Shown here: positions 1 to 64,000 of the stretch, piece after piece
How positions within the stretch are numbered: position 1 is the first letter of the stretch
How the letters are laid out: each line of letters begins with the position of its first letter
Position numbers and translations under genes: made by a program
Assembly: GCA_949156565.1 (NCBI GenBank)
Contig: CASCZI010000003.1
Span: forward strand, 80,713 to 144,712
From: an uncultured Alphaproteobacteria bacterium
Lineage (GTDB): Bacteria > Pseudomonadota > Alphaproteobacteria > Rs-D84
Reading direction: 5' to 3'
Length of the DNA: 64,000 bases
The notes under the pieces: model-generated
What the model saw: the letters and a program-made list of their open reading frames with translations, nothing else
What the model was told of the DNA's origin: nothing
Database searches by the model: none

Positions 1-849
1 GTTTTTATCGCATGCATTTCGAAATTCACGCGATGCATTTTCCCCGTGCCAGACATAAAATGCAGCACCCGGCGCCAAAACGCTTGCGGCCGCACTCATG
101 GCGGTATTGATAAAACGGTCAAAGTCGGCATCGGATAAATTATCGTTCATAATTTTCTTCCCGGCGCTATTTTGAACGTCAACATTGTACGGCGGATCAG
201 TCACCATTAAATTCGCCGATACCCCATCCATTAATTCGGTCAACACGGGCGCATATGTACTGTCGCCGCAAATCAATCGGTGATAGCAATGCAATTTATG
301 CCGGCCGATGATCCATATGTCGCCATGTTTGCATTGTGGTGTCGCCGGCGGGGTTGGAACGGTGTCCATTTGTTCGGCATGTTCATCAGGTTTCCCTTCG
401 GCCGCGTCATCAAATATGTCGCTTATTTCTTTATCCGAAAAGCCCGTCATTTCTAAATCGGCACCCAAATCACGCAATTGGTCGATTTTAATGCACAGTT
501 TATCCAGGTTCCACAATGACAATTCGCCAGATTTGTTATCAAAAATCTGGATTTGGATTTTTTCTGCATGCGTTAATCCATCCAGTATAATGCATGGCAC
601 ACGATCCAATCCCAGTTGTTTTGCCGCCATCAACCGACCATGACCGGCAATGACCATGTTGTTTTCATCCAATATCAACGGATTTGTCCAAACGGTTGTC
701 ATTGATTTACATAATAAATCAATTTGTTCCGGGGAATGGTCTTTTGGGTTATCGGGGTCTGGTTTAATGTCGCCAACGGGGACAAGAATAATTTCCAGAT
801 TGCTGATTTGGTCTTGAATTCGTTTCAAAATGTGGGGGGGTAATTCCAT
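1..849 (-). CDS. ParB-like nuclease domain fused to DNA methyltransferase (3' end beyond window)
   Basis: The frame reads leftward from ATG at 849 and stays open for 283 codons to the window edge, so the C-terminus is missing. Residues about 15-110 form a ParB/sulfiredoxin-type domain with the typical IAGHGRLMAAKQLG motif near residue 66. A methyltransferase follows, with the amino-methylase motif DPPYNV near residue 218. This architecture is common in phages and usually gives an N6-adenine or N4-cytosine methylase; base specificity cannot be read here. A good Shine-Dalgarno (AAGGAT) precedes the ATG. As the last visible early gene it may protect phage DNA from restriction, which is an inference. 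Confidence 0.88.
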   Translation of the reverse strand, partial: MELPPHILKRIQDQISNLEIILVPVGDIKPDPDNPKDHSPEQIDLLCKSMTTVWTNPLILDENNMVIAGHGRLMAAKQLGLDRVPCIILDGLTHAEKIQIQIFDNKSGELSLWNLDKLCIKIDQLRDLGADLEMTGFSDKEISDIFDDAAEGKPDEHAEQMDTVPTPPATPQCKHGDIWIIGRHKLHCYHRLICGDSTYAPVLTELMDGVSANLMVTDPPYNVDVQNSAGKKIMNDNLSDADFDRFINTAMSAAASVLAPGAAFYVWHGENASREFRNACDKN

Positions 850-931
850 TTTATAATCCTTTTTGTCAATTTTTATCTTTTTTAATCGTTCTTTGGGCGT
901 TCACTTTCGTTCACCTTGAAAAAAAATCGTT

Positions 932-1018
932 CTAACTAGACATCAATCGCGCCTCGCGTGACCCGCAGTGGATAATAGTCTGGACAGAACCTATGCAGGC
1001 AATAGGTGCTGTTCTCAT
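932..1018 (-). CDS. Possible 28-aa phage peptide
   Basis: A 28-codon frame starts 7 nt after the stop of the upstream gene at 1026 and ends in TAG. The Shine-Dalgarno is weak (AAAGAA). The peptide begins MRTAPIACIG and ends in RLMSS; I do not recognise it. Its first third overlaps a hairpin (CCTAT/ATAGG, 7-nt loop), so the stretch could equally be a structured intergenic RNA. It lies between two genes of the same leftward operon. Confidence 0.3.
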   Translation of the reverse strand: MRTAPIACIGSVQTIIHCGSREARLMSS

Positions 1019-1025
1019 CGTTCTT

Positions 1026-1745
1026 TTATGGCGTTCTGGCTGTTGCGACCGCCTTTGTCATCGCTTCATCGAATAATTTTTCAAACAAACGATTAACCGT
1101 GTCAGATACTGTTTGATTAAAGTTAAATTTCGGATTGACGTTCACCGCAGGGATAAGGACATATAGCGCGCGATAGTCATTTGGTCCACTACCATGGCGC
1201 TGACATAACAGTTTTGAACCATTGGTGTTGATAATAAATACCCTGTTTTTGATCGCATTATTTAGCAGATGTTGGGCATTGGGGCGCAGTTTCCCATTTG
1301 TTCCATATTTAACATTCTGTAAAATGGGAACGGCAATATAGTCAACTTTATTGCCTTTATCGGACTGCAATGAAATATATTCTGGGGTACGTGCCGATGG
1401 TCCATCATCGCTTTGTTGTGCAATTTGCCAGGATGCTGTTGCAACTTTTACCTTCATTTGTGCAATCGGCATCTTTTTTGATACCTGGGTGCTGAAATAT
1501 GGCGCGGCATCGGTGATAAAATTTTCACCCGCACTTATTGACCCACGCCGGTATCGCCGACTCCATGCGGCGCGAATGTTGAATTGTTGACCGGATATCT
1601 GAACCAACTGGGCACCAATCATGCCCCCCAGTTTGTTCATGGCCTGGGACATGGCAAATGGAATTTGCGATTTGGCAATATCATCAATCCAGTGTGATAA
1701 ATCTGGTCCTTTGATGGAAATGTTTAACGATACCGTGTCTGTCAT
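1026..1745 (-). CDS. Phage protein, structural-like, unknown function
   Basis: A 239-residue protein. The ATG at 1745 overlaps the stop of the upstream replication gene by one base (TAATG), which fixes the start and implies translational coupling; a start eight codons earlier is possible but lies inside the neighbour. The sequence is soluble, with many Asn/Gln residues and an N-terminal stretch on a helix-rich scaffold (AMSQAMNKLGGMIG) reminiscent of minor tail proteins. That resemblance is impressionistic and I do not assign a function. It sits between replication and methyltransferase genes in the leftward operon. Confidence 0.7.
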   Translation of the reverse strand: MTDTVSLNISIKGPDLSHWIDDIAKSQIPFAMSQAMNKLGGMIGAQLVQISGQQFNIRAAWSRRYRRGSISAGENFITDAAPYFSTQVSKKMPIAQMKVKVATASWQIAQQSDDGPSARTPEYISLQSDKGNKVDYIAVPILQNVKYGTNGKLRPNAQHLLNNAIKNRVFIINTNGSKLLCQRHGSGPNDYRALYVLIPAVNVNPKFNFNQTVSDTVNRLFEKLFDEAMTKAVATARTP

Positions 1746-2863
1746 TATTTCCACCCCATTTTTTCCCAAAATTTTGCTGTTGCGTCCAAAACATCCGTCG
1801 GATCATAGTAGCGTAATATCTGATCCAACCCCATTTGGTCCACAATGGATTGCCATTCGGCGTGTTTTGCGGCCAAAGATGCCACACCATGGCGAATTTC
1901 AGGATACGCCGATCGTTTCCACCACTCGGCGGCGAATTCTCGTTCTATGTGGGAAATATCGCCATTTGCCCCCAGGTAATATATTTTCCCGGCCATGCGG
2001 TTGTCATAATGACCCGCAATGCGAATATTTTTTAATTTTTCGTCATGTGGTTTGTCTTTGAATGCGTTGTTGACAATGCGTTCAAAAACCGTATCCCACA
2101 ATCTGTCTTTGGAACGTGCGCCCAATCGGTATCTGTTCCATAATTCCAATCCCCGCACACCCAATGGCGGCATCACAGGTGGCGCATATTCTGTTTGTGG
2201 CTGGGGTTTGGGTTTTGCTGGGGTATATTCGGCTTCGTATCCCCGATTTTCCAACCAATTTGACAGGTATTGCACCATGCGCTTGTCTTGGACTTCTTCG
2301 CTGGCGACATATGCCGGCAGTGCCGCGATAATGCTTTCTGGGTCAATTTTATCCTGGGTAATGGTATGGATAAACGCGTCATAGGCTTTTTGCTTTGAAC
2401 CGCGCCGTTGGGTTGGGTATTGATCCCATAGCCTGATGAACATTTCATCCACGCGCGTGCGCGACAAAGTGATTATTTTATTTCTTTGTTTTTCATCATT
2501 ATTATAGGGGGCTGACATTTTTGTCACCACGGGGGTGTCATTTTTGTCACCACCCCCCGATCGTAATCCGCAGTTTTTCCAATCATTTGACAGCATGATC
2601 CGACGTTCATTTTGTTGCCCCGGCGCGGTGATAATTGACCGTTTAATATATCCACATGATTCCAACAGTTCGATGGCGCGTTGCAATGTTCGTTCGGACA
2701 TACCCGCGGCCATCTGGTCCATAATATATTCGTTTGATGCATAGCATTCGCCGGTTTTATGCGTCAGATTTTCAATAACCGCGTACACCGTTCGCGATGT
2801 GGCGGTCAATCGGATATCAGATAGCAGTTGGGACGGCAAGACTGTGTAATACGAACGCTTCAT
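1745..2863 (-). CDS. Phage replication initiator with N-terminal winged helix
   Basis: A 372-residue protein. Residues about 10-80 form a helix-turn-helix domain of the type in phage replication proteins (TSRTVYAVIENL, then MSERTLQRAIELLESCGYI). A middle linker is rich in Pro and Gln. The C-terminal half (LWDQYPTQRRGSKQKAYDAF, then YLSNWLENRGY) matches a replication-associated segment seen in many phage initiator and plasmid Rep-like proteins. I chose the ATG at 2863, which overlaps the preceding stop as ATGA; ATG 2875 is an alternative. It probably binds the phage origin and recruits host replication proteins. Confidence 0.72.
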   Translation of the reverse strand: MKRSYYTVLPSQLLSDIRLTATSRTVYAVIENLTHKTGECYASNEYIMDQMAAGMSERTLQRAIELLESCGYIKRSIITAPGQQNERRIMLSNDWKNCGLRSGGGDKNDTPVVTKMSAPYNNDEKQRNKIITLSRTRVDEMFIRLWDQYPTQRRGSKQKAYDAFIHTITQDKIDPESIIAALPAYVASEEVQDKRMVQYLSNWLENRGYEAEYTPAKPKPQPQTEYAPPVMPPLGVRGLELWNRYRLGARSKDRLWDTVFERIVNNAFKDKPHDEKLKNIRIAGHYDNRMAGKIYYLGANGDISHIEREFAAEWWKRSAYPEIRHGVASLAAKHAEWQSIVDQMGLDQILRYYDPTDVLDATAKFWEKMGWK

Positions 2864-3117
2864 AGGTTGACCCATATTTGACCCTGTGTTTCTGTGTTTT
2901 TAATAAACCCATATTGTTGTAATTCGCCAAAGGCGCGATGAACCAGCGCAAGCGATATATTAAGGTTCCGCGCGAAATATTCTTCATCATCGGCCATGCA
3001 TTGGTTTTCATCCACGCATGCCGACATTTCGCAGAATATCAATTTGGCTTCGGCGGATAATTGGGGGTGATACCGAACCGCCGGCAATAAAACGGCGCTA
3101 TACATTGCATCGGTCAT
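2860..3117 (-). CDS. Small winged-helix phage protein
   Basis: 85 residues starting at ATG 3117, preceded by a good Shine-Dalgarno (AAGGAATT). It has a compact HTH fold (LSAEAKLIFCEMSA, then LNISLALVHRAFGELQQYGF) like the N-terminal domain of replication initiators. The downstream gene at 2863 starts within its stop codon (ATGA), and its own start lies inside the preceding gene, so the three are translationally coupled. It may be a regulator or an accessory replication protein; the sequence does not decide. Confidence 0.65.
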   Translation of the reverse strand: MTDAMYSAVLLPAVRYHPQLSAEAKLIFCEMSACVDENQCMADDEEYFARNLNISLALVHRAFGELQQYGFIKNTETQGQIWVNL

Positions 3118-3454
3118 TTGAATTCCTTTGTTTTTTGAAATAGGCCCGCATCGCTTTTTTCCCGTACAAGCGGTCATGGTTGTGGGTCACGCAGTGATTA
3201 ACGATTTTCAGGATTTCGCCTTTATCAATCCCCAGCGCATCGCACCAATACTGCAAATCTTCACTGCGGGGACTGAAAAATCGCTTTGCGTCAATTTTGT
3301 TGATCTGATTGCGGGGATGATAATAAACACGTCCGCCGTTTGATTTATGGCGATAGACGCCGTTGGAAAAGGGATTATGAATATTGTGCGGTCGCAAAAG
3401 ATCCCTGATATAGGATACGAAGATTTTTTCGGCCAAATCCCAATATTGATCCAT
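3098..3454 (-). CDS. Phage protein of unknown function
   Basis: 118 residues, basic, with several His and Tyr residues (VNHCVTHNHDRLYGKKAM) and a C-terminal basic tail. A strong purine-rich ribosome site (GGAAGGAA) precedes ATG 3454. It overlaps the next gene by 20 nt. No family is recognised. It sits in the early operon upstream of the replication genes. Confidence 0.65.
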   Translation of the reverse strand: MDQYWDLAEKIFVSYIRDLLRPHNIHNPFSNGVYRHKSNGGRVYYHPRNQINKIDAKRFFSPRSEDLQYWCDALGIDKGEILKIVNHCVTHNHDRLYGKKAMRAYFKKQRNSNDRCNV

Positions 3455-3475
3455 CTTTCCTTCCTTTCTGTTGGC

Positions 3476-3649
3476 TCATATCACCAATTGACCGCCCGGA
3501 TGTGTTTGCACCCGTTTCATATTCAAAACCCAGCGCAACACATTTATTTTGTTTAATATGGTCGGACGTACCGGATGCCCCGGGGGCAGCGTGTCGTATT
3601 CTTCGTGCCAGATGTGCAACTGGCGCATGATTTCGTCTTTATCTTTCAT
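3476..3649 (-). CDS. 57-aa phage protein of unknown function
   Basis: The frame begins ATG at 3649 and ends TGA at 3476. The peptide starts MKDKDEIMRQLHIW and has the moderately charged composition of a folded small protein. Its start overlaps the last 11 nt of the upstream membrane-peptide gene, the dense packing usual in phage early operons. Codon use resembles the neighbours. Function unknown. Confidence 0.55.
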   Translation of the reverse strand: MKDKDEIMRQLHIWHEEYDTLPPGHPVRPTILNKINVLRWVLNMKRVQTHPGGQLVI

Positions 3650-3806
3650 TGGCAATACCGCTTGGTTTTACTTGGGGCATGATTTGGTAATACGGACGAA
3701 ACGGCGCATCCATGGCATTTATGGCGGCAACCGCCGCGGCATAGGTTACGGCTGTTCCGACTATGATGCCGGCACGGATCAGTACAATGGCAAATTCGTA
3801 TTCCAT
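3639..3806 (-). CDS. Small single-pass membrane protein (phage)
   Basis: 55 residues from ATG 3806, chosen because AAGGA lies six bases upstream; the frame extends further 5' but without a ribosome site. Residues about 5-30 are hydrophobic (FAIVLIRAGIIVGTAVTYAA) and form one transmembrane segment, followed by a short basic, Pro-rich tail. The role is unknown; its position in an early operon makes a lysis role less likely. Confidence 0.55.
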   Translation of the reverse strand: MEYEFAIVLIRAGIIVGTAVTYAAAVAAINAMDAPFRPYYQIMPQVKPSGIANER

Positions 3807-3964
3807 TCCGTTCCTTTTTTTTGCTTGTAGAATACAGGTCGGTTCTTGACCGTGATATTCTGACATCGTTTTGTTTTGCGGTTTTCACCGCGGTTTTCTG
3901 CGTTGCGCCGTCATTTCAGATTCTTTTCTCTCTCTTACTTTGCAGACCGCATCGCGGAAACTGT

Positions 3965-4243
3965 TTATAAATCCAGCAACAACTGAACCCCACATGCTTT
4001 ACAATACATTTCCATCAGTGCTTGTTCTTCGGCCAGTTGGTCCGGATCTTTTGCGCGCAGTTTAATCATCTTCTTGATGAATTTCGGATCATACCCCTGT
4101 GATTTGGCTTCGGCATAAATTTCTGACATATCATGATTTATGTCGTTATGCTGTGCGTGCAGATTTTCCAATCGTTCAATGAAACTGATTAATAACGCCG
4201 AATCCAGCGCACCATGATTTGCTTTTGCGTTCTTTTTTGGCAT
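3965..4243 (-). CDS. DUF2312 / GapR-like DNA-binding protein
   Basis: 92 residues matching the DUF2312 (GapR) family: a helical segment (LLISFIERLENLHAQHNDI) followed by the conserved EIYAEAKSQGYDPKFIKKMI and IKLRAKDP blocks. In Caulobacter GapR binds overtwisted AT-rich DNA ahead of replication forks and stimulates topoisomerases. Copies on alphaproteobacterial phages are common and probably assist phage replication. The ATG overlaps the cro-like stop (TAATG), so it is coupled to the repressor gene. Family assignment is confident; the role is inferred. Confidence 0.85.
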   Translation of the reverse strand: MPKKNAKANHGALDSALLISFIERLENLHAQHNDINHDMSEIYAEAKSQGYDPKFIKKMIKLRAKDPDQLAEEQALMEMYCKACGVQLLLDL

Positions 4244-4461
4244 TATTTGCCCCCTTGGTTTTGTTGTTGGCTAACAGATGTCCAAAAATCTGTTGGAACG
4301 TCCACGTCAATTCGTTCAACAAAATTGCGAACATCATTTATTCGCCATGCTGGTAATTTGTTTTTATTAATCCAATTGTAAATCGTAGAAATTGGGATAT
4401 TCAGAGCACGTGCCATTTTACTGGTACCGCCGCACAACTTTGATAATTCCTTGACAGTCAT
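4243..4461 (-). CDS. Cro-like HTH repressor
   Basis: 72 residues starting at ATG 4461 with Shine-Dalgarno AAGGAAAG; an upstream in-frame extension lacks one and would overlap the promoter. It has a helix-turn-helix of the YdaS/Cro type (KLCGGTSKMARALNIP, then STIYNWINKNKLPAWRI). It is the first gene of the leftward early operon and divergent from the CI-like gene, the classical Cro position in a lysogeny switch. It likely binds the 15-base operators at 4488 and 6061-6108. Confidence 0.82.
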   Translation of the reverse strand: MTVKELSKLCGGTSKMARALNIPISTIYNWINKNKLPAWRINDVRNFVERIDVDVPTDFWTSVSQQQNQGGK

Positions 4462-4582
4462 TCGCTTTCCTTTTTGGTAATTGTATTTTTCCAAAAAAGA
4501 AACAACAAGTCAAGTATTATTTGCTGATTTAGAAATTGATTTTTTGCTATTTTAGAATACCCTTTGTTAAAAAGGTGTAAAA
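4462..4582. promoter_or_regulatory. Divergent lysogeny-switch control region with operator
   Basis: It lies between the divergent cro-like and CI-like genes. On the minus strand TTGACT is followed by a spacer containing TTTCTTTTTTGGAAA (plus-strand positions 4488-4502 as the reverse complement) and then an AT-rich -10 region. The same 15-mer in the same geometry recurs twice upstream of 6138. The inverted repeat TTTC-N7-GAAA fits a dimeric repressor site, so this is the probable CI/Cro operator. The rightward CI promoter is in the AT-rich half but is not precisely assignable. Confidence 0.7.
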
Positions 4583-5248
4583 ATGAACAATAAATATGGT
4601 TTTATTCGGCGTCGTTTGGCTGATTTGAACAAATCGCAGACTGAATTATCCGAAACTCTTCACTTGCAGGCGCCTGCAATCAATAAAATCATGACGGGAC
4701 AACGTGGAATAAAAGGTGAAGAAGTTGCACCATTGGCCGATTTTTTGAATTATAATGTGGAATCATTCGCAAATTATGTTTCTGGCGAAATTTCCAATCC
4801 TGACGATATATTAGAAGCAAATGAATCAAATGTCCCTGATACAATAAAAATTCCATATTATAATGTTGCTGCCAGCGCAGGGGCAGGTATATATAGCGGG
4901 CAGGACTATGTGCAATCTTTCTTACGTGTTTCTGTTGGTCGATTTGCGGATAGAATTATGAATGCAAAATCTGTTTCCGCGATAACTGTTTGTGGGGATT
5001 CGATGAATCCAAATCTTAATGATGGTGATATTATTTTAGTTGACACATCATCAAAAGACATTTCTGATGGGAAAATTTATATAATCAATATTGACGACAA
5101 ACTGTTTGTTAAACGCTTATTTATTAACCCGATTTCAAAAAAAATCATTATCCGTTCTGATAACCCCTTTTATCCTGAATTTGAAGCAGATGAAAATACC
5201 ATCGCAGTTTGCGGTCGCTTGATAATGAGGGTATTTCAAGACTTGTAA
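4583..5248 (+). CDS. CI-like prophage repressor (HTH + S24 peptidase)
   Basis: 221 residues. An N-terminal XRE-type HTH (LNKSQTELSETLHLQAPAIN) is followed by a LexA/CI S24 domain with the nucleophile Ser in CGDSMNPNL and the general-base Lys in KLFVKRLF. A plausible self-cleavage site is the Ala-Gly pair within VAASAGAG, about residue 96. By family, RecA-stimulated autocleavage would lift repression on DNA damage. It is divergent from the Cro-like gene, with Shine-Dalgarno AAGG before ATG 4583. It is less GC-rich than the chromosomal genes. Confidence 0.92.
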   Translation: MNNKYGFIRRRLADLNKSQTELSETLHLQAPAINKIMTGQRGIKGEEVAPLADFLNYNVESFANYVSGEISNPDDILEANESNVPDTIKIPYYNVAASAGAGIYSGQDYVQSFLRVSVGRFADRIMNAKSVSAITVCGDSMNPNLNDGDIILVDTSSKDISDGKIYIINIDDKLFVKRLFINPISKKIIIRSDNPFYPEFEADENTIAVCGRLIMRVFQDL

Positions 5249-5269
5249 ATTATATGATTGGGGGTTTTT

Positions 5270-5971
5270 ATGACTTATATTTTAATAATCGGAATTGTTT
5301 TTGGATTTTTGTATTTCTTGGGAAAGCATATCGAGAGAAAACAGGAATCAGAGAAAAACGCCAAAAGAAACGCGTATTACAAACGATTGCTTGCCGATCC
5401 AAATCATTTTGATAACATCGCCCCGAAATTCACTGATCCGCGCACCATGACGCTGGCCCAGTTTATGGAATATCTGGGGCTGGACCCCAACGATTCACAG
5501 GACAAAGAATCCGCAAAAAGCGAAAAGCCCGCAGAACACGTATTCGACAATGACGATATAGTTATATGGCGCGCCGGGGACGATAAAAAATGCATAATCG
5601 TCATTGAGTATGACGGTGGCACAATAACAGGTGAACGTGCTGTTGATTTATATGAAATATCCCTGCATCAATCGGCGGATTCAATCATTATAGCCGCCAA
5701 TTGCCACGCCCAAAATGAAGAACGGCATTTTGTCGCAAACAGAATCAAGAATTTGAAATACAACAATATGTCGTACGATTTCGCGGACTTTTGTTCAAAG
5801 ATTTTACGTATTTCTGTATTAAAATATGTCGATAGTGATGATTTGATTTATTATCTTGACTCTTTGAATGGCGTGCCATTTGATGCAAAAGAACATTATA
5901 ATGACTTAAATTTAATAAAGCACATCAAAAAGCAGAGAGCCAAAACGAAATCAGAAAGAAAACGTACATAA
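5270..5971 (+). CDS. Membrane-anchored protein with WYL-like domain
   Basis: 233 residues starting at ATG 5270 behind GGGGG; an in-frame TTG at 5258 is less likely. One N-terminal transmembrane helix (ILIIGIVFGFLYFLG) is followed by a charged linker. Residues about 100-170 read like a WYL domain: IEYDGGTITGERAV, then IIAANCHAQNEERHF and NRIKNL, matching the I.Y-dG, A-xC-x-eeR-F and RI pattern of that family. WYL domains sense ligands or nucleic acids and regulate transcription or defence. It is co-directional with the CI gene, 21 nt apart, so it is probably a lysogenic accessory gene. The WYL call is by eye. Confidence 0.6.
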   Translation: MTYILIIGIVFGFLYFLGKHIERKQESEKNAKRNAYYKRLLADPNHFDNIAPKFTDPRTMTLAQFMEYLGLDPNDSQDKESAKSEKPAEHVFDNDDIVIWRAGDDKKCIIVIEYDGGTITGERAVDLYEISLHQSADSIIIAANCHAQNEERHFVANRIKNLKYNNMSYDFADFCSKILRISVLKYVDSDDLIYYLDSLNGVPFDAKEHYNDLNLIKHIKKQRAKTKSERKRT

Positions 5972-6001
5972 GCGGGCTGAATAATTTGTGTCTTTTTTTT
6001 T

Positions 6002-6030
6002 GGGTGCTTTCATGCACCCATTTTTGTTTT
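6002..6030 (+). terminator. Intrinsic terminator of the CI operon
   Basis: GGGTGC and GCACCC pair across a 6-nt loop and are followed by a T-rich tract. It ends the repressor/WYL-like operon just before the second operator cluster. Confidence 0.85.
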
Positions 6031-6115
6031 CTAAAAAGAAATAACAGTTTCTATAAAATGTTTCTTTTTTGGAAATTTTTAATTGACATTTGTTTTCTTT
6101 TTTGGAAAGATACTA
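6028..6115 (+). promoter_or_regulatory. Rightward promoter with tandem repressor operators
   Basis: TTTCTTTTTTGGAAA occurs twice, at 6061-6075 and 6094-6108, 33 bp apart, and a related palindrome TTTCTAAAAAGAAA lies at 6028-6041. The second copy falls between a TTGACA -35 at 6083-6088 and an AT-rich -10, with the same TTGAC-to-operator spacing as in the cro promoter. This implies that the CI/Cro pair also controls the rightward operon starting at 6138. Confidence 0.75.
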
Positions 6116-6137
6116 ATATCTAAAAAGGAAAGGAAAC

Positions 6138-6410
6138 ATGAAAAACACAATCTGGATTTTGGGGGTTGCCATAGTGACGGCTGTTTTGATGGCTGTGCTA
6201 TGCCGTGGCACGCCCCGTACGCAATTGGCCGGACATACGATTGACGTTTATGAATTTGACGGCGATTTCGGCACCAACTATGTCGCGGCAATGAATTATG
6301 CCTATATAACCGGTCAGATTTCCCGTTTTACCAATATTGACGGCGCGATTGTCTATTGCTATGGCCGCATCAATGGTGCGGTCGTTGAATGTTATGGTAC
6401 GGGCGAATAA
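6138..6410 (+). CDS. Small exported or membrane phage protein
   Basis: 90 residues with a strong N-terminal hydrophobic segment (IWILGVAIVTAVLMAVLC) that is a signal anchor or signal peptide. The mature part contains four Cys, two of them in closely spaced CYG motifs. Shine-Dalgarno AAAGGAAA precedes the ATG. It is the first gene of the operator-controlled rightward operon. Function unknown; an envelope-acting superinfection factor would fit but is speculation. Confidence 0.65.
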   Translation: MKNTIWILGVAIVTAVLMAVLCRGTPRTQLAGHTIDVYEFDGDFGTNYVAAMNYAYITGQISRFTNIDGAIVYCYGRINGAVVECYGTGE

Positions 6411-6424
6411 TTGGGGGATGTGGC

Positions 6425-7192
6425 ATGAAAAATAGTGATTTTTTAACTGTTGCACGGGGAATTGTTTTGGATGCAATCGCCAATTCGGCGCATCGGGACG
6501 ATTTGTGGAAATTGGCGAACGATATCGCCGGCGCAGTCGCCACCGAACTATCACGGCCAAATATGGTGGGTATGCGTGACACACTGGTCGAAACTGTCGA
6601 TGACGATGATGAACCTTTGCCGTTATCACACAAAATGATAATTGTGCCACCGCGCCGCCCCCCTGAATTGGGGCCGGAGCCAACACCTGTTGCCACACCA
6701 ATCGGTCCAACTCCGGATCTTGATGAATTGGAATCTGTCACAATTAAACCGATTTGGATGGAACGGGACATTGATCTGGATAAATACTTGGTTTCGCGGT
6801 ACAGCAACCCATGTTCATGTACCCGTGGACATTGCGAACGCCCGTGCGTTCAAACGGAATTATGCCTGGTAAATCGGAAAACCGGCATTCTTGAAACCTG
6901 TGATGTGGAATTTGAAACGTTGCAGGAATTGCAAATCTTCTGTGATCCCCAGATTGCCGAATATAACCGTCAACCACAACCGGTATACATTGATCCGGAA
7001 ATAGAAGAACAGACCCAGAAAATTAAAAAGGCCTGTCGCGCGCATCGGGAAAAGCGGCGTATCGACCAATTCCTAGAATTTTATCATGCATACGCGGGCG
7101 ATCCAAAAAAGATTGCCGATGCCATGGGCGTAAATACCCAGACTGTGTACAACCTAAAAAACCAAGCCAAAAATAAGGGGTTATTAAAATGA
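6425..7192 (+). CDS. Phage protein with Cys cluster and C-terminal HTH
   Basis: 255 residues from ATG 6425. The frame extends upstream into the previous gene, but the GGGGGATG ribosome site favours 6425. It has a Pro-rich middle. A Cys cluster (NPCSCTRGHCERPC, then TELC), about residues 130-155, could bind metal. The C-terminus is an HTH (GDPKKIADAMGVNTQTVYNL) like those of resolvases and phage regulators. It is probably a DNA-binding regulator of the rightward operon; no named family is recognised. Confidence 0.65.
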   Translation: MKNSDFLTVARGIVLDAIANSAHRDDLWKLANDIAGAVATELSRPNMVGMRDTLVETVDDDDEPLPLSHKMIIVPPRRPPELGPEPTPVATPIGPTPDLDELESVTIKPIWMERDIDLDKYLVSRYSNPCSCTRGHCERPCVQTELCLVNRKTGILETCDVEFETLQELQIFCDPQIAEYNRQPQPVYIDPEIEEQTQKIKKACRAHREKRRIDQFLEFYHAYAGDPKKIADAMGVNTQTVYNLKNQAKNKGLLK

Positions 7193-7347
7193 TTTATTGG
7201 GCATTTGCTTATTATGTATTTTCGCTGATTTATTGCGGCACATCAATCGGTGTCACGCGGATCAACAATATTTCGCTGATACTGGTTGCGGTGTTCGCGC
7301 CGATATTGGCCCCGGTGTTTTTTGGATTGCGCCTGGGGCGGCGATGA
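7189..7347 (+). CDS. 52-aa membrane protein (phage)
   Basis: It starts at ATG 7189, overlapping the stop of the preceding gene (ATGA). It has two short hydrophobic stretches, WAFAYYVFSLIYCGTSIG and ISLILVAVFAPILAPVFF, and ends in a basic tail (LRLGRR). The topology resembles small holin-like proteins, but the context is an accessory operon, so lysis is not inferred. Confidence 0.55.
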   Translation: MIYWAFAYYVFSLIYCGTSIGVTRINNISLILVAVFAPILAPVFFGLRLGRR

Positions 7348-7475
7348 AAGTTGGGGCGCACATAATGAAACAATTAAATTTGTTATTCCCCGTTTATCAA
7401 CGCCTTCCTATATTGGAATGCCTGTATAACCCACGAAAGAAAAGGAAAAAATGTCATGAAAGTCAAAAAAAGTAA
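7344..7475 (+). CDS. 43-aa basic phage peptide
   Basis: ATG 7344 overlaps the preceding stop (ATGA). The peptide is strongly basic at its C-terminus (NPRKKRKKCHES). Its last 20 nt overlap the next gene. It is supported only by its tight coupling on both sides. Function unknown. Confidence 0.4.
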   Translation: MKVGAHIMKQLNLLFPVYQRLPILECLYNPRKKRKKCHESQKK

Positions 7476-7824
7476 GTTTTATTTTCGCAAATCCGGGCGC
7501 GATATCATAGATTGGGTGCAAAACAATTATCGCGTGTTGATTTTCTGGGGCGGTGCCGCGTTATGGTTTGGAACATTGATTTGGTGTACGGAACTTTGGG
7601 CTGCATGTTTGATTTCTATTGTGGCGGTCCGTCAATGGCGTGATTTTACGCGGTGGTGCACGGCGCGTCCAAAAACAAAATTGCAGAAAACAATTGAAAA
7701 TCTGCACAAGCGATTTGACGATCTGATTTTTCTGTGGATTTTACAAAACACAGAATTTCAAGACGCACATCCCACACATTTCAAACCCCGCACCCCGGTA
7801 AGCCAGGGCACGGAGGAAAAGTAA
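7456..7824 (+). CDS. Small membrane protein (phage)
   Basis: 122 residues with a good ribosome site (AAAGGAAA) before ATG 7456. After a basic N-terminus there are two adjacent hydrophobic segments (VLIFWGGAALWFGTLIW and WAACLISIVAV), then a cytoplasmic helix rich in Lys and Phe. No family is recognised. It is part of the rightward prophage operon. Confidence 0.6.
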   Translation: MKVKKSKFYFRKSGRDIIDWVQNNYRVLIFWGGAALWFGTLIWCTELWAACLISIVAVRQWRDFTRWCTARPKTKLQKTIENLHKRFDDLIFLWILQNTEFQDAHPTHFKPRTPVSQGTEEK

Positions 7825-8128
7825 AGAATCGCCCGTATGGGTGCCGGATAAAACATAAGAAATAGGTCTTATTCGGGATTATGGGGGACAACATAGACAC
7901 CCCCACCAAGGACAGACACGGGTTCGTTTCATCCCCGCCTTTGCCTGGCGACGGTCTGGGTGTCTGTAAAACCGTCATGGGTCGGTCTGGATAACTGCAC
8001 GGGGCACCGACACCCCGCCCAAATGTCGGTCCATATGGTGGGTTCGGATAATGGGGGCAAATAAAAACAGCCCCGTCGGGCAACGCCGAAGACAGGGTAA
8101 ATCCCACCTGGCCAATACAGGAAGTGAT
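7825..8128 (+). other. Structured non-coding stretch with serial hairpins
   Basis: No convincing frame fills these 304 bases. They hold a string of hairpins: ATAAGA/TCTTAT (7855-7872), GGGGG/CCCCC (7883-7904), an 8-bp stem ACAGACAC/GTGTCTGT (7912-7967), CGGGG/CCCCG (8000-8017) and GGGGC/GCCCC (8054-8074). A TTCGG-ATNATGGGGG word recurs at 7873 and 8043. It could be a regulatory leader, an RNA gene or a packaging/origin-like site; none is proven. Confidence 0.5.
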
Positions 8129-8692
8129 ATGCAACGTAAAATAAAATTTTTTGACACCCCAATAACACCCGCCCAGGCCGCACGACGTTTTAATGTGGAT
8201 TTTTCCTGGGGGGTGGGCACAACCTTTAATCAACTTGAATTTGGCACGATTATCGGGTTATATCGCAATAATTTTACTTCTGTTGATATTTTATACATAT
8301 GTAATGCAACGCCGCACAACGGTCATTTTGAACGGTTTATGATGGCATTGGAAAATTTGTCGCGAACATGCAAATTAAAAATTCGCCTGTGCTGTTTCAT
8401 CAATGAAAAATTATATCGCCATATCAAGGCGCGCGCCGGCTGGATCAGTCCGATTAATACAATGGATTGTTTAGAATACGGTCATGCGTGCCCGTGCATT
8501 TTCTGCGGGGCACAACCACACGTCAAAGAAATTGCTGGGCTTTATTATGCCAAATGTGCCGCATGTGCTAATCATGATCCACATGCATTTGTTGGGCGCA
8601 CCGCATTGCTGGCGGCTACCCAATGGAATCATGGTAATACCCCCATCGGTCATCAGGGTGCATATAAACGAAAGGGGAAAAGGATTAAATGA
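8129..8692 (+). CDS. Protein with Lar-like zinc domain (restriction alleviation family)
   Basis: 187 residues from ATG 8129, which follows AGGAAG; the longer frame runs back into the hairpin region. The N-terminal part has no recognised fold. The C-terminal 60 residues carry CPCIFCG, then YYAKCAAC and a closing AATQWNHG, the CPFCG...C..C...A..WN pattern of the Lar/restriction-alleviation zinc ribbon. In Rac prophage Lar lowers EcoKI restriction, so an anti-restriction role is plausible. Assignment is by motif only. Confidence 0.65.
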   Translation: MQRKIKFFDTPITPAQAARRFNVDFSWGVGTTFNQLEFGTIIGLYRNNFTSVDILYICNATPHNGHFERFMMALENLSRTCKLKIRLCCFINEKLYRHIKARAGWISPINTMDCLEYGHACPCIFCGAQPHVKEIAGLYYAKCAACANHDPHAFVGRTALLAATQWNHGNTPIGHQGAYKRKGKRIK

Positions 8693-8991
8693 TGCAAATA
8701 AAACAAATCAGCAAAATGAACAATAGATTGGGGTTTGCCGGGGCGCTGATACTGGCACAAAGCGGCGTTATCAACCAGTGGCGTGCCGATGACAAATATT
8801 CCATTGCACAAATGGATTATGGTCTGTCCATTAAAAACCACGTCGATGGATCATATCCGCAACAAGATATAAAGGCGATTGTGCGGCATTGTTTGCCCGG
8901 GACAGGGGCTTATGAAACAAAAATTGGAACCGACGGGATTTGCAGGGTTTATGTCGAAAATTCGGTGGGGTGCCCTGAAATGGCTTCTTAA
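8689..8991 (+). CDS. 100-aa prophage protein of unknown function
   Basis: It starts ATGATG at 8689, overlapping the stop of the Lar-like gene. It is a soluble, Gly- and Asp-containing protein with two Cys near the C-terminus. No signal peptide, membrane segment or motif is recognised. It is the last gene before the integrase promoter. Confidence 0.55.
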   Translation: MMQIKQISKMNNRLGFAGALILAQSGVINQWRADDKYSIAQMDYGLSIKNHVDGSYPQQDIKAIVRHCLPGTGAYETKIGTDGICRVYVENSVGCPEMAS

Positions 8992-9061
8992 CATTGTGTA
9001 ATACACGCACCCCACAAAAACATAGGCGAAGGATAAATTAAAATCAATATAAGATTTTTGA

Positions 9062-9091
9062 TTGAAATAACTGGAAAAACCTGTCTATAAT
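9062..9091 (+). promoter_or_regulatory. Promoter for the integrase gene
   Basis: TTGAAA (9062-9067) and a perfect TATAAT (9086-9091) are 18 bp apart. Transcription would start near 9097, giving a leader of about 125 nt before the integrase ATG at 9223. The -10 box overlaps the ATG of the small frame at 9090. Confidence 0.75.
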
Positions 9092-9350
9092 GGCAAAAAT
9101 AGAACGCAGATTTTTGGCAATGGCATTGGAACGCGGAATCACTGTGTCTGATGCGGAAATGCAAAATGGCATTGCCAATTTTGTTGGATTTCTGCGTGAT
9201 ATTCAAAAATTAAAAGAACAACATGATAAAAACATGCGTGATTTTGGCGCGGATCAGTTCAGACAAACAAGACAGAGAATACTCGCTGCCTGCGCAGGTA
9301 TCACGCCTGAACGAATATGCCGCGCGGCGGCAAATGACGGTCGTGCGTGA
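9090..9350 (+). CDS. Doubtful 86-aa frame overlapping the integrase start
   Basis: The first 45 codons (ATG 9090 onward) have coding-like composition and a helical, basic sequence. However, the start codon is part of the -10 box of the integrase promoter and no ribosome site precedes it. The last 128 nt overlap the conserved integrase N-terminus in another frame. Starts at 9120 or later are possible. It may be a remnant or a short regulatory frame. Confidence 0.3.
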   Translation: MAKIERRFLAMALERGITVSDAEMQNGIANFVGFLRDIQKLKEQHDKNMRDFGADQFRQTRQRILAACAGITPERICRAAANDGRA

Positions 9351-10725
9351 AGCGACGATTATTGAATCCAGCACGATTGGCGATCGCAAACAGTTTCTTG
9401 AAATTATTAATTTTTGCATAAAAAATCATGCCGCATTATTGATTGATACCATTGACCGCGCCCAGCGTTCTTTCTCGGAAATCCCACTTTTGGAAAAATA
9501 TCGAAAATCTGGAAAACTGGAAATCCATTTTTGTCGTGAAAATATCATTATAAATGACAAATCTTCGGGGTCTGATATTATCATGTGGCACCAGGGTGTC
9601 CTGATGGCCGAAGCGTATAGTTTGCATTTTCGGGAAAATGTTAAACGTTCTATTTCTGCCAAGGTATTAAAGGGTGAATACCCGGGTCGTGGTCCCATGG
9701 GGTATAAAAACATCCGGACGCCGGATAATCGATCTGATATTATTATTGATAATGAAACCGCCGACCGTGTACGCCAATTATTTGCAGAATATGCAACCGG
9801 GGCTATGTCATTAAAAACTTTGGTTGATTATGCCTATGATTTGGGGTTGCGGACCGCGTCTGGGGACCGTCTGGCCAAAGGGCACGTTCATAAAATTATA
9901 ACAAATCCCTTTTATTATGGCGTTGCCAAGTGGGGGGAATATCAATTCGAGCATAAATATCCGCGCTTAATTGAAAAATCAGTGTGGGACAGATGTAACG
10001 CGATTTTGACAGGTAAAAACCAGCATGTCGCCACCAGATGGGGGTCAAAAAAGTATTTATACCGCGGGTTAATCCGCGATCATTATTCGCAGCGTATTGT
10101 GACGACGGAACGCAAAAAGAACCGATATAACTATCTGATGACCTGGAACGAAGCGGGCACCCATGTGGCGGTCAATGAAGATATTGTTACCGGCCAGATT
10201 TATCGTATATTGAAAATGATTCAGGTGCCACGCGCCGCGGTCGCGGACGTTCGCGATTATTTGAAATCGGCCAAGGAAATGGAAATTGAATTTCATAAAC
10301 GCATAATGTCTGAATTAAAGGAAAATTTGGCAACAAACGAACGCCGCAAGGCTGCATTGTTGACCATGCGGCTGGACTATAAAATTGACGATGTTGCCTA
10401 TGCGGCCAAGGATGCAGAATTAAAACAAGAAAATTTGGAATTGCGTAATAAAATCGCCGCACACACGTATTGTGACGACAATGTAAATGATATTATTGTG
10501 ACGCTATTCAACGCGGCATCGTGCGCCGCAGACGTATTTATCGACGAAAGTTCGGAAGTTGAAATAAAACGCAGTCTATTAAAACGCATCTTCCGAACCC
10601 TGGAATTAAAAGAGAAAACCCTTTGTTATGACTTGACTTTTCCGTTCAATATGTTCATAACAAAGGGCATTTCTGATAACTGGCGCGCCCAGAAGGATTC
10701 GAACCCTCAACCTTCTGATCCGTAG
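9223..10725 (+). CDS. Large serine recombinase (prophage integrase)
   Basis: 500 residues. The N-terminal resolvase domain starts a few residues before ARISSDKQ, whose Ser is the nucleophile, with Arg residues in DTIDRAQRSF. The recombinase domain follows (KGEYPGRGPMGYKN, then ITNPFYYGVAKW), then a coiled-coil C-terminal half. It catalyses attP x attB recombination. The last residues (RAQKDSNPQPSDP) are encoded by the antisense of tRNA-Arg, so the native C-terminus was probably altered or defined by integration. The usual zinc-ribbon Cys set is not obvious. The start at 9223 fits the family N-terminus. Confidence 0.92.
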   Translation: MIKTCVILARISSDKQDREYSLPAQVSRLNEYAARRQMTVVREATIIESSTIGDRKQFLEIINFCIKNHAALLIDTIDRAQRSFSEIPLLEKYRKSGKLEIHFCRENIIINDKSSGSDIIMWHQGVLMAEAYSLHFRENVKRSISAKVLKGEYPGRGPMGYKNIRTPDNRSDIIIDNETADRVRQLFAEYATGAMSLKTLVDYAYDLGLRTASGDRLAKGHVHKIITNPFYYGVAKWGEYQFEHKYPRLIEKSVWDRCNAILTGKNQHVATRWGSKKYLYRGLIRDHYSQRIVTTERKKNRYNYLMTWNEAGTHVAVNEDIVTGQIYRILKMIQVPRAAVADVRDYLKSAKEMEIEFHKRIMSELKENLATNERRKAALLTMRLDYKIDDVAYAAKDAELKQENLELRNKIAAHTYCDDNVNDIIVTLFNAASCAADVFIDESSEVEIKRSLLKRIFRTLELKEKTLCYDLTFPFNMFITKGISDNWRAQKDSNPQPSDP

Positions 10726-10757
10726 TCAGATGCTCTATCCAATTGAGCCATGGGCGC
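10681..10757 (-). tRNA. tRNA-Arg (ACG)
   Basis: The 77-nt cloverleaf reads leftward. The acceptor stem GCGCCCA pairs with TGGGCGC, followed by discriminator G and an encoded CCA. The T-arm contains GGTTCGAATCC and the anticodon loop is CTACGGA, giving ACG. It overlaps the 3' end of the integrase gene in antisense and is the likely integration target; its 3' part lies on the prophage side. Confidence 0.95.
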
Positions 10758-10909
10758 AACGGACATCATTTTATACTAAATTATCCTAATTGCAAGGGAA
10801 AATATCAAAAAAGACATTATGGTATTATTCATTGATTGTGGTGTTATTTTCATGCGTAATAAATCTGATGCACGGTGGTGTATCTGGGTGTCGAAATCTA
10901 TCAATTCAT

Positions 10910-11046
10910 AGCGTCTCCGGTGACGCTAAAAACCGATAAATCTCCAATCCACAGGTTAGAGGGTGGCGATATAATTAAATAAGCCCACTATTTTCTATGA
11001 ATTAATAGTTTTGAACCTCCAACCACCAGATGCATGGTGGTTTTTT
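10910..11046 (+). ncRNA. Candidate structured RNA, copy A
   Basis: It comprises hairpin AGCGTC/GACGCT, an AAAAAC linker, and a stem GGTTAGAGG pairing with CCTCCAACC (one mismatch). That stem encloses a GTGG/CCAC hairpin with loop motif GATATA and AAATAA, and a CTATT/AATAG hairpin. It closes with an intrinsic terminator CCACCA/TGGTGG plus T6. The same order of elements recurs at 45252-45376. No known RNA family is recognised. It ends 28 nt before the leader peptide gene at 11074. Confidence 0.6.
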
Positions 11047-11073
11047 ATAATAAATGACTAAAGGGGGCTTCAG

Positions 11074-11163
11074 ATGACAACAACAATTAAATCCAAGGCC
11101 AAAAAAATGGCAATCGGTGCGGGGATTGTGGGGCGGCAACATTGGTTGGCGTTAAAAAAATGA
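11074..11163 (+). CDS. 29-aa peptide upstream of, and overlapping, the 156-aa gene
   Basis: ATG 11074 has an excellent ribosome site (AAGGGGG). The frame ends TGA at 11161-11163 directly after an A7 run, and the next frame's ATG at 11160 overlaps the stop (ATGA). Either it is a short coupled leader, or the two frames are one gene joined by -1 slippage, or one gene broken by an indel at A7. The peptide is basic with a Gly/Ala stretch. Confidence 0.5.
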   Translation: MTTTIKSKAKKMAIGAGIVGRQHWLALKK

Positions 11164-11630
11164 ATCCGGGTATGGATTGGGCCACGGTTATTGATTGCAA
11201 TTATAACAAGACAGAAAAAGAACGGGAATTTCTCTGGAATTCGTGCATGTTTGCGGCCTATGAATTATATGCCCAGGGAAAAATGAACAAGATTCGCGGG
11301 GAAATGGTTGCCGGGTTGGTTCGTCGAAGTCATGCGTGTATCCCCAGCACGGTTAATTTAACGGGGAATATCGTTTGTGAAATGGGGACGGTTAATCGTT
11401 GCCTCTGGATTGGTGTGGATCGGTTGAATGGTACCCGCGTGGCAACATGCTGTGTGGTGACAGCGGATGCGGTTAATGCCGTCCGCGTGCGCCCCGTGGA
11501 TAATCATTATGAAACCATGATTGAATATAGTGGGCCGATTGTATCGGACCGAAAAAGTTACGTGATATCAAATGAAGCGGGGGGGGATCTGATTTTGATG
11601 ATACATGTGTATCGCGTTACTAAGAATTAG
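11160..11630 (+). CDS. Protein of unknown function, possibly frameshifted N-terminus
   Basis: 156 residues from ATG 11160; a TTG at 11142 is also in frame. It is soluble, with several Cys in the middle (AHACIPSTVN region and ATCCVV). A -1 shift on A AAA AAA at 11154-11160 would fuse it to the preceding 29-aa frame, which has the only strong ribosome site. It is convergent with tdk and overlaps its 3' end by 4 nt. No family is recognised. Confidence 0.55.
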   Translation: MNPGMDWATVIDCNYNKTEKEREFLWNSCMFAAYELYAQGKMNKIRGEMVAGLVRRSHACIPSTVNLTGNIVCEMGTVNRCLWIGVDRLNGTRVATCCVVTADAVNAVRVRPVDNHYETMIEYSGPIVSDRKSYVISNEAGGDLILMIHVYRVTKN

Positions 11631-12199
11631 TGGGAACGTCCGTGATAAATTTCATAAAAATGCCGGCGACAAACGGATTTGTAATTGGTGTCGCCCATGG
11701 CGAATTGATCGCCGTCACGTATAACATGCCCCGTCGCGTCAAAGCGTAAATGGTGTGTCGCCAGACATAGGCATCCTGGGATCTGACAATTTGATTCCAT
11801 GCGGTGTAATTTGGCACCAACTTCGATCAAACGGCGGGCGGCGGGAAAAATTTTTTCATTACTGTCCACCATCAAACCATATGTCATGACGATCACACCA
11901 TGGTTATCGGCGATATCCACCATGTGATCAATATCCGATGGGGCAAAAAATTGTACTTCGTCCACCAATAAAATCGATGTGCCTGGTGCCGGACGATATT
12001 CATCCAGATTTTTTAACGATATGGCGTCCATCGAAATGCCAATTCGTGATGTAATTTTTGTGTCACCAAAACGGTTATCGCATCGGGGCTTAACCATGGC
12101 AACAGATGTGCCATTGCGTTTGAAATTATATGCCGTAATGATCAGTTCGGCGGACTTTGAACTGCCCATTGTGCCATAATGAAAGTGCAGGTTGGCCAT
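11627..12199 (-). CDS. tdk: Thymidine kinase, type II
   Basis: 190 residues. P-loop GTMGSSKS near the N-terminus, Walker B-like LVDEVQFF, and a zinc/lasso region with Cys in NCQIPGCLC and VCRRHF identify the tetrameric type II enzyme. It phosphorylates thymidine to dTMP in salvage. It is the third gene of a leftward comM-smr-tdk run with 4-5 nt gaps, so probably one operon. Full length. Confidence 0.95.
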   Translation of the reverse strand: MANLHFHYGTMGSSKSAELIITAYNFKRNGTSVAMVKPRCDNRFGDTKITSRIGISMDAISLKNLDEYRPAPGTSILLVDEVQFFAPSDIDHMVDIADNHGVIVMTYGLMVDSNEKIFPAARRLIEVGAKLHRMESNCQIPGCLCLATHHLRFDATGHVIRDGDQFAMGDTNYKSVCRRHFYEIYHGRSH

Positions 12200-12203
12200 T
12201 TTC

Positions 12204-12587
12204 CTATTCTTTTGGTTTATGGGGATGTCGCATGAATTGGACGCGAAAACTGCCGTTGTTTACGGGCGCCCAGGAATAGATCAATGGGGCCAGTGTGCTT
12301 TCGGTCATCCATTGTGGAAAGAGTTGATGCAACACCCCGCTGGCGCCGGTGATAATAATGGCCCGGCGTACACCGGATGTGGCAACGGCATTAATACGGT
12401 CCCATGCCATTTCAATGGTATGATGATGTAAATCGATCGTGGTTTCACGGGGAACGGGTGGGGTGGTCTGTGGGATTAATTGTCCCAATTTTAATTGTTG
12501 GCGCACATCACGGGTAACCATGCGGGTATCGGGATGAAATTCACCCGATGCCATTTGTTCAATATCTTTATCGGTTACATGACGCAT
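12204..12587 (-). CDS. Smr-domain protein
   Basis: 127 residues. The C-terminal two thirds match the Smr domain: IDLHHHTIEMAWDRI, then RRAIIITGASG and a terminal VQFMRHPH. The canonical LDxH and TGxG signatures appear as IDLH and TGAS. Smr domains are nickases or RNA endonucleases. In alphaproteobacteria a stand-alone copy often follows mltA; here it sits between comM and tdk. Start ATG 12587, 4 nt after comM. Confidence 0.85.
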   Translation of the reverse strand: MRHVTDKDIEQMASGEFHPDTRMVTRDVRQQLKLGQLIPQTTPPVPRETTIDLHHHTIEMAWDRINAVATSGVRRAIIITGASGVLHQLFPQWMTESTLAPLIYSWAPVNNGSFRVQFMRHPHKPKE

Positions 12588-12591
12588 GATA

Positions 12592-14115
12592 TCACAATTT
12601 TACCCCATATTTTCCCCGGTTTATAGGACGATAGGACAAGGCCTCTGTTAAATCGTCCATTTCGATATTTTCACCGCCACGCAGGTCGGCGATCGTTCGC
12701 GCAATACGACGAATACGATTATACCCACGGGCCGACATGTTCATCTTTTCTGCGGCCATGTTCAAGAATGATGTTAATTCCGGTGTCAATGGTGCCGCGG
12801 CATCTAAATCAGGGCCGTCCAGATGGGCGTTGACGCATCCTTGGCGTGCCAATTGCTGTTCCCGCGCGGCAACAACACGGGCGCGGATTTCGGCACTGGT
12901 TTCACGGGGTGTGGTATCGTTGTTGTTCATTTCCCATGGATTGACCGCATCCACATCAACATGCAGATCGATCCGATCCAGCAATGGTCCAGATATTTTA
13001 TTCTGATATGCCTCTGCACAACGAGGGGCGCGGGAACAAGACATCGCGGCGTTCCCCAGATGGCCGCATGGGCATGGATTCATGGCGGCAATTAATTGAA
13101 ATCGTGCCGGATATGTGGCATTTCGGCGTGCACGGGAAATCATAATCGTGCCAGATTCCATCGGCTGGCGCAGGATTTCCAAAGTGGTGCGATTAAATTC
13201 CGGTAATTCGTCCAAGAACAAAACGCCATTATGGGCCAATGATATTTCACCGGGCCGTGCATCGGCCCCGCCACCGGCCAGGGAAACCGCACTGGATGTG
13301 TGATGCACACTGCGGAATGGGCGTGTGGCAATTAATGATTGGCCATTTAATTGGCCGGCAATGGAATAGATGATCGAAGATTCCAAAATTTCATTGGCGG
13401 TTAATTCCGGCATAATCGTTGGTAATCGTGATGCCAACATGGTCTTGCCCGACCCCGGGGGACCAACCATCAACATTGCATGCCCACCGGCGGCCGCAAT
13501 TTCCAATGCGCGTTTGGCTGCGGCCTGGCCGTGAACATCGGCCATGTCAATTTTATGGGTGGTTGTGTCCGCAACCGTTGGTGCCGATGGCATGGGGATA
13601 ATCTGGGTTCCTTTGAAATGATTAATGAGATCTAGGACATGCGCGGCCGCGATGATGTTTTTATGGCCACTCATCAACGCTTCGCCCCCGGTGGATGCCG
13701 GACATATAATCCCCAGATTGTTCGACGCCGCCCACACAGATGCCGGTAAAACACCGCCGGCCTTGACGATGGCACCATCCAGGCCCACTTCGCCTAAAAT
13801 CACATATTGGGATAATTGCGTATCCGGTAACACCCCCATCGCACACAAAATGCCGCATAAAATCGGCAGGTCAAAGTGCGATCCACTTTTTTCGACGTCC
13901 GCGGGCGACAAATTCACCGTCAAACGTTTGGGCGGTAATGATAAATTAAGTGCAGACAACACATTACGAATCCGTTCGGCCGATTCTTTGACCGCACGGT
14001 CGGCCAAACCGATAATGTTAAATTCGGGCCGTGACAGACCAGACGAAAGTTGAACCTGGACATCGATGCGGGTTGCATCCATACCGTTAAAAATAATGGA
14101 ATTTAATGAAATCAT
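12592..14115 (-). CDS. comM: YifB/ComM Mg-chelatase-like AAA+ ATPase
   Basis: About 507 residues. An N-terminal ChlI-like domain (GLADRAVKESAERIR, then LPPKRLTVNLSPADVEK) is followed by AAA+ Walker A VGPPGSGKTMLASR, Walker B LFLDELPEF and the C-terminal Mg-chelatase domain (CPCGHLGN, then GYNRIRRIARTIADL). ComM promotes branch migration during natural transformation. I chose ATG 14115 because it matches family N-termini and lies 9 nt after a TATAAT box; ATG 14124 overlaps that promoter. The transcript would be nearly leaderless. Confidence 0.93.
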   Translation of the reverse strand: MISLNSIIFNGMDATRIDVQVQLSSGLSRPEFNIIGLADRAVKESAERIRNVLSALNLSLPPKRLTVNLSPADVEKSGSHFDLPILCGILCAMGVLPDTQLSQYVILGEVGLDGAIVKAGGVLPASVWAASNNLGIICPASTGGEALMSGHKNIIAAAHVLDLINHFKGTQIIPMPSAPTVADTTTHKIDMADVHGQAAAKRALEIAAAGGHAMLMVGPPGSGKTMLASRLPTIMPELTANEILESSIIYSIAGQLNGQSLIATRPFRSVHHTSSAVSLAGGGADARPGEISLAHNGVLFLDELPEFNRTTLEILRQPMESGTIMISRARRNATYPARFQLIAAMNPCPCGHLGNAAMSCSRAPRCAEAYQNKISGPLLDRIDLHVDVDAVNPWEMNNNDTTPRETSAEIRARVVAAREQQLARQGCVNAHLDGPDLDAAAPLTPELTSFLNMAAEKMNMSARGYNRIRRIARTIADLRGGENIEMDDLTEALSYRPINRGKYGVKL

Positions 14116-14124
14116 GTTGTGCAT

Positions 14125-14152
14125 ATTATAACTTGCACTAAATCAATTCAAG
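14125..14152 (-). promoter_or_regulatory. comM promoter implying near-leaderless mRNA
   Basis: On the minus strand CTTGAA and TATAAT (plus 14125-14130) are 16 bp apart. The start point would be about 3 nt before ATG 14115, leaving no room for a Shine-Dalgarno. Confidence 0.65.
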
Positions 14153-14189
14153 TTATAAAATAATCCCGATCAAAGAAAAGGATGTATGG

Positions 14190-15068
14190 ATGCCCGCAAA
14201 GAAAAAAAATCAGGCACGTGAATGGTTTAATACTTTATTTTATGGGGCCTTGATTGCGATCGTATTTCGCAGTTTTTTATTAGAGCCATTTAATATTCCA
14301 TCCGGTTCAATGATTCCGACATTAAACGTGGGGGATCATATTTTCGTCGAAAAATGGGCGTATGGATATTCGCGTTATTCATTTCCATTTGGATCATGGC
14401 ATTTGTGGAATGGACGATTTTTTGCGACCGAACCAGATGTGGGTGATGTCATTGTTTTCCGTAACCCGATAAACGAAAACCTGGATTATGTTAAACGGTT
14501 GATTGGACGTCCCGGTGATACGGTTCAAATGATAGATGGGCGTTTGTACATCAATGGTCAAATGGTCGAACGCAAAGATCCGCGTCCCTATATCGTGGCG
14601 ACATTACCGAAATCAATTCGATCGGTTGGTTATTACAAAGACAATATTTCGATCAAGGGAAATAAAATCTGGATGGACAATGCGCCGGTTGAATTTAATT
14701 ATACCATTGAATACAAAGACGATCGGTTTTGTCATATGTATCCGTCCGAATGCGGCGTGTTCCAAGTGACAGAATATACCGAAGTTTTACCAAACGGCGT
14801 GGAACATAGCATTATTGAATATACCGACAATGCCATGTTTGATAACACCCCATTGGTGACGGTTCCCGATGGACATTATTTCTTTATGGGTGATAATCGC
14901 GATAACAGCGGGGATAGTCGCGCCGACATTGGTCCGGTTCCGCGGGATAATATATTGGGGCGTGTATGGTTTGTATGGTATTCGCACAATTATCATTCGC
15001 CAATGGTTATGTTCTGGAACTGGGGGCATAAAATTCGTTGGGAACGGTTTGGTATGGGGATTAAGTAG
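14190..15068 (+). CDS. lepB: Signal peptidase I
   Basis: 292 residues. One N-terminal membrane segment (LFYGALIAIVFRSFL) precedes the catalytic Ser in PSGSMIPTL (about residue 39) and the Lys in LDYVKRLIG (about residue 101). Box E is FMGDNRDNSGDSR. It cleaves signal peptides of exported proteins in the inner membrane. Shine-Dalgarno AAAGGA precedes the ATG. Its stop overlaps the GTG of rnc by one base, the common lepB-rnc coupling. Confidence 0.96.
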   Translation: MPAKKKNQAREWFNTLFYGALIAIVFRSFLLEPFNIPSGSMIPTLNVGDHIFVEKWAYGYSRYSFPFGSWHLWNGRFFATEPDVGDVIVFRNPINENLDYVKRLIGRPGDTVQMIDGRLYINGQMVERKDPRPYIVATLPKSIRSVGYYKDNISIKGNKIWMDNAPVEFNYTIEYKDDRFCHMYPSECGVFQVTEYTEVLPNGVEHSIIEYTDNAMFDNTPLVTVPDGHYFFMGDNRDNSGDSRADIGPVPRDNILGRVWFVWYSHNYHSPMVMFWNWGHKIRWERFGMGIK

Positions 15069-15715
15069 TGAAAAAATTAAATTATGAATTTAAGAATCCG
15101 GCACTGTTGGATTTGGCATTAACACAAAGTGGGGTTGATAATGCCCACAACAACGAACGTTTGGAATTTATTGGGGATCGTGTGTTGGGGTTGACCGTGG
15201 CATCATTGTTATATCACATGTTCCCCAACGAAGCCGAAGGGGAATTGGCCCGCCGGCATGCGGCATTGGTATCCACACAAACACTGGCGCGGGTGGCACG
15301 CGATTGGGATCTGGATGCATCTGTGCGGCATGGGCATATGACGGGTGGGCGCGCCGATCACATGTTGGCCGACGCGATGGAGGCGATATTTGGTGCCATC
15401 TATCTGGATGGGGGATTTGATGCGGCATCGGGTATTATTGTGTCGGTTTGGCATGATTTGGCGGCCGCAGCGATTCAACCACCCAAAGATTACAAGACCG
15501 CGTTACAGGAATATGTCCAAAAACATGGTCATGGCACGTTGCCGGTTTATCGATTTGAAAATCCAACGGGTGCGTCGCACAATCCGATGTTTCATGTGAC
15601 GGTTACGGCAATGGGGAAAAATGCGACCGGTACCGGGCCATCAAAAAAGGCCGCCAGTATGGCCGCCGCCGAAGAAATGCTAAAAATTCTTGCAATTTCG
15701 GACATTGATGGTTAA
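15068..15715 (+). CDS. rnc: Ribonuclease III
   Basis: 215 residues with a GTG start at 15068 (TAGTG overlap with lepB). The RNase III signature NERLEFIGDRVLGL and the second acidic site DAMEAIFGAIYLD are intact. A C-terminal double-stranded RNA-binding domain follows (DYKTALQEYVQKHG to KAASMAAAEEML). It processes rRNA precursors and structured mRNAs. Full length. Confidence 0.96.
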   Translation: MKKLNYEFKNPALLDLALTQSGVDNAHNNERLEFIGDRVLGLTVASLLYHMFPNEAEGELARRHAALVSTQTLARVARDWDLDASVRHGHMTGGRADHMLADAMEAIFGAIYLDGGFDAASGIIVSVWHDLAAAAIQPPKDYKTALQEYVQKHGHGTLPVYRFENPTGASHNPMFHVTVTAMGKNATGTGPSKKAASMAAAEEMLKILAISDIDG

Positions 15716-15749
15716 TATCTGGATAGACTTTATTTCTAAGGGATAAGAT

Positions 15750-16058
15750 ATGTTTTCGATTTTATTGGTTTTGTTGATTATTGTGTCTGTATTTATGACC
15801 GGTATTATTTTATTACAAAAATCAGAGGGCAGTGGTATGTCCGGTTCATCGGCGGCATCGATGTTTGGGGGGGCGTTGACCGGGGCGGCCGCGGGGAATT
15901 TTTTAACGAAATTGACCGCATGGCTGGCAACGATATTTTTTGTTTTATGTGCGGCATTGGCATTGGTTGCATCAAAAATGGATTTGCAATCTCAGCAAAG
16001 TGATCTGCGCCAGGAAATAATTATCCAAGAAAATGCCGTTGCAACGGAAAATGAATAA
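15750..16058 (+). CDS. secG: Preprotein translocase subunit SecG
   Basis: 102 residues with two membrane segments (ILLVLLIIVSVFMTGIILLQ and LATIFFVLCAALALVA) flanking the SecG-typical Gly/Ser loop (EGSGMSGSSAASMFGG). It stabilises the SecYEG channel. It is 34 nt downstream of rnc and closed by an intrinsic terminator. The C-terminal tail is polar. Confidence 0.93.
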   Translation: MFSILLVLLIIVSVFMTGIILLQKSEGSGMSGSSAASMFGGALTGAAAGNFLTKLTAWLATIFFVLCAALALVASKMDLQSQQSDLRQEIIIQENAVATENE

Positions 16059-16059
16059 A

Positions 16060-16084
16060 AATCCCGCCATTTGGCGGGTTTTTA
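16060..16084 (+). terminator. Intrinsic terminator after secG
   Basis: CCCGCC and GGCGGG pair across ATTT and are followed by T5. Confidence 0.9.
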
Positions 16085-16198
16085 AATGGATAGTGCTTGG
16101 GGTGGGGGAACAATCGTTGGGATTTTATCACTGGCGTTGATAAAAAGTTTTATGATATAATTTTTTTCTGGGTATTTATTGATGGGGAATGAAACAAG

Positions 16199-17962
16199 AT
16201 GCGCGCCAAAAAATCGACAAATATATCTGATATAAAAAAACCATCGTTGCGTGCGCGATTGGTGATGTGGGTGATTAACCTGGGGCTGGTGACGGTGGCG
16301 GTGGCCGCCGGGTACGTATTGGTTGTATTTTTACAGATGCCATCACTGGACGCAATTTTGCATGAAACGCGACCGGCGGCGATAACATTTCTGGATCGCG
16401 ATGGTCATGAAATCCGCAGTGCAAACCGCATTATGGGGGCGCCGGTTTCCGTAGAAACGTTACCCCCCCATGTATGGCAGGCGATTGTTGCCATCGAAGA
16501 TCGACGTTTTTTCCAACATGGGCCCATCGATGCACGGGGGATTATTCGGGCGATGGCGTCCAATATGGTCCATGGACGTATGGCCGCCGGGGGATCGTCG
16601 ATCACACAACAAACGGCGAAAAATATATTTTTATCGCGTGAAAAAAAGATATCACGCAAGATTCAGGAATTAATCCTGTCATATTGGTTGGAAAACCGTT
16701 TTGATAAAAATCAGGTCCTGGATTTATACATGAACCGTGTTTCATTGGTGGGTGGAATGCGGGGGATTGATGCCGCATCGCGTGCCTTGTTCCAAACGCC
16801 GGCGCGGGAAATGAACCTGGCCCAGGCGGCCCAAATTGCCGCCATGTTAAAAGCGCCCACAACGTACAGTCCGTTAAAGAATCCAAATCGCAATATCGCC
16901 CGGGCGCGCGTTGTTTTAACCGAAATGGTACGCCAAGGATACGTGACATTGGACGCGGCACGGACGGCGGCGCGTGCATTGGGGCCGGCCAACCCGGTGC
17001 CCGACACAAATATCTATCGGTATTGGACCGATTTTGTTCTGGACGAGGTACGATCACGTATTGGTGATTTTGATTCTGATTTGTTTGTGTACACCACGCT
17101 GGATCGGGGGTTACAAGAACGGGTGGCGGAAACATTATCATTAAAATCAGGTGTGCACCAAGGGGCGGTTGTTGCCATGACACCGGGGGGGGCAATTCGG
17201 GCAATGGCGGGCGGTGCCGATTATCAAACCAGCCAGTTTAATCGCGCATTGGCATTACGCCAACCCGGAAGCAGTTTTAAACCGGTTGTTTACTTGGTCG
17301 CGCTAGAAAATGGATTAACACCGCAATCATATGTGAATGATTCGCCATTTGCGGTGGGGGATTACAATCCGAAAAATTATAATGAAAAGTATTATGGGGA
17401 CATTACATTGGCAACGGCATTTGCAAAAAGTGTTAATTCTGTGCCATTGAAATTGACCCATGAATATGGAATTGATGCGGTATTGGATATGGCGGCCCGG
17501 TTGGGTGTGGGAAATCGATTGCGTCGGGAATATTCCACCGTTCTGGGGGCATCAGAAATGAGTTTATTGGATCTGACGAATATTTATGCCGTTATTTGGA
17601 ATGATGGTCAATCGGTTCGTCCATATTCAATAACCACAATTACAACCCCCGCCGGCAATATATTGTATCAACGCAATCCATCCGATCCGATCCAGGTATT
17701 ATCGCCATCAACGGTACAACATATGACAGAATTGTTGTCGGATGTGGTTCGATCGGGGGGGACAGGCCGCCGGGCCGCCGGGCCACATGTGATGGGGGGC
17801 AAGACCGGAACCAGTAATGGTAACCGTGACGCATGGTTTATTGGACGGGCCCGTGAATGGGTTGTGGGGGTTTGGATGGGAAATGACAATTTTACCCCCA
17901 TGAATTCCAAAATAACGGGTGGAACGGTGCCGGCGGAAATTTTCCGGGATATTGTAAAGTGA
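16199..17962 (+). CDS. Class A penicillin-binding protein (transglycosylase/transpeptidase)
   Basis: 587 residues. After a membrane anchor (residues about 25-48) comes a GT51 domain with EDRRFFQHG and GGSSITQQTAKN, then a transpeptidase domain with SSFK (about residue 357), SVN and KTGTSNG (about residue 534). It polymerises and cross-links peptidoglycan in the periplasm. At 587 residues it is shorter than typical PBP1A and lacks the extra OB-like insert. An upstream TATAAT at about 16156 suggests its own promoter. Confidence 0.95.
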   Translation: MRAKKSTNISDIKKPSLRARLVMWVINLGLVTVAVAAGYVLVVFLQMPSLDAILHETRPAAITFLDRDGHEIRSANRIMGAPVSVETLPPHVWQAIVAIEDRRFFQHGPIDARGIIRAMASNMVHGRMAAGGSSITQQTAKNIFLSREKKISRKIQELILSYWLENRFDKNQVLDLYMNRVSLVGGMRGIDAASRALFQTPAREMNLAQAAQIAAMLKAPTTYSPLKNPNRNIARARVVLTEMVRQGYVTLDAARTAARALGPANPVPDTNIYRYWTDFVLDEVRSRIGDFDSDLFVYTTLDRGLQERVAETLSLKSGVHQGAVVAMTPGGAIRAMAGGADYQTSQFNRALALRQPGSSFKPVVYLVALENGLTPQSYVNDSPFAVGDYNPKNYNEKYYGDITLATAFAKSVNSVPLKLTHEYGIDAVLDMAARLGVGNRLRREYSTVLGASEMSLLDLTNIYAVIWNDGQSVRPYSITTITTPAGNILYQRNPSDPIQVLSPSTVQHMTELLSDVVRSGGTGRRAAGPHVMGGKTGTSNGNRDAWFIGRAREWVVGVWMGNDNFTPMNSKITGGTVPAEIFRDIVK

Positions 17963-17975
17963 TCTTTTTTGGCCT

Positions 17976-18003
17976 TTGAAGGCCCCATAAATTGTGTTAT
18001 AAT
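17976..18003 (+). promoter_or_regulatory. Promoter of the outer-membrane protein gene
   Basis: TTGAAG (17976-17981) and TATAAT (17998-18003) are 16 bp apart. The ATG at 18011 begins 8 nt after the box, so the mRNA is predicted to be leaderless or nearly so. Confidence 0.75.
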
Positions 18004-18010
18004 GCAAAAC

Positions 18011-18979
18011 ATGAAAAGAAAAATTATATCTTTGGTTTCGGTTTTATTGTGTTTGGGGGCCATGCCGGCGCATGCCAATTGGCAATACGGTGGCGATTTT
18101 ATTCGCACCGGATGGTATGTTGATGATGGATCCCGTTTTACGATATCTATCCGTGCGGGTGGATCGTATGGATTTGGCGGGATTTCAAATGAAATTGGAT
18201 CATTAACATCGGAATATTACTATAACCCCGTCAATGGCGTGGTTGTTTCGTATGGGTATTATTTATCATGCAAGGAAAGTGGGGATTGCGACCCATCGGC
18301 ATTTGAACCGGCGGGGGTCGGGGATATCGCCGAATTAAAAGCGTCCAAGGATTATTCGGCCTTTGCCTTTGCCGCCGGGACCAGTGTGGGTTGGACCATT
18401 CCCAATTCCCCCCAGTGGCGTTTGGAATTAGGATGGGATCATATTACCGAAACCGAGTATAATGCATCCCCCATGTTTGACGGCGATTTAACGTTAAGCA
18501 GTGGTATGGTTGCCAATGTGCAATCGGGTGGTGTTAATTCCAAGGTTTCGGCCGACATCATCAGTGCGATGGCATTTTATGATTTCTTTGATGGATTGCA
18601 AAAACCATTACGCCAGGTTATTCCCTATGTCGGGTTTGGTATTGGATATGCCGACGTAAAAACGGTGTTAAATCTGACGGATTTGTATGGGGATTTGTCG
18701 TTGGCGGTTGATTTACAAGATTATGGTAAAATGGGCGATTATGTTCTGGAATTTTACACATCGGAAAAAGATAACGACAATATTGCCGGTGTTTTGGCGG
18801 CGGGGATTTCATATGGCATCACAGAATCAATGTTTTTTGATTTGGGGGCGCGTTTGATGTATGTTCCCAATATCAAATGGGATCTTAGCAGTGAAGACGG
18901 TGAACGTACCCGTGATTGGTTCCGTGTTAAAAATATGTTCTGGGCCAATATTATGTTGGGAATTCGTGTTGAGTTTTAA
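18011..18979 (+). CDS. Outer-membrane beta-barrel protein
   Basis: 322 residues. A signal peptide (IISLVSVLLCLGAMPAHA) is followed by a mature protein rich in Gly and aromatic residues with alternating strands, ending in a C-terminal Phe (GIRVEF), the BAM recognition signature. It resembles small porin/OmpW-like barrels (P44/Msp2-type in alphaproteobacteria), but the subfamily is not certain. The start at 18011 gives a correct signal peptide; the longer TTG frame does not. A strong terminator follows. Confidence 0.8.
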   Translation: MKRKIISLVSVLLCLGAMPAHANWQYGGDFIRTGWYVDDGSRFTISIRAGGSYGFGGISNEIGSLTSEYYYNPVNGVVVSYGYYLSCKESGDCDPSAFEPAGVGDIAELKASKDYSAFAFAAGTSVGWTIPNSPQWRLELGWDHITETEYNASPMFDGDLTLSSGMVANVQSGGVNSKVSADIISAMAFYDFFDGLQKPLRQVIPYVGFGIGYADVKTVLNLTDLYGDLSLAVDLQDYGKMGDYVLEFYTSEKDNDNIAGVLAAGISYGITESMFFDLGARLMYVPNIKWDLSSEDGERTRDWFRVKNMFWANIMLGIRVEF

Positions 18980-18981
18980 GC

Positions 18982-19007
18982 GGGTGCCGCATGGCACCCT
19001 TTTTTTT
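18982..19007 (+). terminator. Intrinsic terminator after the OMP gene
   Basis: GGGTGCC and GGCACCC pair across GCAT and are followed by T8. It lies between convergent genes. Confidence 0.92.
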
Positions 19008-19656
19008 ATTGTTTATATGAACACGCACTGGGGTTTTCGAAATGCCCATTGCCATATTGATCGGAAAATGTTTTAATATAACATTGGGTGATATTTGTTG
19101 CGCCATCATTTGATGACCCCGGCGTGGGACACGGTTTACAATTTGCCGATGTTGTTGGGCCATAATAACCGGCGATGCATTTATATTCTTCGGATTCATT
19201 GCATTTCCCGCTACAGCTGCATGCGCGGACAATACGTTTCATGGTGCCGGTGGCGACGGTGGTCCATCCACTTGTGGTGCAGTTTTTACACGGCGTACAA
19301 CACAATGCACATGCGGCAGATTCTATAAATTCCCCATTGCATTCGCAAAAGCGATAGTACAGACAAGATTGTTGGGCGGAATGGTTAAGACTTTTGTCAT
19401 AATTTATCCCAGCAGAAGAGAAATACCGATTACAATTACGGTGTTGATCGGGCAGTGATGCCGACGGGAAATATCTTTCACATTGGGTGTCCCACCATAG
19501 GCTAAGCTCGCTGTCACTTAAATATCCATGCAAATTCATATAGGCATCGTACATTTGGTTATATGCCGAACATGATTCTGCATCGGGCCATTGGGCATGT
19601 GCCGTCCCAAACATAAGTGTTATCAACATAAATGTCGAAATCGGTTTTACACGCAT
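19006..19656 (-). CDS. Secreted Cys-rich protein
   Basis: 216 residues with a signal peptide ending at about residue 21 (FGTAHA). The mature protein has about 20 Cys in closely spaced pairs (CALCCTPCKNC, CSCSGKC) and a terminal module GYYGPTTSANCKPCP followed by QCYI. Similar GYYG/CP/CYI modules occur in the proteins at 55614 and 57403. These suggest disulfide-rich, EGF/TNFR-like extracytoplasmic folds. Shine-Dalgarno GGTGGGGG precedes the ATG. No enzyme motif; function unknown. Confidence 0.75.
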   Translation of the reverse strand: MRVKPISTFMLITLMFGTAHAQWPDAESCSAYNQMYDAYMNLHGYLSDSELSLWWDTQCERYFPSASLPDQHRNCNRYFSSAGINYDKSLNHSAQQSCLYYRFCECNGEFIESAACALCCTPCKNCTTSGWTTVATGTMKRIVRACSCSGKCNESEEYKCIAGYYGPTTSANCKPCPTPGSSNDGATNITQCYIKTFSDQYGNGHFENPSACSYKQ

Positions 19657-19683
19657 TATTGTTCCCCCACCTTGATTTTAATT

Positions 19684-19894
19684 AAAAAACCGCCACAGAC
19701 TATTGGCGGCCGGGGATTAGAAAAATCATACTTAACAATGATCATGACGATTTTCACGCGTTGCGTTATTTTATATATCGCCATATCCCCGGCCGAATGA
19801 TGAATTGGTCGGGTTTTTAAGGGGGCGCAAAAAAATTTGCGCCTGTTAAGTACGGGATTTTCTAGGTCCCAAAGCCGACATTGTGTCAGTTTCA
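19684..19894 (-). ncRNA. Candidate sRNA or leader RNA upstream of the Cys-rich gene
   Basis: Read leftward from a promoter at 19901-19930, the RNA has hairpin GGCGCAAA/TTTGCGCC and a 10-bp stem GGCCGGGGAT/ATCCCCGGCC enclosing about 70 nt. It ends in the terminator CCGCC/GGCGG plus T6, 28 nt before the ATG at 19656. The large stem abuts the terminator and shares two bases with it, so the two could compete as in an attenuator. No known family is recognised. A 42-codon frame through the same stretch is less convincing. Confidence 0.5.
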
Positions 19895-19900
19895 GGAATT

Positions 19901-19930
19901 AGTATAACGTACAGGCCAAATAAAAATCAA
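19901..19930 (-). promoter_or_regulatory. Promoter for the candidate leader RNA
   Basis: On the minus strand TTGATT (19925-19930) and TATACT (19901-19906) are 18 bp apart, giving a start near 19894. Confidence 0.65.
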
Positions 19931-19998
19931 CCCGAAAACATAAAATATAAATACTTAATCCCCACAAGTTGTATTTTGCGGTTATGGTGGGGAATTAA

Positions 19999-21096
19999 TT
20001 AATCAATCGTGACAGACACCACGGTTTCTGATTTGGTGGTATCCAATGGATGTGATTGATATTTGACGCCTGCAAAATCAATCTTATCCATGTCAATTTC
20101 CCGCAATACGCGGTTATACATGGTATGATAATAAATCTTGCGGTTGGTCAGATCGGTTGCAATCGTCCATTGGGTCGCCGATGGCATATTATTTGGGGCC
20201 TGGTTCACCGGGAATTGGATTCCCAATGGCACGTCAAAGTTATTTAGAATGTGAAATGCCTGTAATACGGTGTCATATCCCGTTGCCTGGGGCAGGGAAT
20301 ACGATTGGAAAAACGTGGCGCGAACAAAACGTGACGGGGGCGTCATATCGCCGGGGATGCCCAAAAAGCCACTGCCGGTGCCAAATGCCGCCAATGTCAC
20401 ATCCCCCAGGGCGGTTTTCATTGTTTGGGGGCCCACTGTGCCGGGTGTTAAATTGACATAATTATTCAAATTTGTTGTCATCCATTCAAATCCCGGTGCA
20501 TTGGTCAAAACGCCAACCTTGTTTTCGTAAAAATGGGGAATTCCATCAACGATTTCCAGGACGACTTCGCGACCGTTTGGTTCGACAATGCGCCAATGAA
20601 CGGTTGCGGCACGGGAATCAATATTGACAATTCGGACGTTATTGATGGCCCGTTTAACCTGGTCGATGGTTGAAAATTGCGACAGAATCCATGACACGAC
20701 CTGGAAATCTGCCAGGGTTTGGTCGTTATACGCGGGATCGTATTCAACGTATTGACCGTATGTTGGAAAATAGAACAGGGCGGCAGACAGGCCGGCTTCG
20801 TTCGTGCCATCGATAACAAATTCGGGTTCTTCGACGCCCAATCCGACAAATCCAAAACGACTGGTAAATTCCAGACCACCCGCCGTTCCATCCGGCAGGA
20901 AAGATTTAACCGTATGAGCACGCGGGACGACGACATAGATGTTATTCATTTCTTCGCGTGACCAATCGATGGTGCGCGCCACAACCAATGAATTATCCTT
21001 GGCCCGCAGGGTAATTCCCGTACATGCATTGGCCGGATCAACAAATCCCCCCAATGTCGCCATCAATGCGACAACAGATAAAGATAAATGTTTCAT
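19999..21096 (-). CDS. Secreted choloylglycine hydrolase / penicillin V acylase family protein
   Basis: 365 residues from ATG 21096 (GGGGGG ribosome site). A signal peptide ends at NA, followed directly by the catalytic N-terminal Cys in ACTGITLRAKDNS. The family pattern continues with VVARTIDW, DGTNEAGLSAALFY and LTNAPGFEWM. These Ntn hydrolases deconjugate bile salts or cleave penicillin V and acyl-homoserine lactones; substrate cannot be told from sequence alone. Export and a possible gut habitat make bile-salt hydrolysis worth testing. Monocistronic. Confidence 0.88.
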   Translation of the reverse strand: MKHLSLSVVALMATLGGFVDPANACTGITLRAKDNSLVVARTIDWSREEMNNIYVVVPRAHTVKSFLPDGTAGGLEFTSRFGFVGLGVEEPEFVIDGTNEAGLSAALFYFPTYGQYVEYDPAYNDQTLADFQVVSWILSQFSTIDQVKRAINNVRIVNIDSRAATVHWRIVEPNGREVVLEIVDGIPHFYENKVGVLTNAPGFEWMTTNLNNYVNLTPGTVGPQTMKTALGDVTLAAFGTGSGFLGIPGDMTPPSRFVRATFFQSYSLPQATGYDTVLQAFHILNNFDVPLGIQFPVNQAPNNMPSATQWTIATDLTNRKIYYHTMYNRVLREIDMDKIDFAGVKYQSHPLDTTKSETVVSVTID

Positions 21097-21184
21097 AAAA
21101 TCCCCCCGTTTGTTATTCGGGGATATTATAGGCATCACCCCCGGGGCATGACCATAAGAATGATGTCACGAAAGGAATGGATCT

Positions 21185-21724
21185 TTATTTGCCGTTGTTT
21201 TCGAATTCGCGCATAATGCGTGTGATCGTATATTTAGATATGCCTGTTTTTCGGGATGTGGCGCAAACACTGTGTGTTTCGTCCATAACACGTTGAACGA
21301 TCATCTTTTCCGCCGCAGATATTAAACGTCTGGAACGGGTTTGGGATTTAACCGGTATAATTTTATATTTCTGGTTCAGATTGTATAATACACTGATGGT
21401 GGTGCTGTTTTCTTGGGCGATAATTTCAAATGCCGCACGGGCATGGGGAAATTCAATGGGATTTTCCGACATCAATAATCGTGCGCGATTTAACATTTCG
21501 GAAACTTTTTCCGGGGTAAATACCTGTTTGGGGCGGATGGTCAACAAATGGTATTTTTGATTCCATCGACGAATATCTTGTTCGTTGACGTTGTATTTTT
21601 GACTGGCACGGGTGATGCCATTATTAATGGCGTATGTGATGATTTCTTGCTTTTCTTTACTGCTGCGAATCATCAATTTCTTACGCGTATCTGGTTTTGT
21701 ATTTGATTTGTCTGATGTAACCAT
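21185..21724 (-). CDS. HTH protein of unknown role
   Basis: 179 residues starting at ATG 21724. It has two putative helix-turn-helix units: EIITYAINNGITRASQKYNV near the N-terminus and THSVCATSRKTGISKYTITR at the C-terminus, both resembling transposase/psq-type HTHs. It is highly basic. A promoter (TTGAAT, 17 bp, TATCAT) ends 6 nt before the ATG, so the message is predicted leaderless. The frame extends upstream into the neighbouring gene, but that part is not supported. Probably a regulator, or a domesticated transposase DNA-binding part. Confidence 0.6.
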   Translation of the reverse strand: MVTSDKSNTKPDTRKKLMIRSSKEKQEIITYAINNGITRASQKYNVNEQDIRRWNQKYHLLTIRPKQVFTPEKVSEMLNRARLLMSENPIEFPHARAAFEIIAQENSTTISVLYNLNQKYKIIPVKSQTRSRRLISAAEKMIVQRVMDETHSVCATSRKTGISKYTITRIMREFENNGK

Positions 21725-21730
21725 GTGATT

Positions 21731-21759
21731 ATGATACCATAATAATGTTAATGATTCAA
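21731..21759 (-). promoter_or_regulatory. Promoter giving a leaderless HTH-gene mRNA
   Basis: On the minus strand TTGAAT (21754-21759) and TATCAT (21731-21736) have 17 bp between them. The expected start point coincides with the A of ATG 21724. The promoter overlaps the upstream gene's 5'-proximal stop region. Confidence 0.6.
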
Positions 21760-22778
21760 TCCTGGGGCGATGTTTTTCGACGCGCATATGTCCCAGAAAT
21801 AATTCCAGATAAAACAAAAACACCCGCCGTGATCATTAAAATATTGATTATTTCGCGCAGGCGATTGGTATAAATATATCGAACAAACCATGCCTCTAAA
21901 TACTCGCGTTTGGGACCGGAAAATTCAACATATCGGGGTTCCAGAGCCTTGATTCCATTTTTACCCATTTCCAAATGAATATATCCGTATTTGTTTAAAT
22001 CGGTAAAGCGTGGCGTTTGACCCGATGACGGTGTGGTGTACATCGGAATGCCGGCGAATGTATCGGCCGAAAAATAATGAACGTGTCCAAAAATCAAGGC
22101 ATCGATTTTGTGATTGCGAATAATAGATTTAAATTTCGCCGCGTCTGTGTCGGACATCCGATGTTCTTCGGCGCCCGCTACATTTTTGGGTGGCATATGA
22201 CCAAAAATGATACAGTTGCGAAACAATGGTCGGATAAATTCCAATGTTTCGGCCAGCCATTCAAATTGTATTTCAGAAATTTTATCGGATGAATCCATTG
22301 CGATAAATAATGTGTTTCCATATCCAAACCAATAATATGTTTGACCAACAACAGCCTGGTAGTATCGTTTATCAATATTTTTGCGTTTTTCAACATCATG
22401 GTTGCCCGGGATCATATAAAATGGTATGCCATTTAAATGACGACCCATTTCATGAAACATCCAATAAAAATTGGCCGGACGTCGGTCCGACACCAAATCC
22501 CCAAGATACATAATAAATTCTGGATTTTTATCCGATGCCTGGGCCGCATCTATAATCCGTTCAATAACACGATTATGTGAACCGGTATCTGACATAATGG
22601 CCAGATTAAATTCGGTGGCGTTATCGTTTAAGAAATGTGATGCCGGTGGCAACATATTTTGGGCCGGACGTATAGATTCTTCGCCGAAATAGGTATGCGT
22701 CACAAATAAACAAAATGCAATTGTAATCACGGTGATCGCAACCAAATAGAAAATTTTCGATAAACGGTTAATATGCAT
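21756..22778 (-). CDS. Membrane-anchored calcineurin-like phosphoesterase
   Basis: 340 residues. An N-terminal signal anchor (residues about 10-30) precedes a metallophosphoesterase domain with MSDTGSH, YLGDLVSD, PGNHD, FGHMPP and GHVHYF, the full metal-binding set. A second hydrophobic segment lies near the C-terminus (ILMITAGVFVLSGIISGT), so the catalytic domain probably faces the periplasm. The substrate is unknown. Shine-Dalgarno AAAGG precedes the ATG. Confidence 0.88.
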   Translation of the reverse strand: MHINRLSKIFYLVAITVITIAFCLFVTHTYFGEESIRPAQNMLPPASHFLNDNATEFNLAIMSDTGSHNRVIERIIDAAQASDKNPEFIMYLGDLVSDRRPANFYWMFHEMGRHLNGIPFYMIPGNHDVEKRKNIDKRYYQAVVGQTYYWFGYGNTLFIAMDSSDKISEIQFEWLAETLEFIRPLFRNCIIFGHMPPKNVAGAEEHRMSDTDAAKFKSIIRNHKIDALIFGHVHYFSADTFAGIPMYTTPSSGQTPRFTDLNKYGYIHLEMGKNGIKALEPRYVEFSGPKREYLEAWFVRYIYTNRLREIINILMITAGVFVLSGIISGTYARRKTSPQD

Positions 22779-22982
22779 GTTATTGAGCCTTTGGGTTATT
22801 ATTGCTTCATTTTAAAGGATAATAAGATTACTGTCCATAGGGATTGAAAAAAATATGGGTTGATTTTTTAAAAAATTTATATACAGGGAAAACGTGACGG
22901 TTCGATTGCGCGGATGTCTATTCCACCGACTTATTGTCGATCCAGGTTGGTTCGCATCTCATTACCCCGGGACCAAAAATTA

Positions 22983-23002
22983 AACCCGCCAATGACGGGT
23001 TA
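22983..23002 (-). terminator. Terminator after tRNA-Gln
   Basis: On the minus strand AACCCG and CGGGTT pair across a 7-nt loop and are followed by TTTAATTTTT, immediately 3' of the tRNA. Confidence 0.75.
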
Positions 23003-23008
23003 AATTCT

Positions 23009-23082
23009 TGGTTGGGGCAGCTGGATTCGAACCAACACTGAATGAGTCAGAGTCATTAGTTCTGCCATTAAACTATGCCCCA
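23009..23082 (-). tRNA. tRNA-Gln (CTG)
   Basis: Acceptor stem TGGGGCA pairs with TGCCCCA, followed by A and an encoded CCA. The T-arm contains GTTCGAATC. The anticodon stem AATGA/TCATT holds loop CTCTGAC, giving anticodon CTG. Length 74 nt. Confidence 0.95.
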
Positions 23083-23570
23083 AGTGCGGCCATTATATGT
23101 CGTTTTTTTCTATATTTCAAGTCTTTATTTTCACATTTTTTTAAACAAATTTTATGTGTGCTTTGGGTGTTAAATTATAGATTAAAAAAAATTTTTGTAC
23201 CATCGGGTTTTTTCAAATCTGGGACATAAATATGTCAAAGAAAATTTCCAAAATTGGGAAATTGTATTTAAAACATTTTTTGTGTTAATTAAATATCATG
23301 TTGATTTATGTATATTTTGTATTAAATTTTATTTGTTTTTGATAATCTGGTGGCGCAAAATTTATTTGATACAAATATATATATAATAAAACTTGATTTT
23401 TTTTAGATTGTATGCGACACTGGCCGCGCATTGGATATAACAATCAAAAGTACTTTAAATATTTATGGTCTTTGGTTTTATATTCTGCCCTGGGGTTTGC
23501 CCGGGTAAAAAAGTTTCAAATTACATTTCTAATCAAAAGTAGTTTTATGTAAGGATAAAAGGAACATAAG
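23083..23570. other. AT-rich gene-free stretch before the polysaccharide cluster
   Basis: About 490 bases, markedly richer in A+T than the flanks, with no convincing frame on either strand. It holds a repeated word AATCAAAAGTA at 23442 and 23531, and a GC-rich island (CCTGGGGTTTGCCCGGG). It is the probable promoter and leader region for the glycosyltransferase operon, but no clear boxes could be fixed. Confidence 0.5.
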
Positions 23571-23633
23571 ATGGGAAAAAAAGTTAAGGGATCTGTCCCA
23601 GCGATCAAATGGTTTTTAATATCCAGAAATTAG
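23571..23633 (+). CDS. Possible 20-aa leader peptide
   Basis: ATG 23571 follows a clear ribosome site (AAAAGGAAC) and the frame ends TAG 13 nt before the glycosyltransferase start. The peptide (MGKKVKGSVPAIKWFLIS plus two residues) is basic then hydrophobic. It could be a leader or the remnant of an earlier gene. Supported only by its ribosome site. Confidence 0.35.
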   Translation: MGKKVKGSVPAIKWFLISRN

Positions 23634-23646
23634 AGTGAGTTTAGAA

Positions 23647-24651
23647 ATGAACAAAAAGTTTCCAAAAGTATCAGTTTTGACACCTATATATAATACAAAA
23701 CCCGAATTTCTGCGGGAATGTATTAATTCCGTTTTGGATCAGACATTTGGCGACTTTGAATTTTTGTTATGTGATGATTGTTCTGAATCATATATTCGTG
23801 ATATCGTTGAATCATATAATGATCCAAGAATTATTTATATCAGAAATCAAAAAAATCTTGGGGCGGCGGGGTCACGAAATCGTTTAATAGATATGGCCAA
23901 TGGTGACTATTTGGCATTGTTGGATTCAGATGATACGATGGTCGAAACACGTTTGGCCAAACAGGTAGATTTTTTAGATAAAAATCCAGCGGTTGGTTGT
24001 CTGGGAACGTGGGCAACGGTTAATAAATCATCGTTGTTTCACCCTGGGCGATTCGATTCCCAACAATTGGAAGAACATTTGGTTTTTTCTGGGTGTGCAT
24101 TATGCAATTCCAGTGTGATGTTGCGAAAATCAACGTTGGATAAACATCATATTCGCTACAAAACAGAATTTATTCCGGCCGAAGATTATGCCCTTTATTG
24201 TGATTTAATTGGATTAACAAAATTCGCCGTGTTGCCAGAGGTTTTGTGTGATTATAAGTTTTATAGTGAAAATATCTCTTGTTGCCAAGAACAAAAACAA
24301 AAATACATAGCGGCGGTGGCACAATATAATGTCATTGAAAGATATGCAAATGTTTCATTGGTTGGCAAAGAGGAGATGGCAAATTTTGCGGCATTCAATA
24401 TTCCGCAAAATAGTAAGGAGTTAAGGAGGGCGATAAAAATTAACCTGGACAAATTGAAAGAGTTTCCCCGATGGGCAGAAATGTTTTTCAATACAAACAA
24501 AAATTGTTATCGATTGATTTGCTATAAAAAGCGTTCTTTGACGGATCAAGCACGGTTATTGTGTTCACCATTAAGACGTTTTTTCAAGCAATCATTTGGT
24601 TGGCAATTATTTTGTTTTATAACCCGGGGTATGTTCAGTTTTAAAAAATAA
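23647..24651 (+). CDS. Family 2 glycosyltransferase
   Basis: 334 residues. GT-A fold with VSVLTPIYNTKPEFLRECI at the start, the LLCDD and LDSDDT (DxD) motifs and a catalytic region around PAEDYALYCDL. It adds a sugar to a surface glycan, probably at the cytoplasmic face of the inner membrane. ATG 23647 is chosen over the GTG at 23635 by fit to the family N-terminus. It is the first main gene of the sugar operon, 15 nt before the epimerase gene. Confidence 0.9.
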   Translation: MNKKFPKVSVLTPIYNTKPEFLRECINSVLDQTFGDFEFLLCDDCSESYIRDIVESYNDPRIIYIRNQKNLGAAGSRNRLIDMANGDYLALLDSDDTMVETRLAKQVDFLDKNPAVGCLGTWATVNKSSLFHPGRFDSQQLEEHLVFSGCALCNSSVMLRKSTLDKHHIRYKTEFIPAEDYALYCDLIGLTKFAVLPEVLCDYKFYSENISCCQEQKQKYIAAVAQYNVIERYANVSLVGKEEMANFAAFNIPQNSKELRRAIKINLDKLKEFPRWAEMFFNTNKNCYRLICYKKRSLTDQARLLCSPLRRFFKQSFGWQLFCFITRGMFSFKK

Positions 24652-24666
24652 AAAAAAGGAAAAGTG

Positions 24667-25629
24667 ATGAGCAAGATTTTAGTAACTGGTGGAACCGGTT
24701 TTCTGGGATCAAATTTATGTAAACGTTTAATAACAGAGGGGCATACGGTCTTTTGTTTGGATAACAATTACACCGGACGTTTATTAAATGTGGCAAATTT
24801 GTTAAAAAATCCTAATTTCACATTTATTGAACACGATATTTGTGATCCGATTGGAATTACTGCTCATTTAGATTATGTTTATAATTTGGCATGTCCGGCA
24901 TCACCCCCGGCATATCAAGGCAGCCACAGCATCAAAACAACAAAGGTATGTGTTTTAGGTGCAATTAATGTTTTGGAATTGGCCAAAAAGAATAATGCCC
25001 GGGTTTTACAATTTTCAACATCTGAGGTTTATGGAGAACCATTGGTTCATCCCCAGGTTGAAACATATCGCGGTAATGTCAATCCGATTGGCATTCGCGC
25101 ATGCTATGACGAAGGAAAACGTTGTGCAGAAAGCTTGTTTTTTGATTACCACAGACACGAAGGTGTTGATATAAAAGTTATCAGAATATTTAACACATAT
25201 GGGCCCAATATGGATCCCAATGATGGTCGCGTTGTCAGCAATTTTATATGCCAGGCATTATCGGGCCAAGACATAACAATTTATGGTGATGGTCATCAAA
25301 CCCGTTCTTTTTGTTATGTTGATGATTTGATCGAAGGTATTGTACGCATGATGAATTCGCCAAAGGGTTTCACCGGACCCGTGAATTTGGGTAATCCGGG
25401 TGAATTTACAATCAAAGAGTTGGCAGAAATGGTTGTTTCAAAAATCGGGGGCAAGGTTGTATATAAAGACTTACCGTCTGATGATCCAACCCAACGTCGG
25501 CCGGATATTACGTTGGCCAAAACCAAGCTGGGGTGGACACCCAAAGTACCGTTGAACGTCGGCTTGGATAAAACAATTGAATATTTTAAAACGCAGATCA
25601 AGTTATTTAACCAAGGAAAAGTAAAATGA
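24667..25629 (+). CDS. UDP-glucuronate decarboxylase (UDP-xylose synthase)
   Basis: 320 residues of the extended SDR family. It has [11 protein letters not shown] (NAD binding), STSEVYGEP, the YxxxK variant CYDEGKR and the UXS-typical [20 protein letters not shown] and [12 protein letters not shown]. It converts UDP-glucuronate to UDP-xylose with tightly bound NAD. The next gene makes its substrate and overlaps it by 4 nt (ATGA), a coherent UDP-xylose pathway. ATG 24667 is preferred over the GTG at 24664. Confidence 0.9.
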
Positions 25630-26924
25630 AGATAGGGATCATTGGCACGGGTTATGTTGGTTTGCCCACGGGTGTTGGAATGGCCGAATTGGGAAATGAT
25701 GTGATATGCATTGATCGTGAACAATCCAAGATTGATGCATTACGTGCCGGAAAAATTACCCTGTACGAAGACGGTCTGGAAGAATTATTCCAGAAGAATA
25801 TGAAGGCCGGTCGTATCAAGTTCACCACATCGATGAAAGAGGGCATCGAAAATGCCGATTTGGTTATTATTGCCGTGGGAACACCGCCACATCCGGTCAC
25901 GCACGAAGCGGACATGAAATATATTCATGCCGCGGCCACAGAATTGGCGGAACATCTTAATGGATATACCGTTGTCGCCACCAAATCGACGGTTCCGGTG
26001 GGCACAGGTGATGTGGTGGAACAGTTAATTCAGAAAAAGAATCCTCACGCCAATTTCGATGTGGTGTCATTGCCGGAATTCTTACGCGAAGGTTTTGCGG
26101 TTCATGATTTCTTTAATCCCGACAGAATTGTTGTTGGTGCCAATACAGAAAAAGCACGGGAATTAATCAAAGAATTATACAAGCCGTTTGACGGCAAAAC
26201 ACAAATGTTATTTGTCAATCGTCGTTCCAGTGAAACGATTAAGTATGCATCAAACGCGTTTTTGGCAATCAAAATTCATTATATTAATGAAATGGCAAAT
26301 TTCTGTGAAAAAAGTGGTGCCGATATATCAGAGGTTGCGCGCGGAATGGGGCTGGATTCGCGAATTGGATCACGCTTTTTGAATCCCGGTCCCGGATACG
26401 GTGGATCTTGTTTTCCAAAAGATACCATGGCCATGTCATATATGGCACGCCAGAATGGGGTTGATATGACATTGATCAATGCGGCGATTGCGGGTAATTT
26501 GGAACGCAAAAAACAAATGGCAGATCGCATTTTAAACGCCGTCAAAGACATCAAAGATCCGCGCATTGCCGTCTTGGGATTGGCGTTCAAGGATGGAACC
26601 GATGATTGCCGCGAAAGTCCTGCCATGGATATTGTCGGTGAATTATTGCGTCAAAATGCCAAGGTTGTCGCATATGACCCAAAGGCAATGCCGACCGCAA
26701 AACAATTATTGGGTGATAAAATAGAATATGCATCTGATATGTATGCCGCAGTCCAAGGTGCCGATGTTTTGGCAATTTTGACAGAATGGTCAGAATTCAA
26801 GAATCTGGATTTAGGCAAAGTGTCCGCATTAATGCGTAATAAAAACATTATTGATTGTCGTAATATGATTGATCCAAAACAGGCCATGATGAATCATTTT
26901 ATCTTCAAAGGAATCGGACGATAA
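25626..26924 (+). CDS. UDP-glucose 6-dehydrogenase
   Basis: 432 residues. Rossmann motif [32 protein letters not shown] and the catalytic Cys in [12 protein letters not shown]; the C-terminal domain contains [16 protein letters not shown]. It oxidises UDP-glucose to UDP-glucuronate with 2 NAD+. It is coupled to the upstream decarboxylase. Higher GC than the preceding glycosyltransferase gene. Confidence 0.95.
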
Positions 26925-27070
26925 TTCAAGAAAAACCAAATTTTATTGTCACATAATTGTGTACAAAGTGCACAGGGATGTGTTAACATGATATGTTGAT
27001 AATGAATTTAGGATTTTTGTGTAAAATCAATGTACGAACACATAATTAAACAAAACAAAAGGGTCACAAA

Positions 27071-30000
27071 GTGGTAAGATCGGATTATATTAATGAAATT
27101 TTGAAACAGGCAGCAAATTGTGATGTTGTTTCGTTTGATGTGTTTGATACATTGTTGATGCGCCCATACGCCCAGCCAACAGATTTATTTGTTCATTTAG
27201 AGCAATTGGAAAATATGCCCGGTTTTGCGGCGGAACGTGTTCGGGTTGAAAAACGGTTACATGCCGAAAAGCCGTCTGGGGTCGAAGAGGTTCGTTTTGA
27301 CGATATCTATGCGGCAATGGATAAAAAGTATGCCGGTATGCGTGACAAGGAATTAGCATTAGAGGCACAAGTTCTTTATGCTGATCCAGAAGCATTGGAA
27401 TTAATATCACAGTTGGCAAAACAGAATAAGAAAATTGTCGCAATCAGTGATATGTATTTACCCGGGGCCGCCATCGCAGAAATTTTAAAGTCTAAAGGTT
27501 TTGATGCGATTGAAAAAGTATACTGTTCTTCGGACTTTTTAAAGTCGAAATGGTCGGGAAATTTATTCAAAATTGTTTTTGATGATTTGAATATCCATGC
27601 ATCTAAAATGTTGCATATTGGGGATAATGAACATGCAGATTTTAAGATGGCACGATCCAGTGGGGCGTGCGCCTTTTTATGGCCCCAGAAAAAAGCGACA
27701 TTTTTAGGTTTGTCGGAAAATATTCGATTAAAGTCGTTGTGTGTCAACAATCCAGGTAAATTGGCGATCAGCATAACCATCGGATTGGCAATTCGAGATT
27801 GGGTCTTGAACAAGGATCAGGGTAATTATTGGAAAAAAACAGGATATATATTTGGGGGGCCATTGTGTTATGGATATACCCGATTCATTATCGATGAAAT
27901 ATTGAAAAAACGTATGGATGCCGCATTATTTGTCGCACGTGATGCATGGGTATTGGAAAAAATATCCGATATTATCGGCGGCCCAGAATGGAATCAGGTC
28001 AAAAAGCAATATGTTTATGCCCAACGTATATTTAATTTGGCCACATCGTTAAGTCACACTGACCGCCTGCCATCCCAGTTAAGCAGTATTTTGACTTTCT
28101 TTGGCCGGCGCATCCCAGCATTAGGGGCAGAATTACCGTCATCAGGTCTGGTGCCCCAGGATTTAGGCAAAGAATTATTTGAAAAATACAAGTCTGAAAT
28201 CATGGAACAGTCTTCTAAATTCAGCGATGAATACAAGAATTACTTGGATTCATTTGGCATAGATGCCAAGAAAATCGCGTTGGTTGATTTTTCAGCAATG
28301 AGTTTTAATTCGGCCCTGTTATTGCAACGTATGATGCCCGACAAAGATTTTTATGGTATATACTGTCTGTGTGCACCGGCAAAAAAAGTCAAATTAGATT
28401 ATACGGAATATAAGAATTCAGATCCCAATCACCCGTGGTTCAAAGAATACAATATTCTGGAATTCTTTGTGACATCGCCCGAACATCCGGTTATTGATTT
28501 GAAAAATGGCACGCCCGTGTATTCTGATGGCGAAGCGGAAAAATGTGCCGCATATGCACATATGTCAGAGGGCGAAATTCAATTTGCACATGATATGTGC
28601 TGTGTATTTGGGACAAATGCAACACGGTTTATGTATTCTGATATTGTATCGATTATTGATACATTCACAGAAAACGCGACCAAACAAGATGTTGAAAATT
28701 TTGAAAAAATAACTTTTTCAGCAGATGAAGCCGGTCGGGATATTATCAAATTTAATATAAAGGCACCGGAAATGGATTTTTCTATGACAGAACAAGAAAA
28801 GGAAACGGCCGGATTGGTATCGGTGATCATTCCGGTTTATAATTGCAAGCAATATCTGGCACGCAGTGTGGGCAGCTTGCTGGGGCAGACATATAAAAAT
28901 ATAGAAGTTATTTGTGTAAACGACGGGTCCAAAGACGACAGTCTGGACGAATTAAATCGTTTGGCGGCCATGGATCCGCGCGTCAAGGTTATATCCCAGA
29001 AAAATTCCGGGGCAGAAATTGCTAGAAATACAGGGTTGAATATCGCACTGGGTAAATGGTTGATGTTCTGTGACAGTGACGATTGGTATGACCCCGATGC
29101 GGTTGAACAAATGTTGGGGGCAATGCTGGCAAATGATGCCGATATTGTATCGGCGAATAATCGCGATGTTTGGGAAGATGGTTTAAGATGTAAAGATAGA
29201 TATGCTGCATTAGACGCACAAAAAATTCGTTGTACGGGTATGTGGCTTGGTGATAAATTACCACATATTGGCTTCGTGGGATGTGTTTTATGGGGCAGAA
29301 TGTTTCGGATGTCAAAAGTAAGACAGTATAACATTCGTTTCCCAAGTATTCGTGCACACGGGGATACTTGCTTTATGGAACAGTGTTGTTGCGTGATGCA
29401 AAAGTTGTTCTTTTTAGACAGAATTGTATATAATTATGTAGTTCGCAAAAATAGTATAATGGATTTGGTCTATAACAGAAAAAGCTGTGACCAAGAATCA
29501 GATACATATAATGCGCCACTTGCAGTATTTAACTTTCTTAATGACAACAAGTTAATTAATGATGTTAATGGTAGATATTTCCTTGAAGGTTTTTATGGCT
29601 TTATTTGTTTTGCCTTAACCTACATAGACGACATAAACAAGCAACTGGAAATGTTGGAGAAATACAGGGATTTGCTATCTAAATTTGGTTTTGATAAGTT
29701 GGCAAAATATAAAGATAGGATTTTTTATTGGCCACTATCATTTTTGGCTGCAGGAGATTATTCACGCGTATTGGCCTTTGTACATATTTTACCAAATAAA
29801 AATGGAAATATATTCTTGACGAAATCTAAAAAAACAGGACGTGTCACCTGGCGTTTCCTGGGTATTCCAATATTAACAAAAAAGTACAAAGCAAATGGCA
29901 TTAGATGGAGATTGTTTAATATGATTACTGTAAAAAAGTCCGGCAAATTAAAATCTAAATTAACATTTGATAACCCGGCCACAAATAATAAAGCCGTTGT

Positions 30001-31087
30001 TAAACCGATTGCGCCGGTATTTGACAACGCTGTCACTATATTTATGGCGACAAATAACCATTACGCCCCGAACTGTGGTGTTATGGTACAATCAATCAAG
30101 GATAACGCGAATCCCAACCGCAATTATGATATCGTTATATCCACCAGTGATATGACCTCAGACAATAAAGAATTGTTAAAATCAATGGCCACACCAAATG
30201 TGTCTGTGCGGTTAATTGAAGCCAATGATTTTCTGGGTGGGGTGGACACATCGCTGTTGCATACAAATCAACATTTTTCCAAGGATGCCTATTTTAGATT
30301 CTTTATCCCAAAAATATTTGCTAATTATGACAAGATATTGTATCTGGATGTGGATATGGTTGCCCTGCGTGATGTGGCCGAATTGTATGATACAGACATT
30401 GGTAATAATTGGTGGGGTGTCACGCACGAGGCTTCTATATTAACAGCGGGACTTATTAAATCATCGTGGGAATATACTACTTTCTTGCCTTACATTAAAA
30501 ATACATTGAAAATGATAAATGCAAATGATTATTTTCAATCGGGTGTAATGATATGGAATGTACGTCAATGCATCCGGGATAATATCACGGAAAAATGTCT
30601 GGAACGATTGGCCAAAATTGGCAATCCCATCTATGTTGATCAATGTGTTATGAGTTCCCTTGCCAATGGTCAGAACATAAAATTCATTGATGGAAAATGG
30701 AATGTTGTCTGGTATTTGCCTTTCATCAAAGCAGAGGCGGCGGGTACATCCGAATATCAAAAACAAATGGAAATGTTAAAAAATCCCTATATCTTGCATT
30801 ATGCCAGTGGCATAAAGCCATGGAATGAACCATACCGGGAAAATGCACATTATTTCTGGGAAATTGCACGCAGAACCCCATTTTATGAAATATTATTATG
30901 TAATTTTGTCAATGGTGCAATTACGTATAGAATGAATAATGGGGTAAATATAGGGCCGCGGAAAAACATTCATAAAATAAAACGTAAAATTGCAAAATAC
31001 AAATTTTTACAATTCATAACGTTTGGGACTGTAAAATCGTTTAAACAACGCAAAGCAAATTGGAAACAAGAATTAATGCGGGGCTAA
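27071..31087 (+). CDS. HAD-like / GT2 / GT8 trifunctional glycosyltransferase
   Basis: 1338 residues, GTG start. Residues about 15-215 are a HAD-type domain (SFDVFDTLLMRP near 20, SDMYLP near 126, HIGDNEHAD near 181), with a 350-residue extension typical of capsule and LPS loci. Residues about 580-810 are a GT2 domain (VSVIIPVYNC, then CDSDDWYD). Residues about 985-1260 are a GT8 domain with LYLDVDM (DxD, about 1090) and ILHYASGIKPW. It is likely to modify or extend a surface glycan at several positions, possibly using the UDP sugars made upstream. The frame is intact across all three modules. An unusual fusion; acceptors unknown. Confidence 0.85.
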   Translation: MVRSDYINEILKQAANCDVVSFDVFDTLLMRPYAQPTDLFVHLEQLENMPGFAAERVRVEKRLHAEKPSGVEEVRFDDIYAAMDKKYAGMRDKELALEAQVLYADPEALELISQLAKQNKKIVAISDMYLPGAAIAEILKSKGFDAIEKVYCSSDFLKSKWSGNLFKIVFDDLNIHASKMLHIGDNEHADFKMARSSGACAFLWPQKKATFLGLSENIRLKSLCVNNPGKLAISITIGLAIRDWVLNKDQGNYWKKTGYIFGGPLCYGYTRFIIDEILKKRMDAALFVARDAWVLEKISDIIGGPEWNQVKKQYVYAQRIFNLATSLSHTDRLPSQLSSILTFFGRRIPALGAELPSSGLVPQDLGKELFEKYKSEIMEQSSKFSDEYKNYLDSFGIDAKKIALVDFSAMSFNSALLLQRMMPDKDFYGIYCLCAPAKKVKLDYTEYKNSDPNHPWFKEYNILEFFVTSPEHPVIDLKNGTPVYSDGEAEKCAAYAHMSEGEIQFAHDMCCVFGTNATRFMYSDIVSIIDTFTENATKQDVENFEKITFSADEAGRDIIKFNIKAPEMDFSMTEQEKETAGLVSVIIPVYNCKQYLARSVGSLLGQTYKNIEVICVNDGSKDDSLDELNRLAAMDPRVKVISQKNSGAEIARNTGLNIALGKWLMFCDSDDWYDPDAVEQMLGAMLANDADIVSANNRDVWEDGLRCKDRYAALDAQKIRCTGMWLGDKLPHIGFVGCVLWGRMFRMSKVRQYNIRFPSIRAHGDTCFMEQCCCVMQKLFFLDRIVYNYVVRKNSIMDLVYNRKSCDQESDTYNAPLAVFNFLNDNKLINDVNGRYFLEGFYGFICFALTYIDDINKQLEMLEKYRDLLSKFGFDKLAKYKDRIFYWPLSFLAAGDYSRVLAFVHILPNKNGNIFLTKSKKTGRVTWRFLGIPILTKKYKANGIRWRLFNMITVKKSGKLKSKLTFDNPATNNKAVVKPIAPVFDNAVTIFMATNNHYAPNCGVMVQSIKDNANPNRNYDIVISTSDMTSDNKELLKSMATPNVSVRLIEANDFLGGVDTSLLHTNQHFSKDAYFRFFIPKIFANYDKILYLDVDMVALRDVAELYDTDIGNNWWGVTHEASILTAGLIKSSWEYTTFLPYIKNTLKMINANDYFQSGVMIWNVRQCIRDNITEKCLERLAKIGNPIYVDQCVMSSLANGQNIKFIDGKWNVVWYLPFIKAEAAGTSEYQKQMEMLKNPYILHYASGIKPWNEPYRENAHYFWEIARRTPFYEILLCNFVNGAITYRMNNGVNIGPRKNIHKIKRKIAKYKFLQFITFGTVKSFKQRKANWKQELMRG

Positions 31088-31096
31088 ATCGATACA

Positions 31097-31122
31097 AACG
31101 CCATGGTTTTATCCATGGCGTT
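31097..31122 (+). terminator. Strong hairpin after the trifunctional gene
   Basis: A perfect 10-bp stem AACGCCATGG/CCATGGCGTT with a TTTTAT loop lies 10 nt after the stop. The T-tract is weak, so termination could be inefficient. It also faces the convergent tail-fibre-like gene. Confidence 0.6.
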
Positions 31123-31133
31123 AAATATTGTAT

Positions 31134-31964
31134 TTATGCGCCCATCCCTTGAATCATCCATGATACCGCACCGCCGGTCATCACAGGTGTTGTTTGGTTT
31201 AACCATACCTTGAATACCTGCATTTGGGTGCTTGTTTTATTTTTGTTGTATGAAACCTCTATCTGGGGGTTGTCACTTGCATTAATATTGTGTACAAATA
31301 CGGTGTAATTGGACGATTTCATCGCAATTGGGAAAATAACGGTTTGGATTGTATTGTGGGTATCTTTTATCCCACCTTGTTCAACCCATCCGGATTTATA
31401 TTTTCTGTACCAAGTGTAGCTGTTTTCTGCGGTGGGCATTTGGGATGCAATAACGTAATCTAATAAATTATTTGTACGGTTATTTAATGCATCAATTCTG
31501 TTATGAATAGAAGAAATATCCCCCAGGTTGTCTATCTCTCGTAATGCGGCATCAATTTTGGTTAATACAATTTGTGTATTTTCATTATTGGTAATATCGT
31601 TGTATTTATGACGAAATTCAATTAATTCATTTTTGAAATCTTTTAAAATTTCAATCATGTAATTCATATCTTGATTCAACACCGTTGGGTTTATTTTTGC
31701 CACGGGTTGGTAATCTACAACACGGCTTAGTGGTAAAGAACGTGAAATACATATACATTCCAGGGGTGTCGGGGCATGTTCAAAGACGACTTTGCCGCCA
31801 ACAAAGGGTATGTTGGCATCTGTGCCCCCAGAATTGCCGATAATCGTGTAATCGGTGGCGGGCAAATTATTTTTTGTAACCACAATATTTGTGTTTTCAT
31901 AATACGGGAAATTAAAATGGAATTCGGTGGTTGTGCCGTTCCCCATATATGAGACTTGTTGCAT
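31134..31964 (-). CDS. Phage tail-fibre-like protein, solitary
   Basis: 276 residues from ATG 31964 behind a perfect AAGGAGG site. The N-terminus matches phage tail-fibre/T7-type N-terminal domains: QVSYMGNGTTTEFHFNFPYY, DYTIIG and SLPLSRVVDYQP. A coiled-coil-like middle follows, then a C-terminal domain (WVEQGG, then VFPIAMKSSNYTVFVH) like receptor-binding tips. No other phage genes are nearby. It could be a prophage remnant, a tailocin or contractile-system fibre, or a domesticated adhesin. The leader carries two tandem terminators. Confidence 0.75.
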   Translation of the reverse strand: MQQVSYMGNGTTTEFHFNFPYYENTNIVVTKNNLPATDYTIIGNSGGTDANIPFVGGKVVFEHAPTPLECICISRSLPLSRVVDYQPVAKINPTVLNQDMNYMIEILKDFKNELIEFRHKYNDITNNENTQIVLTKIDAALREIDNLGDISSIHNRIDALNNRTNNLLDYVIASQMPTAENSYTWYRKYKSGWVEQGGIKDTHNTIQTVIFPIAMKSSNYTVFVHNINASDNPQIEVSYNKNKTSTQMQVFKVWLNQTTPVMTGGAVSWMIQGMGA

Positions 31965-31984
31965 AATGTTCCTCCTTTGCTTTA

Positions 31985-32089
31985 TCATAAAAAAACCGGG
32001 CATAAAATGCGCCGGTTAATAAAAAACGGTCGACATTATGTCAACCGTTTATGGATTGTCATTATATCACAAAATACCATGAAACACAA
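31985..32089 (-). promoter_or_regulatory. Promoter and attenuator-like leader with two tandem terminators
   Basis: On the minus strand TTGTGT (32084-32089) and TATAAT (32061-32066) are 17 bp apart. The short leader then holds hairpin AACGGT/ACCGTT with T6 (32025-32049) and hairpin AACCGG/CCGGTT with T7 (31994-32017), before the AAGGAGG site of the tail-fibre gene. Transcripts should stop unless antiterminated. Confidence 0.7.
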
Positions 32090-32233
32090 TCAGATATTTT
32101 CATAATTGTTTGTTTTTTTGCCAAAAAATGTAAAGCCAAAGGTAAAAAAAATGGGAAAAAATGTTTTATCATGGCCGTTTATTGTTTTGCCCCACAACAG
32201 GTTATAATATTATCCAAAAATTAAATCTATAGA

Positions 32234-32262
32234 TTGTAATTTCTTGTAAAATTTGTTATGAT
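32234..32262 (+). promoter_or_regulatory. Promoter for the 799-aa gene
   Basis: TTGTAA (32234-32239) and TATGAT (32257-32262) are separated by 17 bp, 28 nt before ATG 32290. Confidence 0.6.
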
Positions 32263-32289
32263 TTTTATTGATAAATAACGGGGTTCAAT

Positions 32290-34689
32290 ATGGCCGATTT
32301 TAAAGATTTTATGTTGGAATGGTTCAAGGCATACCATCTGTCAAATATGGATGATGGGCGGCGTGGCAAATGGCGCGATATGCGGGGCAAGGTTTATGAT
32401 ATCCATCCGGTGACGGGTAATTATGTCTATTTGAACGATCAACGTACCGGAAATCAAAAATCGTGGGCCGATCCCAAAACTGGTGATTTGAAAACAACGT
32501 TGCCCGAACCCCAGTTAACCGAAGATCAATGGGAATATTTTTACCGCACAACGCGTGATACACTGCGCGCGATTAATGCCAAGCGCAAAGACCTGACGCG
32601 GGCGGCTCCGGATGCGCCGTTCCCATTGGATAAATGGTTTGGTGATAAAAAATTTAAGGCATTTTCTAATCTAGAAGTTCCGGTGTCTATTCAACCCATG
32701 TTGGACAGATTGACCCAGGTTTTGAAAGATTCATCTATAAAGATTAAATTAAAAAATTCGATGAATTTTTCTTCTGAATATTCATTGAATGATCTTTTGG
32801 ACGATTTGGAGAAAAAGAATTATTCGGAACATCCGGAAACCCTTGAATATCTGAATAAAATATTAACGCTGTTATCAAGATGGCTTTTTCCGACATATTA
32901 CGAACGGTCTCAGATTAGTTTAGATCTGCAAAAAAAGTTATATAAAGCCGTTATGGGTCGGGAAAACTATGATTCGTCAAACCCATCTCTGGCCGAAGAA
33001 TTTAATCAGAAAATCGAAGATATACAAAGATTACTGGATCCGTCCGAAGAAAAAATTGATCTCGATCAGTTACGACAATTCAAAGACCCCAGTGTTTGGC
33101 AAGAAATTCTAAAAGCCCTGTATGCGCCCGACAAAGAAGGAAAAAAATCTGGGTTTTATAATCATTTTGCCAAGTTCGGTGGCCATGAAATCACCCAATA
33201 TATGGATGAAATCGTCAGTGGCAATGATTATGACAAATTAACCCCAAAACTGGCACCGGAATTAAATATTCGCGAATCGTTCAAAGAAAAGGTTACCGAT
33301 TGGCGCAAGGATCATTTGGACCGATTAACCAATCGCGCCGCACGGCATATCTATGTCGATGGAAATGCGGAACCGTTGGTTGGCGCAATTTTAAAAGAAA
33401 AATTGGTACCCCAAGATGGCTTGATCAAATTTATTGAAAAGAAAGATGCCGTGATCAAACGCATGGGGAATACCGCCGCGGAAAAAGGCGCCAAGTTTTT
33501 ATTCGAGGCATTGGAATATATCAAATCATCGGGCAAGGGCGACGAAATGTTGAACGGGGCATTACGAAATGGAAACAAGGTCCAGGCCGTCGCATTTGAA
33601 ATCATGAAATACGCCATCGCCACGAACAAGGTCAATGATGCCAAACCCGCGTTAGAGGCGTTGGCCGTCATGCGATATGACACATTGACGTCAAAGCATT
33701 GGGATGCATTACACAAGGCGGAAAAAGACATCGCCTTGTTTGGGGACAAAGGATATTCATGGAACAAGGATAACCCATCAATGCAGATTGTGACGGGGGC
33801 GTTGGACGGGACGATCAAATTTGGGTTAAATGCGTTGTTCTGGGGCGGGGTTGTGGTTCGCAATGTTATACAACACGGCCGTGGTAAAATTAATCCGGCC
33901 AACCGGACGCGTCTGGCAACGGCATTGGTCAAGATCAAAGCGGACAGTGCGAAATTTAAAAACCTGGAAACGGCCCGCGCAGAACAGGCGGAAATTGATC
34001 GTGAATATGATGCGGCCGCCGCGGAAATGGCCGCGGACAGCAAGCTTTATGATGATATAGAGGCGATAGACTATGCCATCGATGAATTAAATGCATTGAA
34101 CACAGATATAGGTCAAAATGCCCAGGACATCACCATTCAAAAAGAACGGATCGACCAATTAAAACAAGATGGTCAACAAAATCTAGAAATGATGCCCTAT
34201 GGCATTGAACAAGAAGAAAATATTTACCAAGAATTGGTGGCAAAACAGGATCAGTTGACGCATGCCAAAAACGAATTGGCCAAAAAGTTCAAAATAAGGC
34301 CCGGGGTTAGTTTGGATGATCATTTAAAGCGTGAATTGAAACGCCTAAAACAGGAACAAGAACAGCACAAGGATCGTCATGAACGGTTGGCGGCCTTGCG
34401 GACGTCATGGCGTGTGGCCCACGAATTGACCGATCGGTTGGCCGCGGCGGATAAAAAAGGGCACGACAAAGAAACGTCGGGCAAAGATTATGTGCCACCG
34501 AAATCAGCCATGGAAAATCTGGAGATGCTGATATCGTTTTGGAATGCGGTCAACGGATTTAATAATGACATTGATGTTAATTCATATAACATCTTTCGTA
34601 ATATCAAAGATGTACGGAAACAGGCGAACCGGGGGAACGATTTTAATAAATGGTTCATGGCCCAGGGAGAACATAATGGGTACGAGTAA
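32290..34689 (+). CDS. Large protein of unknown function with coiled coils
   Basis: 799 residues, no signal peptide. The N-terminal 110 residues are Trp/Tyr-rich (KVYDIHPVTGNYVYL). The middle is helical and charged. One moderately hydrophobic stretch lies near residue 515 (IKFGLNALFWGGVVVRNVI). Residues about 555-720 are long coiled coil rich in Glu/Lys/Gln. No family recognised. It has its own promoter and terminator but precedes the MotA/MotB-like pair in the same direction; a functional link is conjecture. Confidence 0.7.
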   Translation: MADFKDFMLEWFKAYHLSNMDDGRRGKWRDMRGKVYDIHPVTGNYVYLNDQRTGNQKSWADPKTGDLKTTLPEPQLTEDQWEYFYRTTRDTLRAINAKRKDLTRAAPDAPFPLDKWFGDKKFKAFSNLEVPVSIQPMLDRLTQVLKDSSIKIKLKNSMNFSSEYSLNDLLDDLEKKNYSEHPETLEYLNKILTLLSRWLFPTYYERSQISLDLQKKLYKAVMGRENYDSSNPSLAEEFNQKIEDIQRLLDPSEEKIDLDQLRQFKDPSVWQEILKALYAPDKEGKKSGFYNHFAKFGGHEITQYMDEIVSGNDYDKLTPKLAPELNIRESFKEKVTDWRKDHLDRLTNRAARHIYVDGNAEPLVGAILKEKLVPQDGLIKFIEKKDAVIKRMGNTAAEKGAKFLFEALEYIKSSGKGDEMLNGALRNGNKVQAVAFEIMKYAIATNKVNDAKPALEALAVMRYDTLTSKHWDALHKAEKDIALFGDKGYSWNKDNPSMQIVTGALDGTIKFGLNALFWGGVVVRNVIQHGRGKINPANRTRLATALVKIKADSAKFKNLETARAEQAEIDREYDAAAAEMAADSKLYDDIEAIDYAIDELNALNTDIGQNAQDITIQKERIDQLKQDGQQNLEMMPYGIEQEENIYQELVAKQDQLTHAKNELAKKFKIRPGVSLDDHLKRELKRLKQEQEQHKDRHERLAALRTSWRVAHELTDRLAAADKKGHDKETSGKDYVPPKSAMENLEMLISFWNAVNGFNNDIDVNSYNIFRNIKDVRKQANRGNDFNKWFMAQGEHNGYE

Positions 34690-34743
34690 ATCATTCCTAT
34701 TGCTATATAGGGATTTGTCTGTCATAATATAAGTACCCAACCA

Positions 34744-34771
34744 GAAGGCGACATTCCCGTTGCCTTTTTTT
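34744..34771 (+). terminator. Intrinsic terminator after the 799-aa gene
   Basis: AAGGCGAC and GTTGCCTT pair (one G-U) and are followed by T8, separating this gene from the stator-like pair. Confidence 0.85.
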
Positions 34772-34927
34772 TATTATTGCACCAAATTGAAAAACATATC
34801 AATGATAGAATCTGGTTTCATGGTGATGCGATGGGCATGACGATGAAAATTAAATGGCCCAGATTTCATCGAAACAATACAATAAAGAATAAATCCCATG
34901 GAATGGAAAAAATCCCAATAAAGATTA

Positions 34928-34957
34928 TTGACATGATTGGTGTGATTTTATTATCAT
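34928..34957 (+). promoter_or_regulatory. Promoter of the MotA/OmpA-like operon
   Basis: A consensus TTGACA (34928-34933) and TATCAT (34952-34957) are 18 bp apart, followed 20 nt later by the ATG. Confidence 0.75.
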
Positions 34958-34977
34958 TTTAGAAAAGCGAGAGAAAA

Positions 34978-35754
34978 ATGCCCAAGCATTTTCACAGAAA
35001 TCTTAATCGGATGGCCTTGTTCACTGCGTTAATTGCGGTGGGGGTGATTATGTTTTGGCGCGATTTTATGACAATCGCATCATCCAATATTATTTTAAAT
35101 GGGATCATTATTGGAACGGCGTTGTTCGGGATTATTATTTGTTTCATAGATATGTTCCAATTGCGGCCTGAATATCGTTGGGTGCATCAATTAACGCAAA
35201 ACGATCCCAATCCGCGGATGGCACCACGCCTGATGCGGCCGGTGGCGATTATATTGCGGGCACGGCCGTTGGATTTATCGACGCGGACACTGGATGGATT
35301 GTTGGATATGATTACCTTACGTTTTGATGATCAACGCGAACCCATTCGGTATGTGACAAATACGTTGATTTTTTTGGGATTATTGGGAACGTTTTGGGGA
35401 CTAATTTTGACCGTGGGTGGGTTCGCGAACCTGATTGGGATGCTAAATTTCGAAGACGAATCGGTCATGACCGCCATGCAAACCGGGCTTGCGGGGCCAT
35501 TGGGCGGAATGGCAACCGCCTTCACAAGTTCGTTGTTGGGCCTGGGGGCCAGTTTGATTGTCGGCTTCTTAGGGCTTCAGGTGGAATTAGCCCAAAATGC
35601 AATTTTTCGTGAACTGCAAGATTTCTTGTCGGCGCATACGCGGGTGATGGATGCGGAAAATGTGGATACATTGGGGGCGGCGGCGCACAGTTTGGGCGAT
35701 GCCGTGCGGGATTTGGAACGGGCGCTGGCAACGATTAAACGTTCGGCACAATAA
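34978..35754 (+). CDS. MotA/TolQ/ExbB-family proton channel protein
   Basis: 258 residues. Two N-terminal membrane segments (LFTALIAVGVIMFW and IIIGTALFGIIICFI) are followed by a cytoplasmic loop. The family's paired helices come next (NTLIFLGLLGTFWGLILTVG and GMATAFTSSLLGLGASLIVG), with the conserved GLLGTFWGL and PLGGMATAFTSSL blocks. It forms the ion-conducting ring around the partner encoded 29 nt downstream. It could drive envelope or cell-wall work; there are no flagellar genes in the window. Confidence 0.88.
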   Translation: MPKHFHRNLNRMALFTALIAVGVIMFWRDFMTIASSNIILNGIIIGTALFGIIICFIDMFQLRPEYRWVHQLTQNDPNPRMAPRLMRPVAIILRARPLDLSTRTLDGLLDMITLRFDDQREPIRYVTNTLIFLGLLGTFWGLILTVGGFANLIGMLNFEDESVMTAMQTGLAGPLGGMATAFTSSLLGLGASLIVGFLGLQVELAQNAIFRELQDFLSAHTRVMDAENVDTLGAAAHSLGDAVRDLERALATIKRSAQ

Positions 35755-35783
35755 AAGAATATTTAAAGAGGGAGAAACACATC

Positions 35784-36917
35784 ATGGTAAACATTCGCAT
35801 TCGTGAAAAGACAAGTTCATGGCCCGGTTTTGTTGACCTGTTTTCAAACCTGGTTATTATTTTGATTTTTTTATTAATCGTGTTCGTATTCTTGTGGACC
35901 ACGACCAGCGTTTTTAACAAAACGTCGGGGGCCAAAACGGTCGCGGAATTGAAAAAAACCACCCAGGAACAGGCCGAAACCATCGCCCAAATGACCGCCG
36001 ATGAACAAGAGGCAAAGCGTCTATTGCTCTTGGCGCGTGCGGAATTAGAAAACCTGGAAAACGACAAAGTGGAATTAAGCAATGAGGTTAACGCCCTGGA
36101 CACAGAATTACAGGAAATCGATCTGAGTATCGAAGATCTGATTGCGGCGTATGAATCCAAGGTTTCCGAATTACAGGCGGCCGGTGTCGATATGCAGAAA
36201 AAGTTAAATGAAATGACGACCCAATTAAACCAAATGACGGTGGATAAAGAAAAAACCGCACAATTAGAACAGGAACGTCGCGAATTACAACAGCAAATGG
36301 ATGCCCAGCGGGTAAACCTGAGTGATCAATTGGCCAGTCTGCAGGCGGCACTGGATGCGGCCGAGGCCAAGGCCGCCGATCAAGAGGTTCAGTATGTTGA
36401 AATGTCAACACGTTTAAACAAAGCGTTGGCGGACAAGGTGGCGGAATTAAAAAATGTTGCCCAGTATCAGTCAGATTTTTACAAATCGATTAAGACGGCG
36501 CTGGGTGATCGCAGCACGATTCAGCCCGATGGCGATCGGTTTATCGTGTCCAGTGATATTTTGTTCCCCAGTGGGTCGTACACCCTGTCGCCCGAAGGAA
36601 AAAAACAACTGCGTCTGATTGCAAATGTCATCCGCGATCTGGAAAGCAAGATTCCGTCGGACGTGAACTGGATCATTCGGGTGGACGGGCATACGGATCG
36701 TAAGCCGATTATCCCCGGCACCAAAGGGTATCGTAATAATACTGAATTATCCCTGCGGCGTGCAACGGCGGTGGCGGATGAATTGGCACGCAATGGGGTG
36801 TCGAAACGGCGTCTGGTCCCCAGTGGATTTGGGGAAATGCATCCGGTTGAATTGGGTAATGACGCGGCCAGTATGCAAAAGAACCGTCGTATTGAATTGC
36901 AATTGACGAACAGATAA
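35784..36917 (+). CDS. OmpA/MotB-like peptidoglycan-binding stator partner
   Basis: 377 residues. One N-terminal membrane helix (VDLFSNLVIILIFLLIVFVF) is preceded by a short cytoplasmic tail. A long coiled coil (residues about 50-230) follows, then a C-terminal OmpA domain with FPSGSYTLSPEGKK, VDGHTDRKP and NRRIELQLTN. The plug Asp of MotB is represented by Asp in PGFVDLFSN. It anchors the channel to peptidoglycan. The pair resembles ZorAB and alphaproteobacterial ExbB/OmpA pairs; no ZorC/D or helicase gene is adjacent. Confidence 0.88.
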   Translation: MVNIRIREKTSSWPGFVDLFSNLVIILIFLLIVFVFLWTTTSVFNKTSGAKTVAELKKTTQEQAETIAQMTADEQEAKRLLLLARAELENLENDKVELSNEVNALDTELQEIDLSIEDLIAAYESKVSELQAAGVDMQKKLNEMTTQLNQMTVDKEKTAQLEQERRELQQQMDAQRVNLSDQLASLQAALDAAEAKAADQEVQYVEMSTRLNKALADKVAELKNVAQYQSDFYKSIKTALGDRSTIQPDGDRFIVSSDILFPSGSYTLSPEGKKQLRLIANVIRDLESKIPSDVNWIIRVDGHTDRKPIIPGTKGYRNNTELSLRRATAVADELARNGVSKRRLVPSGFGEMHPVELGNDAASMQKNRRIELQLTNR

Positions 36918-36987
36918 AAAAATCCCGCCACCGGGCCCCGCGGAAATTATAAATTTCCGTGGGTGGTACATACGGCGGGATTTTTTT
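36917..36987 (+). terminator. Terminator with a palindromic repeat module in its loop
   Basis: The outer stem AAATCCCGCC/GGCGGGATTT plus T7 is a normal terminator. Its loop is occupied by the GC-rich module CCCCGCGGAAATT/AATTTCCGTGGG (36931-36966) that recurs at 51601, 55457 and 63895. Confidence 0.8.
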
Positions 36988-37407
36988 ATTTAGTTTTAAG
37001 AGTGCATGTGTAGCGTTCAGATGCCCCCGTCACCCGGCACGTTTTTTATTTCCGTCATCCCCGGCCTGTGGCGGGGTCTATATTATAAAAATTTGTCGAC
37101 CACAGTGGGCCCGCGACCTGCGTCGTGATGACTGTGTATGTGGATGGGACCACATTGGGATGATGGTTCTTAGCATCTATTTAATTTAAATTCTCTAACC
37201 ATCCCGCCCATTGGGTCGCCCCCTGCGGAACGTGCACCCAGGCTTGTTCGGTGACAGTTCTTCTTCTGAAGCTCACCCACGGAAAGTTTCAATTTTCATA
37301 GGGACTGGGATAGGCTAGCCTGAAAAGTGGTGCTTTAAAATTTCGGTGGGTGGTTTCGGGATGGCGCCGGTGTCGGCGTGGATGTTCTTTGGTCCTATTC
37401 CTAATAA
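36988..37407. repeat. Gene-free region with degenerate palindromic repeat modules
   Basis: No convincing gene. Pieces of the palindromic family are visible: CACCCACGGAAA at about 37274, TTTCGGTGGGTGG at about 37341, a CAGGCTTGTTCGG block at about 37242 (as in the copy at 63860), and a GC-rich start near 37020. It looks like a decayed or rearranged copy of the element. Confidence 0.55.
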
Positions 37408-37432
37408 AAAAACCCGGTTTTCCCGGGATTTT
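37408..37432 (-). terminator. Intrinsic terminator of the 83-aa gene
   Basis: On the minus strand CCCGG/CCGGG pair across a short A-rich loop and are followed by T7. The reverse direction also has a T-run, so it may work both ways. Confidence 0.75.
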
Positions 37433-37684
37433 TTATTTCTTTTTTTTCACGGTCTTTTTGGCCGGTTTGGATTTGGCCGGCACCGGACGCGGCGCGGATG
37501 TGTGTTTGTATTCGCGATACAAAAATTCCACGCACACATAAACGACCAATGCCGATGCTGCCGTGATCAATCCCGGAATCAATCCGTCGGAAAAGACCGC
37601 AAACAAAACGATCGCCACCGCCAGCGTGATGGTGTACATGATATTTCGTGCCAAAACATTGACAATTTTTTCCAATACTTTCAT
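37433..37684 (-). CDS. Small membrane protein with Lys-rich tail
   Basis: 83 residues. Two adjacent hydrophobic segments (IMYTITLAVAIVLFAVF and LIPGLITAASALVVYVCV) are followed by a Pro/Lys tail ending in KKTVKKKK. Ribosome site GGGGGATT precedes the ATG. Function unknown; the basic tail should be cytoplasmic. Confidence 0.65.
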   Translation of the reverse strand: MKVLEKIVNVLARNIMYTITLAVAIVLFAVFSDGLIPGLITAASALVVYVCVEFLYREYKHTSAPRPVPAKSKPAKKTVKKKK

Positions 37685-37754
37685 TGATAATCCCCCTTTT
37701 GGATTTGTGAAGTACGTGTGAATTATATCAGAAAAGATCCCCAGGATTCAAGAC

Positions 37755-37780
37755 AAATAAAAAACCGTCCGGGGACGGTT
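37755..37780 (-). terminator. Intrinsic terminator of the 85-aa gene
   Basis: On the minus strand AACCGTCC/GGACGGTT is followed by TTTTTATTT. Confidence 0.85.
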
Positions 37781-37786
37781 TGGGGA

Positions 37787-38044
37787 TTATTTCGATTTCA
37801 TGTGTTTCTGTTCCATCAATTTATATAGTTTTTTGACCCGAGATCCAACAACACGACGGGTTCGATTATTTTTTTCTATGAAAAACATATATTCTTCGTC
37901 GGCCCTACAAGGAAATTTGTCTTTACACGATGTTAGAATAGCGTATTTTGTTTTTATTTCATAGCATTTGAGATAGTCATTCGCCTCGAATTCGGGTTTG
38001 TTGGTTGTGTTCTTAATCTGGCAATGAATATTTATAATATTCAA
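37787..38044 (-). CDS. Unknown 85-aa protein, start uncertain or frame disrupted
   Basis: The frame is open from a TTG at 38044, but the good ribosome site and ATG lie a few bases upstream in another frame, which ends after 13 codons (MTIFEYYKYSLPD). This may mean a frameshift near the 5' end, a coupled leader, or a true TTG start. The protein is basic at the C-terminus (RRVVGSRVKKLYKLMEQK) and has three Cys. No family is recognised. Confidence 0.5.
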   Translation of the reverse strand: MNIINIHCQIKNTTNKPEFEANDYLKCYEIKTKYAILTSCKDKFPCRADEEYMFFIEKNNRTRRVVGSRVKKLYKLMEQKHMKSK

Positions 38045-38067
38045 AGATGGTCATTTGTTTTCCCTTT

Positions 38068-38835
38068 TTAAAAAATCACCTGGCCGCCAAGACGTGCCGT
38101 CGACGGAATCGGGCCAAAGGATGAATTGCGGTTCAGATAGATATTGCCGGTCACCACAAAGTCCCCACAGAAATTTAACTGTTGGACGTCGCGCAGGAAC
38201 AGGTTCCCGTCAATATAAACCCCACAGGGCAGGGTAAAGCGCCGCATGTTCTGCAGATAAATATTCCCAAGAATCCGCGTTCCCGTCGTCAATGGGGTTT
38301 GGGTGTAATGGGTGTCGATAACAATGTCACCAAATAAATTATATGTCTTGGCCATCACCGGTGTGGTCGGCGTTTGTGTCGCATCCGATGTGGTGCGTAA
38401 TACCAATACATTGTTATGTCTTGCGGTGGACCGGGCACGAACCATGCGTGGGGCCGCGGCGTCCGTTACGGTTACCATGGGGCGGACCGGATTGGCCGGG
38501 GTGGTCGTAACCATCGGTGTTGTATCGATCATGACAACCGGTTGATGGCGGCCGCGCATAATGTCCATAATTAACATAGAAAATAAAACAATGATCGCCA
38601 CCAACAGCGTTAAGTTCACCATCGCAATTAAATCAATCCGACGTAACCATAACCATATGCGTGTTGCTATGTCACAGATTATACGTCCCATCGCGCGAAC
38701 CGGCCGAATCAGCCATTCAATGGCACGGCGAATTTTTGATTTGGGGGTCCCAGATTTTTTTGTGCCACGCGACATTGGGGATTGGGATCCGGCAACGCGA
38801 CGTGTCGCCAATTTCATTCGAAGATTTTTAAACAT
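38068..38835 (-). CDS. Single-pass membrane protein with repetitive C-terminal domain
   Basis: 255 residues. A basic N-terminal region precedes one membrane helix (LIAMVNLTLLVAIIVLFSML, about residues 70-90). A Thr/Pro-rich linker follows, then about 90 C-terminal residues of repeating short strands (GDIVID, GNIYLQ, GNLFLR, GNIYLN). The periodicity suggests a beta-solenoid like bactofilin, but no bactofilin signature is clear. The periplasmic location is inferred. Ribosome site AAGGTG precedes ATG 38835. Confidence 0.6.
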   Translation of the reverse strand: MFKNLRMKLATRRVAGSQSPMSRGTKKSGTPKSKIRRAIEWLIRPVRAMGRIICDIATRIWLWLRRIDLIAMVNLTLLVAIIVLFSMLIMDIMRGRHQPVVMIDTTPMVTTTPANPVRPMVTVTDAAAPRMVRARSTARHNNVLVLRTTSDATQTPTTPVMAKTYNLFGDIVIDTHYTQTPLTTGTRILGNIYLQNMRRFTLPCGVYIDGNLFLRDVQQLNFCGDFVVTGNIYLNRNSSFGPIPSTARLGGQVIF

Positions 38836-39082
38836 CAATCATCACCTTTTTGCTTTTCGTGATTAATATCCTAAAAATAATATTTGTCAATTAATTTGTC
38901 AAGTAAATTTATAAATAAAAGTTCATCATGAATAAATGCTTGATTTTTGATGGCAAAGGATATAGAGTGTTGTGCGCTGGGTTATCAGAACTGAGTACGG
39001 CGGCATGCATTTGGTCTTGTTCGCTTATAAGGGATCTGGGAAATATCTGGCACCTAAAAACCAAAAAACAAGGATTATAATA

Positions 39083-39715
39083 ATGGCAAGAGCAGGCGCA
39101 AAGCGCAGCACACGTAAATTAAAGATTAGCCGCCGTTTGGGTGTTAACCTGTGGGGCCAGGCGAAATCTCCGATTAACAAACGTAAATACAAACCGGGTC
39201 AACATGGGCCAACATCCCGTGGGGGCAATTCGTCCGATTATGCCAAGCAGATGCGGGCCAAGCAGACGTTAAAAGGTTATTATGGTAACGTTGGGGAAAA
39301 GAAATTCCGTGCCTATTATTTAGAAGCGGCGAATATGAAGGGCGACACACCGGATAATTTGATCGGGTTATTGGAACGTCGTTTGGATGCGGTCGTTTAT
39401 CGTGCAAAATTGGCACCGACCGTTTTTTCGGCCCGTCAATTGGTTAGTCATGGTCACATCTATGTTAACGACAAACGGGTAAAGATTGCATCGTATCAGG
39501 TCAAGCCAGGTGATGTTATCACCGTTGGTGAAAAGGCCAAACAGATGCCGTTGGTGGTATTGGCGTTGGAATCTGCCGAACGGATGACGCCGGATTATAT
39601 TACTGTCGACAGTGCGAATTTTGTTGCGACATTTGTTCGTGTGCCGTCATTCCAGGATGTACCTTATCCGGTACCCATGGCACCAGAATTGGTTGTCGAA
39701 TTTTATTCGCGTTAA
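39083..39715 (+). CDS. rpsD: 30S ribosomal protein S4
   Basis: 210 residues from ATG 39083 (the longer upstream frame is not coding). It has the S4 domain with [11 protein letters not shown] and [14 protein letters not shown], and an N-terminal RNA-binding part (KPGQHG). It nucleates 30S assembly by binding 16S rRNA and can regulate translation. It stands alone with its own terminator, not in the alpha operon. Confidence 0.97.
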
Positions 39716-39721
39716 TAAAGA

Positions 39722-39743
39722 CCGCCCATTCGGGCGGTTTTTT
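39722..39743 (+). terminator. Intrinsic terminator of rpsD
   Basis: CCGCCC/GGGCGG pair across ATTC and are followed by T6. Confidence 0.92.
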
Positions 39744-39754
39744 AATAATATGAC

Positions 39755-39782
39755 TTGATTTTATTAAAATAATCGTCATAAT
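39755..39782 (+). promoter_or_regulatory. Probable promoter of rpsF-rpsR
   Basis: TTGATT (39755-39760) and CATAAT (39777-39782) are 16 bp apart, about 60 nt before the rpsF ATG. Confidence 0.55.
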
Positions 39783-39840
39783 GGGTGGTGTTCCTGCTGG
39801 CGGCATGGGGTCGTCGGCTGTATAAACCATAGGAAATAAA

Positions 39841-40179
39841 ATGGCTTACTATGAAAGCGTCTTGGTTTTCCGCCAGGACCTGACCGAACCGCAGGTCAAA
39901 GAAAAAGCGGCAAAATTTGCAGATATTATTAAAGAGCTGAGGGGCAGTGTGAAATCCACAGAATTCTGGGGATTGAAAAATCTGGCCTATATCATTCGTA
40001 AAAACCGCAAGGCACATTATGTGATGATGAACATCGAATTGCCGGGTGACCAGATCAAAGAACTGGAACGTCGTTCCCGCATTGATGAAGATGTCATTCG
40101 CTTTTTAAATGTGCGTGTCGAAGAATTGGCGACAACACCGTCAATTATGATGAAAAAGAATAATGAAGAGGCAGAATAA
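39841..40179 (+). CDS. rpsF: 30S ribosomal protein S6
   Basis: 112 residues with the S6 pattern: N-terminal [32 protein letters not shown] and [11 protein letters not shown]. It binds 16S rRNA together with S18. It is coupled to rpsR by a one-base overlap (TAATG). Acidic C-terminal tail. Confidence 0.96.
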
Positions 40180-40406
40180 TGGCAGTCCGTGCAGCAATTT
40201 ATCGTAAAAAATCAAACCCGTTAAAGGGCAAGGTGATTGATTATAAAGATGTCAAAACATTGGCACATTATATCACCGAACGTGGTAAAATCGTCCCAAG
40301 CCGTATCAGTGGCGTTTCCCAAAAAGATCAACGTGCCTTGGCCACCGCGATCAAGCGTGCGCGTCATTTGGGGCTGTTGCCGTTTGTTCGCAACAACTTG
40401 GGGTAA
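40179..40406 (+). CDS. rpsR: 30S ribosomal protein S18
   Basis: 75 residues with [40 protein letters not shown] and ARHLGLLPF, the S18 signature. It forms a heterodimer with S6. It ends just before a 105-nt hairpin that separates it from rplI. Confidence 0.96.
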
Positions 40407-40511
40407 AAATTAAATTCTGTGGGCGTTGGTTGCGTTCACAGTTCCTCGTGTATGTCCAATACACGTCGGAACTGAAATGAACGCTTCCCACCCCCGCACA
40501 TAATTTAATTT
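40407..40511 (+). other. 105-nt near-continuous hairpin between rpsR and rplI
   Basis: Outer arms AAATTAAATT/AATTTAATTT, then GTGGG/CCCAC, GCGTTCA/TGAACGC, AGTTCC/GGAACT and GTGTAT/ATACAC stack around a 5-nt loop. T6 follows at once. It may act as a terminator, an RNase III site or an r-protein attenuator, or be an inserted palindromic element. It begins directly after the rpsR stop. Confidence 0.7.
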
Positions 40512-40566
40512 TTTATAATTGTGAAAATCTGGGATCAAATCCCTAACTTGAAAAAGGACAGATAAA

Positions 40567-41148
40567 ATGAAAGTTATTTTAACAGAAAAAATTACGAAAC
40601 TGGGGAATATTGGCGATACGGTCGAAGTGAAAACGGGTTTTGCCCGCAATTACTTGTTGCCGAATAACAAGGCCATGCGGTTCAGCAAAGAAAACATGGC
40701 TGTGTTTGAAACGAAAAAGGCCGAATTACAGGCGCGTCAAGATGCCGCCAAGAAATCGGCAGAATCCAATGTGGATGCGGTCAAGAATGCCAAATTGCAC
40801 ATGATCCGTCAGGCAGGGGATACCGGTCAATTGTATGGATCGGTGTCGTCACGTGATATTGCGCGTATGTTAAAAGAAATTGCGAACGTTGCGGTTACAT
40901 CGGCCCAGGTTATGTTGGGCAGCCCCATTAAATCTGTGGGTTGTTTTGACACCAAAATCGCCCTGCATCCCGATGTTATTGTTCCGGTAAAGGTTTATGT
41001 TGCCCAGACCCAAGATGAAATTGATGCCTTGGTTTCGGGTAAAGTTTTGACATTTGGGACCAAAAAAGTCGAAGAAGAACCCATTGTTGAAGAAGAAGTG
41101 GTCGAATCAGTGGCCGCGGCTGAAGGTGTTCCGGCAGATGCCGAATAA
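40567..41148 (+). CDS. rplI: 50S ribosomal protein L9
   Basis: 193 residues. The N-terminal L9 signature is intact: KVILTEKITKLGNIGDTVEV, GFARNYLLPN and KAMRFSKEN. The C-terminal domain has SVSSRDIARML and is extended by an acidic Glu/Val tail. It binds 23S rRNA and projects from the L1 region. It has its own good ribosome site (AAAGGAC). Confidence 0.96.
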   Translation: MKVILTEKITKLGNIGDTVEVKTGFARNYLLPNNKAMRFSKENMAVFETKKAELQARQDAAKKSAESNVDAVKNAKLHMIRQAGDTGQLYGSVSSRDIARMLKEIANVAVTSAQVMLGSPIKSVGCFDTKIALHPDVIVPVKVYVAQTQDEIDALVSGKVLTFGTKKVEEEPIVEEEVVESVAAAEGVPADAE

Positions 41149-41166
41149 GACAATCGACAATGGTCG

Positions 41167-41206
41167 ACCCCCGTGTAAACTTTGGTTGCACGGGGGTATT
41201 TTTTTA
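41167..41206 (+). terminator. Intrinsic terminator of rplI
   Basis: ACCCCCGTG/CACGGGGGT with a 13-nt loop is followed by an ATTTTTTT tract. Confidence 0.9.
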
Positions 41207-41230
41207 ATTAATTCTTCGAATCTGTGCCGG

Positions 41231-41385
41231 GATCAATGTTCAGAGTGCAGAGTTCAAATAAAAGACCACCCCGGGCTTTGCCCACCTCTCCGCAAAGGGG
41301 AACCTGGCCCGAACCAGCCTGAGTCTCAGTTCTCCTCCCTCGAGGGAGTAGCGGCGTAGCCGGGGAGGTGGTCTTTTTTTTAGAT
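41231..41385. repeat. Palindromic repeat element, short copy
   Basis: It runs from AAAGACCACC (41261-41270) to GGTGGTCTTT (41367-41376). Inside are the palindrome CTCCCTCGAGGGAG and a CGGCGTAGCCGG hairpin shared with the other copies; the AT hairpin modules are absent. The left flank carries the reverse complement of the CTGAACTCTGCAC box that flanks the copy at 55340. The right end plus T8 could terminate transcription. Confidence 0.8.
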
Positions 41386-41430
41386 CCCATATGGGGGGAC
41401 GGTAAACCCTTGTTCCGCCAAATTTTCCCC

Positions 41431-41459
41431 TTGTGAAAAAAACCGCAAACAGGTATAAT
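41431..41459 (+). promoter_or_regulatory. Promoter of the Cys-rich gene at 41518
   Basis: TTGTGA (41431-41436) and TATAAT (41454-41459) are 17 bp apart. Confidence 0.7.
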
Positions 41460-41517
41460 TCCTGGGGTAGAGCAAAATACACTATGCCTAATCCAAAGGG
41501 TGGTTTTCGGGGGGCGG

Positions 41518-42288
41518 ATGAAGAAATTAACGGTATTTATATGTATTGGTTTGTGGTCTGGGACCCTGATGGGGGCAACATGCAAATCGGGTCAATACCT
41601 CTATAATGGAACGTGTACCGTATGTAATTCTGGGGCTGGACCGTATTATTGTCCGGGGGACGATACGCGACATGCATGTCCCACCACAGATACGGATTAC
41701 GATGCCTTAACCGGTTGGACAATGACATATAGGCAAGAAGGCACGTGGGCGCTATTGGGTGCAAACACTGATCGTCATTGTCGCAGTGGTAATCGCTTTA
41801 TTGATACCTATGGAAACAGTATTTTGACCGAATTTCCATTTAATGGGGAAAATTATTGGGGTACATCTGGGGATTATATTTATTATTACAAGGCCGGTCC
41901 AGGTATGTATTTATCAGAATACAGATCAACATCCGGGGACAAGTTATATCGTTATGCCAAGCAATGCACCAACGCCCCAGCGCACGCCCATTATACCGGT
42001 CCCGGCACGCCCGACGCCCCCGACGGCAGTGTCATGGATGCGAACGATTGTCCATGGGTATGCGACGATGGATATGGGCGTATTGGTAACGTATGTCATT
42101 CGTTATGCACGGCGGGTATTACAACAATTCACGCCGGTGATGTGGTGGCCACACTTTGGGCGACGCGGCATACGACACCGGCATTGGTTGTTCGTACCGC
42201 GGGTGGTATGTGCTATGCCAATTTAATAATTGGGACAGGGGCGGGGATTCGTGTGATCGTGGGGGACAAGACATATCGGGTGGAATAA
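41518..42288 (+). CDS. Secreted Cys-rich protein
   Basis: 256 residues with a signal peptide (LTVFICIGLWSGTLMGA) after ATG 41518, which follows GGGGGG. The mature part opens with CKSGQYLYNGTCTVC and holds further Cys modules (YYCPGDD, CPWVCDDGYGRIG, CHSLC). A non-Cys C-terminal domain of about 60 residues with VVRTAGGMCYANL follows. It belongs to the same broad class as the genes at 19006, 46106, 55614 and 57403. Surface or periplasmic location is inferred; function unknown. Confidence 0.72.
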   Translation: MKKLTVFICIGLWSGTLMGATCKSGQYLYNGTCTVCNSGAGPYYCPGDDTRHACPTTDTDYDALTGWTMTYRQEGTWALLGANTDRHCRSGNRFIDTYGNSILTEFPFNGENYWGTSGDYIYYYKAGPGMYLSEYRSTSGDKLYRYAKQCTNAPAHAHYTGPGTPDAPDGSVMDANDCPWVCDDGYGRIGNVCHSLCTAGITTIHAGDVVATLWATRHTTPALVVRTAGGMCYANLIIGTGAGIRVIVGDKTYRVE

Positions 42289-42337
42289 GACAATTTTTCT
42301 ATGATCGTGCCAAGGGTGTCTTTGAATTTATGAAAAA

Positions 42338-42365
42338 AATCCCGCCCAATGGGCGGGATTTTTTA
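42338..42365. terminator. Bidirectional intrinsic terminator
   Basis: ATCCCGCCC/GGGCGGGAT with an AAT loop is flanked by A- and T-runs, serving both convergent genes. Confidence 0.9.
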
Positions 42366-43172
42366 ATGACAATGACTGTATTTTTCTTTGATTGCGGTCG
42401 GAATACTGTCTGAATCAAATTTTTCCATAATCTTGCAATAATCCAGGGGAAATTTTTTCAAGTGTCCCATCATAATATGGTACAGCAATGTGGGATTACG
42501 GTTTTCATCAATCAATGTTTTTGTATCAACCAATCCAATAAAAAATGCCGGATCATTATATGATGTCTTTTCAATAAAACGATGATGTTTTTCATACAGT
42601 TTTGTATCAGAATTCGTCGCATCACAAAAATTTTGATTATCCCGCAAGTAAATCATATGGCGGGCAATTTCATGTATTTCTTGGTCGTTACGTTTAAATG
42701 CAAAACCATATCTGATTAATCCGCCAATAATCGATGCACCCATAAAAAGGCCAAAGATCGGAAACATGTTGTTTGACGAATGGGGAATTTTTTTGTCGGT
42801 TTCGGTGTATATAAATTCACCCCCGGTTGCAACATAGGTTGGATTAATGTATTCTTTGGCGGCCTGGGCAAAGGGGATATGTTGTTGGGTGCCAATCTTG
42901 GCCCCGTTTGTTGTAATATCTTTGTCATATGAATGCAGAATTCCCCACGAAATACAAAACACGATAAATCCAACAATATTTCCCAAAAGCATAATTTGTA
43001 ATCCCGGCCATATGGATTTAATGATCGGGGTGTGACGGACGTATTTATTAACTTCTTGATTAAAATTCTGTTGCGCTTCGCGGCGGGCTTCGGCCGCTTC
43101 GGCGGCGCGGCGATCAGATTCAGCCTTTTTTTTGTCTGCGGCGGTAAAACCTGGGAAAAACTGCTTTGTCAT
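42363..43172 (-). CDS. Membrane protein of unknown function
   Basis: 269 residues. The N-terminal 45 residues are a charged, Ala/Arg/Glu-rich helix (KKKAESDRRAAEAAEARREA). Two membrane segments follow (IMLLGNIVGFIVFCISWGI and MFPIFGLFMGASIIGGLI) flanking a polar loop. The C-terminal 100 residues are soluble. Shine-Dalgarno AAAGGAC precedes the ATG. No family recognised. Confidence 0.65.
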   Translation of the reverse strand: MTKQFFPGFTAADKKKAESDRRAAEAAEARREAQQNFNQEVNKYVRHTPIIKSIWPGLQIMLLGNIVGFIVFCISWGILHSYDKDITTNGAKIGTQQHIPFAQAAKEYINPTYVATGGEFIYTETDKKIPHSSNNMFPIFGLFMGASIIGGLIRYGFAFKRNDQEIHEIARHMIYLRDNQNFCDATNSDTKLYEKHHRFIEKTSYNDPAFFIGLVDTKTLIDENRNPTLLYHIMMGHLKKFPLDYCKIMEKFDSDSIPTAIKEKYSHCH

Positions 43173-43282
43173 GAAAAATGTCCTTTGGTCTGAATATGAT
43201 TAAATTATAGCCCCCAAAGTTTGTTTGTCAAATGATAATAGTTGTAAACTTTTGTTATTCGGGGCGGTATAATGGGGCTGAA

Positions 43283-43939
43283 ATGAAATTAGAATCTGAC
43301 GGTATTTTGATCGATTTGCGTCCATTTAATGAACGGGATGGCATTGCACGCGTGATGACACGTGAACACGGATTAATGGGCGGGGTAATGCGTGCGGCCC
43401 AGGTTATGAAAAAAAATCGTCCGTTGGTGGGTCAATTTGGCGCGGTCGCGTGGAATGCACGTTTGGATACACAATTGGGGACATTTCATTGGGATGCAAC
43501 ACGGAATTTGGCGGCGCCCATTTTAATGAATGCCCGGCGGTTGATGTTTATGAATGCGGCATTTGGATTAATAACGACCTTGGTTCCGGAACGCGAATCA
43601 TTTCCCCATTTGTTTGATGAAACCATTGAATTGTTAACGGCATTGGGCGACGAAACGACGAATGCGTCATTTTTCTATCTGCAGTGGGAGATGGCATTTC
43701 TGCGTGAATTGGGATATGCGCTGGATCTGACGGCGTGTTCGGGGTGTGGGCGTCGGGATAATTTGGTTTATTTATCACCACGCACGGGTCGCGCGGTGTG
43801 TGGTGTATGTGGGGAACCATACCGGGACCGATTGTACAGATTGCCGTTGTGCATGGATATTACGGGGCGATTTATTGATGCCGCCTGTACGGCCCAGGGG
43901 GTATCGATGCCGCCATCACGGCGCATGATCCATGACTAA
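43283..43939 (+). CDS. recO: DNA repair protein RecO
   Basis: 218 residues. N-terminal OB fold (GILIDLRPFNERDGIARV), helical middle, and a zinc finger CSGCGRRDNLVYLSP followed by VCGVCG. RecO loads RecA on SSB-coated DNA with RecR. ATG 43283 lies 9 nt after a TATAAT box, implying an almost leaderless mRNA. It is slightly short for the family at the C-terminus. Confidence 0.92.
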   Translation: MKLESDGILIDLRPFNERDGIARVMTREHGLMGGVMRAAQVMKKNRPLVGQFGAVAWNARLDTQLGTFHWDATRNLAAPILMNARRLMFMNAAFGLITTLVPERESFPHLFDETIELLTALGDETTNASFFYLQWEMAFLRELGYALDLTACSGCGRRDNLVYLSPRTGRAVCGVCGEPYRDRLYRLPLCMDITGRFIDAACTAQGVSMPPSRRMIHD

Positions 43940-44015
43940 AAATGGAAATATTTTCACTTGCGCTTTTATTCGCAATTGGCTATGATCTAATCGTTCAACA
44001 GAAAAGGAGAAAAAC

Positions 44016-44837
44016 ATGACTTGGACAATATTGGTTCTGGTCCTGGCGATTGCCTTGTACTTGTTTGGCGGCATGCTGATCAAGGGTAATGGTAAAAAGC
44101 CGGCGGCTGGTGCAATGATGGCGCAACAGGTTATCCGCGTTGTTGCCGTTATTTTGATGGCGGGATGCGTATGCCGCCTGTGGACACCGTATTACCTGAC
44201 ATCTGTTAATCCAGCAATTGTTCAGGAAATGGTTGCCGGTATGCAGGAACAACAAAACGCCGAAAAGAACAAGGCAATCCGTCATTTCGTTCGTAACAAT
44301 ATCAACGAATTGATCGGTGATGCGCCGATTTGGGGTAACAAAGATGCCAAGAACACAATCTTTTTGTTCTCGGACTATTCTTGCCCGTATTGCCGCCGCG
44401 TTCATGCAGAATTGGCCCGTGTGATGGCCGATCGTGATGATGTGCGCGTTGTGTTGAAAAACTTTTCGATCCATGGGCCGTTGTCGGATGCGCCGGCCAA
44501 GGCAGTTGTTGCGGCCAAGTTACAGGGTCATGACAAAGCCGCCGCATTGGATAAAATGTTGATGGCCAAAGAATATTACACCCAGGCAGACTTGAAAGAT
44601 CAATCAAAGATTGCCGAAAAAGTTCATGCCAATGTCATGAAACTGGCCAAGGAAGCGGGTTTGGATACCAAACGGTTAGAAGCGGACATGAAAGGTGCCG
44701 AAGTTGCACGCGAAATGGCGAATGTTCGTGATATTGCGTCGCGCTTTGACATTAATGGTACACCGTATCTGATTATCGGTGAGCAGGCGTACCCGGGTGC
44801 CATTCCCTATGCCCAGATTATTCAGGCATTAAATTAA
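44016..44837 (+). CDS. DsbA-family thiol-disulfide oxidoreductase, membrane-anchored
   Basis: 273 residues. Two N-terminal membrane segments (ILVLVLAIALYLFGGML and IRVVAVILMAGCVC) precede a thioredoxin-fold domain. The active site is CPYC in DYSCPYCRRVHAEL and the cis-Pro loop is NGTPYLIIG. It probably oxidises or isomerises disulfides in exported proteins, which suits the many Cys-rich exported proteins encoded here. Shine-Dalgarno AAAAGGAG; promoter TTGCGC-17-TATGAT just upstream. Confidence 0.88.
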   Translation: MTWTILVLVLAIALYLFGGMLIKGNGKKPAAGAMMAQQVIRVVAVILMAGCVCRLWTPYYLTSVNPAIVQEMVAGMQEQQNAEKNKAIRHFVRNNINELIGDAPIWGNKDAKNTIFLFSDYSCPYCRRVHAELARVMADRDDVRVVLKNFSIHGPLSDAPAKAVVAAKLQGHDKAAALDKMLMAKEYYTQADLKDQSKIAEKVHANVMKLAKEAGLDTKRLEADMKGAEVAREMANVRDIASRFDINGTPYLIIGEQAYPGAIPYAQIIQALN

Positions 44838-44840
44838 AGA

Positions 44841-44865
44841 AATCCCGCATTTGCGGGATTTTTTG
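44841..44865 (+). terminator. Intrinsic terminator of the DsbA-like gene
   Basis: AATCCCGC/GCGGGATT pair across ATTT and are followed by a T-run. Confidence 0.9.
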
Positions 44866-45251
44866 TTTTATTTTTCAAATTGAACCCCATTAGCCTAAGT
44901 GTGGGTAACATCATCAAATCGTATCAACCGGACCCCGGGTCATTTTGCCAAAGGGGATGGTTTTTATCCACGCGAATGCATCACATCCCATGGATGTGAA
45001 ATAATAGGTTAGAGTCTTGGATTGACTTGGTTCATTACGCGATACGTCGGTGGGGGCGGCTGTTATTTTTCGTGTTTTGGATTAATGTTCATTTGTTCCC
45101 CGTCGCCGCCAATATGGGATGGGGCATCACACCGTTTATTGCGGATGGTAATTATTTTTTAATGGATTTTATTCCTATTATTGTTTAAAATAAAAGTGCA
45201 TTGATTCCATGACCGAATCAGTGTGGGGAATACAAACCCCTTTGCTAAGAT
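44866..45251. other. Gene-free stretch
   Basis: About 390 bases with no convincing frame on either strand. It holds a perfect palindrome TCACATCC/GGATGTGA (44981-44999), a TGATTC/GAATCA hairpin at about 45205 and TTGACT at 45022. Its right end may contain the promoter of the structured RNA that begins at 45252. Confidence 0.45.
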
Positions 45252-45376
45252 ATCATACCGGGGTATGATAAAAACTCTAACTTTTTGGTTGGAGTGTGGT
45301 GATATACATAAATAAACCGCTCTATTCGCTTAGCAATAGTTTGTAAACTCCAACCGCCTAAAGCCTGGTGGTTTTT
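45252..45376 (+). ncRNA. Candidate structured RNA, copy B
   Basis: Hairpin ATCATACC/GGTATGAT, then AAAAAC, then a perfect 8-bp stem GGTTGGAG/CTCCAACC. The stem encloses GTGGT/ACCGC (loop GATATACATAAATAA) and CTATT/AATAG, and is followed by terminator CCGCC/GGTGG with T5. The order, loop words and terminator match copy A at 10910-11046, while stem bases differ and still pair. That is covariation support for a real RNA. No known family is recognised. Confidence 0.68.
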
Positions 45377-45611
45377 GTGGGATGGCCGTACGTGCATTTT
45401 CCTTCTCCACAGTTTGAAAAGGTATCGTCCGGCATCCCCCATGATGTGATTGAAATATATCATGCCCCGCCGCATGGTTACCCCGGCAATGGCCATGAAT
45501 ATCAGAAAATCGTATGGGATTAAATACCCGCGTTTCCTGATGGGCGGGGCATCAAAAATAGTATAAAAATTTTGATTGCACCAAATGCCTTTCATGGTGT
45601 AAATTAGATAC

Positions 45612-46040
45612 ATGAAAAAATTTTTGATTCTTTTGTTGATTCTTATCACGGGTTGTACGTTTCAGACAACACATCGTGGATATGTTTTTCCATCTGATTT
45701 AGAAACGGTGGCGGCATCAATTCGCACAACCACAGAGTTAGAGGATAAAATTGGTGCCCCATTGGCCAAGACGATGTACGGTGATCCGGTTTGGATTTAT
45801 TATAGTGCGGATGAAAACATGCGTGGGCCATTACCGGTTACGTATGGTCATCGGACTGTTTTATTGGCATGGGTACGGGGGACACGCGTTGTTAAAACAC
45901 GTGTATTGCGCGATGCGGATTTGCCCGATGTTAAAATTGCCGATGGGGAAACCCCCATACCGGCCGCGATTGAATTAAATGCACTGGAAGAATTATTTAA
46001 CAATATCGGGCGTTTCTCACCGGCCGGTCTGGGGCAATAA
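45612..46040 (+). CDS. BamE/SmpA/OmlA-like lipoprotein
   Basis: 142 residues. Lipoprotein signal with lipobox LITGC. The BamE-like domain contains DLETVAASIRTTTELEDKIG, GAPLAKTMYGDPVWIYYS and a strand pair ending in VLRDADL. BamE stabilises the BAM complex for outer-membrane protein assembly. The ribosome site is weak. 66 nt before the next gene. Confidence 0.82.
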   Translation: MKKFLILLLILITGCTFQTTHRGYVFPSDLETVAASIRTTTELEDKIGAPLAKTMYGDPVWIYYSADENMRGPLPVTYGHRTVLLAWVRGTRVVKTRVLRDADLPDVKIADGETPIPAAIELNALEELFNNIGRFSPAGLGQ

Positions 46041-46046
46041 TTTGCA

Positions 46047-46075
46047 TTGATTCAAGGCATAAAAAAGGGTACAAT
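46047..46075 (+). promoter_or_regulatory. Promoter of the gene at 46106
   Basis: TTGATT (46047-46052) and TACAAT (46070-46075) are 17 bp apart. Confidence 0.65.
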
Positions 46076-46105
46076 ACTGGCATATTCTAAAAGAAAGAGA
46101 GATAT

Positions 46106-46663
46106 ATGACGATGCGTAAAATATTCTTTGGTATTTTTTTCGCCATGTTTGCATGGGTGGGTGCCAATGCGGCGGGCACCGAAATGTTTTCATCATGTGG
46201 GGTCGGGTATGTGTTGGCAACGACATCAAAATTGGATGGGATAAAAACCGAAGAATGCCAGAAATTGTGGTGCCGCGATCTGGAAAATGGCAAGGTTATG
46301 GGTTCCGGGACCAAGGCGGCCAACGGATATACGGCAACGTCGGCCCCGATGGAATTATGTGATGCGGACAATAATTGCATTGAATGTTATGGTGATCGGC
46401 GGTGGTGCGCGGGCGAAGTTATTGGACGGTGGAATCCGGAATATGGTGCCTATACCCGCAGTGGGGATGACAATTCCAGTTATGTTGCCTATCAAAAGGG
46501 TGGATGTTATGCGTGGCGTTTAGAAAAGCCTAATTGTGCGTCCGGTGAAACCGCGGTCTTGCGCGGGGGACAATGGGTTTGTGCCGCGGGTTCTGATTTA
46601 ACCGAAGGCGGGCGAATGCCGTCAATTCGGCGTACGGGAACAATGGGACGGCGTTTACGTTAA
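46106..46663 (+). CDS. Secreted Cys-rich protein
   Basis: 185 residues with a signal peptide (IFFGIFFAMFAWVGANA). About 12 Cys occur in the mature part in motifs such as ECQKLWCRD, NNCIECYGD and WCAGEV. It ends in a basic tail (MGRRLR). Ribosome site AAGAGAGA. Unknown function; related in style, not clearly in sequence, to the other Cys-rich exported proteins. Confidence 0.7.
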   Translation: MTMRKIFFGIFFAMFAWVGANAAGTEMFSSCGVGYVLATTSKLDGIKTEECQKLWCRDLENGKVMGSGTKAANGYTATSAPMELCDADNNCIECYGDRRWCAGEVIGRWNPEYGAYTRSGDDNSSYVAYQKGGCYAWRLEKPNCASGETAVLRGGQWVCAAGSDLTEGGRMPSIRRTGTMGRRLR

Positions 46664-46699
46664 TGGCCCTGATATGATCCATTGGGATATAAATATGAT

Positions 46700-46730
46700 T
46701 TTCCCGGGAAACCGGGAAATTTATTTTCGC
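46700..46730 (+). terminator. Intrinsic terminator
   Basis: TTTCCCGG/CCGGGAAA pair across GAAA and are followed by TTTATTTT. Confidence 0.8.
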
Positions 46731-46736
46731 AATAAT

Positions 46737-46764
46737 TTGTTTTTTGCGTATTTTGTGATATAAT
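46737..46764 (+). promoter_or_regulatory. Promoter of the carD-like gene
   Basis: TTGTTT (46737-46742) and TATAAT (46759-46764) are 16 bp apart. Confidence 0.7.
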
Positions 46765-46805
46765 ATAACGGTCAGAGGGAATGACAACTGTAAAGAGTAC
46801 CGATT

Positions 46806-47369
46806 ATGGCAACGAAAAAACTAGATTTTAAAACCGGTCAGTATGTCGTTTATCCAACCCAGGGTGTTGGAAAATTATTACGTATTGAAGAACAGGTAAT
46901 TGCCGGACAAAAGATCAAATTGTTGGTCATTGATTTTGAACGCAATCATATGACATTGCGGGTGCCCCTGGAACGGGCGGAAATTTCGGGATTACGACCG
47001 TTGATTTCGGCAAAAAAAATGGACGAAGCCATTGCATCCGCCAAGGGCAAAGCCGGGGCCAAGCGTATGATATGGGCCCGTCGCGCCGCCCAGTACGAAG
47101 AAAATATAAATTCGGGGGATCCCATGAAATTGGCCGAAGTGGTCCGGGATCTGCAACGGCGCAGTGCGGCCGATACGATGACATTTTCGGCACGCCAATT
47201 ATATTTGCGTGCCTTGGAACGCATGGCCCAAGAATTTGCCGTCTTGCATAAAATTGATCTGGATACGGCGTCTGAAAAAATAGAAGATATTTTAGGTGTG
47301 CCCAAGGAAATCGACCTGAATGCGACCGAAGAGGTTGATGATGAAGACGAAGCAGAAGAAGAATCATAA
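46806..47369 (+). CDS. CarD/CdnL-family RNA polymerase-binding regulator
   Basis: 187 residues. N-terminal RNAP-interacting domain (KTGQYVVYPTQGVGKLLRIE, then LRVPLERAEISGLRPL) and C-terminal helical DNA-binding domain (MIWARRAAQYEENINSGDPM, then LYLRALERMAQE), ending in an acidic tail. CdnL proteins stabilise open complexes at housekeeping and rRNA promoters. Full length with its own promoter and terminator. Confidence 0.94.
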   Translation: MATKKLDFKTGQYVVYPTQGVGKLLRIEEQVIAGQKIKLLVIDFERNHMTLRVPLERAEISGLRPLISAKKMDEAIASAKGKAGAKRMIWARRAAQYEENINSGDPMKLAEVVRDLQRRSAADTMTFSARQLYLRALERMAQEFAVLHKIDLDTASEKIEDILGVPKEIDLNATEEVDDEDEAEEES

Positions 47370-47372
47370 AAA

Positions 47373-47394
47373 AACCGCCCATTGGCGGTTTTTT
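47373..47394 (+). terminator. Intrinsic terminator of the carD-like gene
   Basis: AACCGCC/GGCGGTT with a CATT loop and T6. Confidence 0.9.
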
Positions 47395-47613
47395 GTTTGG
47401 GCAACCATTAATAAAATAACCAATAAACCATTGGTCATGCAAATGGGGCGTCATGGGGATTTGGCGCATGATGGTATAAAATTTTTTTCTGTTGTCGTTT
47501 TGTGTCATTTAAAAAATATACGTCAAGGAATACATGCTTATATAAATTTTGAACCAGACCCAGGAATCAGATACCAACGCCATAATTTTTTGAGTGATGT
47601 TGTAAAATAGGTA

Positions 47614-47641
47614 TTGACAAAAATAAAAGATGTGCTATATT
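47614..47641 (+). promoter_or_regulatory. Promoter of the 242-aa gene
   Basis: Consensus TTGACA (47614-47619) and TATATT (47636-47641) are 16 bp apart. The roughly 220 bases to its left hold a weak frame with no ribosome site and nothing else that I can support. Confidence 0.75.
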
Positions 47642-47673
47642 TTTGTCGAAATTAAGATATTAGGTTTAGAATA

Positions 47674-48402
47674 ATGAAACAAAATAACAAGGTTTTTCAG
47701 TTTGATTATGAGGCGTATCGTCAATTAAGTGCCTATATGGCCGAAGCGGCGGTTACTTTATCACGCTGTCCAGAATCAGAGGCGTGGAAAGATATGGAAT
47801 TGTGTTTAAATTCAATTGCATGCGTTTTAAGTCAGGCCCAAGTTATTCGTTTAAAACCAGAAATCAGATTTGATCCCAATGCGCCGACGATGAAAATGTT
47901 GTCGGCCCCCCGTGGAACCATTGAAACAGATGATCAGGCGGGATCTTTGTACGGATGCGATAGCAGTAATATTTTATACTATAATTATGATACCGAAAAA
48001 TGGAACAAGGATGAATTCTTGGGCCACAAATTACCATACAGTCGTTATGATGCGGTATTGGCCATGAATTTTAAATATCGCTTGGAAAGTGATCATCGTT
48101 ATAGCACGCGATATGAATTGGCATCCATTGCGGTCCGCATCGTCCCGACATTTCCCGGTGTGGGCAAGGTCGTCGAAAATCCGGCACCAGGTAATGGGAC
48201 CACGATCTTGGGGGCATTAATCAGTCGCTGCAAAGAAACCGGTGTATTGGTCCCCACGCATAACAGATGGATTGGGGTTAAATCTTGTGCCACTTCGTCC
48301 GAAGCCGCGATTTATGCGATTTCATCCCTGTGCGTACGTGCGGAACGGGATAAATTCTTTATGCAGGCCATCAAAGAGGCCTATGTTAAAAATTATATGT
48401 AA
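47674..48402 (+). CDS. Cytoplasmic protein of unknown function
   Basis: 242 residues, no signal peptide or membrane segment. Seven Cys are scattered (SRCPESE, MELCLNSIAC, YGCDSSN, SLCVRAER). A central region is Tyr/Asn-rich (NILYYNYDTEKW). The C-terminal half has a small-residue stretch (VENPAPGNGTTILGALIS) that could be a loop. No family is recognised. Strong own promoter and terminator, so independently expressed. Confidence 0.65.
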   Translation: MKQNNKVFQFDYEAYRQLSAYMAEAAVTLSRCPESEAWKDMELCLNSIACVLSQAQVIRLKPEIRFDPNAPTMKMLSAPRGTIETDDQAGSLYGCDSSNILYYNYDTEKWNKDEFLGHKLPYSRYDAVLAMNFKYRLESDHRYSTRYELASIAVRIVPTFPGVGKVVENPAPGNGTTILGALISRCKETGVLVPTHNRWIGVKSCATSSEAAIYAISSLCVRAERDKFFMQAIKEAYVKNYM

Positions 48403-48420
48403 AAATGTGGGCATTGATTA

Positions 48421-48450
48421 ACCCCGCCCATTTCGGGCGGGGTAATTTTT
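48421..48450 (+). terminator. Intrinsic terminator of the 242-aa gene
   Basis: ACCCCGCCC/GGGCGGGGT pair across a short loop, followed by AATTTTTA. Confidence 0.85.
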
Positions 48451-48451
48451 A

Positions 48452-48479
48452 TTGTCTTTGGATGAAAATTTGCTATTAT
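48452..48479 (+). promoter_or_regulatory. Promoter of tyrS
   Basis: TTGTCT (48452-48457) and TATTAT (48474-48479) are 16 bp apart, 27 nt before the ATG. Confidence 0.65.
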
Positions 48480-48506
48480 ACACATAATTAATACAGGGTT
48501 TATGGG

Positions 48507-49724
48507 ATGCAGAACGAATTATTACATGAATTATCCGCGCGGGGATTTATCAACCAGACGTCCAATATAGATGGGTTAAACGCGGCATTAAATGCGGGAA
48601 AAATTGCGGCATATCTGGGGTCGGATCCGACCGCAGATTCATTGCATGTGGGCCATTTGGTGCCGGTCATGATGATGCGTTGGTTACAAAAATATGGCCA
48701 TCGGCCCATTATGTTGGTTGGTGGTGCAACGGGGCGCATTGGTGATCCATCGGGCCGCGATACGGGGCGGCCCATGATGAATGAAGAAACGTTGGCGCAT
48801 AATATTGCCGGCCTTAAAAAATCATATGCCAAATTTTTTAAATTTGGTGATGGGCCATCGGACGCCATTATGGTGGATAATTATGATTGGATGAAAACGT
48901 ACAGTCATTTGGATTTCTTGCGCGATTTTGGAACCGATTTTACGGTGCCACGTATGTTATCGATGGAAAGTGTTAAACGTCGTTTGGATAATGGCATGAC
49001 ATTTCTGGAATTTAACTATATGACATTCCAGGCGGTGGATTTCTTGACGCTTTTTCAAAAATATGGGTGTGTGTTACAAACATGTGGTGCCGATCAATGG
49101 GGCAATGCCATTATGGGTATTGAATTGATTCGGAAAAAAATGGGAAAGGAGGCGTTTGTTCTCTCTACATCCTTGATCACGGACAGTGCCGGTAACAAGA
49201 TTGGGAAATCGGCGGGCAATGCCGTATGGGTTAACGAAGACAAGACGTCGCCATATGAATACTATCAATATTTTCGTAATATGCCGGACGATTTGGTGGA
49301 AAAAAGCCTAAAAATCTTTACCGAAATACCTATGGATGAAATTGCGAAATTGGCGGCATTACAAGGTTCAGAATTAAACGCGGCCAAAAAAGTATTGGCA
49401 TTTGCGGCAACAGAAATTGCCCATGGACGTGATGCGGCCATTGCCGCCGAAGATGCGGCCGCGGCATTGTTTGGCGGGGCGGGTGCATCGGAACATATGC
49501 CCACAATGTCATTACGGATGGATGGGGATAAAACATTGGTTGAATTTCTGGGGGCATTAAATCTGTTCCCATCCCGGTCAGAGGCACGCCGCATGATAGA
49601 GCAGGGTGGAATTCAGATTAATGGTGTAAAGATGACCGATCCCCATGCGATCATTTCCCCGGCCGATGAGATTATTGTACAAAAAGGTAAAAAAACATTT
49701 CTGCGGGTGGTGGCGGAAAAGTAA
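48507..49724 (+). CDS. tyrS: Tyrosyl-tRNA synthetase
   Basis: 405 residues, class I. The HIGH motif is HVGH (residues about 46-49), KMSKS appears as KIGKS (about 231), and the tyrosine pocket includes YLGSDPTADSLH and GGATGRIGDPSG. A C-terminal S4 domain (SRSEARRMIEQGGIQINGVK) is present. It charges tRNA-Tyr. Its stop overlaps the next ATG (TAATG). Confidence 0.97.
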   Translation: MQNELLHELSARGFINQTSNIDGLNAALNAGKIAAYLGSDPTADSLHVGHLVPVMMMRWLQKYGHRPIMLVGGATGRIGDPSGRDTGRPMMNEETLAHNIAGLKKSYAKFFKFGDGPSDAIMVDNYDWMKTYSHLDFLRDFGTDFTVPRMLSMESVKRRLDNGMTFLEFNYMTFQAVDFLTLFQKYGCVLQTCGADQWGNAIMGIELIRKKMGKEAFVLSTSLITDSAGNKIGKSAGNAVWVNEDKTSPYEYYQYFRNMPDDLVEKSLKIFTEIPMDEIAKLAALQGSELNAAKKVLAFAATEIAHGRDAAIAAEDAAAALFGGAGASEHMPTMSLRMDGDKTLVEFLGALNLFPSRSEARRMIEQGGIQINGVKMTDPHAIISPADEIIVQKGKKTFLRVVAEK

Positions 49725-50797
49725 TGATAAAAAAACTGGCGTTTTTGTTGGTTTTTTTGGGGATGGTCGTGCCGGGTTATGCGGCGACCGAATTGGCCCA
49801 AATCAATGCCCAAATTCGCCAGACAGAACAGCAGAACAAAAAATTAACCCAACAGGTTGAAACATCTGAACGTGATGTGGCACGGACCAAAAAAAAACTG
49901 ATCAAGGCCGCAGACCAGGTGAGTACCCTGGAAGAGCAACGATCGGCGGTGGCCAGAAAAATTCAGGAATTAGATGCCGCACGTGATCGATTGACGCGGG
50001 AACTGGAACAGAATCAACGTCGTATTGCCGATGCCGCCGCCAGTATTTTGTTTGTTGCCGCCCACCCAAGCTTTGATGCCGCAGACATGCGGGAATACGT
50101 ATTAACATCGGCGGTGTTGTCGGCGGCGGCGGATAAATTTGATGCAGATGTTCATGTGGCCGAAAAGCAAATTCGTGAATTAGAAAAAATTCGTGCAGAA
50201 CGGGCGGTGGAAAAAGAAAAGCTGGATCGGACGGCGCGACGTTATGCCGATGAAAAGCGCGAATTGGATAAATTATTGCGTATACGTTCGGCCCAAAACG
50301 AAAAATTAAAATCAAAACAATCGGCGGTTCAAAAAAAATTAAACGATCTGTCGGCGCGGGCCAAGAATATATCAGAACTGTCGGCCGGCGTGGGCAGTTC
50401 GAAAATGTCGGCCGATGCGTCTTTTTCACGGCGTAAATTAAATCTGCCGGTACGGGGCCGGGTTACCGTCCGATTCGGTGAAAAGACCGCATTGGGATTG
50501 AAATCTGATGGGTGGCGCATACGGACACGGGGGGATTCATTGGTGATGGCGCCCGCCGACGGCGTGGTTAAATTTGCCGACAGTTTCAAGGGATTTGGGC
50601 GCGTCATCATTATGTCGCATAAAAACGGGTATAATACGGTCATGACCAATCTGGGCAGTGTGGATGTATTGGTTGGCCAAGATGTCTTGGGCGGGGAACC
50701 GGTGGGCCGGATGAATCCCGACCGGTCGGAAATGTATCTTGAGGTGCGACGTGGTAACGCCGCCGTTGACCCGGCACGATTATTCAAAGATGATTAA
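49724..50797 (+). CDS. EnvC-like murein hydrolase activator (degenerate M23)
   Basis: 357 residues. Signal peptide (LAFLLVFLGMVVPGYA), two long coiled-coil segments (residues about 20-115 and 150-225), then a LytM/M23 domain (LPVRGRVTVRFGEK, ADGVVKFADSFKGFGRVIIM). The metal-binding His residues of active M23 peptidases are missing: RFGEK lacks the first His and MYLEVR replaces HLH. As in E. coli EnvC it probably activates amidases at the septum. Coupled to tyrS. Confidence 0.9.
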   Translation: MIKKLAFLLVFLGMVVPGYAATELAQINAQIRQTEQQNKKLTQQVETSERDVARTKKKLIKAADQVSTLEEQRSAVARKIQELDAARDRLTRELEQNQRRIADAAASILFVAAHPSFDAADMREYVLTSAVLSAAADKFDADVHVAEKQIRELEKIRAERAVEKEKLDRTARRYADEKRELDKLLRIRSAQNEKLKSKQSAVQKKLNDLSARAKNISELSAGVGSSKMSADASFSRRKLNLPVRGRVTVRFGEKTALGLKSDGWRIRTRGDSLVMAPADGVVKFADSFKGFGRVIIMSHKNGYNTVMTNLGSVDVLVGQDVLGGEPVGRMNPDRSEMYLEVRRGNAAVDPARLFKDD

Positions 50798-50870
50798 TAT
50801 TTATTGACATTATAGATAAATTGTATAAACATCATCTTGATAAAGTAATTTAGAATTAGGTATCAAGTTC

Positions 50871-51389
50871 ATGTTTAAATATTCCCGTCAGATTATGTTA
50901 TTGGACGGCATCAGCCATTTTTTTGATGCGGCAATGGTACGTTTAAACAAAATGGCATTAGTTTCAAATAACGCGACAGAAATCATTCTTTTGATAGATC
51001 AGATCAAATCGGTTCAGGACCAAATTGTTCCGATGCAGAATGAAATAAAGCAAATTCAAGAACATAAAAAGTTGTTTTATTCGATATTACGACATGGGGG
51101 GATGGCGATTGGTTGGATGGGGTTGGCGTATTTGGGTGTCATAAAATCATTGATGTCGGACATGAATCCTGGACATATTCGGTTTTATGAAACGTTGGCC
51201 TATACTTCGTTATCGATGTTTTGGGTGGAATGGCATTATAGCAGAAAGAAAACTCAGGCCTATTGTGCGAACAAGTATGAAATAAACGAAAAGTCAAATA
51301 ATCTGGATACCTTTATGCTTACCATAGAAAATATCTATGGAAAAATCGCAGATGTTGAATGGGAACATCATTTGTCATTAATGAGATAA
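50871..51389 (+). CDS. Membrane protein of unknown function
   Basis: 172 residues. An N-terminal amphipathic part and a coiled coil (QIKSVQDQIVPMQNEIKQIQ) precede one or two hydrophobic segments (GGMAIGWMGLAYLGVI and AYTSLSMFWVEW), then a charged C-terminus. No family. Followed by a weak hairpin (CCGAT/ATCGG) and then a palindromic repeat element. Confidence 0.6.
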   Translation: MFKYSRQIMLLDGISHFFDAAMVRLNKMALVSNNATEIILLIDQIKSVQDQIVPMQNEIKQIQEHKKLFYSILRHGGMAIGWMGLAYLGVIKSLMSDMNPGHIRFYETLAYTSLSMFWVEWHYSRKKTQAYCANKYEINEKSNNLDTFMLTIENIYGKIADVEWEHHLSLMR

Positions 51390-51439
51390 TTTGCATCCGA
51401 TAAATTATCGGAAAGGGAAGGGGCTATAAGGACACGGGA

Positions 51440-51745
51440 AAGGTGTTGAACTTAAACTCTCTTATATACACACTGAACACTGATATGGCCGATGCCGTGG
51501 GCAACCGTAGGTAAATCTACAAAAAAAGACCATCCCATCCGTATCACCCACAAAAAATTTTAATTTTTATGGGGCCCGATTTCGCGGTCACCCCGACCCC
51601 GGGCCCCGCGGAAATTGTTAAATTTCCGTGGGTGGGTTCTGGCGGGAGAACTTAAACTCAGCGTTGCACGGTGCAAGTTCTCCTCCCTCGTGGGAGTGCC
51701 CCAAAGGGGGGAGGCGGTCTTTATCTAAACTCTGATACGCGGTGC
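51440..51745. repeat. Palindromic repeat element, long copy
   Basis: It extends from AAAGACCATCCC (51525) to GGCGGTCTTT (51722). Modules in order: CCCACAAAAAATT/AATTTTTATGGGG hairpin, CCCGGGCCCCGCGGAAATT/AATTTCCGTGGG hairpin, CTCCTCCC block, and the closing inverted end. Flanks carry CACTGAACACTGATA (left) and CTAAACTCTGATA (right), matching boxes flanking other copies. No frame lies inside. Confidence 0.82.
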
Positions 51746-51814
51746 GTCAAAACATTTTGTGCATAAGGGGGATTTAGACAATTATGAAACAGAAATCCCC
51801 CATATGGGGGATTT

Positions 51815-52915
51815 TTATGCGGCCTTTTTCATATCTTGTTTAATTCCGCGCAGATATTTGCGTAATTGATCGATCGGGACCAAAGAGCCATCACGTTTTT
51901 GGGCCGACCAATAATCCCATCCGTTAAAGCTGACACTGCGTTGCATTCGGGCGGCCATCACATGAATGGATGCCTTGCCATGTAAACTGTGGGTTAATTG
52001 GGCATCACGGGTGATCATAACACGTTCGCCGCGCGGACTGACCAATGTTTGGCCGACGTACAATAATCCGGCGTCAATTAATTCAGAAAATGCCACACGG
52101 ATTTCATCACGCTTGGGGGCGGTTACTTCGATATCTGATAAATCAATGGGTGCCACCGCGGCAACGCGTTCACGTGCGGCCGCAACATATGTTTCGTCAC
52201 GTTCCATTCCAATGAATTGGCGTCCCAATTCACGCGCGGCGGCGGCGGTGGTGCCACTGCCCATAAATGGGTCCAGAATGATATCGCCGGGTTTGGTTGA
52301 CGCCAAAATGACACGCCGCAACAAATCCATTGGTTTTTGTGTGTTATGTAAACTTTTTCCGTCGGTGCCCTTGATCCGTTCATCCCCCAGACAGATATTT
52401 ATATCCCAATCCGAACGCATTTGTTTTCCGCCATTTAATTTTTTCATTGTTTCATAATTAAATGTGTATTTTCCGGTCTTGTGCGGTGTTGCCCAGATTA
52501 ACGTTTCATGCGCGTTTGTAAATCGTGTTCCACGGAAATTGGGCATCGGATTCGTTTTGACCCAAACAATATCGTTTAAAATCCAAAACCCAAGGTCTTG
52601 TAAAATGGCCCCCACGCGGAAAATGTTATGATAACTGCCGATGACCCACATGGCGCCATCTGGTTTTAAAACACGACGACATTCGGTCATCCATTCGCGT
52701 GTAAATTTGTCATATGCGGCCGGACTGTCGAATGCGTCCCATGCATCCCGAACCGCGCGTGCGGCGGTTTGATCTTCGGGGCGATAAAGTGTCTTGGCCC
52801 CCAGTTGCAGATTATAGGGGGAATCCGCAAATACGGCATCAACCGATGCGTCCGGCAACCCCCGCATTAATTCGATACAATCGCCGGCCAAAATTTTATT
52901 TAGGTATTTGTCCAT
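51815..52915 (-). CDS. ccrM: CcrM-type DNA adenine methyltransferase
   Basis: 366 residues, colinear with Caulobacter CcrM: NHETLIW region, WVIGSYHNIFRVG, FWILNDIVW and GTRFTNAHET, with the SAM motif DPFMGSGTT near residue 220. The C-terminal DNA-binding extension ends WDYWSAQKRDGSLVPIDQLR. CcrM methylates GANTC late in the cell cycle. The catalytic motif reads DSPYN rather than the usual DPPYN, and HNTQKP replaces HPTQKP. Probably active, but these changes deserve testing. Confidence 0.92.
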   Translation of the reverse strand: MDKYLNKILAGDCIELMRGLPDASVDAVFADSPYNLQLGAKTLYRPEDQTAARAVRDAWDAFDSPAAYDKFTREWMTECRRVLKPDGAMWVIGSYHNIFRVGAILQDLGFWILNDIVWVKTNPMPNFRGTRFTNAHETLIWATPHKTGKYTFNYETMKKLNGGKQMRSDWDINICLGDERIKGTDGKSLHNTQKPMDLLRRVILASTKPGDIILDPFMGSGTTAAAARELGRQFIGMERDETYVAAARERVAAVAPIDLSDIEVTAPKRDEIRVAFSELIDAGLLYVGQTLVSPRGERVMITRDAQLTHSLHGKASIHVMAARMQRSVSFNGWDYWSAQKRDGSLVPIDQLRKYLRGIKQDMKKAA

Positions 52916-53084
52916 CTCTCTCTTCTATGGGCTCTTGGATGCATTTTATCATATTTGGGGCATAAAAAAGATTCCCTGGGGGCGCGGGTTGCCAAAAAAA
53001 GGACTTGATTTTTAAAAAACAAGCATTTTTTAACATGCGATTTATGCTTTACAGGATCTGATTTGATTGCTATCCTGGGGCCTG

Positions 53085-53594
53085 ATGAGATGTCCATACT
53101 GCAATTCCACTGACAGTCGCGTGACGGATTCCCGTCCCGACATCGAAGACGCGATTATTCGTCGTCGTCGGGTCTGTAATCAATGTGGTGCGAAATTTAC
53201 CACCGTTGAACGGGTTCAGATGCGTGATTTGTTAATTCGAAAAAACAGTGGTAAAATCGAACAATTTGATCGGGAAAAATTAAGACGCAGCATCAAATTG
53301 GCGTGCCGTAACCGCGAGGTTAGCGATGAACAAATCGAAAAATTAGTGACATCTATTCACCGGCGTCTGGAAACGGAAACAACCGATGATTCTGTATCCA
53401 GTGTGTTGGTCGGGCAAATGGTGTCGGATTCGTTATTGAATCTGGATCCGATTGCGTTTGTGCGATTTGTGTCGGTGTATCGGAAATTTTCCAAGATTTC
53501 AGATTTTAAAAAGATTATTAATCAAATCCCAGAGGTTGACGGTGACGCCAATTGTGTTGCCGAATGCGATCTGCCAAAAACATCTTTGTTTTAA
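53085..53594 (+). CDS. nrdR: Transcriptional repressor NrdR
   Basis: 169 residues from ATG 53085. N-terminal zinc ribbon (MRCPYCNS, then RRRRVCNQCGAKFTT) and an ATP-cone (LLIRKNSGKIEQFDREKL). It senses ATP/dATP and represses ribonucleotide reductase genes. ATG 53085 matches the invariant MRCPYC start. Followed closely by the transglycosylase gene. Confidence 0.96.
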   Translation: MRCPYCNSTDSRVTDSRPDIEDAIIRRRRVCNQCGAKFTTVERVQMRDLLIRKNSGKIEQFDREKLRRSIKLACRNREVSDEQIEKLVTSIHRRLETETTDDSVSSVLVGQMVSDSLLNLDPIAFVRFVSVYRKFSKISDFKKIINQIPEVDGDANCVAECDLPKTSLF

Positions 53595-53602
53595 TGTGTA
53601 AA

Positions 53603-55327
53603 ATGATGAAAAAATTGATTCTGTTATTTTGTGCATGCACCATAACGTATGGTGCGATTGCCGCCGATATTCCCACCGTATTAACAGATACGGACGCGGC
53701 CATTTATCGGGAAATTTTTGATTTACAATCAAATGAAAAAATAGATGCCGCCCAACGTCTGGATGACAAATTGATGGATAATTTGTTAATGGGCGAAGTA
53801 TTATATCAGCGTTATTTTTCCAAAACATATCGGACGCGGGGCCGTGAAATTGTGTCGTGGATGGAAAAATATTATAACACGCCGGGCGCGGTGCGTATGG
53901 CCAATTTGGCCAAAATTAAACAGGCGACCGTTCGCGCACCCAAATTACCCAAAACCATCAGTGGCACGTCCATCGAAACCGCGCAATCGGAAACATGGAC
54001 CGAAAAAAATTATACCGGTGATGTGGGTGATAAAATCAAAAAATTTAAAAAGGCCATCCGCACAGGCAGTACGAAAACCGCCCGGCTGATTCTTGAAGAC
54101 GGGGGATTTAAACGTCGGCTTAGCGAATCTGACTATGGGCGCTTGGCGGGGCGTTTGGCATATGTTTATTATACCAACGGTGAATTTGAATTGGCCAAAA
54201 AATGGGGATTTGTTGCGTCTGATGCGGGTTCTGAATATGGGTTATGGACGATGGGTTTGCTGTATTACAAAGAAGAAAAATATCGCGAATCGCAAAAATA
54301 TTTTGCCCAGATTCTGGATCTGGATCAAATTAATGATGCCCGCAAGACAGAGGCGGCGTTCTGGGCCGGGCGCGCGGCCGATGCGAATGATGAACGACGG
54401 GTGGCAAAAAAATTCTGGGCGATTGGCGCCGCATATCCCATGACATTTTATGGCGCATTGTCGGCCACCATGTCCGGTAATCGGCCACGTTATGAATTTT
54501 TTGATATGGAATGTACCGATGATGATCTGGATGCGATTGCCGCGACACGATATGGGAAAATTGCCTTGGGGCTGATCCAGGTGGGCCAAAAAGATCGTGC
54601 CGAAGAATATTTGAAACTGATGGTGACGTCGGGTGCGTCGGATCGGACGTTGCATGCAATAAATTCGGTGGCCACGGCATATGGTTTACCACGTGTATCG
54701 ATTCAGGTGTCGGGTGTCGTCCGGGATCGGGGATTGATGGGATTGGATGATAACATTATTTATTCGGCGCAATATCCATTGCCGGATTGGGAACCCATGG
54801 GTGGGTGGTCAATTGACCGGGCATTGTTATTGGCGATTACAAAACAAGAAAGCGGATTTAAACCCAACGCCAAATCAACCGCGGGGGCGAATGGATTGAT
54901 GCAAATCATGCCCGGTACCGCCAAGCGTGTTGCCCGTCGTTCCAAAATGAAATTTTCAGATATTGATATGTCAAAACCGGAACATAACATGTTCTTGGGG
55001 CAACAGCATATTGTGGATTTATTGGCGCACCCCAACATCAATAATAATATCATCAAAATGTTGGTTTCATATAATGCCGGCATGGGGAACATGTTGAAAT
55101 TTGAAAAAACGTTTGATACGTCGGATCCGTTGCTTTATATCGAAAGTTTCCCGGCATACGAAACACGTGGGTATATTAAACGCGTGATATCCAATTTATG
55201 GTTGTATCGGGCGCGTTTGGATCAACCGTTACGCAGTATGCGCGAATTGGCCGATGGTCAATGGCCCATGTACAACAGTGAAGATGCCTATGTCCAGCAA
55301 CAGATTGCCCATCGCATGGCAATATAA
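53603..55327 (+). CDS. Soluble lytic murein transglycosylase
   Basis: 574 residues. Signal peptide (KLILLFCACTITYGAIA), a long alpha-solenoid U/L-like region, then an SLT domain with catalytic Glu in TKQESGF (about residue 415), AGANGLMQIMPGTAK and VSYNAGMGNM. It cleaves peptidoglycan glycan strands to 1,6-anhydro products. The frame extends upstream into nrdR, but the signal peptide fixes the start at 53603 or 53606. Related to E. coli Slt70. Confidence 0.93.
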   Translation: MMKKLILLFCACTITYGAIAADIPTVLTDTDAAIYREIFDLQSNEKIDAAQRLDDKLMDNLLMGEVLYQRYFSKTYRTRGREIVSWMEKYYNTPGAVRMANLAKIKQATVRAPKLPKTISGTSIETAQSETWTEKNYTGDVGDKIKKFKKAIRTGSTKTARLILEDGGFKRRLSESDYGRLAGRLAYVYYTNGEFELAKKWGFVASDAGSEYGLWTMGLLYYKEEKYRESQKYFAQILDLDQINDARKTEAAFWAGRAADANDERRVAKKFWAIGAAYPMTFYGALSATMSGNRPRYEFFDMECTDDDLDAIAATRYGKIALGLIQVGQKDRAEEYLKLMVTSGASDRTLHAINSVATAYGLPRVSIQVSGVVRDRGLMGLDDNIIYSAQYPLPDWEPMGGWSIDRALLLAITKQESGFKPNAKSTAGANGLMQIMPGTAKRVARRSKMKFSDIDMSKPEHNMFLGQQHIVDLLAHPNINNNIIKMLVSYNAGMGNMLKFEKTFDTSDPLLYIESFPAYETRGYIKRVISNLWLYRARLDQPLRSMRELADGQWPMYNSEDAYVQQQIAHRMAI

Positions 55328-55339
55328 ATGATTCCCCCC

Positions 55340-55605
55340 AAGACCACCCCGTCGGTATCACCCCCAAAAATTTCCAATTTTTGTGGGGCCCGATTTCGCG
55401 CCCACCCCTCCACCGGAGGGGAACTTTTCTCTGTTTTTTAATTCCACGCCCCGGGCCCCACGGAAATTGTTAAATTTCCGTGGGTGGATTCTGGCGGGGG
55501 AACTTTGCAACGGCGTGGCACAAAGACAAGTTCTCCTCCCTCGAGGGAGTACCGGCATAGCCGGGGAGGTGGTCTTTTACCTGAACTCTGCACGCTGAAC
55601 ACTGA
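55340..55605. repeat. Palindromic repeat element, most complete copy
   Basis: Inverted ends AAGACCACCCC (55340-55350) and GGTGGTCTT (55568-55576). Inside, in order: CCCCCAAAAATTT/AATTTTTGTGGGG hairpin, CGATTTCGCG, CTCCACCGGAGG, CCCCACGGAAATT/AATTTCCGTGGG hairpin, palindrome CTCCCTCGAGGGAG and CCGGCATAGCCGG. The CTGAACTCTGCACGCTGAAC box follows on the right. It starts 12 nt after the transglycosylase stop. Confidence 0.85.
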
Positions 55606-55613
55606 TAGATGAT

Positions 55614-56756
55614 TTAATTATTGTAATGGAGTTTGGTGGTCCCCAGGGGCAACTGAAATGAGGTGCCTAAAGAATCGATAAAAATTGTGTCCGCGCCAAT
55701 GTAACACTCAGAAATCGATTCTGCATTGGTTTTGTCGGTGGTGGATCCCGGCGGGCACAGATTTCGTCCGTTGGCATCGCAATAATAACCCCGGCCACAG
55801 TCGCTATATTCTGCCTTACAGGAGATGGTGGTCCCAGTAAAAGAAGCGGTGTTATCCAATTCGTCGACTAAAACACTGATCTGATCGCCAGGACTTTTTT
55901 TAACCCCACTGCAAATCCAATGATCAAAAACCTTGCCGGTGGGGGTTCCCCAATTCCCCGGATAGGCCCTAATGGTACCATTGATGCACGCGGTATTATT
56001 TTGATAATTAACTGAATCAGAGTTATTGTTACCAGAATAGATTATTGTAAAATTAGATTCCCAGCATGCATACAAATTCAAAGGGTCGCTGCTGCTTACT
56101 AAGGTTTCTTTTGCATCATCATTAACTGGTTTTGTATTTTCATTGAAAAGAAGATTGTTGGTACAATTGTCGGCCGAGTTTGATAATCCTTTGTATTCCA
56201 TAAGATTACGCGTATATGTCGATGCGGGATTGAAATGGGGTTTGTCCGGCATTTTAAACACGAAATTTCCATCCTCGACCGTTAATGTCAGATTATCTTT
56301 GTCTTCGATTTTACAATTCTTGTTCGCTTGACAGAGTTGTTTGAAATGAGCACTAACGTTGGCATGAATGGTTACGGGTCTTTCTATCTTTGTACAGGCA
56401 TTTCTCCCCGAATTCAAAATAAATCCATTATTTCTGTCGCATGTGCATTGCGTTCTATCCGCTGTTAAAATGGCCCCAGGTACACATTCTTTTGCACCAT
56501 CCTTATATTCTTTGCCCAGGGGAATTTCTTTATAGCACGCATTTGCTCCGACCTCAGGTTTCGATGCATCAGAATGAGGGAAGTTGTTTGGACAAAGTGA
56601 ACAGCTGCTATTATTATAATAACATCCATTTATACTAAAACAATCATTACTGGACTCGTTATGGTTGTGGCAGTCGTTAGCAGAGGCACCAAAAGATGGT
56701 CCGTTTGCGGAAAAAGAGGAGGCCAAGAATAGTAAAAGAAAAATAAATCTTTTCAT
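55614..56756 (-). CDS. Secreted Cys-rich protein, large
   Basis: 380 residues from ATG 56756; the longer TTG frame lacks a signal peptide at its start. Signal peptide RFIFLLLFLASSFSANG. The mature protein has about 26 Cys and many Asn. Modules include CTCDRNNGFILNSGRNAC and, near the C-terminus, CGRGYYCDANGRNLCPPGS followed by ECYIGADTIF, echoing the protein at 19006. The middle resembles adhesin or beta-sandwich repeats. The ribosome site is weak. Confidence 0.7.
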   Translation of the reverse strand: MKRFIFLLLFLASSFSANGPSFGASANDCHNHNESSNDCFSINGCYYNNSSCSLCPNNFPHSDASKPEVGANACYKEIPLGKEYKDGAKECVPGAILTADRTQCTCDRNNGFILNSGRNACTKIERPVTIHANVSAHFKQLCQANKNCKIEDKDNLTLTVEDGNFVFKMPDKPHFNPASTYTRNLMEYKGLSNSADNCTNNLLFNENTKPVNDDAKETLVSSSDPLNLYACWESNFTIIYSGNNNSDSVNYQNNTACINGTIRAYPGNWGTPTGKVFDHWICSGVKKSPGDQISVLVDELDNTASFTGTTISCKAEYSDCGRGYYCDANGRNLCPPGSTTDKTNAESISECYIGADTIFIDSLGTSFQLPLGTTKLHYNN

Positions 56757-56796
56757 AATAGGGATGCTAATGAATTTTAAAGATCTGATCAATAAA

Positions 56797-56822
56797 AAAA
56801 TCCGGCATTGCCGGATTTTTAC
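56797..56822. terminator. Bidirectional intrinsic terminator
   Basis: AAAAATCCGG/CCGGATTTTT with a short loop. On the minus strand it ends the lipoprotein gene at 56825. Confidence 0.85.
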
Positions 56823-56824
56823 AC

Positions 56825-57277
56825 TTAACGTTGTTTTTGATTGGTTGATGCGGGCAAGAAATTGATTTTATACCCAAATTCATCTGTAATTTTTTTACTG
56901 AATTCCCGATTGACATTGGATTCACTGACCCGGTTAAATTCGCCATCGGACACCCCTTTGCCTTTGGCGGCATCAAATGCGGGCTTTAAAACACCATATG
57001 TTCCTCTTAAATTAACCCCCTCCCAGGCATATTGATCGCCATCCAATACACGAAAGATGATGCGTCCCACCTGTGCCGAATCGGCCGATGCGGAAATTTG
57101 TTCCAAGTTTTTTAACTGTTTATGACCGTCAACCGGACTAAACGTATAAACGGTATCTTTTAATTCGTTGATGTCGTCGTTTTCTTTGCTGCATCCGCCA
57201 AAAACCGTGGCCATCATCAAGCCCATTATTGTCGCCGGACGACCCAGATTATATTTAAATTTTTGTGTGAAACGCAT
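56825..57277 (-). CDS. Putative lipoprotein
   Basis: 150 residues. A signal peptide with basic start (KFKYNLGR), a hydrophobic core, and lipobox VFGGC suggest lipidation at Cys about 29. The mature part is soluble (DTVYTFSPVDGHKQLKN) and ends in a Gln/Lys tail. Good ribosome site AAGGGAG. No family recognised; it lies between two Cys-rich exported genes. Confidence 0.7.
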   Translation of the reverse strand: MRFTQKFKYNLGRPATIMGLMMATVFGGCSKENDDINELKDTVYTFSPVDGHKQLKNLEQISASADSAQVGRIIFRVLDGDQYAWEGVNLRGTYGVLKPAFDAAKGKGVSDGEFNRVSESNVNREFSKKITDEFGYKINFLPASTNQKQR

Positions 57278-57402
57278 GATTAGACTCCCTTAGCGTTATG
57301 TTTGTTTTTTTGTTTATTTAAAGAATAACACAAATAATATCATTTTGTCAATATTTTATTAGGGGAATAAGCATAGGAAAAAATGCGGTATTTCCACGGG
57401 GC

Positions 57403-58233
57403 TTATTCCGGTATAAGTTCATTGGAACAGTTTTGGTCTTTATAACAACAATTATTTGTGTATGTAAAGGTACCGCGTTCATCTTTGATTTCGGTATTTT
57501 GGGGCATAAAGCATGTGTAAATTGTTTTATATTGTGCATCGTTATATGCGGTACTGGCCCATTTATCGGCATTGTTGTCGCCGGGAATGTTGGGGCATCG
57601 TGTACAATCGTTATATTCACCTGTTTCCGCGTTTAGTAATACGGCCCCATAATAACCATCATTACACCGAAAATATTCTTGTTTGATACATTCACATTGG
57701 GTATCATTCCATGAAACGGCAATTTCGCGTCTTTTATAATTTTTGCCGGTAACCGGGGTCCACGCAATGGTGCATGTTTGTGCGGCGTTATCCCCCGAAC
57801 ATGCCTTGATTTCAGATTCGCATGCCGCTTTTTCATCTGGGTTGCATTGGGGTTCTTTCTTGGCGCATCGGGTAAGCTTAATAACGCAACCATCAGAAAG
57901 GGTATGTGGATAACTTTCTGTAAATTCGTCATCTTGACACTTACAATCCGTGGGGATTTTATGAATATAACCAGGATTAGTTTGTGTACATATATAACAT
58001 GTATTTTCGGTGGCAAGGAGGGTCGGTCTACAGATCGGATATGTAAGATCGGGTCGGTTCATATTCCCAGTATTATTCCCGGGATTATTCCCGGGATTAT
58101 TGGTGTAATCATCACACTGAACAACGGTGCCCGCATAGGTTTGACCAATTCTATCATTATTGGTGGTTGACAACGCAATGCATGGCGTCGCCATGAAAAT
58201 GGGCATCAATGCAAAAATGAAATATTTGATCAT
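57403..58233 (-). CDS. Secreted Cys-rich protein with Asn/Gly repeat
   Basis: 276 residues from ATG 58233; signal peptide IFALMPIFMATPCIALS. A short tandem repeat NNPGNNPGNNTGN (DNA unit ATTCCCGGG ATT) follows at about residue 46. About 22 Cys occur, including TDCKCQDDE, CRCNDGYYG-type and CTRCPNIPG motifs, and CCYKDQNC at the C-terminus. The GYYG...C..CP pattern is shared with the genes at 19006 and 55614. Function unknown. Confidence 0.72.
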   Translation of the reverse strand: MIKYFIFALMPIFMATPCIALSTTNNDRIGQTYAGTVVQCDDYTNNPGNNPGNNTGNMNRPDLTYPICRPTLLATENTCYICTQTNPGYIHKIPTDCKCQDDEFTESYPHTLSDGCVIKLTRCAKKEPQCNPDEKAACESEIKACSGDNAAQTCTIAWTPVTGKNYKRREIAVSWNDTQCECIKQEYFRCNDGYYGAVLLNAETGEYNDCTRCPNIPGDNNADKWASTAYNDAQYKTIYTCFMPQNTEIKDERGTFTYTNNCCYKDQNCSNELIPE

Positions 58234-58327
58234 GATATATAAACTATAACCTAAAACCATTTGGTGATGCAAGTGCTTTAAAAAAAGTATTTCAAATCAT
58301 TGGACCGGTATGGTACCATGGCGGGCA

Positions 58328-58951
58328 ATGAAAGAAAACCCAGATTTTTCATTGGAATCGCAATATGCGGGGATGATTGTGGCCGGTTGTGACGAAGCGG
58401 GGCGTGGACCATTGTGTGGACCGGTGGTTGCGGCCGCGGTTATTTTGCCGGACCGCGTTATGGACATTCCGGTTATTATTCGTGATTCTAAGCAGATGTC
58501 CCAAACGGCCCGTGCGACGGCGCGGGAATGGATATGTACCCATGCCGATTGGGCCGTTGGGATATGTTCACCGGCCGAAATCGACGAATTAAATATTCTC
58601 TGGGCGTCGATGCGGGCGATGGAACGGGCGGTATCTGCATTAAAGACGCGGCCCGACATCACATTGGTTGATGGAAATCGCGTTCCGGGGGGATTTAACG
58701 GATGTGCGGTGGTTCATGGTGACGCGCGTTCTTTATCCATTGCGGCGGCATCCATTATTGCCAAGGAAACGCGTGATGATATCATGTGCGATCTGGCACG
58801 GAAATATCCCATGTATGGATGGGAAAAAAACGCGGGATACCCGACCGCGGCCCATTTGGCGGCAATTGAAAAATTTGGAATCAATGAACACTATCGGCGG
58901 TCATTTGGCCCCGTTAAGAAAAGGATAGAAAATGAAACTGCGTACGATTGA
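58328..58951 (+). CDS. rnhB: Ribonuclease HII
   Basis: 207 residues from ATG 58328 (ATG 58310 is a possible start six codons earlier). Active-site motif AGCDEAGRGPLCGPVVAAAV, then RDSKQMS, LVDGN and AASIIAKETRDD. It removes RNA from RNA-DNA hybrids, including misincorporated ribonucleotides. It overlaps pgk by 20 nt. Confidence 0.95.
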   Translation: MKENPDFSLESQYAGMIVAGCDEAGRGPLCGPVVAAAVILPDRVMDIPVIIRDSKQMSQTARATAREWICTHADWAVGICSPAEIDELNILWASMRAMERAVSALKTRPDITLVDGNRVPGGFNGCAVVHGDARSLSIAAASIIAKETRDDIMCDLARKYPMYGWEKNAGYPTAAHLAAIEKFGINEHYRRSFGPVKKRIENETAYD

Positions 58952-60101
58952 TAACATAGATGTTCGTGGCAAGTATGTGTTGTTGCGTGATGATTTTAAT
59001 GTTCAAATTGTTGATGGAAAAATTACCGATGCCTTTCGCATTGATCAGAGTCGCCCCACAATCGAACGTTTACGGGCGGGCGGGGCACGCGTGGTTATTG
59101 TTTCGCATTTGGGCCGGCCCAAGGGGACACGTAACATGGAATATTCGATGACATTGGTTGCCCAATATTTGGGAATACCGCTGATTCCGGATGCGCTGGC
59201 GCGGGATTTTATGCCCACAATGCAAGATGGGGATGTGGTGTTGTTGGAAAACGTGCGATTTTATCCGGGCGAAGAATCAAATGATCCGGAATTCGCGGCG
59301 CAATTAGCTAATGGATTTGATATGTATGTCAATGATGCGTTTGCCGTATCGCATCGTGCCCATGCCAGTACGGTCGGCGTTGCCAAAATATTACCATCAT
59401 ATGCGGGGGATTTGTTGGCATCGGAAATACGCAACCTGGACGCGGTGATGGAAAATCCACGTCGGCCATTATTATCCATTATCGCCGGCAGCAAGGTGTC
59501 AACCAAGATTGGTGTATTAAAGGCATTGGCCAAATTATCTGATGCGATGATTATTGGTGGGGCATTGGGCACGACGTTTAACTATGCCTTGGGGGACAAT
59601 GTGGGAAATTCGTTATACGAATCGGATCAGAAACAAACCGCATTGGACATTTTGGCATTTGCCCGGGAAAATAATTGCAATGTGTTATTGCCCTTGGACA
59701 AGGGGGTCGCCAAAGAATTTCGTCGTGATGCCGAACGTGTTAACAAGCATTTTGACCAAATCGAATCGGATGATGTTATTATGGATGCGGGTATTGAAAC
59801 AACGGCACGGAATGTGGCCGCCGTTGATGATGCCGCCACGGTCATTTGGAATGGTACGGTTGGAATGGCCGAATGGATGCCCACGTGGAGTTATGGGACA
59901 TTCACATTGGCACATGCGATTGCGAATCGGACACGTGATGGGAAATTGCAAAGCATTGTTGGTGGTGGCGATACCGTTGCCGCATTAGAAGCGTCGGGGA
60001 CCAAATCGGATATATCATATGTGTCGACCGGTGGCGGGGCATTTCTTGAATATGTTGAAGGTCGTGTTTTACCCGGCATAGATATTTTGGCCGATCGTTA
60101 A
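58932..60101 (+). CDS. pgk: Phosphoglycerate kinase
   Basis: 389 residues. LLRDDFNVQI, the SHLGRPKG motif, LLENVRFYPGEE, DAFAVSHRAHAS and the C-terminal GGGDTVAALE are in place. The GGGMANTF-type loop reads GGALGTTFNYA. It makes ATP from 1,3-bisphosphoglycerate in glycolysis. The start ATG lies inside rnhB with ribosome site AAAGGA, so the two are coupled. Confidence 0.97.
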   Translation: MKLRTIDNIDVRGKYVLLRDDFNVQIVDGKITDAFRIDQSRPTIERLRAGGARVVIVSHLGRPKGTRNMEYSMTLVAQYLGIPLIPDALARDFMPTMQDGDVVLLENVRFYPGEESNDPEFAAQLANGFDMYVNDAFAVSHRAHASTVGVAKILPSYAGDLLASEIRNLDAVMENPRRPLLSIIAGSKVSTKIGVLKALAKLSDAMIIGGALGTTFNYALGDNVGNSLYESDQKQTALDILAFARENNCNVLLPLDKGVAKEFRRDAERVNKHFDQIESDDVIMDAGIETTARNVAAVDDAATVIWNGTVGMAEWMPTWSYGTFTLAHAIANRTRDGKLQSIVGGGDTVAALEASGTKSDISYVSTGGGAFLEYVEGRVLPGIDILADR

Positions 60102-60123
60102 TTTGATCTTGGTATCTAGACAT

Positions 60124-60163
60124 TGCGCGTTATGGATTTATTAAATCTAGGCGCGCATTTTTA
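60124..60163 (+). terminator. Intrinsic terminator of pgk
   Basis: TGCGCG/CGCGCA with an inner GATTT/AAATC pair and a following T5. Confidence 0.8.
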
Positions 60164-60253
60164 TATTAAAAAAATTTGCGTTTTTTCAAATTTTGTTTAT
60201 GAATACAATCCTACGGTTAAAGTACTTTTTGATAAAAAGTAAGAGGGGAGAGA

Positions 60254-61798
60254 ATGAAAGCCATATTCAGGCTGTGCGTCGGCACGGTCATGATGTTTTA
60301 TGCGGCATATGCACATGCCGCAGATGCCAATATCATTGCCACAAAAGCCGATGATTATGCCAACCTTGCTGCAAATACACGTATTCCTAAAAATGAAAAA
60401 TTGGATTATAGACAAATTGAGATTAAACGTAGTTTATATCTGGAAAATAATGGATATGTCACAGGTGATATTTTTGTTTCCAATGGCAGTCATTTGGTCA
60501 TTCAAAATTCTGGATTAATTACCGGAACGATTCATTTGGCAGATAACGCGTATATGACCCAATTGGTCACGGGGCCATCGGATTTGACCAATCTGCGGTG
60601 TGGGCAAAGATGCACATTATTGGTGCGTGGGGCATCGGACGTACGTATCTCTGATATTATGGCGATTGGGGCGGCCGCCGACAAAATTATTTTAATGGAT
60701 GCCCATGTGATCTTAGATGTGCCGGTTGATGCCAATCGGCGTCCTATTGAAACCGCCGGCGAAGTGATTTTTGCATTAGATGGCAGTATTGATATCAAAG
60801 ATGGGCAAACGATTTTATCAGGGGTGAATTTTGGCGGTGACGCGATTATCAGCGATCCCAACAGCGACGGCAGTTATACCGTAACGGTAAAGGGCGACGT
60901 CGTGGGCACGGATTACAATGGCATTATTGATTATGCGCGCGTCATTACCCCACAGGAAGCAGAACTGATCACAATTTTAATGAATGCATATCCGGATGAT
61001 AAATTGCCTGGTGCCATTATGGCGGCCCGTTCGAATGCCCAGATTCGCGATATTTTGGACAATTCGGTTCATATTCATCCCATTAAATTAATGAACGTGC
61101 CGCGGACATTGGATATGTTTGAAATGAATATGCCGACAACATGGGATACCGTGGTTGGGATTGCGCCGTTTTCGATTTTTGGATCTGATATGGATATTTA
61201 TGGGGGGCGAATGCATTCCGGGTTGTCAATGGGACCGGTGTATCTGGGAATGGCCGGTTATTACGGCGTATTTGGATACGAAGATCAGATTAATAAATTC
61301 GATGGCATGGTATATGGTGCCAATTTACGTGCAGGATTAAACATGGGATATGTTTGGTTTGATGCGGTTGGGGGAATGTCAATAACCGATTTTGATGTGG
61401 GGCCTGTGATTGACGGTGATGAAATTTCATATGATCCGCGTGGACAAAGTATATATGGGCGTGGGGATATCGGCACCCGTTTTATGATTGGACGTGATTT
61501 TTCCATTATGCCTTTTGTTGGGATCGGGACACATTGGTCAAAGATATTAGATAATTCAGACAGTGATTTGTTTGGCCGTGTCGGGGCGCAATTGGGATAT
61601 GTCTATCATGGTGATGGAATGAATTACAGCTATAGTATGCGCGGTGCATATGGGACCAATAATGCCATCGATGCGGCATTGGATATTTCGATATTGTCGG
61701 TCGAAGATGGGGCCGGTGGCGGTGTGGCATTGGGGGTGCATCATGATGATTGGGATACATCCTATTTATTCAAGATTCATTTCCATATGCAATTTTAA
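60254..61798 (+). CDS. Autotransporter-like outer-membrane protein
   Basis: 514 residues. Signal peptide (FRLCVGTVMMFYAAYAHA), then residues about 45-240 with repeating short strands (GYVTGDIFVSNGS, GLITGTIHLAD) suggesting a beta-helix. A C-terminal barrel of about 240 residues ends in Phe (FHMQF). The layout is that of a small type V autotransporter with a short passenger. Ribosome site AGAGGGGAGA. Substrate or adhesion role unknown. Confidence 0.82.
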   Translation: MKAIFRLCVGTVMMFYAAYAHAADANIIATKADDYANLAANTRIPKNEKLDYRQIEIKRSLYLENNGYVTGDIFVSNGSHLVIQNSGLITGTIHLADNAYMTQLVTGPSDLTNLRCGQRCTLLVRGASDVRISDIMAIGAAADKIILMDAHVILDVPVDANRRPIETAGEVIFALDGSIDIKDGQTILSGVNFGGDAIISDPNSDGSYTVTVKGDVVGTDYNGIIDYARVITPQEAELITILMNAYPDDKLPGAIMAARSNAQIRDILDNSVHIHPIKLMNVPRTLDMFEMNMPTTWDTVVGIAPFSIFGSDMDIYGGRMHSGLSMGPVYLGMAGYYGVFGYEDQINKFDGMVYGANLRAGLNMGYVWFDAVGGMSITDFDVGPVIDGDEISYDPRGQSIYGRGDIGTRFMIGRDFSIMPFVGIGTHWSKILDNSDSDLFGRVGAQLGYVYHGDGMNYSYSMRGAYGTNNAIDAALDISILSVEDGAGGGVALGVHHDDWDTSYLFKIHFHMQF

Positions 61799-61815
61799 TC
61801 CCGGAAATATACACA

Positions 61816-61853
61816 TGACAACCCTTGTATTATATCAAGGGTTGTCATTATAT
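61816..61853 (+). terminator. Hairpin terminator
   Basis: TGACAACCCTTG/CAAGGGTTGTCA, a 12-bp perfect stem with an 8-nt loop, followed by TTATATAT. It ends the autotransporter gene. Confidence 0.7.
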
Positions 61854-61931
61854 ATGACATATATCATAAATTCGCGAATCGGATTTTTGTGTGGTATAGT
61901 TTCATATAAAATGAATAAAAAGGGTTAAATA

Positions 61932-62513
61932 ATGTCTTTAATACCAATGGTTATCGAAGAATCCCCGCGCGGCGAACGGTCGTTTGATATTTATTCACGA
62001 TTGCTGCGTGATCGGATTATTATGTTACAGGGTGAAATTAACGAAACAATGGCCAATACCATTATCGCCCAGATGTTGTTTTTGGAATCGGAAAATCCAA
62101 ATGCCGATATTTCACTTTATATCCAAAGTCCTGGCGGCGGCGTCTATGCCGGTTTGGCGATTTTGGATACGATGCAATATATCAAGCCAAACGTCGCAAC
62201 CATCGGTATGGGAATGGTGGCGTCGATGGCATCGATCCTCTTGGCGGCCGGGGAAAAAGGAAAACGCAGCGTCTTGCCCAATACGCGTGTCATGATCCAT
62301 CAACCCCATGGTGGTGCCCAGGGCCAGGTGACCGATATCGAAATTATCGCGCGTGAGTACCAGGAATTAAAACAACGGGGGGCGAAATTGTTGGCGGATT
62401 TCAGTGGCCAGCCGGTTGAAAAATTAATAATCGATATGGAACGCGACAATTACATGACCGCACCCCAGGCCAAGGAATATGGTCTGGTGGATAATATTTT
62501 GCAAAGAAAATAA
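61932..62513 (+). CDS. clpP: ATP-dependent Clp protease proteolytic subunit
   Basis: 193 residues. Catalytic Ser in [10 protein letters not shown] (about residue 97), His in [11 protein letters not shown] (about 122) and Asp in the following acidic segment. The Ser loop reads [10 protein letters not shown] instead of the usual GQAASM. It forms the tetradecamer degraded-protein chamber. 17 nt upstream of clpX. Confidence 0.96.
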
Positions 62514-62530
62514 ATTTCGGGGGATTCGGC

Positions 62531-63805
62531 ATGACTGATGATAAGAAAACACGTAAACCCGCATCGGAAAATGACAAAAATACCCAGTTTTGCAGCTTTT
62601 GTGGCAAGGCCGTGTATGAGGTAAAAAAACTGGTCAGTGGTCGTAATGTCTGCATTTGTGATGAATGCATTAATTTGTGTAATGATATTATGGCCGACGA
62701 TCGCGCGGTGGAAATTGATCGGGATACATCAAAATTGCCCACCCCGTCCAAGATTTATAAATTCTTGAACGATTATGTCATCGGCCAAGATGATGCGAAA
62801 CGCACATTGGCGGTGGCGGTGTATAATCATTACAAGCGCCATGGGGCCGCGGCGGCATCAAATGTTGAAATTCAAAAATCAAACGTTTTGATGATTGGAT
62901 CGACCGGCACCGGAAAGACGTTATTTGCACAAACGTTGGCGCGTGTTTTGGATGTCCCATTTGCGATTGCCGACGCCACCACATTGACCGAGGCCGGATA
63001 CGTCGGCGAAGATGTTGAAAGTGTCTTAACACGTTTGTTACAGAATGCAAATTTCGATGTGGATCGTGCCCAAAAAGGTATTATTTATATCGACGAAATT
63101 GATAAAATTTCCCGTAAATCTGAAAATCCGTCTTTGACCCGTGATGTATCCGGCGAAGGTGTGCAACAGGCATTGTTAAAATTGATTGAAGGCACCGTTG
63201 CCAATGTTCCGGCCAGTGGTGGTGGACGCAAGCATCCCGGCGAAGCTACAGTTCAATTAGATACCAGCAAGATTTTATTCATCTGTGGCGGGGCATTCGA
63301 TGGATTAAACAAAATTATTGGTGCCCGAAAAAACGCCCGTGCGGGAATTGGTTTTGGGGCCGCGGTTGAATCCAAAAAAACGCGTGAAGAACGCGACTAT
63401 ATCGCCGATGTTGAACCCCAAGATTTGGTGAAATTTGGTATTATTCCAGAATTGATTGGGCGTTTACCCATCATTACAACATTGCGCGAATTGGATGCGG
63501 ATGCGTTGGTAAAGATTTTGACAGAACCCAAGAATGCATTGGTCAAACAATATGCCGCAATGCTGGATATGGATGGGATCAAATTAACAATTACAGATGA
63601 TGGATTGCGTGCGATCGCAGATGTGGCCGTGGCACGTAAAACGGGGGCGCGTGGGTTACGCAGTATTTTGGAAAAAATCTTGTTACAGCCGATGTTTGAT
63701 GCACCCGATAAAAAAGATCTGGCCGAAATTGTGATTGATGCCGATGTTGTTAACGGGAAAAAGCCGCCCGTTGAAATCCACGCCGACACAAAGAAAGCCG
63801 CATAA
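62531..63805 (+). CDS. clpX: ATP-dependent Clp protease ATP-binding subunit ClpX
   Basis: 424 residues. N-terminal zinc-binding domain ([10 protein letters not shown], then [10 protein letters not shown]), Walker [13 protein letters not shown] (about residue 125), Walker [11 protein letters not shown], the pore-loop GYVGEDVE and sensor 2 region [10 protein letters not shown]. It unfolds substrates for ClpP. Ribosome site GGGGGATT. In the operon with clpP. Confidence 0.97.
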
Positions 63806-64000
63806 AACACCCCCCCCGGCTACGCCGGTACTCCCTCGAGGGAGGAGAACTGAGACTCAGGCTTGTTCGGTCCAGGTTCCCCTCCGGGAACCCACCCACG
63901 GAAATTTAACAATTTCCGTGGGGCCCGGGGTCGGGGTGGGCGCGAAATCGGGCCCCGCAAAAATTGAAAATTTTTGGGGGTGATACCGACGGGGTGGTCT
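63806..64000. repeat. Palindromic repeat element, inverted copy, cut by window edge
   Basis: It starts right at the clpX stop with CGGCTACGCCGG and CTCCCTCGAGGGAG, then CTCAGGCTTGTTCGG, CCCACGGAAATT/AATTTCCGTGGGG and CCCCGCAAAAATT/AATTTTTGGGGG, and ends GGGGTGGTCT at the edge. The module order is the reverse of the copy at 55340, so it is inserted in the other orientation. Confidence 0.85.

Follow-up and report, generated by a model that had tools for sequence, protein, structure and literature searches.

DUF559 genes of Sinorhizobium are flanked by palindromic intergenic repeats that may be the RIME elements of rhizobia; these resemble the elements described here in type, but their sequence is not the same. 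Rickettsia palindromic elements (RPE) are palindromic and can occupy in-frame positions within the coding genes of their alphaproteobacterial host, and Correia elements have promoters and are associated with inversion (PMC10969869). Judged by such descriptions, our family is similar to RPE in size and in having an in-frame coding insertion, here in queA; it differs in that only one of 37 loci is in frame and in that its longer relatives carry DUF559. With MITEs and Correia elements, the family shares short length, inverted ends, many copies and an association with sigma70-type promoters, but here the promoter is external to the end box, no transposase of matching ends is known, and no target duplication was resolved.

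Many of the copies lie next to putative invertible switches, for which there are also relevant precedents. In the cwpV switch of Clostridioides difficile, an invertible segment between promoter and gene forms a terminator in one orientation. Its enzyme, RecV, is a tyrosine recombinase with few loci and is also named for the flagellar switch. In the MBA system of Ureaplasma and the Vsa system of Mycoplasma pulmonis, DNA inversion joins different N-termini to surface proteins. The switches considered here differ from cwpV in their Mpi-type serine enzyme and their dozens of loci; MBA and Vsa offer a precedent for N-terminus switching, although here each gene has its own segment of ~85 bp and there is no exchange among silent genes. 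Mpi of Bacteroides fragilis inverts 13 regions (PMC4747536). The Mpi regulon has in common with our system the same NCBIfam serine recombinase family, many dispersed inverted sites, and surface genes. In contrast, our segments span ~85 bp between cores, many hold a terminator or a Shine-Dalgarno sequence, start and N-terminus instead of a promoter, and inversion of the switches is predicted from sequence.

The window analyzed here is a stretch of 64 kb from a genome that is likely that of a gut alphaproteobacterium of the order Rs-D84. A preliminary description had placed at least four clear palindromic copies, at 41231, 51440, 55340, and 63806. All four were recovered, at 41262..41375 (copy A, plus strand), 51526..51721 (copy B, plus), 55340..55576 (copy C, plus), and 63804..64000 (copy D, minus), but a span starting at 41231 takes in a tail beyond the end box. 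Copy A (BLAST family, RNA fold) is a short form of 114 nt running from AAGACCACC to GGTGGTCTT. Its outer tail, of the TTCAGAGTGCAGAGTTC type (41232..41261, plus), is an inverted match of the tail of copy C, CTGAACTCTGCACGCTGAACACTGAT (55577..55606, plus; pair alignment and flank comparison), and the pair, I7, matches at 90% over 39 nt including the end boxes. Copy B (pair alignments, BLAST family) is flanked by a 172-aa ORF and by a gene for an N6/N4 DNA methyltransferase in convergent orientation (51815-52915, minus). Copy C (BLAST family, DNA fold) is a full form with both A/T-core hairpins, directly behind an SLT-domain gene (53552-55327), and copy D (pair alignments, BLAST family) extends from the clpX stop codon to the end of contig C3, which is also the window end. 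The best copy pairs in the window match at 83-96% over 48-125 nt, and the 50-nt right ends of copies A and B match at only 60%.

The copies occur on both strands and contain no gene, as previously described, but the full set of modules is not present in each of them. Copy A has neither of the A/T-core hairpins, in copy B the CCGGC hairpin is replaced by CTCCCTCGTGGGAG and CCCCAAAGGGG and the end is GGCGGTCTT, and copy D has no clean GGTGGTCTT. Of two partial copies proposed earlier, the one at 36931 is a single hairpin module (36926..36966, plus) that by eye occupies the loop of a repeat resembling an intrinsic terminator, behind an OmpA-domain gene, and the other, at 37010-37350, is a degenerate remnant (37236..37353, minus; pairs D7 and I9). 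Copies C and B begin 13 and 137 nt past the last base of a stop codon, copy D overlaps the clpX stop, and copy A begins 114 nt past the ribosomal L9 gene.

Genome-wide, the family comprises 38 loci over all 10 contigs of the 1.07-Mb genome and is not confined to this segment. With copy C as query, BLAST at E up to 10 returned 131 pieces, with every contig represented; these were grouped by hand into 37 loci, to which copy D was added, and the single-hairpin loci at window 36926 and G000:C2:129134 and the degenerate remnant were excluded. The end box GGTGGTCTT occurs 33+33 times in the genome, versus 9+8 for the reversed control word. The terminal inverted repeats AAGACCACC/GGTGGTCTT, the many dispersed copies, the lack of a gene inside the window copies, and a queA site found with and without the element support the earlier view of a non-autonomous, MITE-like family. 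Placement is mostly intergenic, and the reading frame is open for 120 nt beyond both sides at one of 37 loci, queA. Relatives gave partial and weak matches to element DNA in 5 of 20 genomes, and the modules are mosaic, with a different order in G006. The named genome collection, which may omit the genome studied here, gave no exact match to a 23-mer of the element, and a 21-mer is absent from viral contigs; identity of the exact element across phyla was rejected on these grounds. Flank comparison resolved neither a target-site duplication nor an exact left boundary, and the true element ends are uncertain because sequence is conserved beyond the end boxes.

The comparison of short and DUF559-bearing forms at a shared site comes from one gene, queA. 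One copy in this genome sits in frame in queA, and the 390-aa ORF stays open, an RPE-like insertion into a conserved protein gene. At the same QueA position, homologs carry nothing, the palindromic element alone, or a palindromic peptide–DUF559–palindromic peptide arrangement. Among the best 120 of 7,988 matches, 112 were parsed: the insert is at most 12 residues in 81, 13-25 in 8, a DUF559 insert in 19 (16 with element-type peptides under a loose pattern), and another long insert in 4. In this last group, P0128 and P0200 have a precomputed PF04480 assignment, and P0095 and P0098 have the element only. The right DNA junction of the G026 DUF559 form, GGGGTGGTCTTGTGTTATCTGACC, differs from that of the short form here, GGGGTGGTCTTTTGTTATCTGACC, by one base.

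DUF559 corresponds to PF04480 (94-98 bits), and its nearest solved structure is 3hrl, an 'Endonuclease-Like Protein' (E 2.9e-18). Palindromic repeats on both sides of a DUF559 ORF at an insertion site were found in relatives, in G026 queA and in the congener G002. In G002, modules that by eye look element-like stand on either side of a free-standing DUF559 gene, and its flanks have an inverted repeat of 12 nt or more in common. Eight unrelated plasmid DUF559 loci, the author's choice out of 39 matching records, were also compared. In 6 of 8, the left and right flanks have a repeat of 12 nt or longer in common, versus 5 of 198 control positions; it is inverted in four loci (45, 40, 28, and 13 nt) and direct only in two, and loci L383 and L389 have no such repeat. 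With strict criteria for hairpins (arms 8, loop 3-25), the count up to 300 nt away is zero for the G002 gene and for 4 of the 8 plasmid genes. Two Sinorhizobium loci have palindromic flanks by eye, and in Sinorhizobium, Deinococcus, and cyanobacteria, DUF559 genes lie between repeats of the same style. In Deinococcus sp. QL22 and Shinella, the neighboring genes are present without the DUF559 block. The cross-phylum flanks have a common style, short of proven common ancestry, and the endonuclease could be cargo or a passenger instead of the mobilizer. No DUF559 gene was found in the window and the other stretches examined of this genome (about 0.23-0.26 of 1.07 Mb), and a search of literature listings found no link between DUF559 and palindromic elements.

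A switch-type promoter, TTGTGA-N17-TATAAT (41431..41459, plus), lies 56 nt after copy A and points toward a surface-protein gene. It is followed by a single recombination-type site, GCCTAATCCAAAGG-GT-GGTTTTCGGGGGGC (41486..41515, plus), predicted to be locked ON because no second site or invertible segment is present there. The gene (41518..42288, plus) encodes a predicted secreted Cys-rich surface protein of 256 aa (P0016), related to switch-controlled proteins, with no Pfam or NCBIfam match at E 0.001. The promoter family occupies 25 places in this genome, 15 of which have an element end directly upstream, within 110 bp; element and switch cassette have therefore probably spread together by duplication. 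At 66 parsed loci in seven genomes, a segment of ~85 bp lies between inverted sites whose non-palindromic 2-bp cores are reverse-complementary in 66 of 66 cases (shuffles: mean 24, maximum 37). An Mpi-family serine recombinase is encoded (NF009949, 303.1 bits, cut-off 272). The segments contain a terminator, a promoter, or a Shine-Dalgarno sequence and start codon, and in one relative also half a signal peptide; both orientations are present, between loci only. These features suggest that segment flipping would turn surface-protein genes ON and OFF. Viral contigs hold none of the switch motifs, and a Pfam search of the switch-controlled proteins scanned gave none over the cut-off, with P0036 at 18.6 of 23.1 bits for an ephrin-receptor-like domain. 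P0029, from another assembly, on a contig of a different length, and 100% identical to the C1:170581 product, was called from an OFF-type start, and the copy here is ON; we do not count it as evidence of inversion because gene-caller choice could account for that start. A purely RNA-based start-codon switch is a possibility at class I loci of this genome; as a full account, it leaves unexplained the inner segments in both orientations and the swapped unequal half-sites of G026:C19 (L355).

With somewhat more confidence than doubt, we interpret the palindromic copies as short non-autonomous forms of a mobile element, likely propagated through homing-like repair; in longer relatives of this element, palindromic ends of like type enclose a DUF559 gene. 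The DUF559 endonuclease would cut the empty site, repair of the cut would copy the element into it, and the short copies would rely on an enzyme encoded elsewhere. The preliminary description had called for a transposase sharing the ends; the search turned up this endonuclease in relatives and no classical transposase, with PF01797 the one such family covered. A smaller but appreciable chance goes to the copies being MITEs of an ordinary DDE-type transposon, lost or outside the search, with DUF559 a passenger in some of them. The inverted ends, the 38 loci, and their largely intergenic placement agree with such an origin, and the mobile-element enzyme search of this genome covered only PF01797, PF00589, and PF00239. 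Against it, such ends enclose DUF559 in queA, in G002, and in three further bacterial groups, which is more than expected of a chance passenger. At C1:170705 and C5:21431, element, promoter, and switch form near-identical blocks that point in another direction, as do the element ends at 15 of 25 switch promoters and the mosaic modules with their other order in G006: spread by gene conversion, template switching at palindromes, and promoter-cassette duplication would need no enzyme. We find this rather improbable, since the in-frame queA copy and the block-free sites elsewhere resemble insertion and over half of the 38 loci lack a switch promoter.

Non-mobile intergenic RNAs or bidirectional terminators under selection would account for the strong folding (z -3.07 versus shuffles for copy A as RNA, -5.12 for copy C as DNA), the A-run and T-run at the element ends, and the location of the window copies behind stop codons. 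This is very unlikely. Copy A comes after the complete terminator of L9 (41167-41197), and a terminator scan, which covered this copy, called none inside the element, so that for copy A the earlier proposal of supplied terminators is not supported; mosaic modules, a single-module remnant, and a queA-internal copy are unlike a conserved RNA, and an Rfam scan of the window copies gave no family at its gathering score. We give hardly any credence to REP/BIME-type repeats mobilized by a RAYT (Y1 transposase), as the earlier REP-type label would imply: the copies are palindromic, mainly extragenic, and numerous, but PF01797 was found in none of the 21 genomes searched from this genus and order, the present one included, and in 5 of 14 control genomes, and this reading was rejected.

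A broader picture, on which we are evenly divided, is that in these gut bacteria with tiny genomes one Mpi-type invertase runs a genome-wide surface-protein lottery through flips of ~85 bp. In this picture, 23 or more segments of one species bring along the ribosome-binding site, the start codon, and the signal peptide's first half; a flip by itself would then set translation and export, and the switches would travel with palindromic elements of a cross-phylum DUF559-endonuclease class. A literature search found no description of a short-segment switch design with a split signal peptide, although there are earlier cases in which inversion exchanges an N-terminus.

Many bacterial genomes are rich in short palindromic repeats for which no enzyme is known. 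Four unrelated groups (this lineage, rhizobia, Deinococcus, and cyanobacteria) have DUF559 enclosed by palindromic repeats, which provides a testable parent. The neighboring switches would constitute a large phase-variation regulon in an uncultured gut lineage with a reduced genome, and one of unusual design: its segments are very short, and what is switched would be a split signal peptide.

The palindromic repeats form a real, dispersed, MITE/RPE-like family (RPE, Rickettsia palindromic element). In the window (bases 80713-144712 of contig C3), four copies (A, 41262-41375; B, 51526-51721; C, 55340-55576; D, 63804-64000) and two remnants lie where the preliminary description had placed them. 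Its module order was also recovered, except that copy A lacks the A/T-core hairpins and B has other arms, while copy D, found at its assigned place, has no clean terminal box and continues off the contig end. The family is not local, as that description required: BLAST gave 131 pieces spread over all 10 contigs of the source genome (1,071,069 bases, 95.8% complete), and the 9-base end box, the conserved terminal sequence, occurs 66 times genome-wide versus 17 for a control word. Our hand-made list holds 37 loci plus copy D, leaving out two loci with a single hairpin and a degenerate remnant. Among relatives, element DNA gave weak, partial matches in 5/20 genomes.

Two main sorts of flank adjoin the end boxes on their outer side: one is a CTGAACTCTGCACTCTGAACACTG tail, the other a GATCCCATACGGGGG stretch leading into a promoter. 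Sorted this way, the 66 end boxes, which include some chance hits, gave 28 per sort (5 in both) and 15 in neither. The available excerpts of PMC10969869 describe RPEs inserted in frame and Correia MITEs that bear promoters. Behind an OmpA-domain gene, window 36919-36990 holds a single element hairpin module within the loop of an intrinsic-terminator-like repeat. In the relative G006, similar modules (L082, L087, L093-L101) occur in a different order, with outer AAGTTC/GAACTT and GGTTAACC at the centre by eye, as if circularly permuted relative to the element of the source genome.

One copy (contig C8, 7444-7556) lies in the reading frame of queA and leaves a 390-aa ORF open; it is the only one of the 37 loci where a frame stays open 120 nt past both sides. 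At the same QueA position, homologues are empty, carry a short palindromic peptide, or carry the DUF559 endonuclease domain between two palindromic peptides. Among the 112 proteins parsed from the best 120 hits, the site measures at most 12 residues in 81 and 13-25 in 8; long inserts comprise 19 with DUF559 and 4 others, in which PF04480 was found on P0128 and P0200 and the element only in P0095 and P0098. The DNA end to the right of DUF559 in queA of the relative G026 reads GGGGTGGTCTTGTGTTATCTGACC, and that of the short copy in the source genome reads GGGGTGGTCTTTTGTTATCTGACC. Another relative, G002, has a free-standing DUF559 gene with element-like modules on both sides; a strict hairpin count around it gave none. 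The DUF559 protein belongs to PF04480, matches a solved endonuclease-like protein structure and is presumably Vsr-like, a word that one paper also uses.

A search for a transposase sharing the element ends had been suggested, with REP-type elements as one reading. Relatives did provide a candidate, but it is a nuclease, and the REP-type reading is not supported, no Y1 transposase being found in the 21 genomes searched. Together, the queA forms, the G002 flanks and the PF04480 identity make the DUF559 nuclease the best candidate for the end-sharing enzyme. The palindromic copies are likely short relatives of DUF559 elements, and the mechanism we favor would be a homing-like spread of the elements by this nuclease. 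Literature searches, covering few subscription papers, found no link between DUF559 and palindromic elements.

In other bacteria, tblastn with the DUF559 protein as query gave matches in 39 plasmid records. Of eight loci that we selected from these, six have flanks sharing a repeat of 12 nt or longer, versus 5/198 control positions in the same DNA. The repeats are inverted in Deinococcus (45 nt), Pseudanabaena (40 and 28 nt) and Picosynechococcus PCC 7003 (13 nt), and direct only in Picosynechococcus PCC 7002 (23 nt) and Sphingobium (13 nt); those of Synechocystis and Azospirillum fall under the 12-nt limit. Two Sinorhizobium loci outside this test have palindromic flanks by eye, which we take to be RIME. 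The adjoining sequence is present free of the DUF559 block in Deinococcus sp. QL22 and Shinella. The palindromic DUF559 flanks of the different groups are alike in style, which need not mean common descent. Genes with flank-shared repeats in cyanobacteria, Deinococcus and Sinorhizobium are at L384, L386, L387, L390, L391 and L392; the Deinococcus gene lies between paaD and paaZ.

A promoter pattern ending TATGCC gave 33 matches in the fetched parts of the source genome, of which 8 were discarded by eye as outside this promoter family. In 15 of the 25 kept, an element end box lies upstream of the -35 box at a distance of at most 110 bp, against about 0.2 by chance (arithmetic); in G026 the same end box precedes the promoter in 6 of the 16 loci listed (by eye). 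Most of these promoters have downstream of them a pair of related sites whose inner halves are inverted; the sites, spaced 84-86 bases from each other, delimit a predicted invertible switch. Their motif GCCTAATCYAAA occurs 49 times in the source genome (control, 0). The example in the window comprises copy A, promoter 41431-41459 and gene 41518-42288, with only one site left.

We parsed 66 switch loci (source genome, 24; G026, 32; five other genomes, 10), counting those that no contig end truncates and whose second half the pattern recognized. The 2-bp cores of the paired sites are reverse-complementary in 66/66, whereas 10,000 shuffles averaged 24 and never exceeded 37, a comparison to be read with the caution that the inner halves are themselves inverted repeats. 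Core pairs are GA/TC (35), AC/GT (16), GT/AC (8), AA/TT (6) and TT/AA (1), none palindromic. The result shows that the repeat continues through a locus-variable core, as inverted serine-recombinase sites would, and is no demonstration of recombination. Template switching between inverted repeats could likewise flip the segments, and about 85 bp is short for an invertase synapse.

Several comparisons point to inversion in these genomes. At G026:C19:318 (L355), the unequal inner half-sites are exchanged at the 2-bp core versus sister loci such as L348, consistent with a switch in the inverted state; its ON form is predicted to supply a Shine-Dalgarno sequence, start codon and half signal peptide. 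The tandem paralogues at C6:83091 and C6:84684 have opposite segment orientations. The switch motif lies within about 60 nt of 10 of the 20 contig ends of the source genome (on C1, C2, C4, C5, C8, C9 and C10), as may arise because assemblies break at mixed sequence, although repeats alone can suffice; the end of C3 lies inside copy D.

At 38/66 loci (15 in the source genome, 23 in G026), termed type S, one orientation provides an in-frame start codon together with a Shine-Dalgarno sequence at least as strong as -6 kcal/mol, a criterion reached by 506/7,600 shuffled orientations (6.7%). The start codon is 16 or 17 codons ahead of the core in 38/38, and the opposite orientation has no Shine-Dalgarno better than -3 in 35/38. 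As assembled, 5 are ON and 10 OFF in the source genome, and 1 ON and 22 OFF in G026. At 23/23 G026 loci, the N-terminus of the ON state exceeds its OFF counterpart in hydrophobicity (MRISGIFILGILLYPNVG..., for instance, continues into an AxA-like end within the gene); we predict that the recombination site there divides a signal peptide. The source genome gave 0/15 because there the gene retains a complete signal peptide; the split-signal reading is therefore restricted to G026. Terminator-like hairpins are predicted in one orientation at 21/66 loci (4 type S) and in both at none. In G011 (L205, L218, L228), the segment promoter points away from the gene by eye. Searches covering few subscription papers found none joining invertible, signal peptide, start codon, phase variation and serine recombinase.

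A candidate enzyme for the 24 parsed switches dispersed in the source genome is a 210-aa serine recombinase (C9:26256-26885; L149:1498-2130, L181) scoring above the cut-off of the family of Mpi, the Bacteroides fragilis master DNA invertase. Mpi itself inverts 13 regions, according to the part of PMC4747536 available. The gene adjoins a subtilisin-like autotransporter ORF (named by eye), which also neighbors its relatives in G003, G011 and G012 and not the one in G010. Across 26 genomes reached via Mpi hits, the switch motif occurs at least twice in 8/8 at invertase identities of at least 81%, 4/12 at 76-80% and 0/6 at 75% or less, with identity classes set after the counts were known and 0-2 control hits per genome. 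The closest named homologues of the source-genome invertase are mainly from gut Alphaproteobacteria MAGs, including Candidatus Enterousia excrementavium; the accessible text of PMC12306168 assigns Enterousia, with its genomes of about 1 Mb, to order Rs-D84, where the source genome probably belongs too.

Two large serine recombinases were also seen. One ORF, integrated-element-like (window 9223-10725), overlaps an opposite-strand tRNA-Arg gene (10681-10757); the other, of 532 aa (C2:38390-38845, L148), has CcrB-like similarity of 134.9 bits, far under that family's cut-off.

The neighboring invertase switches are a more surprising result than the palindromic family itself.
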